Origin: Ectocarpus siliculosus
Lineage: Eukaryota > Sar > Phaeophyceae > Ectocarpales > Ectocarpaceae
DNA length: 64,000 nt
Assembly: GCA_000310025.1 (NCBI GenBank)
Contig: FN649757.1
Location: forward strand, 186,925-250,924
Direction of reading: 5' to 3'
The notes beneath the pieces were generated by a model, which made no database searches, was not told the DNA's origin, and saw nothing but the letters and a program-made list of their open reading frames with translations. Shown here one piece after another: positions 1 through 64,000 of the stretch (the stretch's first letter is position 1; each line of letters opens with the position of its first letter). Both the position numbers and the translations under genes were made by a program.

Positions 1-227
1 ATGATGCCCTCCTCGACTGCAGTTTTGGTCTCTTTCTTGTCCTCCTCCCGTTCCCTCTCCTCCTCCTTTATCGCTGTCAGACGAATTCCCCTCATTACCA
101 TCCTGGTCGTTTCTATCTGCCTACTACCGAGATCCCAACCTGTGGGCCGTGGTGGAAGCTGATCAATATGTAGTCAGTGACAATTGAAAACGTCCCGAGT
201 TGGTATGGACAGAAAACGAGCCAGCTG
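1..227 (+). repeat. Tail part of dispersed repeat R1
   Basis: This stretch resembles 606-840 of the same window: a shared pyrimidine-rich block, then a block ending in the motif gagccagc. It also resembles 10,600-10,735. After the shared motif the sequence switches at about 228 to the head of the same repeat, so two units sit tail to head. No protein function is recognised. The class is unresolved; an LTR-type element or a duplicated promoter region are both possible. Confidence 0.45.
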
Positions 228-960
228 TGTGTGTGCTTTTACTATTAGCATCGATTGCGTTAACCGGTTGACCAATGAAAAGACGTCAGTCTCAGTGCGG
301 GTGAAAACCAAGAACACTTCTAAGTGCCATTAACTGGGACCCGTAAGGGGGCGCCATGGGGGAGACTAACCTATTCTCCGGATCAAAGACAGAAACGGTA
401 GTAACAGAAGAAAACTGCACACGTCTACGAAGGCTGCTACACCTTGCACTCGAGTTCGTTTTGGAGTGCTTTCACCGTCATCCTCCTTCCTTCCAACTCC
501 ATCGTTCTCATGGTCGTTTCACAGCAACTTCTCGGACATTTCTTCTACAGCCCTGCGTCGTTCGTGGTGGGGAAGGTCGTCTGGCTCGCAGCTCTTGCTC
601 TCTTCCACGCCGCCATTCCCTCCTCGACTGCTGATTTGGTCTCTGTCTTGTCCTCCTTCGTTCCCTCTCCTCCTGCTTCATCGCTGCCAAATGACTTCCC
701 GTCATTGCCATGCTTGTCGTTTCTAGCTGCGCTACTATGTACCGAGATCCGAACCTATTGGCCGTGTTGTGAACTGATCAAGAAGTAGTCCATGACCTTT
801 GAAAACATCACGAATTCGTACGGATAGAAAACGGGCCAGCTCGAAGGTATACCGTCTCCGAATCCTGTTGGTATGAAAAGCCTTTGGGCGAAGCAAGGCT
901 GTTTTGTTGTCGAAATTACCCTTGCAAGAGGCTTCATATGCAAAGTAGTTAGCGATGGCT
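228..960 (+). repeat. Dispersed repeat R1, longest 5' copy
   Basis: The head (about 243-300) contains a CCAAT box followed by a gacgtcag (CRE-like) motif. The same head recurs at 1,854-1,910 and 18,366-18,415, and more weakly at 10,214-10,265. The rest of the copy aligns in order with 10,318-10,886, including the blocks starting catgggggag and gtccatgac. Open frames on both strands here are not conserved in frame between the copies, so I do not call a gene. The CCAAT plus CRE-like pair would fit a promoter or LTR, which is inference. Confidence 0.5.
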
Positions 961-1850
961 ACGATAAGTCGATTGGTGCATTTGCCAAGGCCACCACACG
1001 TTGAAAAAGCAGGAGTAAGGAGGGTAGATCTGCACGGGTTGAAACTTCCAGCATAGTGATTTGCCTTACTTGCAGCTAGATCTTCGAGGGCGGATCCTGG
1101 CTTTTGGATCGACATGTACATGCCTCGACCTGCGGACGGGTTTACTATTGCTACGTCTACAAGAATGCACTTGGGGCAGAGGTTCTCTACTTTATCTCCT
1201 GCGTGTAATCCTGGGGGGATCCCGAAGTTCACCTTGTAGAGCCCTTTTCCCCTACCAGTGCCTGTAGTAAGTGGGGAAGAGTGTTCTACGGCGATAGGCA
1301 TGTGGCATTTGTGAAATGTCTAAAAGATCACGCGAGCCATCCTGTTGTGCAGGAAGGTCGAGGCGCCGGTCTTCGTGCAGACCAGGGAATGGTATCGGCT
1401 CAACCGTTTCTTGCACCGCGACAATGCACCTGAATCGCAAAGCCTGCCTGTGTCACATTCAGTTTGATCATGGGTCCCCAGCACACAACCGATTGCCTCT
1501 CGATACAAGTCAGGCAGCACTCGTTCATCTGGCGAGAGTCCTTGTGTTGTCAGCCACGACAAAACTCCGCTGCCTTCGACTTCCTCCAAGCGGACCAACG
1601 CTCTCTTCCTTGACGTTTCCTGCAATCCGACCTTCTTGAAGTCTGTCTCCAACATATGGCGCACTGCCGTATGAAGAGGTTTCAACAGAACAGCTTTTGC
1701 CCCAAAAACTTGGTAGTGCCCGCCAAATTCATTTCGGCCGCATGTCGACGGTGTTTGCCTTTCTTTGTCAGGGCTGTCGCCTCCATCGCTTCTCCCCACC
1801 TTCCCAGCCTCCATGACAAAAATTCCTTGAAGAGGGGGAGTGTGTATGCT
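961..1850. other. No supported gene
   Basis: Two minus-strand open frames (735-1,301 and 1,320-1,814) and a plus frame (1,316-1,639) overlap here. None has a recognisable domain or a second conserved copy in the window. A purine-rich run at 1,828-1,841 precedes a copy of the R1 head, as a polypurine tract would precede an LTR, but no element could be completed. Confidence 0.3.
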
Positions 1851-1853
1851 TGA

Positions 1854-1925
1854 ATTGTTAGCATCGACCGCGCTAACCGGCTGACCAATGAAAAGACGTC
1901 AGTCTCATTACGGTGTGTGTGTGTG
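1854..1925 (+). repeat. R1 head fragment (CCAAT plus CRE-like motif)
   Basis: The sequence repeats the R1 head seen at 243-300, including tgaccaatgaaaagacgtca, and then runs into a (gt)n stretch. It is directly followed by the broken end of a pogo-like element. Confidence 0.45.
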
Positions 1926-2017
1926 TAGTGAACCAGCACTCTTGCTCGGCGCCGTCCTATTGAGGGCGCTGGCTGTGTCCAGAGATTAACCGGCACTATG
2001 TTGGGCACCGGCACTAT
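1926..2017 (+). mobile_element. Truncated end of the pogo-like element family
   Basis: A (gt)n run is followed by a tattgagggcgct block, an agagatt block and two copies of accggcactat. The same order is found in the right end of the full pogo-like element at 21,340-21,505. The terminal CAGTGGGG sequence is missing, so this is a truncated relic just upstream of the terminal exon of copy F. Confidence 0.55.
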
Positions 2018-2050
2018 TCATCAGGCATTCTCTAGGTCCCTGTACTGTAC

Positions 2051-2440
2051 ATGCTTCGTCAATATGAACAAAACCTTCGACTGTGTCGCTCGCTTAATAG
2101 GGTGGTGGAAGATCTCGCTGCAAGCGGGCCGTTTATGGCCTTGTCGGCGCAATCCGTAGATGGCATCGATGTCTGCGACGGCACGGAGGGCATGGATAGC
2201 GACAAAGGCGACGGGGCTCTCCTCGGTCACGGGCAGATCCAAGGTGAACAGGTGTCGGCCTGCAATAGTCCTGCGAGGATTATCGACACGGTCTCCGATC
2301 GGCCAACTGAGAACGGGACTGCGTCCACGAGGTTTCCCGAACTGAGTGAGGGCAGCGGTTTGATGGAGAGTTCTATGGATGATGAAATTGCTACCAAGGA
2401 TTGGTTGGATGCGACCCATGCCATGTTAGATGAACTCTGA
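2051..2440 (+). pseudogene. Copy F: terminal exon of the Zn2Cys6 gene family (5' part missing)
   Basis: The frame is open from an ATG at 2,051 to a TGA at 2,438-2,440. It matches the terminal exon of copy B (42,035-42,562): both share YE.NLR near the start, the DTVSDxPTE block in the middle, and an acidic end closing with DWLD.THAML. Copy F lacks about 40 internal codons present in B. No upstream family exons are visible; pogo and R1 relics lie there instead, so this is a detached 3' gene fragment. The acidic end with W and L residues resembles a transcription activation tail, which is inference only. Protein-level conservation suggests it was once coding. Confidence 0.6.
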
Positions 2441-3000
2441 TTTGTAACTCGAACAACCCAACTTTGTTGGCATCCTTTGGTTGGAACACCAGCGGGGCGC
2501 TTTCTTTCCTTCTCCCTTGTGTAGTCTGAATATGGCTAGAGGCTGCGTCACAACAGTCCATAGAGGCACAGCCTTTGCAATAAGAAGGTACGTCACGAGA
2601 AACGCAATTCAGTGATTACCATTGCCCCAATCTGTGCTTCTTGATATCTGAGGGTTTGGCGAAGGTTTTGAAGTTCAATGTATGTAGAGCTCATCACGGT
2701 GACATACGTTCGGCTTCATTCGCGTGGAGGAAGAGTACAGCACGCACATACCTTGCACCCGCAAAAAGTGTTGTTGACTCGGATTGTTTTCCTGGAAAGT
2801 GCGAAACCATGATGGCGATGGTTTGCAGCCTGTTCAGGAATTGCCACCAGAAGTAGGCTTGAACTAGTTGGCGGTGTTAATCGCTTCGAGTTCTTCGAGT
2901 TGTTCCTCTGTATTTGGTTATTATATCGCCTCGAGGGGTGTATTGCGAGGTGTGATATGCATGCGCACCTGCTGCTGCAGAAAGCCTTGAGAGAAAATCG
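2441..3000 (+). other. Conserved 3' flank of the gene family (copy F)
   Basis: This region aligns in pieces with 42,597-43,140 (copy B) and 28,430-29,050 (copy A), down to a shared block near gctgctgcag (about 2,970; 43,076; 28,984). It is probably 3' UTR plus downstream flank carried in the same duplication unit. Confidence 0.5.
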
Positions 3001-4689
3001 CCTGTTTAGGACGCATAGGTGCAAAATACAAGTAGGGCGTACCAGTTGCCGTGGAGTTTTGATTTTCTGCCAAGCACGCAAACGACTTGTTCTGAATCTT
3101 TAGGATTGAAGAACTCTTGCAGCCAGAATGCTGATTGGTCTTGAGGTATCATGACGACTGGCTGCTGCTGGATTGACACTCAGCACCCCTAGCTGCTCTT
3201 CGGCACGGGTCAGAAGTTGTTCTGAGATGGGGCATACGCAGCTGTAACAGTAGTTGGCTATCAACCACAGGCAGCCATTCAATCCTCGTGGTTTCTTGCT
3301 ATGAACGTCACTTCGGACTGTCTATCAGATTGTGACGTGTCGGATAACCTGTCGAAGAACGACCTTTGTGCGGTTCATCAGGCCCATGTGTGTTCGGGCT
3401 CGCTGACAGCATTTCAGGTCTTCATGCATGACGCGCAGCAGAGAAGAACAAGCACTCTGAGAAAGGCGAAAGATAGGAACAAAATTGTTGAGTGCGGCCG
3501 ATAGCGGAGTGAATTCAATATCCGATGTTTTTATGCCGAAGGCAGGGCGAGGTGGAGAATACAAACGCCGGCATGCCCCCAATGTATCACGTGCCTAATG
3601 AAGTTTGTCAAGCATATCTTGAGCTGATGGGCGAAAGAGAAGAAAAGGAAAAATGCAGGAAAAGAACGCCAAACGAGTACACAGCAGTGCAATAGCAAAT
3701 AAACGCCTTCGGTCGTTGCTTCAAGTTCTGAAGATTTAGCTTCAGCTCCTCAGACCAATATCCGTCGAAGTTTCATTCGACTCCCCCACCCCTTGCGCGA
3801 CCCTTCCCGAAATGCTGATCCCCAGCTATACTGCATATCTCGCCGCGGAGTCTCGAGTATGGTGGTTGGGTGGGGAATCCCAGATCATGACCCCTCCCCG
3901 AGTTTGACGAGCTTCCGCCTCCTGTAGCCAGCAAGAGTCGGTCTTGTCTGTGTCGCCACACGAACGTGGCGGTTGAACAGAGAAAGCGGGTCTGTCCGGT
4001 GCATCGCAGCATGTTGTTTTGTTTTTTCTTGCTGAGTGAGTGGCGCTTCCTACCTTGATGGTTTGTATCCCTCAGGCCGCCACTGCTGTGGTGGTGCACC
4101 ACAGCGGGCATCTCGGAGGTTACGGTCTCACTACTGTCAGTTTTGGACACACGCCCGTACGCGTCACTTATTCCCTAACGTGCACGGACAGCAACAATCA
4201 TCGTTGCTCTCGTTCGTGAGTACGACGCATGTTTGGAGTATACTATCTGCGGGTCTGGCCTTTTTTTGTCTCGTTCTTGCGCGTGTTCGGTTTGTGTAGC
4301 CTATGTATGTTGTTGCTTTGAGTGTCGCCGGACCGCATGTCCAGCAGGGTTTCCGGACGGCATGTCAACTGCCGCGATCGCTGCCCCTGGTCTTTCAGTA
4401 CATGGTTCGGTGGTGTGCATCTACGCGGCTACGCTCGTCTACATCGAACTTGGACGTTGATATTCAAGTTAACTTTGTTGGAACTGCCCGTCCCTTCGTC
4501 CATCTATACCTCATCATCCATACTATCAAACAAGAATAATATCATTGGCGGTGAATGAGCCGCAATCCACCAACTGAGGTTTTCAATGCAGTCGTTAGTC
4601 CACCTCCACCACGGAGGAAACGCCTTCGCCAAGAATTCTCCTTTCTTCCCTCTCTCCGCCCCTCCCATTTCCGGTTCTTGGACAGCAGC

Positions 4690-4690
<1 letters not shown>
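3001..4690. other. No supported gene
   Basis: Only short open frames without recognisable domains or conserved copies are present. I see nothing to annotate. Confidence 0.3.
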
Positions 4691-4691
<1 letters not shown>

Positions 4692-4726
<35 letters not shown>

Positions 4727-4745
4727 GGTTTTGTCTTCTTCACAT
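4692..4745 (-). repeat. (CAA)n tail of a SINE-like element, microsatellite
   Basis: On the minus strand an AATGTGAAGA-type block is followed by about eleven CAA units. The same tail layout is seen at 6,138, 46,058 and 57,565. The body upstream of this tail is not clearly the same family. Confidence 0.5.
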
Positions 4746-5520
4746 TATACTTGTGTCAGTTGCTAATCCCAGAAACAACCAGTGGACTGTTTCAAACAAC
4801 TACCCGTAGTAAACGTTAGCGTCCGCAAGAGTCCGCGAAGCGTTTGACCGACTCCCTGTCTCCGGTTTATTGACTCTATCGATGGTACATGAAATGGCCT
4901 CGAGGGGCATTGCTCGCCAACATAAGAAGGCGTTCAGGGCGGGCAAAGGACTTCCCTCTATGCGCGTTTGTACATTTGCTGCTGCATAGGGTTCGCGAAC
5001 GATCTCCCGTTATTACTCCCCTATGCCCAAGTACTGTATTTTGTCTTCTGTACTCTCGATCGCTCTCCGCTCATTCGTGTTTTGTTGTAAAAGTGATTGG
5101 GTTCCTACCCAACCCAAAATCCATTTTCACTGGTATTGGACGGGTATATATCCTTCCTTGCAAGGTCGAAACCCCCACAAGGCAAGTCGCCGCCCTCCTT
5201 TCACACATATTTTCAACACACCTCTTGCTCGCGTAGCGATGCGCGTCTCAAACGGAACAACGTGCGCGAACAGCAATCGACCATCGTTGTTCGCTAGCAT
5301 ACGTCAATGTCATATATGTCATGCTAGGCATGTGTGTTCGCGCTGTTTATTTGGTTCTTCGTTCACGCGCATGACTTGCGGTACTTGTTGCTGCGTGGTA
5401 TCCGGGTTCCTGTGCATGTGTGTCAGTAGTTTCCCGTTGAGTCGCGGCAATACTACACGCCCTCCACCTTTCTGCCTTTCTCTCCTCTCTCCCTTCCGTC
5501 TCTTTGTTGGGGAGATCAAT

Positions 5521-5850
5521 TAATAATTTATTTTTTGTCTTCACTTTAAATCAGCGCTCCCAGTACTAGTGCCGTCCTACTCCAGCCCGTGGTCACACAG
5601 AAGAGTCCCTCTCTACCCTCCCATCCTGCGGTACGTTGCCTTCGATTTTTAATGCGAGAAGAGTTCAGCACTCTCTTCCCTCTGTGTACACACGATCTAG
5701 CGTTATCCATTAGACCAGGAGCGGAAGCGAGATAAAAACTCGCTTTGCAAGAAAAGCTCCCTTACGCCAGGATTCGAACCCCTGACCTGACCTCTACAAG
5801 GATTCGAGGATGCCAACTAGACCACCGGGGCGACCGGCAATCGGGAGACC
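5521..5850 (-). mobile_element. SINE-like element S1 with tRNA-like head
   Basis: Read on the minus strand, the element starts with a tRNA-like head (5,848 to 5,769). The body includes a tgtgaccacgg block and ends in an AAAGTGAAGAC block followed by an A/T-rich tail at 5,521-5,545. Body and tail blocks also occur in S2 (6,138-6,480) and S3 (57,240-57,580). A pol III head, a body and a simple-repeat tail are the classical SINE layout. Confidence 0.6.
5769..5848 (-). promoter_or_regulatory. tRNA-like A box and B box (pol III internal promoter)
   Basis: On the minus strand TGGTCTAGTTGG fits the A-box consensus, and GGTTCGAATCC fits the B-box consensus exactly. The T-arm stem next to the B box pairs, but the acceptor stem and D stem do not. 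This is therefore a degenerate tRNA-derived SINE head rather than a working tRNA gene. A second A-box-like string, TGGTCTAATGG, follows at about 5,709-5,719 on the same strand, as if two tRNA-like heads had been joined. Confidence 0.65.
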
Positions 5851-5904
5851 GCGAAATATGAACAGTTGCATATTGTGGGGTCCGCCTTTTTGTCCCGGCT
5901 TAGC

Positions 5905-6105
5905 CCGACTCTCTCTCTCTCCCTCTCTCCGGATATATGTAGTCTATGCTCCCGAGAAGTACATAGCAAAGGACCTTGAGGGGCGTCGCTCGTCTGCACC
6001 ACAGTAAATAACCTTCTATACACGTGAATTCATAGGATCCGCGGACGACACCCTCATAGCCGAAGGTTCCCTTGCTTCTCTCTCTCTCTCTCTCTATATA
6101 TATAT
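5905..6105. repeat. (CT)n and (TA)n microsatellites
   Basis: Runs of ctctct occur at about 5,910-5,935 and 6,078-6,094. The second is followed directly by tatatatata. Confidence 0.7.
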
Positions 6106-6137
6106 TATTGTCTGCAACCGAGCAGCAGTATGCCATG

Positions 6138-6480
6138 TTGTTGTTGTTGTCTTCACATTAAAAATCGTTCCGATCTCCGCGTAGTACCTTCTAAAGTCCG
6201 TACGTACTGGTCCAACTGACGTGGACGCCCTTCGTGTTCAAAAGCCACCCGGCCCCAAAGGAGGGTACACCTTTCACAAAACCGTTCAGAAAAACAAAAC
6301 AAATGGACCCCACAAGAGGAGTCCTCTAAGGCGCGATTTGTTTTCTACCTAAACGAAAACGAAAAAATAAGGAAAACAAGCCGGGATACAGACGATCGAC
6401 CGTGGTAAAAAGGGACGAAAGAACGAAAGACAAAGAATGAAAGAAAAAACGAGAGAAAGACAAGGAAACGAAATTGCCAA
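6138..6480 (-). mobile_element. SINE-like element S2
   Basis: On the minus strand this copy aligns with S3 at 57,240-57,580 over its whole length. Shared features are a pyrimidine-rich 5' part, a GTCGATCG...CTGTATCCC block, an AAATCGCGCCTT block, a GGACCAGTACG block, and a 3' end with CGGAACG...AATGTGAAGACAACAACAAC. The tail at 6,138-6,150 is (CAA)n. No tRNA head is visible here. Confidence 0.6.
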
Positions 6481-6499
6481 ATGGTTTCTTGGGGTCCCC

Positions 6500-8000
6500 C
6501 ACCCAACTTAGGGCGTCTTTACGCTCTAGACCAAACAGGAAACAGGGAACATGCAACTCGGAATTCCCTGTTCCCTGTTACGTATCGTTGTGTCTTAACA
6601 TACTCTGCAGAACACGGAACATTTAGTGCGCGGGTGCGGCCGGCAGGTCCTCAAAGGCAACACACACCACCATTCGATGCAGAAAGACGAGTGGGGGGTA
6701 GAGGAAGGAGCAGGTGGTGTAGGTTTTGAAGGAACGACGAGCGCACATCAAGCACATGTGCTAGGTATCGGCTGGAACAGGCGGTCCTCTTCATCATGCA
6801 ATCCGCACGCTCGACAGTGCTCTGCAAGGCTTGCTTTTTGAGCTGCGGTCCACGGCAGCCGTTTCTTTTTCACTTAATTGTTCCCCCATACACCGGCTAC
6901 ACGAGCATCCGCCGCCGGTTTTTCGCATGCAAGAGACTTGATGATGTCGGCAATGCCTATTCGCCTTAACCGGTAGCATGCAGCACTTATGGCAGCCACA
7001 TGCCCGAGAGTGGGGAAAGAAGTCACACCTCGAAATCACATTTGGATGTAAGAATACAAGAGTCGGATCTACCCAAATCTGAACTGAAATGGCCTGTGTG
7101 TCTTAACGGCACATATATCTGCCACATTGAAACGCATCTCTGCAGTCCACCGCGAACACCCGAGAGGCCCGCCGCTTGCCAACTTCCAGGTTGCTGTTGT
7201 GACATGCTGTTGTGACGTGGCCACACCACATGGGGAGCTATCGCTCCCGAGAAGCACACACCAAACGCGTACATGGCCTCTGTACGGTACTGACACGATC
7301 TCTATGCATGTGAGACTTTGAATCGAGCCTCATCCGACGGAAAGCAACCAATTCGTCTGTGCATTTGAGGTTCGACAACCCACGGGAGATTGCCCCACAG
7401 ACCAACAGAACCCACACACGTTTTTGTTGGGCGCCAGTCACCACGTGCTACAACGATCGGCAGTCACCCTCCCTTTGGTTTGGCTTTTTGTGTTCTCTTT
7501 CTCCTCTGTGCTTGGCGGTGGATGGAGTTCGTGTGGATGGGGGTAGGTGGGCACGCGCCGTGCATGCTAGTAGACCGTGGTCCCGCAACTAGCTACGGTT
7601 GCGGTTCACCCAAATCGGGATTCGAGTAAATCATTTCACCATTTTTCAAAACCCGATTTGGTTTTGGGTCGTCCTGTTTTAAGTCCTAAAGATTCGATCG
7701 GTGGAATAACTTGTCATCGAATCAACAAGAGAGTGCTGTGGATCTTGCGGTCTTACAACCAAATCTGAATGTGATTTCGAAATATGATTTCTTCGTTAAG
7801 GCCTACCCTGATCACACACATCACACCACATCCGGAATTGCCACCGAAGAGCCTGTGTTCCACGTTCCCTATGGTCTGTTGGCGATTAGAATGAACATGT
7901 TCATAACAATTGTGGTGCGGCGTAACTACCTCAAGCACGGAACGTTTGTGGCATTTCTTGTTTCCAGGAAAGTTATTTGTGTGGCCGGCCAATCAGACAA
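6500..8000. other. No supported gene
   Basis: All open frames are short and overlap on both strands without a recognisable domain. A small inverted repeat around cccaaatcggg / cccgatttgg lies at 7,608-7,664. Confidence 0.3.
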
Positions 8001-8006
8001 TAATTC

Positions 8007-8262
8007 CCGAGTTCCCTGCACTGGTGGCCAGAGGAGCAGGTCGGGCACGAACTACAACCTGGGGGGGGGAGGTTGGGAGGCCGAGTTCGAACTTGAACCC
8101 ATATTTCTTCAGGCTTGCAGCCCGCCGTGTTGATGGCAACAACGCCACTATCCAAGATGCGGGATACCTTGCACGCTTTGGGCTGCAACTCCCTACAACC
8201 TCCCCCCCCAGGTTGTATTTGGTGCCCCAACCTACGCACAACTTGCCTCTGGCCACCCGTGT
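8007..8262. repeat. Palindromic MITE-like inverted repeat
   Basis: The left arm (about 8,012-8,075) contains ggtggccagagg and acaacctgggggggg. The right arm (about 8,190-8,250) contains the same blocks inverted and in reverse order. The arms are imperfect and enclose about 110 bp. No target duplication could be fixed. Confidence 0.5.
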
Positions 8263-8371
8263 GTTCCCTGTTTCCTGTCCAGAAAAGGGAAGTTAACACG
8301 CCCTCACCCGTAATGTCAGTACTTATGTATGGTTGGTTCTTTTTGGGGGCGTCTTTCCTTGACACGTATTG

Positions 8372-8938
8372 TCACCTGGTCAGGACAACAGGCAGGTAAT
8401 GTTCTCTCTCCATCCGCTCGTTCACACACACACCGATCACGCGGGGCACTTTTCCGCGTCGAATATTGCGGCCAGCATCATCATGACTGAGATCTTCCAT
8501 CTTATCTTTCCTTTCGCCCGAACATATTATTTCGTGGTCTTCACATAAATATCTTCTTCTACCATTGTACATGCGCAACCTCAACGGTGCCGCCCTCCGT
8601 CCGCGAGTGCGGGCGTTCCGGCCGGCCGCCGCCGGAGGGAAAACATGACTGCTGGCGGTCCCCCCTCGTGCCGTCGGTGCTGATGCGGATGCTGCCGCTC
8701 CCGCCGCAAGTGCCTGCGGCTCGGCCGTCTCATCCGCCGCCGTCGCCGCCGCCGCCGGCAAACCCCTGCCGCCGGGGGTCGCCCCTCTCGCCGCCGGTGC
8801 TGGTACCGATGCTTCCCCGGCCGTCTCCCCCGTCGCTTCCGCCGCCGCGGGGCAACGTTGGCCGCCTGGGGTCACACCTCTCGCCGCCGGTGCCGCTGCA
8901 GCCCATCCGTTGGAAGCCTGTGGCCAAACGACCAACAT
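8372..8938 (-). CDS. Possible low-complexity Ala/Gly-rich protein exon
   Basis: A 188-codon frame is open on the minus strand. The first two thirds are low-complexity with imperfect repeats of a PAARGxTPGG type. The last third is not low-complexity and is charged (YLCEDHEIICSGERKDKMEDL). It ends at a TGA. There is no recognised domain and no second copy in the window. GC-rich repeats can keep frames open by chance, so this is a weak call; a microsatellite-like GC-rich repeat is the alternative. Confidence 0.3.
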   Translation of the reverse strand: MLVVWPQASNGWAAAAPAARGVTPGGQRCPAAAEATGETAGEASVPAPAARGATPGGRGLPAAAATAADETAEPQALAAGAAASASAPTARGGTASSHVFPPAAAGRNARTRGRRAAPLRLRMYNGRRRYLCEDHEIICSGERKDKMEDLSHDDAGRNIRRGKVPRVIGVCVNERMEREHYLPVVLTR

Positions 8939-8999
8939 ACTTCAGGCCCTGTCCGCCCATCGGGGGGAACTGCCCGAGGCGTATTGTCATGCGATTTCT

Positions 9000-10200
9000 T
9001 TTGCGTTTAGCATTTTTGACATATTCGGTCAGCGTAGGTTTTCTTCGGATTTTGTTCTTTGGTCATGTCATCATCTGCACAATAATTTTAAGGGCTTCGT
9101 TGAGGTCTGGACATCTTCATTCTTCAGTCAATTTTCTTGCTGTGTCTCGTGCTCGTGTTACCGTAGTACGTAGTCGCGGCTTCCCGAAAAATAAACAAGG
9201 AAAGTTTCAGACAGACAAGGCCGACCAAACTTGTCGAGGAGTTTTTTTTCGCCGTGTTCGTGTGTTTCAGGAAGACGAGGCCGGCCATATCGATTATTGC
9301 TCGAATTTATTATTTTCTTTTCTCTGGCTGGCGGCTTTTGGTGGCAACAAACGGAGGCAAAAATGAGTCGGGCGCCCAGAAAGTTCAGAAACACACCCAG
9401 GGGCTTGGAACCCACGAAGCCAGCAGGTCACTGATGGTTCGGGCTGTACACCAGCCCAGTTGGGACCATCCCCCTTGCTTGACGCACACGGAACCACTGG
9501 ACCAATATCCAAGCTCTAGCTTGGGGCTCTTCAGACCAAAAGTTTTTTGTTTTTTCGTGTCGTTCCCATTCGCATAGCCTACGCCTTGCCCGATCGGGTG
9601 TTAAAGCTCAGTCTCGAGCTACGGCGCACGTCAAGCGATACCCGAGGCATGACTTGGAGGGAATCGAGAATCATCAGCCGTCCCGGAGATTCACGAGCTT
9701 CCGCCATCTGCAGTGGGCAGATGCCATCTTGGTGTGTTTCGCCCTCTGAGTGCGGCTTTTGAGCAGGCAAAGAGAGTTCTCTTCCGAAAATATACTTGTT
9801 GCTGGAAGGGAGGGGAGAAGTTTCTCACGGATGGCAATGCGTTTTGGTTCATTTTGTGCGTTTGAAGGTTGTGCGTTCGTAGACATAGTACCGGCATCTC
9901 TATAAAAGCATCAGCGGAGGAGAAGTTGATGCCCTTTCCTCGCGTCGCAAGTGTGACAATGTGCGTGGTCTCCCCAAGGACAGCGCCGTGACTATTCTTG
10001 TCGCTTCATCGGTGCGGCCTCATTGTCTTATCAATGCTGACTTCCTCTGGCTTCCTCCGTATATCGAGGTGGTCGTGCTATGGGTTCTCGTTCGGGGCGG
10101 TGTTTGTGTTTCCTTGTGTGGCTGTGGTGCTGAACGCTTGCTGGCGTGCTGTCGCCTCTTTTCTGGGTGCAGCACACGTGCGAACTTTTGCATTCTTCCG
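9000..10200. other. No supported gene
   Basis: Only short overlapping frames are present. None shows a known motif or a conserved copy. Confidence 0.3.
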
Positions 10201-10209
10201 CTTGTGTTT

Positions 10210-10886
10210 TTCTTAGCTTCGACCGCGCAAACTCGTTGACCAAATATTGTACGTCAATATTTCCGGCTAAAACTACAAAGTGCTTCTATCGGCCACGATC
10301 TGGGAACATGAGGGAGTGTCATGGGGGAGTCTACGCTACTCTCTTGATTTATGACAGATTCCGTAGCAACATAAGAAAACTGTACATGTTCACCGTGGCT
10401 GCTACTGCTTTGGACGCTCGTTCGTTTCGGCTTGTTGCCTGTATTGTCCTCCCCGCATTTTCTACCACCGTCATTCTTCTCGCCAATATCCTCACTACCC
10501 TTGGCAGGTCTTCCCTACAATATTCTAATCGCCTCCACCCTCCTTTCTCCCCTTTCCCTTTCCTTCATCTCCGTCACTCCCAAAAATACTACCACTCTCA
10601 TGCCATCACTACCCTCTTCACTACACCACTATACTGAAATCTCAACCTGTTGGGCCGTCGCGGACTTTAGTCGATCAGTAGTCCATGACTTTGAAGGAGT
10701 CACGAGTTCGTACCAAGAGAAAACGAGCCAGCTCTGAAGGTGGACTGTCTCCGAATTCTGTTGGTACGGTAATCTTTATGGAGAGAAGCTGTCTCATCGT
10801 CGAAATTTCTCCTGCAAAAGCTTCGTAGGCGAAACGGTGGCGATAGCTACGATTAGTCGCCGAGTGCTTTTTGGCAAAGACCACCA
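10210..10886 (+). repeat. Dispersed repeat R1, second copy
   Basis: This stretch follows the order of blocks in 243-960: the head, a catgggggag block, a gctgctac...gctcgttcg block and a gtccatgac...gccagctc block. It ends just before ccaccat at 10,886. Divergence is considerable, so it is an older copy. Confidence 0.5.
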
Positions 10887-10889
10887 TGC

Positions 10890-12480
10890 TGTGTGTATGC
10901 GTAGATCTCCGTCTGTATGTATGCGTGTGTGCATGGCTATGCGTACTCTATGCCAGTTCGTAGATGTGAATATATATGTGAATGTACCACACCCTGTGCA
11001 CCACGTTCCCGGACTTGCTTGCGGATGCATGGATGGATGTAGGCACCACCCTTCATTTTCTTGCACACAGTACTGCTCGCTCCAACTTTCTCTTGTACCA
11101 ACACCCTTCGTTCTTCCATACGTGTTTCTTTGGTTCCTTCCAGTTTTATTGCTTCGTACTTTTCGTTCATCGCTTGCCGCTTCCCGCCCCCCCACCTTTT
11201 CCCTGTTTTCTTCTTCAATTAAACAGGGCTTCGCGCTCCACCCTCTGCTTCGACCACTTCCGCCCAAGATTCAGCGTCGACCTTTCGCGCGTCGTCCTGT
11301 TCACGTACCTCGGCTATGTGCCACATGTTGGCCGCGTACGAGTCTAGGAAGAACGCCGTCCAAGCAACCGACATATCTTCCTTCATTCTGTCCGAGTGTG
11401 GGTACGCTGAACTTGCAGTTGTGCTGGGTGTTGACAGTTGCTTAAGAAGAAGGTATTGTGCAGTTCGCCTGTCTCGGAGGGCTTCAACTTCGTCGGTTCT
11501 GTCTTGGAGTGAGGTAGGATTCAACTTGTGGTCAGTGTTGGCGGAGGTCAGGGTCGACGTAGGGAGAATAGGAACGTGCGACAAGTACCAACACGACGAC
11601 TTTTGCGATATGAACGATGCCACAATAATGACGCCGAACAAAGTCAAGGCTTTGGCCTCGACCGTATTGCCGTAGACACGCCCTTCAATACCTCGTCCTT
11701 CCCAAATACTTCTTAATGCTCCGTCCGAAGGTACATGTACAGTAAACATTGTCGTTTGATCAAATTTGCATCACCATCATCTCACCGGCGATATACCCAT
11801 TCAGACGGACTCAACAACGGCACCTTCAATAACCATAACATCGCCCTTCCGAACGGACGAAAACAGCCGCTCGCCACCGCGAATCACCACAGCACAGTCC
11901 TTTTGGACAGAATACAGCCCTTTTGGACAGAATACTGTACGCCAGCCGACGGCGACCGCGAAACTTACCGGCACCTGAACTGATTCCGTCTTTGATTCTT
12001 TTGCCGACATGCGTATCAGCCAAACCAAAGGGGTGACGTTCAAATTCATTCGACGATATGTTTTGTATCAACCCGTCCGGGCGGACGTGCTAGCTTTCAA
12101 GTCTCGTGCACCAGTCGTGCTTTTCTTGCGGTTGGATTTGTCGGGTGAGCTCCCGTTCTCAGCAGCCCTGTGCTTTTTCGTGAATGATATGATCAACAAT
12201 GGCTTGAGACTGCGGGGCCCCGCGTCCCTGGTGCGTGACTCTTCTTTAGAAAATTTACACAATCTCACAGAAAGCCTACCCGTTCGAGATATAGCCAAAG
12301 TCGAACCACAGTCGAAAGGGATGCGCTGAAGTATTTTCAGTGAGTGGAGGTATACCGCGTGGAAACTGGGTGTGTTTTGAGATCGTTTATGCCAATACAT
12401 ACTGAAATGTATCAGTGATGGCAGCTGGTGCTAAGAACAAAAGCATCTGTATTCTCGTGTTGCATTACGCCATTCGACTC
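10890..12480. other. No supported gene
   Basis: The minus frame 11,219-11,749 (176 codons) and the plus frame 11,316-11,675 overlap. Neither has a recognised domain. A direct repeat cttttggacagaatac occurs twice at about 11,899-11,935. Because copy E of the TF family lies just upstream on the minus strand, this may be its decayed 3' part, but I could not align it. Confidence 0.25.
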
Positions 12481-13572
12481 ACCGATCTACCGCTCCTTCG
12501 AGAGGCTCGAAGTGCAGCTCACAGTATCCATAGAAGAATGTCGGTAGGTCCGACCTGTGCTCGGTTGAACCCCGAAAACGTGACTCCGAGACCGCCTTAT
12601 ACTCTTGATGCTGTTGCTGTAAAGTGGATGAAATTGTCCACCGGAAGCACGTCAGAGAAACAAAAAATGCGAATTAGCTGGAACAGACCATTTTCACTCC
12701 CAGGAATGATGCAAGCAGGCCGCCGGACCGACTCACTTGAAATGTATATAACGCATCAGTTGCTGTGATACACAGAAGCCAGAACTGATTTGATCACGAG
12801 TCAGCAGCGATGCGCACTCATACACACGGCAGGGGCAGGGTAAAAGCGTCACCCAGTCTTGCATAACGCCGTACAGGTAGGCAAGCACTGCCATGCCAAT
12901 GCCCTGGGAGTACAAAAATGACCGACAAGAGGGACTGTCCGCGTGAATATTTATCTTTTTATAGAGCACCTTGGGCCCCATGGGAACGTGTGCATACGTC
13001 AGGCGTCCGAATCTACAGTGTGAACAGAGAATGGAAGGTCATAAGGCAGGGGTCCAGAAAGGGCGGATAACAAAGCGCAAGACCGGCCGTCATCTTCGTG
13101 GAGGGTATCCCTGCTGAATTCACTTCGCGATGTCAGCGTCTGCTGACCCGGGTTGTTATTAGCCAGTGTTTCGTAGGTATTTCGCCACCTACCACCAAGC
13201 CCAAGTGAAGCACGGAGGCCCACCGCATGAGCAAGCCACTCTGGCACCGCAAAATTGAAAATCAATCTCCACCAGTTTGGATTTGAACTTCACATGTACA
13301 TACTAGATTTGGTCACTTTTCATGCTCACGCATGTCTTTCTCTCGCGGCAACGAGTCTTTCCTCGGCATTCCTTCTTTGTGGCAGGCAGGAGGCTCGTCG
13401 GTACATTAACGCTGGTGCCCGGAGCTCGGTAGGCCTCCGTGGCAAGTGAGGTTGATGGTCAAAGTGGCGAAAAACGGTTCTATTCCCCGGGGGGACGTTC
13501 CGCACAGACAAAGCCTGGCGAACCAATTCTGAAAGCCATCAAAAAAGGGCGTGTGAAATATTTGTCTCTTTA

Positions 13573-14797
13573 GGCCACTTGTTAAGCTGTCCTTTTTTGG
13601 GCTGTCCCTTTTCTCAAAAAGGGACGAACCAAAAAAGAATCTAGCAAAAACATGACCCACTTGTTACGGTGCTGGTCGATCCTTTTTGCTCATCCGCCAA
13701 AAAAAATGACCCTGCAACAACAAGTGCAACGGCCGTTCGTCACCCAATGAGTACCTTGGCACCGAGTTGGTTTTTCGGTGATATCTCCGCACAGAGCGAA
13801 GCATCAGCAACTGTAAAGCTATCCCCCGCGAGCTGGGTGCTTGGTCCGCCTTGTGTGGCGGCTGATCGAGACCACAGGGCAGTGGGAGGCACGGCAACTG
13901 AGGTGGCGAGAGTCAACAGCACCTTGAAAAACCCCACCGCGCCAACAACCAGCTTTGTTTGCTCTTTTTTGCCCATGCCGCAACTTTGGTTCATGGATGC
14001 TCCCTTGCCACACACTGAAACAACAGCGATGACAAAGGTATCCGCCACGAGCTATGTGTATGGTCCGTCTTGTGTGGTGGTTGATACAGACCAGAAGGCT
14101 GACGGGCGGTCAGAGGTTGTGAGCCCGAGAGTGGTGGACAAGCGGGAAAAATGACCCGCCGCGTCTCCAAGCATATTTTTGGTTCTTTTTCCCCGTGTTG
14201 CAACTTTGGTTCATCGATGCTCCCTCGTCACACACCGAAGCAACAGCGATGACAAAGGTATCCGCCATGAGCTGTGCGTCTGATTCGTCTTGTGTGGTGA
14301 TTGATACAGACCAGGACGCTATAGGTCGCCCAGAAGTTGGGTTCGCAAAAGTTGACTGTGCACCAAAAAGACCCACCGCTGCTGCGCCCAGGCTCTTTCG
14401 GCTCGTTTGCCGCTTGTTTGCCGCACACATCGGGTTGTCCACCTGGTCAGCCGAATGACAACATTACGTCTATCGCCGAGGCTACTTACTCCGTACCAGT
14501 CACATGACACGACTCGTGCGAATACCGTTAGAGTTTGCGGGGATCATCCGTCGAGATATTCAATCAAGTTTGTGGGCAAGTGTCATGTGTTGTGACAGAA
14601 AAAGGACAACAAAAAAGGACCGTCCCATCCTGTCACAAAGTTGCCCAAAAAGGGACAGGATGGGGCGATCTTTTTTCGCTGTCCCTTTTCGGGAGGTTCA
14701 AAAATGCAAAAAAAGACCACGTAACAAGTGGTTCTTGGTCAGTTGTCCCTTTTTTAGAAAAGGGACAGCCCAAAAAAGGACAGCTTAACAAGTGGCC
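13573..14797. mobile_element. Harbinger-like non-autonomous DNA transposon
   Basis: Terminal inverted repeats of about 50 bp begin GGCCACTTGTTAAGCTG at both ends and run through a ctgtcccttttct block with only one or two differences. The element is flanked by TTA at 13,570-13,572 and 14,798-14,800. A 3 bp TTA target duplication with GGCC-starting termini is typical of PIF/Harbinger. No transposase frame is present. The interior holds about three tandem units of roughly 210-220 bp, near 13,780, 13,980 and 14,196. Confidence 0.75.
13775..14335. repeat. Tandem ~215 bp units inside the Harbinger-like element
   Basis: Each unit has a gcaactttggttcat block, a caacagcgatgacaaaggt block, a cttgtgtggtg block and a gatacagacc block. 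Units 2 and 3 are close; unit 1 is more diverged. Inverted relatives of the unit occur at 59,260-59,760. Confidence 0.6.
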
Positions 14798-14800
14798 TTA

Positions 14801-16020
14801 CACTGTCCATAACAAAAAAGACACATGACCCTCGGGCAATGCGTATGTGGTCTTGCGTCACCCGCGGGAAGCTTGACCCGAAAGGAGACCTCGTACAGTA
14901 GACTAAAGGATATGGAAAATCGGTTGCGCTGACAGCCGGTTCCATGAAACACGGTCTTCAGCAAAATAGATATGCAAGATCATGTTCCTACAGCAAATGC
15001 AAATCAGAATACGCATGATCGGCTTCATCGGAAGCGGATGCCTTTCCGAGACCTCGCTCAACTCCGCCCCTCGGGCGATCGCATCGAAAATCTCTTCTTC
15101 GTCTCAACGCCCAGGAACGTCAAACGGATACCCTCGGAGCCAGGTTTACGCAGCGTAACAAATGATTTTGGTCGTCCTACCTTCCCAGATGAAGGGCGTG
15201 CACTGCACTCGTCAATACAAATCCGACGTAGCTGCTTTGAGTCCAGCAACGCCATGAGTCGTTGGAATAACAGTACTCTGTATTGACTGTGCGAAGGCAG
15301 ATCGAGATCCAGGACTTGAGCACCGCACAGTATTCAAACCACCTGATGAAGCTCCGCACTCAGCCATCGATGTGCATGGTGGCGGGAAATTCGGAGGCTT
15401 GAGACGAATGTGGCCGGTAAATTGTGAGCCTCACACAATACTTGCCATCTGTCTGTCACGCATGCATCTGTCTGTCGGAATCATGTCTACGTTGTTGCTG
15501 CTCGTGCTCCTCGGCGGTGTGATGTGTGATACTTTGTCTCGCCAGGCATATGCCGCATGCGTTCCTCTTCCAGATGAAGGCATACTATTTGTGCGTGTTT
15601 TGCGTCGTCCGCAGAGCGGGAAGACTTGATATCATATTTTGTTTTTTTCGTGGGTCGTGGGTGTGGGTGTGTGCATCATCGTACCGCAGAGTGCAACATG
15701 TTGAACGGGGCCGCAGCACTACAGATAGCGCCCGCAGGCAAGGAAAAATCTGTTAAGAAGAATAGGCTAAGAAACACAGCTCAATGTCGGCCACAAACCA
15801 AGAAACTCCCCAATAAGAAACATGATGGTGCGACATACCCAAGACATAAGTAACAAGAGGTAGCTGGGGGATCGCGTCAAAGGCAAGAAACGTCCAACTG
15901 CTGCTCCGGTGCTCCCAACCCCCTACGTAACATAGCTGAACAGTGCATCGTTTTGTGCGGGGGAGAGTGGTTGGTTTCGCGGCGCCCCCCGCGCCCCTGC
16001 TGCTCACTGTGGTGTACTAC
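14801..16020. other. No supported gene
   Basis: Short frames only, with no recognised motif. This stretch lies within the span of decayed copy E. Confidence 0.3.
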
Positions 16021-16024
16021 TATT

Positions 16025-17128
16025 AGAGTTATTTAAAACTCGATTCATGGACCGGCGGGACCTTTTTGGGCCTTTCGCTGCTTTGTACATTTTTGGTGAA
16101 AAACTCTCGTGATATCAAACCCGAGAATACATCGTCACAGGATAAAAATACAGGACTGTTAGCCTGCGCCAATACATCCGCGGACAGCTGGTGTGTGGGC
16201 AAGTGGGCTGCCGTTGTGGTGCAGCCAAATTTGATCAACCAGAAACAAGCAGCATTCGAAATAAGAGTGCCTTTGTTCAAGGTTATACGAATATGCACAC
16301 CCTTACGTAGTGAACGAATAGCGGACAAGGCGCGTTCGTCTCTGCCAAGAGCGCCCCCAACCCACGCCAGCTGGTACTCCATATGTTGGCCCTCGGGCAC
16401 GTTGATTGATAAAAAACCGTTGGTCCTTTTTCTCTTTTTTTTTGTGCCAAAGACAAAACGAGAGAGAGGTAAGAAAAGACAGGCAGACAGGCATATACGC
16501 ACACCCTGTGCATCAACGGCAACAACAACCTCCAGCCTCCCCGCTATGCCGACTAGGAAGGGCCGCCCTCCCCCCCTCAAAAATAACGGGGCAGCCCATA
16601 AGCTACGCGGCGAGCCTTGTGGAACTGTGTCTGTTCGTTAGTTCGTCTGTGCTTGCGTGCGATGGCGGCACCAAAGAAAGCGAGAAAGAAAAAGGAGCAC
16701 GACGAGAGAGGAGGGCAGAGGGAAAAGAGAGGGTGCAGCAGCATGCAGCAACCTCACGTACGCGTTGATACGCATGCAGCACAAAAAAATATTCCGGGCA
16801 GTGCCTGAAAGCTTGGTTGGGGGCTGGCGGTGGTGGCGGCGTTTGTTATGACTGTTTGCTGTGTCTTTGCTGTTGTGACGGCGGTGACGTTTGCTGCAAA
16901 AGCGAGGAGAGAAGAGAGGGAGGGAGGGAGATAGAGAGAGCAGCTACAGTAGTAGTCTGTTCGTCTCGGAACACAAATATATACTTGGGGCTCTGGAGCC
17001 CCAAACATATTTTTGCTCACGATTCATGCATTTTTGCCCAAAAGTCCCCTCCGATATAAAACTCGATTCATCTACTTTTCGGGCTCTTTCACTGGTTTCA
17101 TGCATTCTTTCGAGTTTTGAATAACTCT
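16025..17128. mobile_element. Possible inverted-repeat element of 1.1 kb
   Basis: The left end AGAGTTATTTAAAACTCGA and the right end, reverse complemented, differ at one of 19 positions. ACTACT occurs on both sides (about 16,016-16,021 and 17,129-17,134) and could be part of a 9 bp duplication, though the last three bases differ. A second copy of aaaactcgattcat lies inside the right end at 17,059. No transposase is visible. Confidence 0.4.
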
Positions 17129-17634
17129 ACTACTGCATACAGTACTACTGCCACACATCGCGGACGACCACATGCTGTCCTGTGCGGGTTGACGGCACTC
17201 TCCACCACCTTTCGTGAAGGCTTGAGGAAGAAGTGGATTTTCCCCAGAGATCAAAAGGTAGAAATAAGGAATTGCGAAGGAATAAGAATGGACGACTTCG
17301 GCTGATCCTTCCACCCAAAATAAGAGGGATCGAGGCTCGACCCGGTTTTGACGTTTCTAAACTGCGGGCGCCATCTGTATTACATATTGGTCCAATGGCT
17401 GGTCCAATCGCTCGGTGCACGTAGCTGCACCACATACGATTCTTCACGCTGCTGTGTATCGGCATTGGCGCACCATCAGCATCGCAGATATACTGTAAGA
17501 CTATTGCACGGAACTGAGTCGACTCCGCGACTGCAAAAAATACCATTTTTTACGCCGCCCTCGTACGTCAGTAATCACCCCGCCCTCGTACATCGATCGA
17601 CTGAGCCTTGCCTCACCGACTGAGTCTTGCCGAC

Positions 17635-17778
17635 GAGGTCGCCATCACAGCTCTTCTTTTTCCGTCCACATTCTGAGCAACTTCGGCGCATTCCGGGCGG
17701 GGTCGGCCGGAAACAAGTCTCCTTACTGCCATCGCTGTTCTTCCCGTGATACAACGGCATCGCAGTTGAAGTATCCAT
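17635..17778 (-). pseudogene. Copy E exon 1 with broken zinc cluster
   Basis: Starting at ATG 17,778 the frame gives MDTS and then RRSCSECGRKKKSCDG. This matches exon 1 of copy B (30,582-30,727) in both sequence and start. A small deletion after CDG removes QRPC, and the GT donor reads ca here. The protein could therefore not complete the two-zinc cluster. Confidence 0.7.
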
Positions 17779-17915
17779 GGATACGCTCCTTGGTTGTTAC
17801 ATGAACCACTCTGTAGAGAGAACAACACTGCACACGAAAACAATGGGGGCGACAGGCAGGCGACAGAGACTCACACTCACAAGGGCTAGAGGGGGGACAA
17901 CAGCATGGCGACGTG

Positions 17916-17940
17916 GGCGGGGAACTGGCGGGGTTGTGGT
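17916..17940 (-). promoter_or_regulatory. Shared upstream motif of family exon 1 (copy E)
   Basis: On the minus strand the block reads ACCACAACCCCGCC followed by AGTTCCCCGCC. The equivalent blocks lie at 30,346-30,370 (B) and 45,617-45,644 (D), each 120-240 bp upstream of the presumed ATG. Conservation in three copies suggests a promoter element; the factor that binds is unknown. Confidence 0.45.
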
Positions 17941-18079
17941 GATTGGTGAGAAAAATATACAGAGAACCAGTCCGCTCCTATTGGGTGATTCTCGGACCTC
18001 GGACTGACCTTCATCGTTCGTTTGATTCTTTTTGGATGGCATCGGTTCACAAAGCTGAAGAAAATATGTCGTCATTCCA

Positions 18080-18892
18080 ATTCCAAAGGTTGTTGTTGAT
18101 AGGTCGGGTTGATGCAGTTGGCGACCAAACCCCGGAGGAGACTGAACCCTCGGCTGCCTGCCGCAGCCGGCTGCCTGCGGGATTCGTTCTTATTATAAGT
18201 TGAGAGAGAGCGGCAGCTGGCCCGCTGTACTTTTGCGCGCGGCTTGAGGCGGTAGCTGTAGGTGGCAATCCGTAGATCTCCTAACGGTTTTTCGAGGTCA
18301 TCAACGTACACGTCACACAAATGCGCAAGAACATTTACTGGTTTACGCGTGTGTTATTTATTTAGGATAGACTCGCTACCGGCTGACCAATGAAAATACG
18401 CCAGTCTCAGTGCTGTGACGTGTGTGTTTGTGTACCTGTTCTGTACAGGAGTACGACCATCAACGACCCGTGCAGTTCCCGCCACATTACCATGGTACTG
18501 CTGTGTGCTGTTTTTTCGGCGTTCGAGTGTCTCGCTATTAGACGGGTCGCGCTGGTGTGGCCCCTCTCTTCTTTCTGGGCCTGCGTGTTTGTTTGCATGC
18601 GCAGACAGACGGCCAGACGACGTGCTCCGTGCCGCGTTGTCCCCACGCACCAAGTCCCCCCGACGCCCCAGTCCCTCCAGGGCGTCCGCGTTCGCGAAAG
18701 CTCAAGCTCGAATAGTCGTTCAGCGTTCAGCGTATGTTTGGTTCTTTTTGGAATGACACAAAGTTGCATGCCACATCCAAAGTTTGTTGTTCGGGTTGAT
18801 GCAAAGTTCGAACAAGCTGTTGGCTACCAACCGCCCTCGGAGGAGACTGAACCCTCGGCCGCCTGCCGCAGCCGACCGCCTCAGGAAGTCGT
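18080..18892 (+). repeat. Pair of ~110 bp direct repeats
   Basis: Copies at about 18,080-18,190 and 18,773-18,892 share a gttgatgca block and a gaggagactgaaccctcgg block, then a cgcctgccgcagccg-like block. Both are open in the same frame and read EETEPSAACRSR. I do not recognise the peptide. An R1 head fragment lies between them at 18,366-18,415. Confidence 0.45.
18366..18415 (+). repeat. R1 head fragment
   Basis: It contains ggctgaccaatgaaaat and cgccagtctca, matching the heads at 243 and 1,854. Confidence 0.45.
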
Positions 18893-19059
18893 GGATTCAT
18901 CCTTATTAACGTTAATATTCTACTGTATGAAGGGCCAACGAGTGGCAGGTCGTCGTCCTACTACAGTATAACCGCGCGGCTGAACACATGATACCCCGCC
19001 GGTGGGCAAACTATTATCCACCCGACGGCAGGATTACAGTGGGGGGCCCTCTATAATGC

Positions 19060-19195
19060 CGGTACGTGCGCAGGGCGTTCACCGGCACTATAGCGGGCAC
19101 CGGCACAACTGGGAATAGTGCCTCAATAGTGCCAAACGGCACTATTCGGGTGATCGATATCCCTCAGTAGTGCCGGTCTGGCACTACTGAGGCAC
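19060..19195. repeat. Subterminal repeats, left end of pogo-like element
   Basis: Several copies of the motif accggcactat or its complement lie in both orientations, some as close inverted pairs such as aatagtgcc...ggcactatt. The same motif crowds the right end at 21,355-21,505. Subterminal arrays of this kind are typical transposase-binding regions, which is inference here. Confidence 0.6.
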
Positions 19196-19789
19196 TGCTA
19201 TTTGAGTTCATGGTGTATCGCTTACCATTTGCGAGGCCAACAGAGTAGCATGTGGATCGAGTGTGGTGAATATACTTTGTGGGCGGCAGGGGCAGCCTTT
19301 TCTGAGACAAATGTGGGTTCCACTCTGATAGCTGAGTTTGCCGCGAAACCATTCCCGCATGCACGCGCAGAATTCACCTTCGGAGCCAAACCCCGTGTAC
19401 AGCTCCCGTCCGTGCAACTTAGTATACTTGAAAAAATATCACGTTCCTCGCTGCCTCCCTACGATGTTGCGTGATGAGACACGCCAACAAAACCAATAAA
19501 CGCGCCAGCAACGAAGCGGACACAAATAAAACAAAACAAAAAGAAAAAAACTGCGGTATAGCTGTCCCCCCCTCACTCATCAACAAACTCTCTCATGTCT
19601 GTCTGGCGCACGCCCTTAGCGGCATGCGCCGCGATCATCGCCATCTTCGCTTTCGATAGGTGGAACGCAGCGTCCCCGTTTCCACTCTCCCGCGCGGCCA
19701 CCTCCAGGACGCCGAAGTGAGAAGACAGTTCACCGTAAGCCGGTGGGGCGCGGCGGCCGCCCCCCGTGTCCTCATGATCACTGTCCGCC

Positions 19790-20227
19790 TCATCTTCGGA
19801 TTCCTCCTCGCGGCAGGTAGATAGGCGCGTTCGTTCCCGCTAGCTGTGCCGTCATTTCGTCCGCTGCATCCTGTCGAAAAGCCTCCACCACGTCATCGTC
19901 ATCCTCGATGGTAGCCCACGCCTGAACTAAGTCCACCTCCTCCTCCGGGGCAGGCTCTCCGGGTGAGACGTTGAGTTCTGCGAACATTTCACTCAGGTCC
20001 TCGTCTTCGATGCGAGACCCCTGCTGCTGCGCGTCGTGCACGCTCGTGCTCAACGAGTGGACACTCTTCGTGAGGGACCTCAACGCAGGCTCGTCGATGC
20101 GGGCCTGGGTTTTCCCGTGGAGGTTGGTGAGCTCAGCCACCATCTCCTGCGGAAGCGTGTCGGCTTTGACAAAGCACCTGGTCGCGGGGTTGCCGAGAAT
20201 ACGAACCGCATCCGTTTTTGAGTGCAA
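19790..20227 (-). pseudogene. Acidic C-terminal part of pogo-like transposase
   Basis: The 145-codon minus frame lies downstream of the DDE fragment within the transposon. It is rich in Glu/Asp (EEEVDLVQAW, EDDDDVVEAF). An acidic tail after the DDE domain is common in pogo/jerky-type transposases. No stop-free link to the DDE frame is visible, so a splice or frameshift separates them. Confidence 0.4.
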
Positions 20228-20490
20228 CGCAGATATTAGACGGACCCAGCGGCAGAAGTTGACTCATCCGCATGCAAAAAAAGAGGAAATTTTTATTGCA
20301 AACGAGGGATGCCCCTGCAGGAAACTTTCTAAAAAAAAATCCGTACCACCTCTGCCACGAAACGTGCCACCAAAGCTATTGTGCTAGCACCACCGCCCGA
20401 GTTGAAGCATCTACATAGCAACAGAACATGTTCAAACCTGACCTGGCGATGTCCTGGGGAGTGACGCTGCCCCATGCTTTCTGAAGAAGT

Positions 20491-20997
20491 TCAGCGGCGT
20501 CCCGTAGGTGAGGTAACCAACCGTTGGTGCCCCTTCGCCAGCCCCATCGTCCCGGCCTTCATCTTACTGGCTTTGGCCTGGGCGCGAAGGGTCTCAGCGA
20601 CCAACATTGTGGATGCCTTCACGTCGAGCAGCTCCTTCCTGTAGAGGACCTTCGTCTTCGCGATGATCCCCATGTCCATGGGCTGGTGCAGGCTGGTGCA
20701 GTTCGGAGGATAGAACTTGATGGTAACTTGCCCACGATCATCAACGAGATCGCCGTGAGAGGAGCAGCCGTCCATCAGGAGCAGCACCTTTTCGTGAGTG
20801 AAGCGCCGAATGAACGGGAGGAAGACTTCAAGCCACCACTTGAGGAACGTCGCGGAGTCAGACCACGCGTTGGCCTGCGAGAAGTACTTCAGAGGTGAAG
20901 GCGCGTCCGTGAAGCAGCGAGGCACCTTCGACCTCCCGATGATGGCCATGTCCACCTTTGCAGTGCCGTCGGCGTTGCTGCACATGATGGCAGACAT
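20491..20997 (-). pseudogene. pogo/Tigger-type DDE transposase fragment
   Basis: The frame begins after WFKDR and reads SAIMCSNADG, then IIGRSKVPRCF. It continues with LLLMDGCSSHG, carrying the second catalytic Asp, and YPPNCTSLHQPMDMGIIAK, carrying the third. This order is diagnostic of the DDE_1 family of pogo, Tigger and jerky. The family is normally 400-500 aa; the N-terminal CENP-B-like helix-turn-helix and the first Asp are absent. Upstream, the frame meets the zinc-domain frame at a run of seven G, which suggests a frameshift or deletion point. Confidence 0.85.
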
Positions 20998-21263
20998 CCG
21001 ATCCTTGAACCACCTGCCCCCCCTTTCTCTGTCGGACGTTTAGATGGTCCCGCCCCAGCATCAACCCCAGCTGCAGTCGCTTTGCGCTTGCCAGTCTTAG
21101 CAGCGACGCAAGAACTGCAGATGCGGGACGTTTCGAAGTCACCCTCCACGCTGCCGCAAGTGCCATGGAGCCGCCCGCCACATCCTCCCTTGCAGACGTG
21201 GCCATGAGGGGCCTTCGGCGTTCTGTTCTGTTGAAGGCACAGTTCACCTTCCGCACACGGCAT
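20889..21263 (-). pseudogene. Zinc-binding N-terminal frame of the pogo-like transposase
   Basis: The frame contains CKGGCGGRLHGTC and then RICSSC, a C-C...LHGxC...CxxC layout suggestive of a small zinc-binding domain. Such cysteine-rich caps occur on some transposases, but I cannot name the family. It overlaps the DDE fragment in another frame and lies inside the element, so it probably belongs to the same gene. Confidence 0.45.
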
Positions 21264-21354
21264 GGTGCGCCTCTGCGTAGAGCTGTGTTGGACTGCAGCA
21301 GCACGGTGTCTGTATTTTGGGAGTGTGGTGGTGTGTGTGCGTGCGTGTGTGAAC

Positions 21355-21519
21355 CGGCACTATTGCGGGCTGACGTGGTGCCCAACCGGCACTATACCAG
21401 GCCCGCCCTCAATAGTGCCGTTTGGCACTATTGAGGGCGCTTTCTGTGTGGAGAGATTTTACCGGCACTATACCGGCAGTTGGCACCATTCAACCGGCAC
21501 TATAGAGGGCCCCCCACTG
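21355..21519. repeat. Subterminal repeats, right end of pogo-like element
   Basis: At least four accggcacta-type motifs lie in 165 bp, with a palindromic pair aatagtgcc / ggcactatt at about 21,412-21,433. The terminal inverted repeat follows. Confidence 0.65.
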
Positions 21520-21521
21520 TA

Positions 21522-22009
21522 TGGAAATTAATACACCTTGTTTACCCCCACTCCTGGATCTCGCCCTACAAGACTCCAATCCACACGGGTTAACGAGTGT
21601 TTCGCTGGGTTGCAGAGCTATCATGGGACTCGTTGTGAAAACGGGATACCGTACTTGGTGGCACGACTGTGGGGCAAGTATCGCAGCCGTGGTGGGGTCA
21701 CAAGCACGGGCAAGAGTTGCAGTTGATGTGCTCACAGCAAGCCTCAGTGTACGCGCTGACGGGGGGACAAGTAAAAAATCGCGCGCCGCAGCGCCAATAA
21801 AACTGGTGCCAACACGCACCGCCAGCCAGGGATCAACTCGCGGAAGCAGGGCGTAAAATGTTTCACCGTGTGCAAGTTGTACTTCAAAGTGGTGCCTCCC
21901 CTCAATGACGCTCCCACACATGTATTTCCAATTCGCAGTGCCACAACGGCAGTGACCAAGAGTTCACTGCCGAATACGCAGGTTCGCATGTGCTTTCACG
22001 TCTGTAGGA
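21522..22009. other. No supported gene between transposon and copy A
   Basis: Short frames only. Similarity to copy B begins at about 22,011 inside what is intron 2 in B, so exons 1 and 2 of copy A are missing. Confidence 0.35.
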
Positions 22010-22439
22010 TCATGCCTTTGCCTATTGTTTTGTGCGTTGACGAACAACGTGGACATGGCGGCTACCAACCTACGTGCAGAGCTTGCTCTCAAACCATGTC
22101 TCAGTGTATCGAGTGTTTGGTAGCGTTGAAATGTTTGAGACGTGTTGTGTCCTTCGATGGAATTCTACTCTGGGGTACCCCAAAACCGCGCACCCACGAT
22201 TGATTGTCTTTGCATTTTGCCATCTTGCACCGGCAGCGACGCACGGTGAACTTCCGGACACACAGGCTCTCGCATTCCCGGTCGTGTCTGTAGGGGGCTA
22301 GTTTCGTCACCTAAATCACTCCGGGCTAGTTTACCCACCCAAAGTTCCCTGTCATGGTTGATGCAGAGCGCGGGTGACGTCTTCCCATCAACATTTCGTC
22401 ACGCTTGTTGCTCCTGTTTCATCCTATTGCTGCGTCCAG

Positions 22440-22547
22440 GTTCAGGCTGAGTGCATCTTCGGCGACTGGTCTCGTGGGGATGCAGGAGAACACCTTCCTC
22501 AGCGACTTCTTCGGCTGCGTCGGTTTTCTTCCGCTTACCACCCAGAG
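22440..22547 (+). pseudogene. Copy A exon 3
   Basis: The exon follows acceptor tgcgtccag and precedes donor GTATCG. It reads RLSASSATGLVGMQENT and then LSDFFGCVGFLPLTTQ, nearly identical to copies B and C. Confidence 0.75.
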
Positions 22548-23624
22548 GTATCGCATGAAGCTTGCTCCGAGTTATTGTACGCAGCAGGCGGTGCTTGGGT
22601 TTGACGCTGCATTGTTTCTGCTTGCCGACGTTAACTGAAGCAACGTCCACATGAGGCGGTGTGGTATTGGAGTGCTGGTGTTTTCCCCATACCATGGCCC
22701 TACCCGTGGCGTCTTTCGGAGTTTCGTTGTTTCGGCCAGTCACATTCGCGAGGCGATGGTGAAAATCATGACAACCCCCACCAGTCCACAGCATTCCGCC
22801 GTTGGGGGTGACTTCGACGAGAGTGGCCGTGTCGAAGCGATCGAACAAGGGGCTGAAAGGCATCACCTTCCAACGAACCCGTCATCCTGCACTTCTTGTC
22901 TGCAATCGCACTGGGGGCAACTGCGAAGGGTAGGTCCTTCGAATCGGTACCAAATGACGTGTTTCCCGTATGTTGCCGAAACATGCCTCGCTTACCTGAC
23001 AACGGAATAGGTATTTCTCGTTCCTGAACGTTGTTGAAAATCTCGACTGGTTTTATGATGTAGATTCAAGCACGAGCATTCAAGGTCCAGTCATAAACCA
23101 TGGTGGGACGAAAGTATCCACCGACACCAGAATGTCGTGAGAGTGGGTACCAGGCGGCGATGAGGCCCGACCACTGCTTGACCTGGACATCCCGGAAGGC
23201 TTTCCCCTTTCTGTTGGCTCAACATTTCTCATACGCCCGTTCTTGTGTATCTCACCCGTAAATATGCCTGCATGTCGACATGGGATGCCATCACTCCGGC
23301 AAGCAGACAAGACGTTCGTGGTGGCGTCTGCAGCCATCTCATCAACGTGTAAGCTGGGGGCGCGTTGAAGACAATAAAGGCATGCATCCATACGACGTGA
23401 TTTCCGAGAGAACCCCAACTGTTCTTGTCGACATGAGGTGTTGTGTATTGGGTGCTCGTGAAATGATGTCTTAGTTGGTTTGGTTTTTTGGTAACAAGGT
23501 GATCAGAACAAGTCTTCTGATCTATCATGACTCAATTTGTACCTAGGCGACACGCAAGAAAATCATGTCCCCCTTGCGGTGGTTCGCCCTTGATCCTTAC
23601 CCTCGAACACGCGGAATGCGACAG

Positions 23625-23738
23625 GACCCTTGTCTTTCAGAACGCAGCCAAGAGCGATCTGCACGCCGCTCTGGTGGGAACCGGCCGCTGTGTTGAGGTT
23701 TTCGAGCGATATCCTGGCATTTGCCGGGGCACGATGGG
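23625..23738 (+). pseudogene. Copy A exon 11
   Basis: It has the same length and borders as exon 11 of B. It reads TLVFQNAAKSDLHAAL and then GRCVEVFERYPGICRGTMG before GTGAGT. Confidence 0.7.
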
Positions 23739-24529
23739 GTGAGTCGCGTGTTCGCCCTCAGCACATGAATCAGTGATTTGACGTCGTTTTCTTGTTCATG
23801 GGGATGCTCCGGTTATGGTGTTGACAGAAGGCGTGAGCTAGATTGGCTGCTCCTTGCCATCGGTATCTGCCTTTCACGAAAACACAACGCTGTAGGAGAA
23901 CTTCGTCCATGCACAATCATTTTTGTGGCGAAGGAGGCATCTCCACCGGGTGGTTGATACTCCATAGCGTGAACCATCCACGATCAAGTTTCCCGCCGAA
24001 ACGCTTGATACCTCCCAGAGGTATTGACGTAGAGAGTTGAGGCTCACTCGAACGACTCCGTGAGGGTTCACACAGAACCACAAATGTGGTGCTGCGATCC
24101 GAAGCTTGATTTCGCGACGCAATCCACATGCGAGCTATACATACAAATGATGAGATTTTGCCGGAGTCGCGGATTGTGGTTGGTTCTGGGGTTTGCATTC
24201 ACCCAACGTTCGGCAGCATACGACCCGTGATCACGTCGACGCGGTTACTACAGAACGCGCCACCACTTAAGAACCGCTAATTTAGCTTGAGGCTCGACGC
24301 TTATTGGTTACCTCCAACCGTGCACATGTTCTTATTTTCCAAGTTTTTATTTGGAGCAGGTATCCACCTATGGTAAACGAGGTTCTTGTTCTTATTTCTA
24401 TACCGATTGCCGTATGCAGAGGACACAGACAGGTCTTTCTGCGTGGATTTCATTACGAGACACTACTGCTGAAAGAGTACAATGTAGCCGTAAAATCGCC
24501 CCCTAGGTGGCAGTGCCACATGTACGGTA

Positions 24530-25070
24530 TGGGAGAGGAGAGGTTGCCGAGAAAGGCTTAGGAGGCGAAGTGGACAAACAAAAAGAACTGGTGTACCAAC
24601 CTACGGAGAGTTAATGTTGTAGATGACGCATGGAAGGGGGTCCAACTTGACAAAGGCGAAACACTCGAGAGGGGAGGTCAAGAGGGGTTCAAGGAGAAGA
24701 TATATGTTGCTACTTTGGCGAGAGAGAAGGACAGGATCAAACCAAAGAAACCAAGGACACGGAGGGTCTCGATGTGTACGGAATATCAAAGAAGGAATAT
24801 ATTTAAAGATTACCTACATGGAGGGCCAATGGATGCAGGGACAAAGCTGAAGGTCAAACCTAGGACTGGGGATGTTGGCCTTTGAGAACGTAGACGAAGA
24901 TTGAGGAAGGTAGACGATGAAGACGACAAACCCAGGTGTGATTGCGGCTCCGAGGGCGAAGACCATCTTCATGTACTTGTGGAATGCCCGTGGTACAAGA
25001 AGGAGAGGGAAATGTACATGACTGAGCTAGCTGGGGAAAACAGTAGAAGGAAAAAGTACAGAAAGAAAGA
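24530..25070 (+). pseudogene. LINE (non-LTR) ORF2 C-terminal relic, unit 1
   Basis: In one plus-strand frame the sequence reads LKVKPRTGDVGL, a TGA, then RRRRLRKVDDEDDKPRCDCG and GEDHLHVLVECPWYKKERE. The RTGxxGL...CxCG...EDxxHxLxECPxY pattern is the C-terminal end of many non-LTR retrotransposon polymerases. Stops interrupt the frame and no reverse transcriptase core precedes it. Confidence 0.65.
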
Positions 25071-25389
25071 CACTTGACGAATGTAAATAGCCAGGAGAAG
25101 ACGGTAGGTGTACTGGGGCATAGGAAATGGGTTGAAATAAGGCGGAAAGTGATACCGATGGGAAAACATGTTTGAGGACCTTTTTGACAACGTAGGAAGG
25201 AACGATTGGCCATCGGTGATCGAACCTGTGGGAACAATGCTCCGTCCTGTCGAGGACGCGTGGTCAACGGTCTAACCGCTAAGTAAGGCTGCCAAAACAT
25301 GAGAGAGACTACACCCCCCTTCGGATCCAACTCCTACGATCGGGAAGAGGCGTAAGTAGGTTAAAATGGCAGGTAAGCCGTATGTTGTA

Positions 25390-25905
25390 CGATGTGGGAG
25401 AGGAGAGATTGCCGAGAGAAGCCTGGGAGGCGAAGTGGACAAACAAGAAAAATGGAGGTACCAACCCGGAGGGAGTGTATTAAGGTTGTAGACGGCGTAG
25501 GAAGAGTTCAAAATCGATTAGGTTGGTACATTGGAAACGAACGGTGTAGATCTAGAGGGGTTCGAGAACAAGAAATCTGCTTCTTTCGCCGAGAGAGAAC
25601 ACCATATAACAAAAGGATCCAAGGATAAGGAGGGTCTCCATGTGGATGTTGAAAGAAGGTATAGGTACCTACTACATGGACCAATGGATGCAGGGAGAAA
25701 GCCGAAGGTCAAATTTTGGAGTGGGGAAAACGGCCTTCGACAACATTGACGAAGATTCAGGAAGGTAGACGATGAAGACGAGTTAAATGTGAATGCGACT
25801 CCGAGAGTGAAGACCGGGTTCATGTCGTTGCGAAACGTCCGTGTTGGGCGACAAGGACAGAGAAATGTACATGATTGAGTTGGACATGTAGAAGAAAAGG
25901 TACAG
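25390..25905 (+). pseudogene. LINE ORF2 C-terminal relic, unit 2
   Basis: This unit aligns with unit 1 along its length, about 850 bp downstream. The motif survives in degenerate form as CECDSESEDRVHVVAKRPC. The two units are direct repeats, so the segment was duplicated before or after capture by the surrounding inverted-repeat element. Confidence 0.6.
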
Positions 25906-26469
25906 GGAGGTGTTTGAGGCATGGAATAGCCAAGAGAAAACGGTGGTAGCTGTACAGGAAGTGGGTTGAAAAGGCGGGAGGTGATATCGATATAGGGTAG
26001 ATCGGCTAGGGAGAACATGGTTTGGCCACGTTTGACAAAGTACTTCGAAGTGGGAAGGAACGATTGGCATCAGTGATCCTGTTGGAACATGGATGCGTCC
26101 TCTCGAAGACGTTGGTCAATTGTCCTACCGCTAAGGCATGCGAAACATGAGAGAGAGTACGTTCTCCCCCTCCGCGCGTACAAGAATTCATCACGAGGTC
26201 CTCTCTCTCCCCCCCCCCCCGCCTCGAATCAGAAACTAACTGCTGTTTGGGTCACCCCCAGCCTCCTGAATTCTTATCTTGCAGCCGCCGCGTTTTGGGG
26301 CTCCGTTCTTATCTCTATGCGCATTGGTACACCGGGCGGGTTCTTGTTCTTAATACAACGTCGGAACTGAGCATATGTTCTTATGGCCAAGTTCTTAGAT
26401 TTTGGATTGTTTGAGGCTCAAGTTCTTGAACTGCTAAGTTTTTAAGTGGTGGCGCGTTCTGTATCGTTC

Positions 26470-28000
26470 TCAGTGCTGAGATTCAGATCATACCCCCGAG
26501 GTTACTCAATGGATGAGACCGTGAGTCAGCGAAGTCTTGTCCAACGCAGTCTGCGCCAATCGCAAAATATAGCTGCATCTGTCCAGGCAGCTCGTTCGTG
26601 GAGGGGAGGGAGTGAATGTCGAGGCAAAATATATCTGACTGAGCGTAAGGAGGATGCCTTTGGGGTTACCACGTCCTGATGGCACCATACTCTATTTTTT
26701 GTTTACGCTGACTTATCTCCACAAAGGAGAGGCCCGTGGGGAATATAAGCGTCTTTTCTTAGAGGTGTTATAGAAACGGATGTATGGATTGGAAGAAAAT
26801 CGATGTGGGCAATGTCGTTCTTGTTCATGAAGAGACAAAGGATGACTTGGCTAGTTCATGATGAGTTCAGTGGATGTTTCGCTTGTCAGTTGGATTTGTC
26901 CGGCCGCAAGGACCCTTGCCATGCCGCTTGCGACCTCCACTCTTAGCACACTGTGCACACATTCTTTGTTCGATGCTCCAAATCGGTCCGCACCTCCCGC
27001 CAGTTTGTGCTGATACCTGCAGTTCGATTTTTATAAGGTTGTTTTGACCGTGCACCTCCGCCAACGCCACGATTTCTTGCGGTTTATCGTAAGCATGCGA
27101 AGTACGACAGTATGTTTTGGCTTGCTGGTGACAGTTGTCCAAACTACTGGTCTCGACCTACTGTTGGTTTCGTTCAGCATCGTATCCGGTAGCGGCAGTG
27201 GGATCGCTAAGGCCCTTAGTCTTGCATAACACCCCCCACTTCCCACAATATTTGTTTCGCTCGGACGCTTGCGAATTTTGTGGCAACTTCAAAGAGAAAT
27301 CCTCGGAAGCAGAAGCGCGCGTGCATCTATTGTCGAGGACGGAAGGCGCTGCGTCGGTGGGCACATTGTGTGCTGCGCGTTTGGTTCATTCGATGTGCCG
27401 TCCCCTACTCTTATATCCGGGTGGGTTGGAATGGGGGTAGATTTGGTTTGCAAAAGCACAAACTCGAGAACCAACACTTTGCCGCGTTGGTGGACGCGCG
27501 ATGACAACCAATCAGTTCGCTTCCCAGATTGTAGTATGGGAAAAAACAAGTATTTTGTGTCCCCGAACCGGTTCCTCATTTGACCAATAAGAGGTTCTGA
27601 ATCCCTTGGCAGTTTGAGCGTTTTGGACTTCACCACAAGTTATCTGAACTCTGGCTTGTCTAGACGAGTTTCTGCCTCTTCTCGAGTGGTAGAATCCGCC
27701 GGATCGGTTCAAGTATCGTTGTTCGCCTTGGACGACGGAGGAAGAGGAAGAGCCGCACAGTTTGACGAATTGCCGAGAATATCTATTGCACAAAGGTCCA
27801 AATGGTTTCGGAGTCGAGACCACATCAGCAACACACACGTGCCGACGAAAACAGTCAATACTTTTCGAGATGTTTGGTGAATGACATAGACAATAGACAT
27901 CTCTGTCATCGTGTACCCAGCGGTTTGCTCCACAAACCGAATTGTTTCAAGCCGTATGTTCCCGTGCTCCCCGCTGCCGGCGTCCTCACTGAAGGTATCA
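26470..28000. other. No supported exon between the transposon and copy A exon 12
   Basis: Overlapping frames occur on both strands at 27,135-27,640 and 27,709-28,224 without recognised motifs. The region corresponds to the intron and exon stretch before exon 12 in copies B and D, but I could not align a specific exon. Confidence 0.3.
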
Positions 28001-28032
28001 CAAGGCCCATATGCTTCTGGTTTGTCTCGCAG

Positions 28033-28174
28033 CGATTGACCACCCTGGAGCTCCAGCGATGTACGACAAGTTGCGGGTGTTCTACAATTTGTTTCGCCCT
28101 TCTGGCTCACGGGCCGTACCCCGTTTGGAAGAGTGGCACGGAGTGGATGCCTTCTGCAACGACATCTATTGCAG
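28033..28174 (+). pseudogene. Copy A exon 12
   Basis: The exon lies between acceptor tctcgcag and donor GTACGT and is 142 nt, identical in length to B. It reads YDKLRVFYNLFRPSGS and then RLEEWHGVDAFCND, closely matching copy B. Confidence 0.75.
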
Positions 28175-28429
28175 GTACGTATTTCAATGTACACTATGAC
28201 CTTGCCGATCTCCGAATATTGCAAATCCGATGTTGGGGAAAACGGGATGTGACGGGCCTACCAATGTTTTATTCAGCGATTAATGTCTTCTTCCAGCGCT
28301 AGTGACGGCAGAAACGATTTACTCGCATGGTCTTGCAGCGGTTCGACCCTAGAGTACACCCAGTCAACCCGGACGACGTGAGTAGGATGCACTACCAAGT
28401 CCACGGATACGAACAAAACCTACCGCTTG

Positions 28430-29060
28430 CTTGGTAGGGAAACCGGAGCAGGTGGTTTCCTCTCTCGAATGTGTAGTCTGAGAATGGCCACAGGATGCGT
28501 TTACCCGTCCATCCCGGCACCTTTAGCACACTGCGTACCAACAAGAGCCAACAACATAAAAAGGTTGCCGTTTGCTGATCCTCGCTTATTGGCGCTGGTG
28601 AATTTTTCGGGAACTTCGTCACAGGTAGACAAACGTCACGATGACATATCTTATTCAAAAACTTGTATAATGAGGAGATGCACGTCGTGCATCCGCAAAT
28701 TCACTTCTGTCGACTTGGAATGTTTCCCCCCCCCCAGGACGCCATGACATGCCATCACATTCAGCTCCATGTTCAAGACCAATTCAGTCTAAGCCTCTTT
28801 TTCAGTCTTGAAGTACGAAATTTCGCGTACATACATAAATGTAGTTGTCACCCGTTCCTGGTGCTTCGAGTTTTTCCGATTTTTTTCGATCGCTCGGTTG
28901 CCGTGAATGTAGCTATGCATTTAGCTGTGTAGAAGAACTGTAGTCGGCACTCGGTCGTGGATCTCTTGAGGTGTGACATGCGCAGCTGCTGCAGGCTTCA
29001 GTTGCCTTCAGCCAGGCATGTGAAAGCATGGCAGACATGACCAAGATCCACAGTGCATTC
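28430..29060 (+). other. Conserved 3' flank of the gene family (copy A)
   Basis: This aligns with 42,597-43,140 and 2,441-3,000. A block near gggaaaccggagcagg follows directly on a relic of the terminal exon, showing that the exon body was deleted in copy A. Confidence 0.5.
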
Positions 29061-30280
29061 TACTACATGTAGTGTAGAGGGGTTGCGAGGACCATTGCCA
29101 GTAGACCGTCGGGACGACCGGTGCCCTGCTGAGGATCAAAATATTTTGTGTTCCGGTACCGTAGGCATCAAACCATCTTATTACCCAGGATCAATACAAC
29201 GGCAGGAGGGACTGGTGTTGAGTATGAAGCCTGGGGATCAGGTCGGAGGTGATACTGAAATACCTCAAGCTTTCACAACAACAAAGTGGTAGACTAATCG
29301 GGTTGGATGAGACCATGTACACAGAGTAAGATATCCCAGATACGGTTTGCTCAGACTGCACGGCGAGTTTTTACGGTGAATCAACGGGGAACCCAGTAAA
29401 TCGGAGAGGATGCACTCTATGCAATACATGGCAGGCAGTCAACGAACCTTTACACAGCCCTCTCCATAGCATCGTCCCCACGCCGCATAAAAAAGTGGCA
29501 TGGCCTCTCCTCTATCTCCGACGGTTCAGATGCACCCTGTGACCCGAATGCTCAGTGTTCTGAGATCTCTCAGGCGAAGAACGGCAGGTTTTAACGTAGA
29601 AAAAACACGGCACAGAGGGCGGCGGGGTATTTTTGTAGCCGTCTCGAGTGGACCGGCCTCTTGTCGACCGGACCGGGCATTACGTCGGACGAGTGTATGC
29701 ACCGCGCGGGCACTTTGGACAAAGATTTGCGGCGGGGCTTGTGGGGGCGTTTTGACGGCGGTGCACTTGCTGTCTGTGCAGAATATGGCGGTTGGTGCAA
29801 GTTGGTGGCACCAAAATGAACCGAGGAGGGCAGGGAGATGAAGTCAGACGAATTAGAAGGGGCCGTGTACAGTGGTGTCCCGTGCGGTACGAAATAGAAG
29901 TAGCAAGTCGGGAGGCAATCGAGGGAAAAGGCACGGTGGTAGCCAATAACATTTGTAGAAAGTAAAAGAATAACACCCCAGCGCGTGAGTTCTGTAGTGT
30001 CACGATGACGTCGAAGTTGGCGAAGAAAATGGTAGATTACCGTTTCGGGACTTGGTCGTCGAAGACCGTTGTGTGCAGTAAGGTTGGTTCCCCCCACCGC
30101 AGGAAAGAGCACCCTCGTTTGTTGTTTGGAGGGAAGATAGAGAGGGGCAGCAGGCAGCAGCTACAGTATTGAGAGAGAGGCAGAGGGACGATAGAAAGGC
30201 CGCAGAAGGTGTCTGCGGGCAAAATACATGCTCTCTGCGTGCCAGTTTGGAAATCTCTCCGTTCCTTGGGCTTGTTGAAG
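29061..30280. other. No supported gene upstream of copy B
   Basis: Short frames only. The stretch from about 30,280 is the conserved upstream region of copy B. Confidence 0.3.
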
Positions 30281-30345
30281 AACAAAATTACTGCTGGAGA
30301 CTGTTGGTTTCGGCCAATGGGAAGAGGGGAGTCCCTGATTTGTCC

Positions 30346-30370
30346 CACCAAATCCCGCCAATTCCCCGCC
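30346..30370 (+). promoter_or_regulatory. Shared upstream motif of family exon 1 (copy B)
   Basis: The block caccaaatcccgcca followed by attccccgcc matches the blocks upstream of exon 1 in copies E and D. It lies about 210 bp before the presumed start codon at 30,582. Confidence 0.5.
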
Positions 30371-30581
30371 AAGCTGACTTCATCCTCGAGTCTGTTGTGT
30401 CTGTCTCCTTCTCCCTTCCTCTCTTCCCGTGCCTGCGTCTGTGCATGAGCCGAGGCGACGTGATCTGTGCCGTGATCAGAGTAGTAAACAGCACAAAGCG
30501 CCACCGCCAGTCAAGAAGCTGGATAGCAGCTCTTTTTGTGGCCGGTGGTGTACAGCAGTACCGGAAGAGGGCAATCCATCC

Positions 30582-30727
30582 ATGGATACTTCAGGTACAG
30601 AGCCGTCGAAGGGCAACAACGATGATGGTACGGCGACCTGTCTTCGGCCAATCCTGCCTGGAATACGCCGGAGCTGCTCAGAATGTGGACGAAAAAAGAA
30701 GCGTTGTGATGGCCAACGACCTTGCAG
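30582..30727 (+). CDS. Copy B exon 1: start and first four cysteines of the zinc cluster
   Basis: The start MDTS is shared with copy E. The exon ends RRSCSECGRKKKRCDGQRPC plus two bases, then GTGAGA. C-x2-C-x6-C-x5-C is the first part of a Zn2Cys6 cluster. An upstream in-frame ATG at 30,429 is not conserved, so 30,582 is preferred. Confidence 0.8.
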
Positions 30728-33700
30728 GTGAGATCTCGGTGGGGAAACCACCAAAGGTTGCGTAAGGTGCATGTAGGGTACACTATGTACTGGAATGTCG
30801 TCAAGTCTAAACTACATTTGTACGTACCGTACAGAATACGGATGGGACAAACCACACATGCCAACCTCTCACGGGGTCCTAGATCAGCATGTTATGTTTT
30901 TAACCGCATGGAGACCGACGTATTTCATTGCTCAACCGCTTAGCGCCGTCGATGCTACAGAAGTACAGTATACACTCCTGTTAATCAAAGTATGTTCAAT
31001 GAAACACACACCCATGCATTGTTGGGCGTTTTTCTTCCGAGAGGGAGGCGTTGACTCCCATCATGGATTGATGACTTGCGTACGACCTGCGGAATCTTCA
31101 TCTTCGTGAGAAATAGAGTGGTCGATTGAGTCCCGACTAGAATATTCCAGCGTTGTTCACGGTGCAGTTCTTTTCGGCGGTACGGTCATATTTCGCACCG
31201 CACCGCACCGCACCGCACCGCACCGCACCGCACCGTCACATTTGGAGATGAAAGAAAACGCACCTCGCCGTGATACAACGAAACCGCACCGTACCGCGCC
31301 GTGATGTATGACGAAATCGCACCGCCACGTACCGTACCATGGCGGTTTCTTTCACGGTGCGGTTTGTCCTAGACGCTGTCGCCGAAAACGCTGTAAAAAT
31401 GGCACGTGAAGCCCTTTTTTTTATGCAGACGCACACCAGGAAAGGCAGCTGCATCTTTGTCCAACCTGCTGCTCGTGCGGAAGAGCAATTGGTTCAGTCC
31501 TGCACGCCTGATGAAAAAAAAAACCGGCCCAACAAAAAATGGCAGTTGGCAAGCCCACGGACTGTCGACGTTCGCACCCCCATCTTTGTCAACATCCAGC
31601 AGTGGAACAGACCAGGAGCTACCCAGGGCAGCTATTTGTAGTTTCACTGGACTTCGTTCACTATAGCGCGAGAACTGCTCGGCACAGACTCCGAGATTCT
31701 ACTGAAAAAACGTGATCCACGCCCCCTGCGGCGGCCCAACGTCCTCTGCTGTTCACGTGCGTGCAACCTAATCAGAAAACGCGCCTACACTACCGATCGA
31801 CACGAGACTTTGCTCACTTATGAACAGTACCGCAAGGAGTAGATATCTCGAGTCTGTGTCTGGAAGTGCTCCCAGGACAGAGAGAGGTGTACGTATCGCG
31901 ATGAAAAAGATATCTTACGCGGATTGATCAAGCATTCTCATGTTTGGACGCCCCAGCGGCGATAGAAGACGTTGAATGTGCTTTCTGTGTGTCCTGCGGG
32001 TCTAGTGCAATTTGAACTTTGGTGCAACACGCAAGTACAAGTGGAGTATTTGCAAAAGGCGTGCGAAGGAGTTTGAACTGAGAGCGAACGCCTTGCCGTG
32101 CGCACCGCCTGGTCACCAAGAAAAACGCCGTGAAAATGCGGCACCCGCACGCAGCAGCAGTAGTAGCAGTCCGCCAGCAGACTCCGTTGTGGAAACTTTC
32201 TTTGTTATCTAAAACGACAGTCCGAACACCAGACAAAAAAAGCACACACAGCCGTTTTCAGCCCCCCCCCCCTCCTACTCGACTCGCGGTTTCCTTGCCA
32301 TTTAACTTGGGACAACCGGGTGAACTTACACAGATATAAACGCCTGCTGCAAAGCGCAGACGCCGCCGTTGCTCCTGTTGCACCCGAAACATAGACCGAA
32401 TAAGTCGAAATCCAAGCGCGGCGGTCGAATGTAGGCGTCCTGACCATCGCCTAATGAGCCCCATGCCATTGGATGAAACGCTACTTCTAAAGTTCTATTT
32501 TATTCGCTGGAACCCCACCCCATGACAGCACGACCTTGCTTGCATATTGAGCCTGAAACAAGACGCTGACACCCGTGCAAATATCAGTGAAAATACAGTC
32601 CATGCTGGAGCGTTCAATCTTAGTATGGGGTCGGTACAGGCCCGGCGTGATAAAATGACCAGAAGCGCGTGTCCTGGCGGCGGGTACAGGCCCAATCACA
32701 CGCTCGCTTGACCCGCTTGCGGTCGGCTTTCGCATGGTGGCGCGTCGCCGTCGTGGCGGCTTTGACCACCACCTCCTCCTCCGTCGCCACCAGGGCCTTG
32801 GTCTGCTCCTTGACGGTCGTCGAAGGAGCTTCTTCCGACGTAGTATTCACGGCTCCTCTTTCGCCGGCCGCCGCTGCCGTGGCTGCCGCCGCCAGAACCG
32901 CCGCCAGAGCCGTCGCCGCCAGAGCCGTCGCCGCCAGAGCCGCCCCGCCACCACCGTCGCAATTGCCAGCATCCCCGGTTGGGTCTCCTCAGAAAGAAGA
33001 AAGGGAAGTCGAGCCGCTACTGTAGTCTTGCTCGCTTGCAGCCCATCGTCCACATTAGCGGTCGCCTCCATCCCCGGCGGGTCGTTAATGAGCGCGTCCC
33101 CATGACCATCTGCCGCACCGCCGAGCGGACACGACTCCTTCGCCGCTACTACCGGCATTGTAGCAAATCCGAGCCTCCTGCTGCCACCGCCGCGACACTA
33201 GGAGCAACCGCGCTGGCGACACGGCTGGGGAACGAAGCGTCTGATAGGTGGACATTGCCGGTGTGGCGGCGGCATCGGGAGACGGGACCACGAGCCCGGT
33301 CGCGGCTCTTCTTCCGGCACAGTATTGTTGGTGCTGGCAATGGCCTCGCTCTCTCCGCCTTGCCGCTTGATACTGTTCGCTCTGTCGAGAGAAGGGAGCG
33401 TGGTAGCGACCACCGTCGCTGCCCAGGCTACGTTGCGTCCTTCGGCGGCGGTGCCCCCGCCACCGCCACCGCCGTGTTGCCCCCCGGAGTCGTGCAGCTG
33501 GCGTTGCTGGCGGAACCGCTATGCACTGCAGACGCCGCTAGCGGTGGCTCGACCGTGGCCGGGGCGGGGGTCTTTCCCTCCGGAGCTGCCTCGTCTCCTT
33601 GACACCTATCCCCTGCCCTCGGACCCTCCCTCCCCGGGCTTGCCCTTCTTTTTCACCTTAGACACCGTCGCCGTTGCCGGCAACGCCGCCACCGCCGCTT

Positions 33701-36700
33701 GCTGCTCCTCTTCATCATTCTCTCCCTACTCACCGTCATCTTTGCCGCAAACGACTCTGCGCTTTGTGGGCGGCCGCTGCTCAAGCTGGCGGCGAAGCGT
33801 ACGGAGGTGATTTTTTCGGACGGTGTTGGTGCAGTCGAAACGAAGTGGCGGCTCTCGACGAAATGCCGACGAAGGCCTGTACGGAGGGGAAGGGAGGGAG
33901 GACAGAAGTTCAGGGTACGATCATCATATGGTACGTTCATCGCGTGCAGAAGGACCATGACGAAGGACCTTACAACCGCCAACGACAACAGACAGCAGTG
34001 CAGCCGTCCTCTGCAACATACCCCCGTACGTCACAGTCACCTGGCGGGCGGCGTGCTTTCTCTGGCGGCGGCGCGACTTCTATATCCATTCCCTGTTTCA
34101 CAGGCTTACTACGGTCGCCCAGCTGTGCGAACCTCAAAAACAGAAGCAGGACGTGATATCATGATAACGCGCAAACGGGGGGGAGTGTTGCATCGGCCGG
34201 TGGCGGACTCTCCCTTGTGTGCACAACGTGACCGGCAGGATGCCGGCAAGCAGTTGCAGCGGCAGAGACAAAATCACACGCGCCAAGAATGTTACACACG
34301 AGCCGACACGAGCTGATGTTCTAGCGGCAAGTGAGTGCAGCAGTGACCTTACGAGAGCAGCAAGCTCAGCCTAGAGTAGCCACCTTGTGGTCCTAGGACA
34401 GAGCAGACGTTGTTCCCCCGCATCATTCATGAGTAGGCGCTCCTTTACACGCGCACTCGAACCCAAAACACTTCTCGAGGTCGGGGGTGTTGAGCAGGCC
34501 GGGCCTGCCGGAAAACTCGATTGCTCGACACCGAAAACCCACGCCCTGCTCTCCCCGCCTCTATCGTGCCTACCACGCAATACAAGCGCAGCCCCCGCAA
34601 CTCACCGAACTCGCCGATTTCCTCGGGGCCCTCTTGGCGCGGTCTCGTGAGCCGGTCCGTGTCTGCTGGACCACCATCCTGCGGTAGATGTCCTCCATCA
34701 CGCTCTCCGACGTGTATTTAGGACCGACGGTCGACCGGGAAACTGCCACCCTTCCGCTGCTGATGCCACCGCCACCGCTCCCGCCGGTGCGGCGCGCCCT
34801 CTTTCGGGTGGCGATGTCCCGTGACCGCTCCCGCCCCGTTAACATGCTACCGTGATGCGCTCCGCGCTGGTACCGTTGAGAGGAGCGATGGAAATCACGG
34901 CCCATCCTCCCTGGTGCCGCATTCCTCTAGTTGAGCTGAAAGACCGTTCGCGTCTTCGTTTAGGGCGAGGAGACGCGGGCAGTGCCACTGTCTGCTCTGT
35001 CTGGCGCTTGTCGCCGGCTCTCCCCCCGCCCCATTTTCCGCTGCTTCTACTACGTCTCATATGAGCCGCCCTATATTGCCTATAGCAGCACGAATTGTTC
35101 TGGCACATATTCATCCGTAGTAGAGGCTTGTGAGGAATGCAGATGCTGTTGTTGGTGGTGAGTGTTATCGTTAACAAAATAATCTATATGAACTCTTGTG
35201 TTGGATTTCCTGGCAGCCCTGCCGCAGTTTGTCATTTACGGCCTCTATGCACAAGCACAATGTAAACACCACGCTACTTCCGATGGACCGCACAGGACAG
35301 GACTTTATCGTCACGTACTCCACGAAGTTGTAGGTACTCGTTCCTTGGGTCACGGATAAACATAATATTTCTGCGGTTTTCTTCGACGGGATACGGCCAC
35401 CAAGGCCGCGGTTCGTGCAGTGTATAATGGAGAAGAACAAACACCAACGTTTAAAAACCGTGCGACGGGCAGACCGCACCGCACCGCACCGCACCGCACC
35501 GCACCGCACCGCACCGCACCGCACCGCACCGCACCGCACCGTGACCATGTTAAAAGCTACACCGCGGTGCGGTTCACACCGTGAAGATCCCTGAAATATT
35601 CTTACTGGGTACCGTGGAATTGTACTTCGAAGTACCGCACCTGGCTAACCTCGAATCGCCGAGCGAGAAACTACAAGAATCGTAAAACTACAAATATCGA
35701 GCCTTGCACCCGCAGGGTGGCTGGGGTTCCAATTTACAATGTTTTCCCCGCAAGGCGGAAGGTAGAGCCTGTGCTCGCCGTCGTTCGATGGGCCATCACG
35801 AGTTAGCCGTCCCTCTTCAAGTCTCGAGTACGCTGGTGACGAGGGGAGCAGGCGAAGCCAGAGCCGGCGGTGAAGTTGCCAATACAATCTAAACATGACC
35901 TTTCTGATACCATAATGGCACATCGGAGAGGGCTCCCTTCTTGCTTCCTGTGCCTCCAGCCAGAGGCGCAATGCCAAACCTAGATACAACCAATCGTTTC
36001 TACCGATGCTTAGCGCAAGATTTTTCAGGCTGAAGCGCCCACTGCGTCTGTGACGACAGGCCCTACACTTTGAAAACCCCGGTTTGAGCATGCAGCACAG
36101 CAGAGCGAGAAGAGGACTAAAACGGGAAACGACAGAGGGAGGCACCATCACAGCAAGCGGAGTACACGTAGATGAACCCAAAGACCGACAAATAAAACGC
36201 AGAAATTCTTCCTTATCGCAATACTCTCCAGGCATCCCGAGTGCAGGGGTGGAGCTTCTTGGAATCTCTGTCTCAGATGTGTAATGCGACAACAGGTAGT
36301 CTGAATGCTGTGAAGTTCCTCGTGCTCTCAATGTCGCTCATGCTTCGCACAGTCGTCAGACACGACGTACGCCACCTCATCGCCGTGGACGTGGAACACG
36401 GACGTTTGCGCTGTGTTGAACATCGCTGGGAAAGTGGTTTTCATGCCGTCTGCCCAAATCAAGAAGGGGATGCGCTGTGTTGTTAGTTACAATCCAACCG
36501 CAGATGTGTCAAGTCTAGAACAGTCCTTAAATTCCGGCCTATTGATCTGAGGAGTGTTGCGCGTGTACGTGTCGAAATTGTTGCTTCCGAGCCTAACCCA
36601 ACTTGCACTTCGAAGCCCCTTTTGAAGCTTGCATTGCCCAGCTTCTCTCGTACGTTTCAGAAATGGAAGACTTTTCTCTCTGCAGCTTGGAGTTACGTAT

Positions 36701-39700
36701 TGAATGTAGAGGTTGTGTTCGCTTGAACCCATTGGCGTGCTCTTCTTGCTGCTGCCGCACCTCGGGAAGTCCGTACTGTCGTTCGAGCCACATGTAGCAC
36801 ACCATCGTGTGTAACCATATTGACATGGTGATATTGCTCGTTTGATGCATACGAGGCAATATTGTGGCCTCATCTTGTGTATGCCCCCTAGTACTGCATC
36901 GCATGGACCCTCCACGCGAAATACTGGTTTGCTGGGCTTTTACCTTCGCAATATTTGTATGGTGGTAGGCGCTGTGTAAGGTCAGGCAGCCAGTGCACGT
37001 ACAGCAAACGGCGGCGGCGTCTTCTCCAAACACACAAGCAAACCCATCTTCGGCAACCGGATCGCGATGGGGCGCACGGTGGAGAGGTTCCGCTGCATTC
37101 CACACCACCCGGCGCACTCGCGACTTCTGGCAGGCTACCGTTGGCGAGGTACACTGCATCATGAATTTCCATTTAGCTTTGCGGGTTGATGAACCGATCG
37201 GACATGCCGACCAACAATCTGCGCGTACAGACGTGCGGTGCTGGCGTACAGACGTGCGGTGCTGGCTCTCAAATCATGTCTCAGTGCAGCGACAATAGTT
37301 GAAATATTGCAACGCTGTGATTTTCATGAAATTCAACTGCGATGTCCTCCAAAACGGCGCGCTCACTTGGGTTTGCATTTTCCGAGTGCAGTTCTTGGCA
37401 ACGGGTATTTAGTGATGCCTCGCTCCAATCCTGTCGCTACATTCAGGTTCGGGCTGAGTGCATCTCCGGCGACTGGACTTGTGGGAATGCAGGAGAATGC
37501 CTTCCTCAGCGACTTCTTCGGCTGCGTTGGCTTTCTCCCGCTAACCACCCAAAGGTGTCGCATGCAGCTTCCTTGGACATTGTCGCCCTTTGGGCTAGGG
37601 GGCCCGCTTCTAATGAATGCCACAACTGATCAGTTTCCCGAAATCATTGAAGCAGCATATACGTGGCACGATGTTGGTATGGTTCTGTGGTGCTGGTAGC
37701 TTGCTCCTGCTACGCCGTGCCGCCAGTCGACTCGTGCGCCTTCACCACGTTTGTGTTGTTTTGGCAGTCACATTCGCGAGACGATGGTGAACATCATGGT
37801 GTCTCCCGCCATACGACAGTCCTTCGTTGGCGGCGATTTTGGCGCAGGAGGTCCTTTCGACTCAATCGCAGGAGGGGTAGAGTGGAGCAAGGCCTCGGGA
37901 GGGCATCAGCTTCCCATGAACCCGTCGACGTGCACGTTCTGGTGTGCAATCGCTCTGGGGGCGCTTGCGAAGGGCAGTCCCTTGGAATCGGTACGAAGTA
38001 GTTTCTCGATGTATTGGTGAAAACGCACATGTTTTGCTCGTAGTGGAACCAGTGCACCTCTTTCCTGAAAAGCTGGTGGACTACGGTAGTTCTATTGTGC
38101 AGTGCCATACTGTTTTTTCTCATGCGGCAGATGTCCATGAATTCACTGGTGGTTTGGTGGCAGGTGGCAAAGTATTGTCAACTGGCCCACGAAGCGCTGG
38201 CCAAGAGCTCTTTGGAGCCGACAGACGCTGAGGTCGCGAAGTGAGTTCAATCGGGGATAACCCCCCCCATCACCACTCATGCCCTTGATATTCATGGTGG
38301 GCTCTCGCCGGGCACGCCTGCTGTCTGCCGTTTGACCCCGACTCACTATACATTCAAACGCACGGTCAGGTGCTAGTGTTCCCAGGGGGTCGCCGGGCTT
38401 ATCAGTTGGGCAGGGCTCCATTTTTCGATGAACATTGACGCTTACCCTTCCTTCTTTCGTGTTTGCCTTTCCCTGCCTAGGGCTTGGGCAATTATGGGCT
38501 ATCTGTACGGCTTCATGGGAGACTCGGTGAGGATTTTCACCTGGCTCTGTCGTGCACATGAGTGCACATCGCTGTTGACTCGGGACCTCTTCAGTTGTGG
38601 TTGCTCTTTGTGACAGCAGCCGGCGTGCATCGCCGCTTCAAGGGTCGCATCAACAGCTTGAAGGATGTTGGAAAAGGGTTGCTCCAGCTATTATCTCGGT
38701 GATGAATTTTTACTCCGACGTGCTTTCCCCCCCGACTGTTATACGAATCCTACAGGCAAGGTATCAGCACTACCTGGCTCTTTCGGAGTCATTCTTGAGG
38801 AGTTCTATGGAGGAAAGGTCTACCGATAATCTTCCAGTGGTGAGCAGTACTTTTCACCAGCTGAAAACGGGTGCTCATATTAACGGGGTACGAGCGTACC
38901 TCATCTAGCCATGTATCTGCTGTTTTGCGTGCGGGAGATCAATGCGGTCGACGATAAGCTCGGATTAAGGCGGACGTGTCTTTTCGAGCGTACTGGGAAA
39001 ACAAGCATGGTTTCCACGTCGATTTACCTTCCTCTCCTCATGCTTTGGTTCGGCCAGCTGTCTATATCGCCGACTTTCCTGCGTATGCTGTGCGGCCGTG
39101 CGCTGACCAGGGGTTTGCCGAGGTTGTCAAGTTTAAGGAGTTCGCTGACTCATCGTGCGGACAACGCCAGATGAAGTCGTTTAACGCCGAAGAGCAAACA
39201 AACCCGCAGGTGTGTGAGTCGTTCGCATCGCAGAGTCGTCTAGCAATGCATTTGGCGAGCCACACCTTCCAGGATGGACCCGATGTATCAGAAGTAGCCT
39301 ACAAGGCGGTTCACGATGCTCGGGCAAGAATGTCCACCGGACAGCGTCCTTGGTTTCACCCGAATAGGGCTTGTGCACGTACAGTGCCATACGGAAAGTC
39401 AGCCGCCGTTTTCTCTTCTCGTTGACCACCTCTCTTGCGTCTTGGCCCACACCCGCGCACCACTCTTCGACACCTGACGATTCCAGTTGAGCGCCGCTGC
39501 CACCGAAGGCGAGATATATCGCTATGTCGCTCAATCCTTCAAGGCATTCGAACAAGCTTCCCGTGCAATAGCGAATGAGCAGAGCGCGAAGCCAGGCGGA
39601 CGCCTAAGCGAGGGCGACCGTCATGACCGATCAGGCAGCGTCCGCCCATCCGATAACTCTCTCCTCTGTAGGGAGATTTCCAGCTCTTTGGGCACTGTGT

Positions 39701-42562
39701 TGAGAAATGGGCGTTGTATCGATTTCGAGCCGCTTGAAGAAGCGGTAGATCGGTGAGTCGAAAGATGTGATGCAGACACCAGTGAGCACACCCAAGATCG
39801 TAAGGCACCATGGTCGGACTATAGATATCCACCGATATGGGGGTGCCATGTGAGCGTGGAACATCAGGAGCCATCGAGGCCCGACCACTCCTTGTCCTGG
39901 ACATGCAGGAAGACTAGTTCAAATGGCTCACATCTTCCCACTCGCCCGATGGTGTACATGTCATTCGCAACGGCCTGCATGTCAACATGGAATGCGATCA
40001 TTCTGGCGAGCAGACCAACTATTCGTGGGGGTATTGGCAGCCTTCTCATCAACTTGTAAGTTGGGGATGTGGAAATCATACGCGGATTCATTGCAGTTGT
40101 AGACGTAACTGTATGCGACCACGCGATCCCGGGTTTCGAAAGAACCCCAGCTGTTCTGGTCGACAGAGGGCGATGTATTCCTTGTGTCCGGCGACACGAT
40201 GTCTCGGTTGGTCGATGAATTCTTGCGGAAGACTCAGACGACACATTATTGGCGTTATTTCGACTACTGTTCATCCGCTTTGCTCTTGAACGTTTCTGTG
40301 GGCCACGGAAAATGCTTGCCTGTCTCCATTGAGACTTTGTCACGAGGGATGTCGTTCGCCCTTGATCTTTAGTCCTGTAAAATCCAAAATCCGACAGGAC
40401 CCTTGTGTTTGTAAAGGGAGCAAAGGGGGATCTCAATGCCGCCCTGGAGAGAGTTGGCCGCTGCGTTGCGGTTTTCGAGCGATATCCTGGCTTGTGCAGC
40501 GGCACGATGGGGTGAGTTGATTGCCCGCCCTCCGCACGTGCAGAGGTGATGGTCATTTTAATTCACGCTCATGGGGTAGCCTCTGGTCGGAGTTGGCAGA
40601 TGGCGTGGACTAGGCTCGCTGCCCCTTGCATTGTCCGTGGGCCTTTCACAACAGATTCATGGAATCTCTTCTCCTTAACGTAGGCAGTGTCGTGCCCTTA
40701 TGACGTCAAGGGAAGATACCTCAGTCAGCTTGTCATTAGTCAAATCACGTGCTTTCTTATTGAACGTTTGAGCACTGCGGTGCGCTTAACAGTCAACCTC
40801 CTGCGCGACTAGCAGACAGCTCCATCATGGCACAGGGGTGAGGCCACGGCGAAATTTTGTCCCAACCGACAGAAATACCGCGTTCACCGAAAATATTGCA
40901 GTAGCAAATCTCTCATGACACGTCTGTCATGGTGCATCGAGCGGTATGAGCTAAGAAGCGACATTTGTGAAAGCCTGTGACCCCGTTCCCCACGCTGCCA
41001 CCGTTTGTATGAAAGGTACCACAATGCACACATAGTGCTGGTATGTCTTGCAGCCATCAGCGACCCCAGAGCTAGAGCGATGTACGACAGTTTGCGGGCG
41101 ACCTACAATTCTTTTCGCCCTGCCGGCTCTCTGCCCGTACCCCCTTTGGAGGAGTGGCACGGTGTAGATGTCTTCTGCGACGACTGCTATTGCAGGTGTG
41201 TAGATTTTGCAGCCGGTGCCGTTCGCAGATACATGGTGAACGCGACTGCTGGAAAAATGGGACGTGGTAGGACGTGGTACGGGTCCCAAGCGTTGTTTCC
41301 GTGAGAAATATATTCCTGCCGCGCTGGGTGTATGATGAATTCCTCAAGATGCGCTTGTAGTTGTACCCTGGAACACATGTGATCAACCCTTACTACGTGA
41401 GTCATTTCCCTCCCTTCGGGACGTGGGTGTCAAGCCTCCTGCGGGTGACGTAAGATCACATGCACATTGCCCGAAGAGAGGCTGTGTCTTAGTTGTTTCG
41501 GCAGTTTTATCACGCTCGTATTCCGTACTAACATCGTACACGTAGGTATTCCACATTGGAGCCAGCTCGAGCGGACAACAACTCGCCGGCGAAAATTCAG
41601 ACTTGTTCTATGAGCGTTTGATCGTAGATTTGCAATGAGAATCGCATTTGAATCCGAAACAACACCACAAAACAAAAACGTGTTCAACACTGCGGGTGCA
41701 TGCGCAAAGACGTTTCTTCCGTAGTAGCGTATCACTTTACCAGCTTAGAAGTGAAATAGAGCAAACGTAGGTACTGCTGGACATCGCGATGACACAAAGA
41801 CGCACAGCGATGCGGAATCAGGAAACGAATGAATGAACTTGGAGATGAACAAGAGGAAAATATTTCACTCGTCCTTATTGATGAGTTTCAGAATTGGTTC
41901 GCCAGGCTTTGTCTGCACGGAACGCGTCCCGTGGTATAGGACCACTTTTCCCTACTTAGATTGTCAACCGCACGCGCCACGTAGGCCTAGCGAGAGAAAG
42001 AAATACCGAAGCATGCAAAGGGAACAAATCGTGTATGTCCTATGAACACAATCTTCGCCCGTACCGCTCGCTTCGTAGGGCGATCGAGCAGCTCGTTGCA
42101 AGTGAGCACATTACGACTTTCTCGGCGCCAAGCGTAGACACCATCGACGTCGGCGATGGAACGAACGGCACGGATAGCGACCACGCCGACGAGACTCTCC
42201 CCGGTCACGGGCAGAGCCAGCCTGCATGGCCGTCCGCCTGTAACACTTCCCAGATGGTAATCGACACAGTCTCCGACTGGCCGACTGAGAGGGGGGCTGA
42301 GCATCGGAGGGGTTCAAGTGTAGGGTCGACGAGCCCAACTGCTCGTCCAGTATGCTCGAACTATCTATGCTATCAGTCAGAGGATGGACTTCACTCTAAC
42401 CGCGTTGAAGCCAGCTTTGCCAGCGTGGCCATGGCTCCCGAGCCATTGTCAAGGATAAAAGAACTGAGCGAGGACGGCGGTTGGATGGAGGATAGGGAGG
42501 ACGATGGCGTCGGCGCAGAGGATTGGTTGGATGTGACCCATGCCATGTTGGGTGCGCTCTGA
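30582..42562 (+). CDS. Copy B: Zn2Cys6 transcription-factor-like gene, most complete family member
   Basis: Exons placed by comparing copies: 30,582-30,727; 36,969-37,148; 37,447-37,554; 37,768-37,990; 38,164-38,240; 38,481-38,526; 38,756-38,839; 39,111-39,209; 39,487-39,752; 39,918-40,055; 40,398-40,511; 41,054-41,195; and a terminal exon ending at 42,562. Each listed internal border is AG/GT, and phases chain exactly from exon 1 through exon 11. A small exon between 40,512 and 41,053 (present in D at 57,703-57,761) and the start of the terminal exon are unresolved. The predicted protein is roughly 700 aa: an N-terminal two-zinc cluster, a long helical-looking middle and an acidic C-terminus. 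The likely role is DNA binding in the nucleus; targets are unknown. Intron 1 is 6.2 kb and holds a hAT-like element. A non-functional copy cannot be excluded. Confidence 0.7.
31190..31236 (+). repeat. (CACCG)n minisatellite, left
   Basis: About eight cacc g units lie in tandem. Degenerate versions continue to about 31,375, including ttcacggtgcggttt, which repeats the inner part of the element end. Confidence 0.8.
32620..34905 (-). CDS. Possible low-complexity gene or gene fragment inside the hAT-like element
   Basis: GC-rich minus-strand frames follow each other. One at 34,905-34,570 reads TSESVMEDIYRRMVVQQTR and continues into a GTGAGT donor-like site near 34,602. Others are Gly/Ala/Ser/Glu-rich (33,988-33,653; 33,158-32,847; 32,962-32,696). 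The last, 32,850-32,620, ends in a basic RKRVKRACDW stretch that recalls the start of a Zn2Cys6 cluster but lacks the other cysteines. No frame is decisive. It may be a captured host gene fragment or simply GC-rich repeat. Confidence 0.3.
35471..35541 (+). repeat. (CACCG)n minisatellite, right
   Basis: About fourteen units lie in tandem, followed by gtgaccatg and then cggtgcggttcacaccgtg near the right end of the hAT-like element. Confidence 0.85.
35602..36968. other. Rest of intron 1 of copy B
   Basis: A minus frame at 36,331-35,645 (228 codons) and several frames around 36,490-37,170 are open but lack recognised domains and conserved copies. I treat them as chance frames within the intron. 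Confidence 0.35.
36969..37148 (+). CDS. Copy B exon 2: last two cysteines of the zinc cluster
   Basis: After acceptor ggtggtag the exon gives RCVRSGSQCTYSKRR, supplying the fifth and sixth cysteines and a basic linker. Joined to exon 1 it completes C-x2-C-x6-C-x5-C-x2-C-x6-C. The exon ends GCGAG before GTACAC and leaves two bases, which exon 3 completes in frame. The match in copy C is 62,002-61,819. Confidence 0.75.
37224..37265 (+). repeat. 21 bp tandem duplication in intron 2 of copy B
   Basis: The unit cgtacagacgtgcggtgctgg occurs twice in a row. The aligned region of copy A at 22,075 lacks the duplication. Confidence 0.85.
37447..37990 (+). CDS. Copy B exons 3 and 4
   Basis: Exon 3 (37,447-37,554) reads GLSASPATGLVGMQENA and DFFGCVGFLPLTTQ. 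Exon 4 (37,768-37,990) reads HIRETMVNIM, then LPMNPSTCTFWCAIALGAL and GSPLES before GTACGA. The junction codon is split AG/T. Copies A and C keep the same borders. The CTFWCAIALGAL helix resembles the start of the middle homology region of fungal-type Zn2Cys6 regulators, which is inference. Confidence 0.75.
38164..39209 (+). CDS. Copy B exons 5 to 8
   Basis: Exon 5 (38,164-38,240) reads VAKYCQLAHEALAKSS and DAEVAK. Exon 6 (38,481-38,526) reads AWAIMGYLYGFMGDS. Exon 7 (38,756-38,839) reads ARYQHYLALSESFLRSS and STDNLPV. Exon 8 (39,111-39,209) reads GFAEVVKFKEFADSSCG and ends TNPQ before GTGTGT. Exon 5 has the same 77 nt as in copy C, and exon 8 has a 108 nt counterpart in D. Phases run 2, 0, 0, 0 without a break. 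The segments look like helical pairs. Confidence 0.7.
39487..39752 (+). CDS. Copy B exon 9
   Basis: After acceptor gattccag it reads EIYRYVAQSFKAFEQ and ends DFEPLEEAVDR split before GTGAGTCG. Copy D (55,576-55,853) has YRYVSQSLSAAAQ and FEHLLETADR, with the same phases (0 in, 2 out). Copy E keeps only the end. Confidence 0.75.
39918..40511 (+). CDS. Copy B exons 10 and 11
   Basis: Exon 10 (39,918-40,055) reads PMVYMSFATACMSTWNA and ASRPTIRGGIGSLLIN before GTAAGT. Exon 11 (40,398-40,511) reads TLVFVKGAKGDLNAAL and VAVFERYPGLCSGTM before GTGAGT. Exon 11 is 114 nt in A and B and 117 nt in D, all with the same phases. Confidence 0.7.
41054..41195 (+). CDS. Copy B exon 12
   Basis: Between acceptor gtcttgcag and donor GTGTGT, 142 nt read AMYDSLRATYNSFRPAGS and LEEWHGVDVFCDDCYC. 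Copy A has the same length. D is shorter (124 nt) with the same phases. Confidence 0.75.
42035..42562 (+). CDS. Copy B terminal exon with acidic C-terminus
   Basis: The frame is open from at least 42,035 to the TGA at 42,560-42,562. The true acceptor is uncertain; one candidate precedes gcatgcaaagg at about 42,012. It shares YEHNLR, TIDVGDGTNGTDSD, DTVSDWPTE and the end EDWLDVTHAMLGAL with copy F. The acidic tail with Trp and Leu could serve as an activation region (inference). Confidence 0.6.
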   Translation: MSYEHNLRPYRSLRRAIEQLVASEHITTFSAPSVDTIDVGDGTNGTDSDHADETLPGHGQSQPAWPSACNTSQMVIDTVSDWPTERGAEHRRGSSVGSTSPTARPVCSNYLCYQSEDGLHSNRVEASFASVAMAPEPLSRIKELSEDGGWMEDREDDGVGAEDWLDVTHAMLGAL

Positions 42563-42596
42563 GCTATGTGATGGGAGCGTCCTACAGAAAGTCAAC

Positions 42597-43140
42597 TTGG
42601 CCGGCAAGGTTTAGGGTGCGAAACCGGAGGGGGGCGTCTTCCTTCTCGAAAGCGTGGTCTGCGTGTGGCCGTATCACTGCATATGCATCCCGGCAACAGC
42701 TTTGGAGTAGTAAGTATTGTCACAGGAGCCGAACGATTTGGAAGGTGGCGTCTTCTTGAATCTGAGCTTGAACGCGTCCGCGCGGTTATTGCGAACGGTC
42801 GCATCGAAGATATGTTCCGGGGACACGCGACGGACGGTGGCATCGGTTGAGCTTGAGTCAATGGCGTACGAAATCAAAGTATCTATCGATTCGGAACGCT
42901 TGTTGCCGGAAGGACGCCACGCCTACCAGCTACGTGCGGAAGTCTCTGTAGGGTTTGCCACCAGTGGAATCTAGGTTCTTGAACTGGTTTGCGTTGTTAG
43001 TTGGCTTCGAGTAGGTTTTCGAAGTGTTGCTTTTCGTCTGCCCAACTTCGTAGTATATTGTGTGACATACGCAGCTGCTGCAGGCATTCATCAGTTGCCG
43101 GCAATCAGGCATTTAGGAGCATGGTAGCATAAACACGAGA
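42597..43140 (+). other. Conserved 3' flank of the gene family (copy B)
   Basis: Blocks gaaaccggag, ttgccaccag, ttcttgaactgg and gcagctgctgcagg recur in order at 2,441-3,000 and in part at 28,430-29,050. This is probably 3' UTR plus downstream duplication. Confidence 0.5.
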
Positions 43141-44760
43141 GACCAACATTTCAGGACGTTTGGGTACAAGTAGTATGCACGTCAGCGTGGTATATGCCAT
43201 AGGCTACCGGTTTTACGTCGTGTTGTACCCATTGCAGCTGGAGGACGTGTTCGGACTACGCTTTAGGATGGCGACAGCCGTCCATCTGACAGAGCAGCCC
43301 GGAGGTAACATGATAATCATCGGCCTACCGTTGGCTTGCCGAGAATCAGCGCCTCATCTCACACCTAGTAACTGATCGCGGGACTGTGCCACGATGGACC
43401 TCGTGCGAGATAGGGCATTCGCGGCTCTGCTACAGGCACGATTGTCATTCAGTCAGGAATGATTGAGGTCGGTATCGTATGTTGGTATGTGTTCAGGACG
43501 GACGGGCGGATACAAACGTATGGTATGCAGATACAGGGCAACGGGCAACTATTAAATCATTGCCCAAAGGTCCACGTTAAAAACAAGTCCGGACACATGG
43601 GCCATCCCCCCCTCGGCCCCGCGGGAGGGCAATTTCGATATATATATGTCTTGTATAGGGATTAGTATAGGGGGATTCGTTGATGAAAATACGGCATTGA
43701 CCCCCCTACGTTTCTATCCGCGGTGCCCCTCACTCAAATATATAGAAATTAGAGCTCCCCCCCCCCAAATCATCCCCCACCCCCCCACGAACCCCGATTT
43801 TCGAAGATTTAGTGGGCCTATGTGTCTTGATTTATTTTTCACGTTAACCCTTGCATTGCCCTCGTCAGCAGAGCTGCCTCCAAATCGAGGTCCGCGTCCC
43901 TTTGAACGTGCGTGCGTGGTTGGTTACGACGAACGATGTGCTCTGCAAATCAAACGGCACAAGACATTTTTCGTTGCGCCAAGTTGCGCGAACAGTCGAA
44001 GCGGTGCTTTTTTACGGGATACTTTCACCCTGCGGTCCATGCGTTGCAGTTTGCATCTCCCCCTGGCAAAAACCTTGCTTGAACATCGTGATCCCACGAG
44101 GGGGATACAACACAGACATAGATGGGCATCGAAGACAGTGCAGTTCTAGCTCTTCACGATGCAAGATTGGTGTCGAGGGGCTCGTCCGTACGAGTTGAGA
44201 AATTGCGGTCTGATTGTTGCTGGCGAGGTCGGCCACCGGGAGGTGAAATGTGCTGTCGCACGCGGTTTCAAGCGGCGTGCAGATCAGATGGCCTTCAAAC
44301 TTGGCACACAGCTGTGTCTACTGGATCATCGTTGACCCTCGACTTTTGGTGGATGTCGGTGAGCAGGCTGGGGAATCGTCCATGCGGGAAAAGATGTTGT
44401 GCCCGACATTGGCGGCGGAAAAGCAGGCGAATGTGGCCCGACCGCATTTTGGAAGCGTGCTCGCTCTGCGCGCCACCAGCGTTGCCGACACTCGGGGCGT
44501 CCTTATTTTGTCCAAGAGCACCGAACCGTGGACAGCATAGTGCTGATCTTGCTCGGTTGTGGAGAACGGCGCGGCAAAGAAAGCATGAGTTTGAGCTCCA
44601 GGCGCGCGGCGCGTGTGAAGAGGTGGCAAAAATGCTGGCGTTTGGCACCGACCGGTGTGGCCTCGATTGAAATTCCAAGAAAATTGTCTCGAAAAAATGC
44701 ATGTAGCGCGAAGGCACCGCCGCTGCCTCGTGCTCGTAGCTTTCGCTAGGCGAGAGGAAT
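43141..44760. other. No supported gene
   Basis: The longest frames (44,122-44,670 plus, 44,318-44,788 minus) overlap each other and carry no recognised domain. C- and G-runs around 43,605 and 43,755-43,790 flank an A/T-rich patch that may be a small element. Confidence 0.3.
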
Positions 44761-44832
44761 CGGCCGCAGTAAAAACAAGCGCGGTCAAGATTTAATCGGC
44801 CGCACAGTTAAAAAAGCGCGGTCAAGATTTCT
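44761..44832 (+). repeat. Two-unit ~36 bp tandem repeat
   Basis: Both units start cggccgca and contain agcgcggtcaagattt. Confidence 0.75.
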
Positions 44833-45616
44833 TGTACGTTTGTCTTTTTCCGTAGCTGAAACCAATGCTACTTGGTTTGGAATCCTGCAGGGTACCAAAA
44901 CACTGAATGAAGCACTCGGATACACAATTCACAGGGCTACCGTAGAACAAGTCTTCTTATGCCGCGCAGTTGGCGTAGAGTGGGATCGTGCGCTTTGTCC
45001 TTTACCTTTCACAGGAGTTACCACCGTCCGACATCTAGAGGACAACCAGTAGACTAGAGGAGGAGAGGATCCACTCCAAAATACCACCACCAACCTCCTA
45101 TGTAGATAGACTGTGTAGACCGATCCTCTCTCCAACCGGACTACAGGCATCACATCACAAGCTCAGAGTGAACCAGAATAGGCATAGAGGCACGTTCTGC
45201 ACTCCTCCAAGCCTCCTCGCCTCCTCGCCTCTTGAGATCTTGGGATCTTCTGTGTGTGAGAACCGGCCGTTGTTCAGGGAAGGCAGCCGTTTAGTCAATA
45301 CCGAAGTCAAAACATTCTGGAGCAAACTGGTTCTCTGCAAGTCCCACCAGTTCCGCACCCCACCGCTGCTGTGTTCCTTGATGAGATCGTCTCTTGCGTC
45401 GGTCGCCCTCTCTCTTATTCTCTTATCATGCCTGCCTGCCTCTTTGCATAGATCCTGCCTGACATACACGGCGCAGAGACGATGCGTGCTGTGTGTCGTG
45501 TGCCGTTCTTCCGACGAGCCCGAGCCTGTGAGCCTGTGAGGACCGAACCACATTATTATTAGTTGGTTCAGAAGCGAACTGGTTCTCCAAGGTTTTCTCC
45601 GATTCTCTCCATCAAT

Positions 45617-45644
45617 CACCATATCACCGCCACAGTTCCCCGCC
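45617..45644 (+). promoter_or_regulatory. Shared upstream motif of family exon 1 (copy D)
   Basis: The block caccatatcaccgcc followed by acagttccccgcc matches those of copies B and E. A gaactggttctcc block precedes it at about 45,573 and has a counterpart upstream of copy E. A second gttctctgcaagtccc version lies at about 45,328. Confidence 0.5.
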
Positions 45645-45769
45645 ACAGGCTCTGTTCCACCATCCTTGGGTCTCGATGCGTGTGTCTCGACCGGTCGCTT
45701 TCGCTATTGTTCTCTTCCTGTGACTGCCGTGGCATCAACTTCAACGCGCCAGCGATATGCAGCTGGACC

Positions 45770-45893
45770 ATGGGAACAACAACGATGGCCGAACGGAGAC
45801 TTGAGTGCGGAGGCCGTCCCTGCCTGGAATGCGGAGGAGTTGCTCAGAATGCGGACGAAGAAAGAAGAGATGTGACGGTCAACGACCTTGCGG
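45770..45893 (+). pseudogene. Copy D exon 1
   Basis: The zinc-cluster half is intact and followed by a good donor. The region before it is shorter than in B, and the Cys of the ATCLRP block is replaced by a TGA. Confidence 0.65.
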
Positions 45894-46057
45894 GTAAGAC
45901 GGGCATCAGGGTTGGAGCAGTTTCGGAATGAATCCGGTTCAAAGTACTGTAGAAGGGCCGGGAGACATAGACGAATATGTCAAGTTTCGGGTCGAGGCTC
46001 ATTCTGTCAGGTAACATTTGTCTCAAATTTCGTGCACGTGTACCGGTGTTGCTGTGT

Positions 46058-46110
46058 CGTTGTTGTTGTCGTTGTTGTTGTCATCACATAAAAAAAAAAA
46101 CGTTCCGATA
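46058..46110 (-). repeat. (CAA)n tail of a SINE-like element
   Basis: On the minus strand CGGAACG, an A/T run, ATGTGATGAC and CAA units follow in order, matching the ends of S2 and S3. The body upstream does not align. Confidence 0.5.
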
Positions 46111-46462
46111 CCTTCTTCTGTCTATATATAGGCTAACTTGAAAGGGATTTGCTCAAATAGCCCCTATTTTATATAATGGACCCGAAAGGGTCCGCAAGTC
46201 AATTTATATCCTCGACAGATAGCGTGGGGCCCCCGCTCCTCTCTACACACACTCTGTGTGGGGCAGAAGTGAACTGGAACTAACGCTACAGGCCAGAGAG
46301 AGGGTTATCCCCTGGTTCAATCTCAGTAGAAGTAGTCGTATAGGACAAAATCGATAGAAAAAGAACAAGAAAAAAAATCACGCACGAAGGCAGGAAACCA
46401 AACAAATGAACTCACAGGCAAGATGAACGACACACGCCGCAGCGAACAAACACAGTGGGGGC

Positions 46463-46687
46463 TGTTTGTGGTACTTGGATATGAGTCCGATCTGTGCATC
46501 CTCTGTGGGGAGTACGCGTATGGGAAGTATGAGTGTGGTGGGTACGTATGCGGTTGGGGTTCAAGTGCGGCCCCACCGGGTGACGGATATATATAATACA
46601 TGGTCATTTTTCATCTGCTGTTCCTGGGATAACATAGTACCCAGTCTCAACACCTCAGACCGCGGAGGGCGGCAGTGCACACTTACA
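46463..46687 (+). repeat. 5' LTR of the copia element
   Basis: The 225 bp LTR has a TATA-like tatatataat at about 46,590. It aligns with the 3' LTR except for a 44 bp block present only there. Apart from that block the LTRs differ at scattered positions, so the insertion is not very recent. Confidence 0.8.
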
Positions 46688-46964
46688 AGGCAGCAGCAGC
46701 GTCGTCCCCGGTCGCCGCGATGGCCCCGGACACCTCGACAGACGCAGCGGCAGTGGCGGCGGCGTCGGCGGCGGGGGGGGCGGCAGAAGCGGCAGCAGCG
46801 GCGGCGCCCCCGGTCGCAACGGCGACGCCCCCGGTCGCCATGATGGCGTCGGGCACACGGCAGATCGCAGCGGCAGCAGCGGCGGCGACGGCAGCGGTGA
46901 TGGTGGCGGTGACAGCAGCAGCGGTGGCGGCAGCGGTGATGGCGGAGACGGCGACGCCCGCGGC
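46688..46964 (+). pseudogene. Gly/Ser/Asp-rich linker before the reverse transcriptase
   Basis: In the frame of the polymerase this stretch reads Gly-, Ser- and Asp-rich repeats without stops up to 46,964. Such linkers occur between integrase and reverse transcriptase in copia polyproteins. The Ala-rich reading in the next frame (46,675-47,271) is an out-of-frame shadow. Confidence 0.5.
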
Positions 46965-48827
46965 ATGCATACTTGGGTCCGCGACCGCGATGCGCCCGAC
47001 CGCAGCTTCGCCATCAACCCCAACTGGAGCGACCGAGCACAGCGTCGGCCCGCGCGAGCGCCGCACATGCAGCCTCAGCAGCACCCCCATCAGGTTACCC
47101 CCTCCGTCACGAGGGCCTCGGCGCGGCGCCTGGCTAATGGTGGGCCCCTGCCGCGGTCCCCAGGGGTGTTGGCGATGCTTGCGATGGCGGAAGACTTCGA
47201 CGCGCGGATGGACGATGAGCGTTTCTTTGGGTGTCCGGAGCTGCCGGATGTGCCTGCAAGCGAGCGCGTGACCCCGACGACGTGGGCGGAGGCGCACTCA
47301 GGCGAAGACAGCGAGATCTGGTACAGCGCTGAGGACGCGGAGTTCACCAGACTTCTTGAGGCGGAGACTTTTTCGCCGGCGGCAGACTCGTAGCAGCCAG
47401 GGACGAACATCGTTTCTGCCAAATTGTTGTACCTTTGGAAGTCCAACGAGTTCGGTGATGTGACGCGTGCAAAGGCCAGACTGGTAGCAAGAGGTTTTAG
47501 TCAGCGGGAATGGTATGATTATTTTGAGACCTTTTCGCCGTGCCCGTCTGTTACTAGTATTCGCGTTCTTGCCGCAATTGCTTGTCATCTTGGTTGGGAT
47601 TTTGTGCACTTTGATGCTGAGCAGGCGTTCGTTCAATCCAAGCTGGAAGAGGATGTGTACATTCGTTTGCCAACAGGTTGTGGCTCTCTCTCAGGTAAAG
47701 TTGTCAAGCTTGCCCGTAGCCTGTATGGTTTGAAGCAAGCGTCCCGCATGTGGCATTACAATTTGCTCCGAGCAATGAAGCGCCTTGGGTTTGAGCAGTG
47801 TGCTGCTGATGCTTGTGTCATGCGTCTGACCGAGAATGGTGTTGTGACAATGGTAGTTGTTGTGCACGTCGACGACATTTTCTCGATCGGGACCAAGAGT
47901 ACGTGTGATCAGTTTGGCAGAGACTTGAACGCTTTCGTCCCGATCAAGAACCTTGGGGAGTTGAGTTTGTACGCGGGTATTCGGTTTTCTCGTGATCGCG
48001 CGGGTGGCACGTTTACGTTGTCGCAGGAGACGTTTGCGAGGAACTTGGTTGAGAAGTTCGGTGTCACACGCAACAAGGAGACTCCCATGGTAGTAGGCTT
48101 GAAGCTTGAGGATTTTGACGATGCAGAGCCTGATGTTCTTGAGCCTTTTCGGTCTTTGGTAGGACACTTGATGTGGCTGGCGAATCAGACGCGCCCGGAC
48201 ATCCTCAACGCAGTGCGAGCTGTGGCGAGGTATGCCCACGCCCCCAAGATGGTGCATTGGCGTGCAGCTTTGCATGTTTTGATGTATGTCAGGTTCAAGG
48301 TCGGTCTTGGTATCACGTATCAGCGGGGAACGGAGGGCGGTGTCTCGTTGGAACTCTTCGTTGACTTCGACTACGCGAGCAACGCGACGGACCAGCGGTC
48401 TGTTTCTGGTGCGGTTGTGATGTGTGCGGGTGCGTGTGTCTCGTTTTTGTCGCGAACGCAGAAGAGTGTTACACTTTCTTCGACCGAAGCCGAGTATGTT
48501 GCCGAGTATGTTGCGATGGGCGATGGTTTCAAGGAAGCAATTTTCTTGCGCTATCTCTGGAGTTTTATCATTCCGGATGAGCGCATCGGGTGCCCTAGAG
48601 TTAACGAGGATAACATGGGGGCCCTTCACTTGGCCAACAACCCGGTCACCACCCCCAACTCTAAGCACATAGACATCCGACACCATTTCATTCGGGACCG
48701 GGTGGCACGCAAACAGTTTAAAATGGTTCACGTTGCATCGGCTTTGCAGCACGCCGACTTTATGACCAAACCACTGCACAGGGCGGCATTCTGCTTTCAC
48801 CGTGATTTTGTGATGAACATCAAGTAA
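46965..48827 (+). pseudogene. copia reverse transcriptase - RNase H
   Basis: A TAG at 47,391-47,393 splits one frame into a short N-terminal part (to 47,390) and a 467-codon part (47,424-48,827). Motifs in order are KARLVARGFSQREWYDYFETF, FDAEQAFVQSKLEEDVYIR, SLYGLKQASRMW, VVHVDDIFSIG (the usual YVDD reads HVDD), then the RNase H motifs VDFDYAS, SSTEAEYVA, EDNMGALHLANNP, SKHIDIRHHFIRD and HADFMTKPL. The catalytic Asp and Glu positions look present. A 12 bp duplication (48,489-48,512) doubles AEYV in RNase H. Protease and integrase are absent, so the element is not autonomous. Confidence 0.9.
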
Positions 48828-49042
48828 CGTGATTTTTTTTTTTTTTTGCTTGAGGCTGAGTCTTACGGCGTGATTATTTCGTCGGAGATTTTCTTTTTCT
48901 CTCGATCGGGGGGGGGTGGCCTGCACGGAAAAAATGACCAAGATCCGAACAGTTCCTCGAGGCAGTATTTTTTCTGAAGGGAAAAGAGAGGCTGATTCAT
49001 GTTCTTGTGAGTCAAAACATGCTTCAGTACACGGTTTTGGCT
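48828..49042. other. Copia 3' non-coding region, first part
   Basis: A T-run follows the stop codon and a G-run lies at 48,909-48,916. No coding sequence is seen. The long minus-strand frame 49,280-47,691 is antisense to the polymerase. Confidence 0.5.
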
Positions 49043-49860
49043 CGTGCGCGACCAACAAGACGCCGAGCGCCCTGTTTATAGGTCTCCAGCAGAGGGCATG
49101 TGTATCATCGCACGCCAGCGGCTGCAGTTTGTGGATGTCGCCGGCCAAAGGCCTCTCTCTGATGGCATGCGTTGTACACTGATCACACTCGACTCGGAGC
49201 AAGCGGTAGTAAAAGAAAGCAACGTCCAAAAAAGGCAACACCGAACCACACCTCGATTCACGTTTGCAGGCCGTGTGCAATCAAAACCGGACAATACGCT
49301 CTGTTTCTGGGACGCGAGCAGAGGGTATGTGTATGATCACACGCCACTGGCTGCTGTTTGTGGATGTCGTCGGCCAAAGGCCTCTCTCTGGCATGCGTTT
49401 TCGACTTGTCGCGGGTGACACACGGAACAAACATACATTACACGCGGCGGAACAAGAAAAAAGACGAAAAAGTCAACACCGCAACACACTTTGGTTCACG
49501 TTTGCTGGCCGTGTGCAATCTAAACTGGACAACACGCTCTGTTTCTGGTACGCGAGCAGAGGGTGTGAGTATGAACACACGCCACTGGCTGCAGTTTGTG
49601 GATGTCGACGGCTTAAGACCTCTCTCTGGCATGCGTTTCGAACTGGTCACACATGCAGCAGGCGCAAAAACGGCTCTTTTCGGCCCAAAGGCAAGAACGT
49701 CAGCAGAGCAATGTGGCAGGGTTTGACGTTTTCGGCTCGTGTGCGGCCAACACGACGCAGGACGCCCCGAATTTTAGATACGTGCAGAGGGTTTGTGCAT
49801 GATCTCATGATACTGGCCTCTGTTTGGCCAGCAGACGGTGTAGTTCCTCGTTCTGGCACG
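49043..49860 (+). repeat. Tandem repeat, about 235 bp unit, 3.5 copies
   Basis: Units start near 49,043, 49,273, 49,511 and 49,739. Each has a gtgtgc start, a gcagaggg block, a cacacgccactggctgc block and a tttgtggatgtcg block. The second and third units also share ttcacgtttgc near the end. Spacing is 228-238 bp. The last unit is cut short. Confidence 0.75.
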
Positions 49861-49888
49861 ATCGGGGGGTGACCAGGGGGTACGCCCC

Positions 49889-49936
49889 CCCATTTCTAAC
49901 AGCGATATTCCAACAGGATCGCTGTTAGCAAATGGG
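49889..49936. repeat. Strong hairpin, 18 bp arms
   Basis: cccatttctaacagcgat is followed 11 bases later by its complement with one extra base. The sequences behind it (ttctaacagg, cgctgttgga) are degenerate copies of the arms. Confidence 0.7.
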
Positions 49937-50099
49937 CCAACTTCTAACAGGCCGGCCGGAATCGCTGTTGGAAACTGCGCTGTTGGATTTTGGGCGGTTG
50001 GAAATTGCCATTTTCCTACCCGTTCGGCGCCCAAACTATTTTTTTGGCTCAGAAAAGGACCCCCCCCCCCAAATCCCCCCTTCCCGATGACGCCCCCCC

Positions 50100-50745
50100 T
50101 CGGCCTTGTTTGCCATCGGTGTTTGCCATCTGGATTGGGTTTTCGTTGCGTGGCAACGACGTTGTAAAACAAGCCAATTCACTTCGTGAACTCGGCAACC
50201 AGGTTACCGGTTTTGTTTTGGCGGTAGCCATGAATGGTGGTCGAGTAGATCATGTTGTGCGGGGTCGAGAACCCTCACTCCGCGCAACGGGGGATGATCG
50301 CACCACGTTGTGTTAAAATGGTCAAGCTTCCTCGAGGCAGTTACACAGTGCTTACANNNNNNNNNNNNNNNNNNNNNNNNNNNNNNNNNNNNNNNNNNNN
50401 NNNNNNNNNNNNNNNNNNNNNNNNNNNNNNNNNNNNNNNNNNNNNNNNNNNNNNNNTACACAGTGCTTACAACTGTCTCTGGAAGTGAAAGTACCAGAAA
50501 ATAAATTAAGTCATACGTAGCTGTCATCCGTACGCAAGGAAGTAAGCACAAGATGCCGAACACCCTTAGCAGGATGCAGCTCACCCTTCATGCGACTCGC
50601 CAAATTCCTCACGGCGCTTCGCGCTTGGTGATGTGAGAGCCTGGTCCGGTGAGAACCGGCGTGCTCCGTCCCGGCTTTGTAGGGATGCGAGGTCAATGGT
50701 CAAACGACTATGGCATGCACGACTATGAGTACACCCCCCCCCCAA
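50100..50745 (+). repeat. Dispersed repeat, inverted copy at 63,090-63,660, holding the N gap
   Basis: The segment reads as the reverse complement of 63,090-63,660 over its length, including the gttttcgt...ggcaacgacgttg block, the ggggatgatcgcacc block and the gagaaccggcgtgctccg block. The first ~65 bp recur alone at 52,803-52,866. Confidence 0.8.
50357..50456. other. Assembly gap of 100 N, probably an unmerged overlap
   Basis: The 15 bases tacacagtgcttaca stand on both sides of the gap. The inverted copy at 63,340-63,395 runs through this point without extra sequence. The gap therefore likely hides nothing. Confidence 0.8.
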
Positions 50746-50759
50746 ATCCAATCCGGAAG

Positions 50760-51545
50760 TAATAACGCCGCAAGACTCAGCCTGATGTGAGTTTTTTTCT
50801 GCGTTTTTTTGTTTGTTTTTTTGGTTTCTTCTTTGCAGCGGCGTTTGTCTCTTCTTGCTGTCTATGCATCTGCGATCATGGGGGGGGATGTCATGTGTGA
50901 CCATGACTATAGAGTGCATGCACATCAATTGATATTTTGTTGTTTCTCCAATGTTTTCGTATATGTCTCAGCAGGGGGGCTGTTCACGTAAACATATAAC
51001 GTTGGGAGGATAGTTTCTTGGGATGTCGCAGCAGGGGGGCTGTATGCATGGATGGATGATTTTTGCTTTGTTTTCTATCGTTTCATGGACAACAGCGATG
51101 GCATCGATTTGCGGTTGCGCGCTGTTTAGGGATTGGTCCTCGGACACTACATTGGAGGAAGGGTTTGACATGATTTGACGATTAATGGTTGTGGCCATTG
51201 TGCTTTCCGAATTCTCGTTTTGATTGGTCAAGAAGTTGAGTTTTTGTTTTGTTTGAGGATTTGGTGCCAACTCTTTTGAATTTGTTTTTTTCCAGAAATG
51301 TCCGTTTTCGTGCTGACGTTTGTCTGATGTAGCACAAACAATTGTTGAGTACTTTCTGAGAATGATTCTTTGGTGTCAACGGTTTGAGATTATTTCCAGA
51401 GACGAACGCGTTGGATTCGTGAATAAACTGATGGAGATGCTTTGTGTTAGATGTGTAGCCAGTTTTGTTCAATAAGTTTTCTCAAGGGGTGTTTTTCTGT
51501 GTTGGCTGATTGCGCGTGAAGGGTTGCAAGATCGTACATCGTATC
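50760..51545. other. A/T-rich stretch before the 3' LTR
   Basis: The composition is clearly more A/T-rich than the surroundings. The minus frame 51,472-51,182 (96 codons) has no recognised motif. The block gcaggggggctg occurs twice (about 50,971 and 51,030). Confidence 0.4.
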
Positions 51546-51556
51546 AAGTAGGGGGA
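51546..51556 (+). promoter_or_regulatory. Polypurine tract of the copia element
   Basis: The bases aagtaggggga directly precede the 3' LTR start at 51,558. A purine run in this place primes plus-strand DNA synthesis in LTR elements. Confidence 0.6.
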
Positions 51557-51557
51557 C

Positions 51558-51828
51558 TGTTTGTGGTACTTGGATATGAGTCCGATCTGTGCATCCTCTG
51601 TGGGGGATACGCGCATGGGAAGTATGAGTGTGATGAGTACGTATGCGGTTGGGGTCCAAGTGCGCCCCCCCCGGGTGAGCACACGGCGGTGTGCTCCCGG
51701 CACTTGCCTGAGGGGCTTGCGTGACGGATATATATAATACATGGTCATTTTTCATCTGCTGTTCCTGGGATACCATAGTACCCAGTCTCAACACCACAGA
51801 CCGCTGAGGACGGCAGTGCACACTTACA
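51558..51828 (+). repeat. 3' LTR of the copia element
   Basis: The 271 bp LTR carries a 44 bp block (about 51,677-51,721) that is absent from the 5' LTR. It begins with a small hairpin, gagcacac and gtgtgctc around four bases. The TATA-like tatatataat is at about 51,729. Confidence 0.8.
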
Positions 51829-51833
51829 GGGGC

Positions 51834-52235
51834 CACCAGCAACAGCCAAGGCATGTCATCACTAGTGTGCGGTGGTCTGTAATATGGGTGGCATTAACTG
51901 TACGAATGATGCTGCCGTCGCTTGTTGTAAAGATATCAGTATTGAATGTGCATGAATTTGATCATGTTCTAGTCCATATTGAATTCGTGGAGCGTACTAC
52001 TGTACAGCCGTCCGATAAGAGGCATCTTGTTCCATAGCGGGCGGGCGTGACCTGAATGTGCATTTCGTCGTCTGCTCTTCCCAGAATCACCGAACACAGG
52101 TACAGAGGACTCTCCGCGTACCCGCACAATCTGGTGACGTCAACAATCTAACTATATATGTAGACCCCGGACGAGGAGTAGCGCCAATTTAACTGCCTCT
52201 TTTGCCGAATGCGAGCATCGCCCTACTGTCAAGTC
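51834..52235. other. No supported exon after the copia element
   Basis: Within intron sequence of copy D; only short frames. Confidence 0.3.
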
Positions 52236-52240
52236 ACATA

Positions 52241-52440
52241 CAGATGGCGCACGCACTTCAGAACCGCTTATTGTGCTCGATGCTTATTGGCTGCCTCAAA
52301 TTGAGCACCTGTTCATATTTTCAAAGTTCTTATTTCGAGAAGGCATCCGCCTTTTAAGATGGACGGGGTCCTTGTTCTTTTTTTAGCGCCGAGGGTCCCG
52401 TGCAGAGGACACGTTATTTTTTCTCGGTTGATTCAGCCTA
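52241..52440 (+). mobile_element. Left-end relic of the TA-flanked transposon family
   Basis: The sequence after TA at 52,239-52,240 starts cagatggcgc and aligns with 24,251-24,440 through cgatgcttattgg, gttcttatttcg, ccttgttct and tgcagaggaca blocks. No right end was found. Confidence 0.5.
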
Positions 52441-52802
52441 CTAGAGAGCAGGGTGTTCATAAATAACAGAATCGAGAAAAACCAGTTACCTCTGGATCCA
52501 ACGCACCGCAGCTTCCGCAATCAGTAGGGTAGAAACACAGACGCGCTACAATATCGCCTTTGACGCATTGAACCGTTTAGTCGTCCACAAGGGTCAAGCT
52601 TGGCGTGTACTTTAATGGCCTCGAAGTGTCGATCAAAATGACACTTTTCCTTTCAACTTTGACAGTTGGTCGACCTCCTGCATTATTGCAAAGGGTAAGG
52701 TATTGTTCCCGTGCATGCACACAGCTGCGTGCACCGCACGCAATGTGAGGGGTGCTCCGTGTACGACAAAGTTAAGCACCTAACCCCCTTCCCCTATCCC
52801 CC

Positions 52803-52866
52803 CCCCGGTGCCTGCCATCGGGGTTGGGTTTTCGTCGTTTGGCAACGACGTTGTAAAACAAGCCAA
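52803..52866 (+). repeat. Short copy of the dispersed ggcaacgacg repeat
   Basis: ttgggttttcgtcg, ttggcaacgacgttg and taaaacaagcca follow as at 50,140 and, inverted, at 63,546-63,680. Confidence 0.7.
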
Positions 52867-52869
52867 CTG

Positions 52870-54440
52870 TAGCACCTGCTACTGTCTTGCAACGACCATG
52901 TACATGCTTTCCACATGTGGGTACATCTGATTTCTTGGAATTGTCCATCCGTGTAGATTCCGACGACATCGATCCACCAAACAAACACGCGAAGACACCC
53001 GCTGATTTATAGTCTCCAGCGTGCACAACGCATCATCCGACGGCACATTTTTTCTGCTGTTGCTTCTGCGTACGTGTACATGAAGACGGACAAGAATAGT
53101 TCCAATACATCTATGGGATGCGATAAACAATACCATGCGTTCTCACATCGCCTCAATCAAGGACGCTATGCTCACTCAACACACGAAGATAACCTTGTGG
53201 AGTATATTTTTTTATGTGGATGACTTCCTGTGCAATGGCGGAATTTTTCGGAGGCCGCCGCTAAGTGCCCTGGTTGAGAATATGCTTGTGGGACTAAATA
53301 GTCACCGCGTTCGTGTGCAGTCATTTTCTATTCCAGAGATCTACCTGGTACTTCGATTTTGATTGTGTGTGCGTCTAAGTGAACCCAACTGCAATCATGG
53401 TGGGAACGGGTTGTGATAACCTGGGTTCAGCGTGCCCATCTGTAGCAACACCCCCACGCGGTAGATCTCCGACAGGTCATCTGACATCACAATCTACGAG
53501 ACAGTAGGTTGAAGTTGCTGTTTTCGGGTGGGTGAATTTTGCGGACTACTGGGTGGGTGCACGACACACTGGACGCAAATCACCCCGCTTTTCGTCGGGA
53601 TCGAAAGGGAGACGCAATACAGCAGTCGGGTGCTTTGTCTCGTGGCATGCGGAGACTTGGTTGTCGCGTGTGGCTAAGGTGTTAGTTCGTGTGTACATGC
53701 GGTCAACGCTGAAGAATCGGAAAACGGACCGCGTCGTCAGCCTCTTCCAGTAGCCAATGTATGAATTGAATGGCCTACACTGTCAAGAAACCGGACTGTG
53801 ATTGGTAAGCCCTCGTTAGTACCGGGGCTGCCAGGGTGTGAACCGTAGCCACGCTGCCCAAGGTGGCCAATGGTTGAGGTCGACGGCAGTGTGGGCGTGA
53901 GGCGCTCGCGTGCTGGCTACTGATGGGGCTTCTGGAAGGAGCGTTGGTGTGCATGCAATAGACTGAACGCACAGCCGATTGTCCGAAAAGTAGGATGATG
54001 TTGTTGCCGTCCGACGTCCGATGAGTAGTTTGCTCTACGCGTGAAGCCACCGACATGAGCATCTTGACGAAAGTGTGCAATGCCATCGCGGGGAGGTCAT
54101 CTCGGCAGCTTCTCGAGGAATTACCATGGTATTCGCAGAGATAAATTGATGCGCTTGGTAGGCTGCAGAATCGCGTTGCTCAGACGTTTGCATCCCGATC
54201 ACGGCGCTAGCGTCGCGCCGTTGCTCCTCTTGCTTCATGCCACTCAGCCGTCCGACGACTGAAATACGTGGTGCATCGCCAACACGACGCGGCGATGAAG
54301 TCCGTTGTAGGCTTACCAATCTCTAACGCAGTGCTCCCTTGAAGCAGCCCGGGGCAGGAGTTATTGCGCGGTTTCCATCAGATTTATTGCTGTCTTTGAT
54401 CGTTGTGTCTGCTCAACCCACGTATTGACGCATGTATCTT
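52870..54440. other. No supported exon
   Basis: Exons 2-7 of copy D would be expected between the zinc-cluster exon and 54,447, but I could not align any. Plus frames at 53,135-53,362 and 53,532-53,753 have no conserved counterpart. Confidence 0.3.
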
Positions 54441-54446
54441 GGCCAG

Positions 54447-54554
54447 GGATTCGCTGAGATGATGGGCCAAACGATGAATGTCCAGGCGTACTCTGGACAT
54501 CTAGGCACTGCGGATGTCGAGTCTTCGGCCGCCCGACGCCAACATCCTCCGCAG
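54447..54554 (+). pseudogene. Copy D exon 8
   Basis: After acceptor ttggccag the exon reads GFAEMMGQTMNVQAY and ends HPPQ before GTGTGT, in phase 0 on both sides as in copy B. Confidence 0.65.
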
Positions 54555-54905
54555 GTGTGTCCTGCATGGCGTAGCAAAGCCGATTGGCCTAGACGTCAAA
54601 GGGCCACTGCAGTTGCTGCATTTCTGATGAATATGTTTGGGATCGCTCATCACCCGAGTTTGAGCCATGGGCTCTTCTTGCGGAAAGTGTCCGCTCTGCC
54701 CTGTTCTCTCTGTGGTGTTGGGTGGTTGTTGTGTTCTGCGCTCAATTTCTGGAAACATTCGATGGGTTTCTCTGTGTGCTTTATCCCGTCTGTGCGAACT
54801 AGGTTTGGAGAGTGTGTACTGGGTAAAGTAGAACTTTGGTCATGTGAAGCATACAACAATACCGTAATTGGATCATGTGAAGCAGGACCAATACCGAAAT
54901 TGTGC

Positions 54906-55365
54906 GTGTTATGGCATCGGGGTGCGGTCGTTTTTTTTCATCATGGCGATCTTGGTTTTTTGTTGCACCCCGGTGCGATAACACCGATGGCTGCCATAGC
55001 ACCGATACCGGTGCGGAAATGCAATTAAATCATATCGTTCTAAATTTCCAACGCACCCGCGGTGCGTTGACACCGATGGGTGCGATACTCAAGAAGCGAA
55101 CACAGGCATTCCCCCATTTGGTACCTACAGGATCCTCTCGGCCGTTCGTTACATACACTTCCACGTGCCCAGGAGGGTACCGGCACCTTGCGGAAGGACG
55201 CAAATCTACGTCCAAAGCAGGTGTAATATCGTTGATGCCGCACCGGGTGCGTCAACACCGATACCGGTGTGGAAATTCAATTAAATCATGTCGATCTCGA
55301 TACTTTTCCGCACCCCGGTGCCATAACATCGATGGGTGCTAAATCAACGATGGGTGCCATTACCC
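54906..55365. repeat. Palindromic short repeats around caccgataccggtg
   Basis: caccgataccggtg and an attcaattaaatcat-like block occur at about 55,000-55,045 and 55,256-55,301. Shorter caccccggtgc blocks lie around them. This may be a small palindromic element duplicated in tandem. Confidence 0.5.
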
Positions 55366-55575
55366 GCACAATCACCGTACCAGCAGCAAAGACATCCGAA
55401 AACAACCATGGTTGCAGCCCGTACCCTTAACATTTCGTGTGACTTCGTGGAATCTCGAGGCGGCATGCACTTTGCACTTGGCACAAGGCCTGCCGATGTC
55501 AGGTAGTCGAGGAAAATGGTGGCGTTGCGCGATTGTGAATGATGACGAGAACTGCACCTCCACCCTCTTCTGCAG

Positions 55576-55853
55576 TTCGTCATGGTCCAGATCGACCCAG
55601 CTGCATGCGAAAGGGATACATATCGGTATGTTTCGCAGTCGCTTAGTGCGGCTGCGCAACATGCCTTCGAGAGAGCTTGCGAGGACAAGGCGACGATCAG
55701 ACCCTCGAGCGATGACGAGCCTTGCGAGGAGAACAGGGGGGATCTTAGGCAGCACGGCAACGCCCCCCAAGCTGAAGAGGTGTCTGATGCTTTGGTGGCT
55801 GGGCTCAAAGATGACGTGATCTCGTTCGAACACCTACTAGAAACAGCCGATCG
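55576..55853 (+). pseudogene. Copy D exon 9
   Basis: After acceptor cttctgcag it reads CERDTYRYVSQSLSAAAQ and ends FEHLLETADR split before GTAGCA. It is 278 nt against 266 in B, with the same phases. The frame is intact. Confidence 0.7.
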
Positions 55854-56361
55854 GTAGCAAACTTTCAACGTTGTTTGACGGATTGCTTTCAAATGCCATA
55901 CGACGTCTCTAGACCATACCCATATGGCCGAAACAAAATGCTCGTGTTCTGCACCTCCTCTAAGCAGAGGTCGATCCCTATTTCCGCACTTGATAGTATC
56001 AGCATAGAGTTCCTGCATTCTTACAAGCGCCTATATTTCCCTCCGTCCTCATGCCGGCCGTCACCTGCATGGCGAGCAGGCCAAGCATTCGCACTAGCTT
56101 CGCGGTCTCCTAATTAACCTGTAAGTACATCCTGACCAACGGGATCGTCACTGTCGAAAACAACGCAAACGGTGCTGTGTTCTTTGCGCGTCATGCTTGA
56201 GGCTCCGTAGAGCTATGAACACTTCCATATTTGCACCACCACACGAATGTTTGGGTATTGGTGAGAAGGTGCAATACTCCGGCTCATACAAAACGATGAC
56301 TCACAGCATGCTCTATGTTGACTTCGCCATCTCTACCATGACACGATCCGTGTTTGACAAG

Positions 56362-56478
56362 GACCCTGGCATTTCAGAAAATAGCGAAAGGGGACGAAGA
56401 TGGGGCGCTGGAGAGGTTTGGATATTGCGTCCAGATGTTCGAGGTGTACCCAGACGTTTGTCGCTGCGAGTTGCACTG
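56362..56478 (+). pseudogene. Copy D exon 11
   Basis: After acceptor tttgacaag it reads TLAFQKIAKGDEDGALERF and QMFEVYPDVCRCELHW split before GTGAGC. Phases equal those in A and B. The frame is intact although the residues have diverged, which suggests selection after duplication. Confidence 0.65.
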
Positions 56479-56479
56479 G

Positions 56480-57235
56480 TGAGCCGATCCCATGAACATC
56501 ACCAGTACTGGGATTGTAATTTGGGCTGCCAATCGTGATGGCGGCGAAATTTGAGACACTTGCGCCGTGAGCCAATACGACAAGAAGAGCATTCCTGAAC
56601 AATTCAGTATCTTGGTTATTCAATACTAAGGTTTGTGAGGACGTTTCCAGGTACGATCTCGACTAGATGCACACGTCGTTCACCGAGTACTTCAGAGGCA
56701 TGCATGGTGTAACGAGCGTTATGGCTGAAAGGAGGGGGCCCAGGAGATCTGTGCGCTTGAAACTAGCGTACTTTCTCGGTGTTACTTCGCACGGCAATTC
56801 TTCGAACACGCTGTAGGTCATACGTCGGCCTTGTGCGAGAGCCCAGGGGTCACGTTCATACGGGGAATACGTGTACCCCACAACAGGGTCTAGCAGGGGT
56901 ACAAGAAAAACATTCAGGCGCAAATTGATTACTGTTGTTGTTGGCTATGTTTGATTTATTTTGTTGATGTGGAGATGGCTGAACGGATAGCAGAGAGATG
57001 TGCACCGGACTGATGTTCATGATGGAGACGACAACAGGAATACCAGCCGGACATATCCCCATATTATTTGTTTTTTCCGTCGTGTCTCTAACACCCCCGC
57101 CCCGTCGCAGTGCCCCCGAAGTGATGTTGTGTCGTAGGAAGTCAGCCATCTGTTTGGTGTCACATTAGTAGTTGCCAGTTTCGTTGTTGCTCCGGTAGAC
57201 TGGAGTATTGGGGCACCTGTCTATCTTCCCTTTTG
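56480..57235. other. Intron of copy D, no other feature seen
   Basis: A patch around 56,920-56,960 has ttgttgttg runs. No exon aligned. Confidence 0.3.
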
Positions 57236-57239
57236 TTTC

Positions 57240-57580
57240 CGTTCGCTGTCCCCCCCTCTTTTCCTCTCTTTCTTTTTTCTTTGTCGTTCGTTCTTTCATC
57301 CCTTTTTGACCGGGGTCGATCGCCTGTATCCCCCCGGTTAGCGTTTTTCTTCTATTGAGTTTTTTGTTTTTGTTTTTGTTTTTGTTTGGGTAGAAAAAAA
57401 ATCGCGCCTTGGAGTTGCTTGGAGGAATTTTTTCTGGTATCCATTTTTGTTTTTATATGGTGTATCGCCCTTTGGGGGCAGTTGGCTTGTGACCACGGAA
57501 GGCGTCCGCGTCTTGGACCAGTACGGACATTAGAAGGTACTGAGCGGAGACCGGAACGGTTTTAAATGTAAGACAACAAC
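57240..57580 (+). mobile_element. SINE-like element S3
   Basis: This plus-strand copy aligns with S2 (6,138-6,480, minus). It ends aatgtaagacaacaacaac. A (tttttg)n run at 57,361-57,385 is internal. The insertion lies in an intron of copy D. Confidence 0.65.
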
Positions 57581-57702
57581 AACATCAAGAATGTGTTCTT
57601 GTTCGCGTGCCGATCAGGAGCAATGGGCTCTCGTTTTTCTCTTTGCCGACTCTCTTGTGCCGACTCGCTAGTGCCCCGGTTTGTTTGTTGGGATCTGCTC
57701 AG

Positions 57703-57761
57703 TATGGAGAACGTTTCAACATTTGCTGAGGCCTTCGTGAACTGTTTTTCGAGATATGCAA
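57703..57761 (+). pseudogene. Copy D 59 nt exon between exons 11 and 12
   Basis: Between acceptor ctgctcag and donor GTAAGT lie 59 nt reading MENVSTFAEAFVNCFSRY. The phases (1 in, 1 out) are exactly what is needed to join exon 11 to exon 12. The matching exon in copy B was not clearly found. Confidence 0.5.
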
Positions 57762-57796
57762 GTAAGTCTGTACCACCCTTGCTGTGCCCTGTTCCG

Positions 57797-57912
57797 GCAG
57801 CTGGCCTGTGATCACGGAAGAGTGCGTTCGCGTCAGTTGGAGGGCACTACGGATATTCGAAGGTGCCCAGCAGAGCCGGAATGGTACAAGTATGCATATG
57901 GGGACAACAAGA
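57797..57912 (+). repeat. Diverged partial SINE copy next to S3
   Basis: tgtgatcacgga, gcgtcagttgga, ctacggatattcgaagg and a gacaacaagaac end follow the order of the S3 3' half (57,488-57,570). Confidence 0.55.
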
Positions 57913-57958
57913 ACCGTTCTATTCGTTCGCAACGCCATCGTAGCATATGTATACCGAG

Positions 57959-58082
57959 AAGCCCAGGGCGACCAAACATTATATAATATGATACAATATC
58001 GAGGGTTCGAGGAAACTCCGACTAGGGCAGGTTATTGGCAGATTTGGCAAAAGATTCTTGATGGAAGTTTTTTGTTCTACAG
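57959..58082 (+). pseudogene. Copy D exon 12
   Basis: The exon reads LYNMIQYRGFEETPTRAGYW and ends before GTGTGT, with phases 2 in and 2 out as in A and B. It is 18 nt shorter and strongly diverged. Confidence 0.5.
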
Positions 58083-58089
58083 GTGTGTA

Positions 58090-58780
58090 CATGCTTTTCA
58101 GGTGAAGTTGCGCCATGACGGCATAACCATCGGTCCCTGAGGAGGTCATCCAACAATACGTCGATAAGCCCTAGACTACAATTCCGTTGATCGCACTGTG
58201 CGCTCCCACCGTGCTCTACTAACAGCAGTCGCGAGAGCACGTGGCAAGACTCTCCGGGACTTAGTTCATGCGGTAACACCATGGTGGCCGCTCCCCTGTC
58301 TACCACGACACGATTCTACACTCAACGTGCTACACCCTCAGCACATGACATGTCGAAGAAACCCTGCTAGCGTTCGTGCCCCGACGTAGTTGTGGCAGTA
58401 TCACGGATATGTTCGGGGACGACCTATTATACCGTGGTACGCTCTGCACACAAAAAATGGAGAACACGGTTGGTACCAACAGAGGAACAAGTCCCGAAGA
58501 AATCAAATTCGCTTCTCTTGTCATCACTCGAGATAGACCACGGGCTGTGGTGTTGATGCCAACATGCCCTTTCGCGTGGCGTGGGTGCATTCAAGACCAG
58601 ATATTCAGCGCTACGATGTCACATGCTTTAGCTGGGAGCATGAGTGTCGATCTCGAAGTAACCCACAGAGACAACCGTCTACTGAAGCCATAGTGCTATC
58701 TGCTCGCCAGGGAACTCACGAATAATATGGACGGGCGGGGAAAATAACTATGATATCTGAAAACCCCATGGTAGTAGTAG
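58090..58780. other. No supported exon downstream of copy D exon 12
   Basis: The plus frame 58,376-58,693 is open but does not clearly match the terminal exons of B and F. Confidence 0.3.
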
Positions 58781-58789
58781 ACGACTCCT

Positions 58790-59760
58790 TAATCGATCAT
58801 TTTTTTGCTGTCCATTTTTTCACAAAGGGAACTGACCAAAACAAATATTCTTACGTTGTCACCTTTGGACCGAAAAAAAAGAGCCAAACCTTTGTGACAA
58901 CCCCGTCCTCTCCATTTTTCACCAAAATCCTTGACAGCATTGGGGGGTAACAAACACCTGCCTGGTTCTTTCAGCCCCATAACGCTTCCCGTACAAACTC
59001 GATTCTAGACGATTGATGCCCGCAAACTCTGCCGATCGTCACACGAATTGCGTCATGTGGTTGACTCAGAGTCGGTGGCATCGGTAGCTGCCATTTTTTT
59101 CATTAGGCTGGACCAGGTGGACACCAACGCTGTATGTGCAGCAACCACGAGCCGAGACGAAGCTGGACGCAACCCCCGTGGGCCATTTTTTCGTGCGCTC
59201 TGCACATTTCCGAGCCCAGTTTCTGGGCGTCCTATACAGTAGCCTCCCAGTCCCAGTCTGTATCAATCACCACAGCTCGTGGCGGATGACATTGCCCTTT
59301 TTACTGCTTCAGTGGGTGGGGAGGGTCATCCGGAAACCTGCTACGCCGGAAGAAACAAAGAGAGCTGTTTCTATGTAGACGCGGTCAGGTATTTCCGCAA
59401 CTCTCGCGCTCACCAGTTGATAACGTCCAACAATTATACTCTTCTGGTATGTATCAATCACCACACAAAACGGAACCTACACACAGGTGGCGGATGCCTC
59501 TGTCGTTGTTATTGCTTCGGTGGGTGGGGAGGGATGGTCAAGAAACGAAACCTGTGACACGGGGCAAGAATACTTAAATCGTTTATTTTTGGGCGGTAGG
59601 TCTTGTTCTCGCATGCTGTCGATTCTCGCAACCTCAGTTTACGTGTCTCTTATCGCCCCGTGTAGTCTCTATCAGCCGCCACACAACACTGAACATACGT
59701 ACAGCCCGCGGGGTATAGCTTTACAGTTGTTGTTGCTTCGCTCTGTGCAGAAAGAAAGCG
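58790..59760 (-). mobile_element. Degenerate relative of the Harbinger-like element
   Basis: Blocks of 13,573-14,797 reappear inverted: a gctgtcc...aagggaactgacc block at 58,810, and two to three diverged tandem units with gtatcaatcaccaca, gtggcggat and ttgcttcggtg at 59,260-59,760. Clean ends were not found. Confidence 0.5.
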
Positions 59761-59769
59761 GAGGACCAA

Positions 59770-60330
59770 ATCCGTGGGAAGGTACAAGTACGTATGACGC
59801 GTATACGAGTTTCAACGGAGGTTGCGGAGTTCGTTTGTTATCGATGACTCGGATGAGAATTTATAGGATCGACTGCGCCGTAAGAAGTGGGTCATCCTTC
59901 TTGCATACGTTTCGGGTTAAGTGTAATCTGATGATTTGGGGGTTACGAAGCCTGGGCCTTGGGCCCTCATGGTTGACATCTGCTAGGGCTCCGTGGATGT
60001 CGGCACGACTGATGCCCTAACCAATGGAAGCATGTCTTACATATCTCCACACGGATCGTTGGTACAAGTGTAGAGTGATAACGTCGGTCATCTGTCAATC
60101 ACCTGAACACGTACCGTGTTTTGGGTTCGTTCCTTTTGGAAAAATGGGCAAGCCGCAACAAAAACTAAATGCCTATCCATATCTACCAACCTCGACAAAA
60201 TGTCCGTGCATTCGACGAGGACCGAATTTGAACGAACTGCAATGAACGTGCGCACAGAGTCTTACACTGTTTCCAGGCTCCCCTTCGGGAGTTTGGTGGC
60301 TTACCTCCAGCAGACAACGCAAAGAGTAAA
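59770..60330. other. No supported gene
   Basis: Short frames only, downstream (minus strand) of the last exon seen in copy C. Confidence 0.3.
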
Positions 60331-60338
60331 TGGTCAAC

Positions 60339-62002
60339 GTTATCGCACAACAAACCGTACAAGGCCAACATCCCCCATGCCCTCCCTGGCAAGGGGAAGA
60401 TATACCGAAAAAGGAGGCGATCGGCGTGAAGGTTCATCATAGAATGGAGCCCTGCTAAATCGAATAAGCTTGGCGAGCCCCCCGGGAACGTGAGCACCAA
60501 GTTGTGAGTTTGAATCTAGCGTGAGCTGAGGTCGAAAGCCGTTCAGTAGACGTGACTGGGAAGAGACGGTCACAAAGTGCAGGGCAGCAGCTAGTATGTT
60601 GGAGGATAAGTCCCCGATGGACTCACCTCGCGATCTCGGCGCCTGCGAGACCCGAGCTGCTCTTGGCCAGCGCATCGTGGGCCAGTTGAGAGTTTTTCAC
60701 CACCTTTCATCAAGCACCCGTGAGTCAGTGAGTCATGGGGGTCTGATTGATGAGCACGCTACGGCGCTCTACGCACGCAAAATCTGCAGTCCACCAGGTG
60801 GGACATCGTTTTCGGAAAGGGGGAACTGGTTCCACTGCCAGGTATTCAACATTCGTTCTCAGCAACACCGGGTGACAAACACGCCACCTTCTTACCGACT
60901 CCATGAGACTGCTCTTCCCAAGCGCCCCCAGAGCAATTGTGCACCAGAAAGTGCAAGATTGTGGGTTCATAGGAAGCTGATTCCATTCCGAGGCCCTGTT
61001 CCAATCCGCCCAGCGTGCGATTGAAATGAAACGCCCTTCTTCACCCCAGTCGCAGTCGCCCCAACGGTTGGTCGCTGTAGAGGACACAAGGCGGTAACGA
61101 TCTTGAACATCACCTCACGAATGCGACTTGCAAAATGCCGAAATAACTGCAAAGGTACCATGGGTAGGGCGATGGTACGGGGCAGCAAGGGGCGAACCAT
61201 CAGTACCACAGAGACACACCAGCACCGCGCCATGTAGATGCCGCTTCAATTACTTCGGAAAACTTGCGAAATTGAGGCGTGCAACGCACACAGCTCCAAG
61301 CGATACCTATGGGTGGTAAGCGGAAGAAAACCAACGCAGCCAAAGAAATCGGTGAGGGAGGTATTCTCCTGCATCCCCACGAGACCAGTCGCCGGAGATG
61401 TGCTCAACCTGAACCTCTATGCGAAAACAGAATATGGAGAAAGGGACGATAAACACGCGTTACGAAGTGCTTACGGAAGACACCGCGGTCGCTCACCATC
61501 AACGCTGATGGGGGGTTCTGGATGGCTGATCCACCTTTGCGTCAGATGCGTATTTTTAGTTAATTCCACAGAAAAAGGGAACCCGCGTGTTCCCAAGCGC
61601 GCCTAACGGTCGCTGCACGGAACAACACTAGAAGTCCAATCACAGCGGTGCCGGCCAATACAACACCTTCCCGTGACTATCAAACCCTCCAACACTTGAT
61701 GCACAGAGACATGATTCGAGAGATATCGATGCACTTATCAAGGCATTGGTTGTTGGTCGGAGTGTCCAAGCGGTACATCAATGCACAACGCAAAGGGGAT
61801 GGCCAACATGATTGTCACCTCTTCAACGGCAGCCCTCCAGGTGTCGTCGGTGGGCCGGGACGGAGATGATTGAAGCAGGGCCTCTCTACCGTGTGCTCCA
61901 TCAAGACCAGGGGGCTGAGACTGAAATTGCTCCTGATGTGATTGGGGGAGATGCCACCTCCGTTTGCTGTACGTGCACTGGCTGCCTGTCGTCACACAGC
62001 AC
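60339..62002 (-). pseudogene. Copy C: Zn2Cys6 family gene fragment, frameshifted
   Basis: On the minus strand exon 2 (62,002-61,819), exon 3 (61,414-61,307, 108 nt), exon 4 (about 61,132 to a GTAAGA donor near 60,890), exon 5 (60,703-60,627, 77 nt) and exon 6 (60,385-60,339) align with copy B. Exon 2 gives RCCVTTGSQCTYSKRR but is 4 nt longer than in B, so the frame does not join exon 3. Exon 4 changes frame near its start, and exon 6 is one base longer. Exon 1 lies outside the window or is lost, and no exons after 6 were found. Confidence 0.7.
61819..62002 (-). pseudogene. Copy C exon 2, end of zinc cluster
   Basis: After acceptor tggttgcag the frame reads CCVTTGSQCTYSKRRWHL. This fits the last two cysteines of the cluster as in copy B. 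Confidence 0.65.
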
Positions 62003-62059
62003 CTGCAACCACACGTATTGCGAGGGAAAACGACCAGCAAAGTCGTAGTTCATGCCGTA

Positions 62060-63060
62060 GGTCTGCGTAGAGCGTCGTGGTGGGAATATCGCTGCGTCGT
62101 GTCAACCGAGCCATAAACTTACGTCCCTCTGAGCACCAACAGTGGTACCGGGGTCACTGGTTTCGAGGGCAACGGGGCAAATTTGTCGTGCTGCCTGTGG
62201 CGCTGACGACTGACCTCGTACTGCTTGGACAATGTTGTCACCCTGAGCTGCGACAGCAGCAAACGGAGCAAGGATGCTTGTTCAACGGAACACGAAGTCC
62301 AAGCTCAGCGCAGAACTCCTGATGCAGAACATATTTGAACATGAAACGGTGAGGAAGCTGGAAATATAGACTTTACAAGAGGTTTTGACCTGCAGCTTGA
62401 CATTTCAGGCTTGGACGAAGGCTTGCAGTTTGAGTCAGCTGCGCTTCTCGGACAAATTTGGACCAACTCTGAAGTTCAAACTACTCCGAATTTAACAGGC
62501 GCAAATCAGCTGCTGGTGGATTGACTCGCAACTATCTCGCATCTACTTTCTTGAAGGGCAGGTATCATGAGAATAGAATACTCCATGCTGTGTGCACCAT
62601 GCTCCAAACGAATAAGCATTCCATTCCTAGCACGTGGAATTATTGAAAAGTCTCCAAGGGGGACAACGCCAACGACCTAGTGTCGCCGTGTGCACCTCCG
62701 AAGAACACAATGCACGAGGCGCCAAACCTCGCCTCGCTGGGTTGAAAAGTGCCAAAGCAGTGATATATTTTGGAGCCTGGACGTGTTTGAGTGATCAGGG
62801 CGGATTGGACGGCAATCGGGTCGAATTCATCTGTAGCAGTTGAGGACAAAACGTGTGGCGAGTGTAAAACGACATGTACGTGACGTGATGCAGTTGTCGC
62901 TATCGTCCCATCCAATCAGGTGGTTCGAAACAACTTTATCCCTTTCTGTAAGGGTTTACGCCTCCATCTCCGTGAACACGCATGGATAGATTTCTGTCTC
63001 TCCGCTTACAGTTGTTCACCACTACAGAAATATCATATGTTGCCTTCGCTTTCCGTCGCA
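62060..63060. other. No supported gene
   Basis: Short frames only. This would be intron 1 of copy C on the minus strand. Confidence 0.3.
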
Positions 63061-63089
63061 GGCAGCATCTAGGGGGGGGGGGGGGGGGG

Positions 63090-63660
63090 GTGTACTCATA
63101 GTCGTGCGTGCCGTAGTCGTTTGACCATTGACCTCGCATCCCTACAAAAGCCGGGACGGAGCACGCCGGGTTCTCACCGGACCAGGCTCTCACATCACCA
63201 AGCGCGAAGCGCCGTGAGGTATTTGGCGAGTCGCATGAAGGGTGAGCTGCATCCTGCTAAGGGTGTTCGGCATCTTGTGCTTACTTCCTTGCGTACGGAT
63301 GACAGCTACGTATGACTTAATTTATTTTCTGGTGCTTTCACTTCCAGAGACAGTTGTAAGCAACTGTGTAACTGCCTCGAGGAAGCTTGACCATTTTAAC
63401 ACAACGTGGTGCGATCATCCCCCTTGCGTGGAGTGAGGGTTCTCGACCCCGCACAACATGATCTACTCGACCACCATTATGGTTACCGCCAAAAAAAAAG
63501 CGAGGTAAAAAAAAAAAACGCTTACCTGGTTGCCGAGTTCACGAAGTGAATTGGCTTGTTTTACAACGTCGTTGCCAAGAGACGAAAACCCAATCCCGAT
63601 GGCAAACACCGAGTGGGGGGCTTGTTTTACAACGTCGTTGCCAAGCGACGAAAACCCAAA
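63090..63660 (-). repeat. Inverted copy of the 50,100-50,745 repeat
   Basis: The segment is the reverse complement of 50,100-50,745 without the N gap. Two direct copies of the ggcaaac...acaacgtcgttg block lie at its end (63,546-63,606 and 63,615-63,680). Confidence 0.8.
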
Positions 63661-63692
63661 CCCCGATGGCAAACAAGGCCGAGGGGGGGGGG

Positions 63693-64000
63693 GCAGCATC
63701 TAGGGGGGGGGGGGGGGGGACCCCTAATCCGGGCTGCCGAAATCCTTTGACCATTGACCCCCCCTCCCCACAAAACCGGGAGGGAACACCCCGGGGTTTC
63801 CCCGGACCAGGGTCTCCCATTCCCCAAGCGCGAAACGCCCGGGGGGATTTTGGGAGTCCCAAGAAGGGGGAACTGCCTCCCGCTAAAGGGGTTCGGCATT
63901 TTTGGGTTACTTCCTTGCGTAACGGAGAAAACCACCAAAGAAATAATTTTTTTTTTGGGGGTTTTCCTTCCAAAAAAAATTTTAAACCCTGGGGTAATGG
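63693..64000. other. Probable low-quality duplicate of 63,065-63,375
   Basis: The order of landmarks is the same (G-run, tgaccattgacc, ccggaccagg, gttcggcat, ttacttccttgcgta), but homopolymers are lengthened and many bases differ. This looks like the tail of a poor read at a contig end rather than a biological repeat. Confidence 0.7.

Follow-up and report, generated by a model that had tools for sequence, protein, structure and literature searches.

A tandem array of probable Zn2Cys6-type transcription-factor genes, with intact and decayed copies, in a probable brown alga

The DNA analysed here, a stretch of 64,000 nucleotides (hereafter, the window), carries what look like the same exons over and over, raising the question of whether these repeats are genes of a regulator family that is born and decays in place, or something else that has been copied around the genome. 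The original prediction had favoured the former, reading them as at least six copies or fragments of one gene family of Zn2Cys6-type regulators that forms a local birth-and-death cluster in a non-fungal eukaryote. A tblastn scan with the exon peptides, together with alignments, confirmed that exons with the same borders recur on both strands, and all six copies (lettered F, E, A, B, D and C, the letters being assigned by left-to-right order) could be located: one intact gene model of 13 exons, four decayed copies and, from the neighbouring gene upstream, the last exon. Judging from the sequence, the window very probably forms part of a tandem array of genes that encode Zn2Cys6 transcription factors and undergo birth and death, with a conserved DNA-binding part and a looser linker and ends, the organism probably being a brown alga. 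The copies in the window are the following:

2101..2440, plus strand: copy F, final exon of g8, the neighbouring array gene upstream
12482..17718, minus strand: copy E, decayed; exon 1 at 17641-17718, remnants at 15020-15118, 12551-12613 and 12482-12529
22441..28175, plus strand: copy A, decayed; exon 3, a frameshifted exon 4 and exons 10-12
30582-42562, plus strand: copy B (30.6-42.6 kb), the intact gene model; 13 exons, spliced product of 682 aa
45805..45894, plus strand: orphan exon 1, GMRRSCSECGRRKKRCDGQRPCG; part of copy D as lettered
54408..56467, plus strand: copy D, remnant of a divergent (second) subfamily; pieces at 54408-54575, 55591-55854 and 56360-56467
60626..61998, minus strand: copy C, fragment; exons 2 to 5 only

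The remaining exons of g8 lie to the left of the window, at C32:167861-179949, and we infer that the last exon is joined to them over a 9.1 kb gap. Exon 1, carrying the first half of the zinc cluster, was found in the window at +30582-30727, +45805-45894 and -17641-17718. Downstream of the orphan exon 1, the window yielded no plus-strand exon 2, and exons 1, 2, 5-9 and 13 of copy A were not found. The intact gene is composed of the following exons, all on the plus strand:

30582..30727: exon 1, start codon and first zinc-cluster half RRSCSECGRKKKRCDGQRPC; donor AG|GTGAGA
36969..37148: exon 2, second zinc-cluster half RCVRSGSQCTYSKRRRR plus linker
37447..37554: exon 3, the signature exon SASPATGLVGMQENAFLSDFFGCVGFLPLTT, 108 nt
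37768..37990: exon 4
38164..38240: exon 5, 77 nt
38481..38526: exon 6, 46 nt; same length in 17 of 18 models
38756..38839: exon 7, 84 nt; same length in 18 of 18 models
39111..39209: exon 8, 99 nt
39487..39752: exon 9, 266 nt; same length in 17 of 18 models
40014..40055: exon 10, 42 nt; acceptor possibly 3 nt further upstream
40398..40511: exon 11, 114 nt; length targeted by the script
41016..41195: exon 12, 180 nt
42079..42562: exon 13, acidic C-terminal part with the end EDWLDVTHAMLGAL, then stop

Exons 1 and 2 of this gene are presumably joined across the 6.2 kb intron 1. The exon numbers used here coincide with those of the original prediction for exons 3, 5, 11 and 12, which implies that exons 1 and 2 had probably been recognised there as well. 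The lengths originally proposed for exon 3 (108 nt), exon 5 (77 nt) and exon 11 (114 nt) are borne out when the window copies are aligned and are found in 15, 18 and 18 of 18 gene models, respectively, for exon 11 partly by construction. The 142 nt proposed for exon 12 is less convincing, since an exon of this length fails to join exon 11 in phase; an acceptor further upstream keeps the phase and gives 180 nt in all 18 models. One additional exon candidate ('e04', 37634-37695) was dropped for three reasons: it was found in five places only (g6, g7, the window gene, copy C and a partial C116 copy), it is interrupted by a stop in g6, and the phase is preserved when exon 3 is spliced directly to the exon that follows.

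Splice sites of the 18 models were picked by a script near the expected positions and with a set phase, for exons 10 and 11 also toward a set length, and the exon borders are therefore partly a matter of construction; stops falling inside exons were left in place. Sixteen models contain no internal stop, the g2 and C16a models are frameshifted, and the exons are separated by introns in all 18. Exon 1 is missing from nine models and exon 2 as well from five, while the last exon is missing from one (C16b, which lies near the end of the sequence piece examined). No exon 1 was found for g1 in C32:1-18 kb, nor for the C34 and C16 copies within the sequence pieces examined. Eight of the nine models with exon 1 are open from ATG to stop. 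The other C32 models assume first introns of 2.1-20.9 kb (20.9 kb in g6), so that exon 1 may have been linked to the wrong exon 2 in some cases; this intron measures 1.45 kb in C116 and about 0.4 kb in the second subfamily.

Spliced together, exons 1 and 2 encode C-x2-C-x6-C-x5-C-x2-C-x6-C, the spacing of the Zn2Cys6 class being C-x2-C-x6-C-x5-16-C-x2-C-x6-8-C (PMC4827209). A phase-2 intron splits the cluster between the two exons; the six cysteines are present with the exact spacing in each of the nine models that possess exon 1, to which this test is confined, and C-x2-C spans the junction in all nine. Four of these nine spliced proteins were scanned against Pfam, and all four match PF00172 (28.0, 29.2, 33.6 and 34.1 bits, the last for the intact gene, with a gathering cut-off of 21). 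Compared with the PDB at E <=1, the product of the intact gene gave nine matches, every one of them a zinc-cluster regulator (Pho7, Put3, Gal4, Lac9), with E values of 7.4e-5 for Pho7, 0.0012 for Put3 and 0.0047 for Gal4, and a family profile likewise ranks Put3 (3.2e-5) and Pho7 first. CGG-CCG, CCG-CGG and CGG-CGG pairs are not enriched in the 500 bp upstream of eight starts (7, 6 and 6 against 9.7, 10.2 and 7.5 in shuffles), a result that bears on autoregulation only. As a separate observation, the six-cysteine pattern occurs twice in unspliced frames of the window (5308-5421 on the plus strand and 36757-36858 on the minus strand, against a mean of 0.0 in 30 simple shuffles), both times outside the frames of the family exons.

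The conserved middle of the 682 aa product has no Pfam match. The fungal middle homology region (PF04082) gave no match at E <=1 in the four spliced proteins, and genome-wide none exceeded the cut-off (best score 18.7 bits against 23); where the family profile aligns with the long CBF3 subunit B chains, the similarity is confined to the zinc cluster. The product ends in an acidic stretch carrying a WLD motif, and W671, L672 and D673, encoded by the last exon, are invariant in the eight aligned family proteins.

The original prediction had proposed searching the exon peptides against the whole genome, and this search revealed an array larger than the window: the signature exon 3 was found in at least 29 places over 660 kb of contig C32 and in at least 48 places genome-wide, some of these places holding less than a whole gene, with remnants and single-exon matches (for example on C30 and C492) counted in. 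The array extends far beyond the 64-kb window along C32, and the family is present on at least eight contigs. With an E value threshold of 0.05, the exon peptides gave 144 tblastn matches in C32:10-251 kb; reversing this sequence left 10, from which it follows that a few of the 144 are due to chance. Copies sit on both strands, intact and decayed ones side by side. No telomere repeats were found in C32:1-10000, a piece that starts with N. The EsV-1-7 domain, which has expanded chiefly in brown algae, gave at least 150 matches over the cut-off in the genome (150 of 880 candidates scored), indicating a brown alga.

Pairwise dN/dS was calculated for 15 of the 18 models (g2, C16a and C16b were left out) and lies between 0.31 and 0.69, below 1 in all 105 pairs, with a median of 0.45, a value that denotes moderate constraint. 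The pooled ratio is 0.46 in frame versus 1.10 and 1.23 in the shifted frames. Constraint is unevenly distributed along the protein: dN/dS amounts to 0.20 in the zinc cluster (the predicted DNA-binding part) and to 0.18 in exon 3 among the eight full models (0.14 among 15), and rises to 0.54-0.69 in the N-terminal tail, the linker, exon 9 and the last exon. In the tree, several neighbours group together (g7 with g8, g1 with g3, and the six copies of C34); the window gene is not set apart from C116, which comes from another contig, and g5 takes no resolved position (support 0.392). The second subfamily, in which 11 of the 13 exon types are recognisable by eye, has a zinc cluster of its own, and two of the three copies compared carry the C-terminal DWLDISQAMMDA. 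The canonical cluster, the presence of intact beside decayed copies and the grouping of several neighbours thus all speak for the birth-and-death cluster of Zn2Cys6-type regulators that had been postulated.

Could the repeats instead have been carried and spread by a mobile element, and form no gene family of their own? The window does contain sequences of such elements, namely a reverse transcriptase of the Copia type (47394-48827) and a transposase of the DDE type (20491-21039), and the presence of copies on both strands and of the family on at least eight contigs would fit such an origin; yet both open reading frames have their Pfam matches in other families and do not overlap the repeated exons, the copies have kept their introns, and at least 29 of the at least 48 exon 3 places are clustered on a single 660 kb stretch. 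Together with the in-frame purifying selection, by which the genes look constrained, this upholds the original view of a gene family and makes a mobile element highly improbable. That very selection also bears on a further possibility, that most of the array has died and survives as a relic with few or no expressed copies. Remnants make up four of the six window copies, two models are frameshifted and dN/dS reaches 0.63-0.69 in some recent C34 pairs; against this stand the 16 of 18 models without an internal stop, the ratio below 1 in every pair and the strong constraint on the zinc cluster and exon 3, and we consider a relic unlikely.

Since fungi are the best-known home of zinc clusters, a fungal gene might have been recently acquired by horizontal transfer and then amplified. 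The median dS between paralogues is 0.75, however, two subfamilies exist, and the class has been reported in several algae in the part of the literature available (PMC4827209), so that no recent transfer is needed, and we regard one as very unlikely. The least probable of these readings is that the zinc-cluster match is an artefact of joining two unrelated cysteine-rich exons during modelling: the two halves are indeed encoded by different exons, the distance reaching 20.9 kb in g6, but both recur in order in many copies, their phases give C-x2-C across the junction in nine of nine models, and in the second subfamily they are about 0.4 kb apart.

For the favoured reading, a tandem array of zinc-cluster regulator genes, the sequences suggest the following mechanism. 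The copies would have been born by tandem duplication at the DNA level, because introns are kept in them. Gal4, Put3 and Pho7 are binders of CGG-type half-sites, and like them the N-terminal cluster is predicted to bind two zinc ions and half-sites of this type. The middle of the protein may stand in for the fungal middle homology region and serve for sensing or dimer formation, and recruitment of the transcription machinery may fall to the acidic WLD segment at the C-terminus. As the predicted DNA-binding part is held more tightly than the tail, linker, exon 9 and last exon, the paralogues probably have their core targets in common and diverge in dimer spacing, input or output.

The family resembles the fungal Gal4, Put3 and Pho7 in its N-terminal six-cysteine cluster with the same spacing, its basic residues and its acidic C-terminal end, but differs from them in that the cluster is split by a phase-2 intron, no PF04082 is detected, and the family possesses a conserved middle of its own, marked by the exon 3 signature, and forms a tandem array. 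In mammalian KRAB zinc-finger clusters, too, numerous paralogous regulators that bind DNA are gathered in one region and undergo birth and death; in the algal array, by contrast, the predicted DNA-binding part belongs to the best-conserved portions of the protein, and variation falls on the linker and ends. Within the algae, 'Fungal TRF' genes have been reported in the photosynthetic stramenopiles P. tricornutum and N. gaditana and in haptophytes (PMC4827209), and two of them belong to the most strongly expressed regulators in gametes of Ectocarpus (PMC3879662); they are of the same class as the array family and are likened to it by class only, not by sequence. The available portions of these reports deal with counts and expression levels and make no reference to a tandem array (PMC4827209, PMC3879662), that of PMC12592211 does not touch on the class, and no array of zinc-cluster regulators in stramenopile algae was found in the literature among the matches listed. 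The class itself was already known in stramenopile algae; an array of such genes is apparently new.

Little seems known of the roles of Zn2Cys6 regulators in stramenopile algae, and an array of 660 kb with at least 29 signature exon places, two subfamilies and a middle region without Pfam match would make up a sizeable and unstudied share of the regulators of a brown alga. Complex multicellularity arose independently in brown algae, which makes it of interest to learn which regulators have expanded in them. More tentatively, the locus may be a turning-over brown-algal array of dozens of zinc-cluster regulators that combine one DNA-recognition part with varied linker, sensor and effector parts and a middle domain unknown elsewhere, perhaps in control of the life cycle, gametes or defence. 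The array offers a natural experiment in which linker and ends differ between neighbouring genes around a conserved, predicted DNA-binding part, and it suggests that fungal-type zinc-cluster regulators can multiply in bulk outside fungi. If true, it would be a regulatory counterpart of the recognition-gene arrays of animals or plants.

The repeated exons that the original prediction described on both strands are real. Self-comparison of the window revealed, on both strands, several blocks shared among 2.1, 13.4, 22.4-28.2, 37-42.6 and 60.4-62.0 kb, the same blocks recurred in a protein-level comparison, and pairwise alignments of the copies showed exon-like conservation that stops at AG and GT borders. 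A peptide scan (14 sets, E up to 0.05) yielded 144 hits in C32:10-251 kb, a 241 kb tile of the window's contig with gaps amounting to 15,754 N, versus 10 in the reversed sequence. The window contains one intact gene, the last exon of g8 (a neighbouring gene model) and four remnants.

Copies of the family, and occurrences of its exon 1 type, in the window
F: last exon of g8; the rest of g8 is outside the window, to its left, and the putative join spans 9.1 kb
E, 12.5-17.7 kb (-): remnant; exon 1 and three scraps
A, 22.4-28.2 kb (+): remnant; exon 4 frameshifted; exons 1, 2, 5-9 and 13 not found
B, 30582-42562 (+): intact gene
D: remnant; orphan exon 1 and three exon pieces of the second, divergent subfamily
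C, 60.6-62.0 kb (-): remnant; exons 2-5 only
17641-17718 (-): exon 1 type (other half of the zinc cluster)
30582-30727 (+): exon 1 type
45805-45894 (+): exon 1 type

The intact copy has 13 exons and encodes a product of 682 aa. Half of the 18 copies that we modelled are on C32 (g1-g8 plus the window gene); C34 contributes six, C16 two and C116 one. Internal stops are absent from 16 of these models, the frameshifted ones being g2 and C16a. Exon 1 is present in nine models, eight of which are open from ATG to stop; five models (C34 or similar) have no exon before exon 3, and in C16b the last exon is missing. Exons 5, 7, 11 and 12 measure 77, 84, 114 and 180 nt in all 18 models; 17 models have a 266 nt exon 9, and 15 have a 108 nt exon 3. 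The predicted lengths of exons 3, 5 and 11 (108, 77 and 114 nt) thus hold, and the 142 nt proposed for exon 12 does not: we rejected it as a full exon, as it is the 180 nt exon truncated at an internal AG. Since borders were chosen by script, in phase and near expected positions (for exons 10 and 11 also towards a set length), their agreement is partly by construction; stops within exons are not. Among the C32 models, the eight that include exon 1 have first introns of 2.1-20.9 kb, so that some exon 1 joins are uncertain. Stretches conserved between copies also lie inside introns (window 36600-36800, 37634-37695 and 39807-39990), some with protein-like similarity; they could be old exons, conserved intron elements or merely a product of recent duplication.

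Exon 2 of the window gene encodes one zinc-cluster half, RCVRSGSQCTYSKRRRR, and the other half, RRSCSECGRRKKSCDGQRPCG, was seen on an upstream exon in a piece of contig C116. In all nine models with exon 1, in-phase joining of exons 1 and 2 produces C-x2-C-x6-C-x5-C-x2-C-x6-C, and PF00172 was recovered in the four spliced proteins scanned (28.0-34.1 bits against the Pfam cut-off of 21). Within the C-x6-C part stands a Lys-Lys pair, which we take to be the counterpart of the DNA-contacting lysines of Gal4. In the PDB, every one of the nine hits to the intact gene's product (E up to 1) is a zinc-cluster regulator, namely Pho7, Put3, Gal4 or Lac9; a family profile likewise ranked Put3 and Pho7 at the top, and among its hits at E up to 10, 21 in all, are weak ones to ecdysone receptor and a maltose-binding fusion. 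Because an exon junction splits the cluster, the family exons are absent from the 12 places at which PF00172 matches the unspliced genome. One of these 12 is a different zinc-cluster exon (WSCDYCTRRRKDCDSATPC) inside the array on the opposite strand, at C32:151417-151536 (-). A loose six-cysteine pattern, expected 0.0 times on average from simple shuffles of the window, also fits two open stretches, 5308-5421 (+) and 36757-36858 (-), in frames unrelated to the family.

The family cluster extends beyond the window, which occupies C32:186925-250924 of an assembly of 189 Mb in 492 contigs. Genome searches returned at least 83 matches for the window gene (best 68 of 305 candidates scored) and at least 113 for a second-subfamily protein (best 110 of 260), and these placed the family on C32, C34, C16, C116, C11, C3, C492 and C30. 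Combining both searches with the peptide scan of C32:10-251 kb, we counted at least 48 places of the signature exon 3 among the best candidates scored, remnants and single-exon matches included: at least 29 on C32, where they run from 18.7 to 678.7 kb at a median spacing of 20 kb, at least 7 on C11, 6 on C34 and 2 on C16, and at least one each on C116, C3, C492 and C30. On C32 the first subfamily extends over 18-249 kb, and the second-subfamily query matches places from 242 to 679 kb, of which L028, L029 and L032 were examined closely, together with one copy on C11. By eye, 11 of the 13 exon types are recognisable in this subfamily (exons 5 and 10 are not), and a C-terminal DWLDISQAMMDA occurs in two of the three copies compared. 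A tree of 15 models grouped g7 with g8 (0.991), g1 with g3 (0.997) and the six C34 copies (1.000), a pattern compatible with local duplication; the C116 copy was not set apart from the window gene, and support for g5 was 0.392.

Mobile-element sequences and other repeats also lie in the window. The orphan exon 1 is followed closely on its downstream side by a Copia-type reverse transcriptase (window 47394-48827 (+); PF07727, 146 bits), so that this copy may have been broken by a retroelement. A DDE superfamily transposase fragment (20491-21039 (-); PF03184, 92 bits) sits between two array copies. The inverted repeat pair 50457-50743 / 63081-63370 (97.6% identity), perhaps a recent insertion, is adjoined by a more diverged third copy at 63707-63991; an N run lies inside an ORF at 50204-50587. 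Between exons 11 and 12 of copy A, a unit of ~800 bases occurs twice in tandem with 70% identity (24521-26160).

Among 15 models (g2, C16a and C16b left out), dN/dS ranged from 0.31 to 0.69 in all 105 pairs (median 0.45); pooled, it was 0.46 in the coding frame versus 1.10 and 1.23 in shifted frames. By part, among eight full models, it was 0.20 for the zinc cluster, 0.18 for exon 3, 0.33 for exon 12, 0.51 for exon 8, 0.54 for the linker, 0.60 for exon 9, 0.68 for the last exon and 0.69 for the N-terminal tail, exceeding 1 in no part. The DNA-binding part and exon 3 are thus held, and constraint is weaker on the linker, exon 9 and the two ends (N-terminal tail and last exon). A WLD motif near the C-terminus is invariant across eight aligned proteins and falls within the last 60 residues in 16 of the 18 models, the exceptions being the frameshifted g2 and the cut C16b.

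The class itself is already known. 'Fungal TRF' genes are listed for haptophytes, N. gaditana and P. tricornutum (PMC4827209), and two such genes are reported to rank with the most strongly expressed regulators in gametes of Ectocarpus (PMC3879662). Among the matches listed from open-licence literature, we found no tandem array of such genes in brown algae. The array, the Pfam-less middle region and the split cluster set this family apart as a variant. Expansion of another domain, EsV-1-7, is chiefly a feature of brown algae. PF19114, its profile, exceeded the cut-off at least 150 times in the genome (best 150 of 880 candidates), which makes a brown alga very likely as the source. For Ectocarpus species 7, 90 EsV-1-7 proteins are given (PMC12629598).

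At the level of sequence, the class of DNA-binding domain, the modelled gene structure, the selection and the array are established. The N-terminal cluster would bind zinc and DNA in a putatively nuclear protein, the middle part may serve as a sensor or in dimerization, and the acidic C-terminal part with WLD would mediate activation. CGG pairs were not enriched upstream of eight start codons, so autoregulation finds no support here. Given a cluster that is held and a linker and ends that are freer, the paralogues probably have half-sites in common, with half-site spacing, input or output setting them apart.
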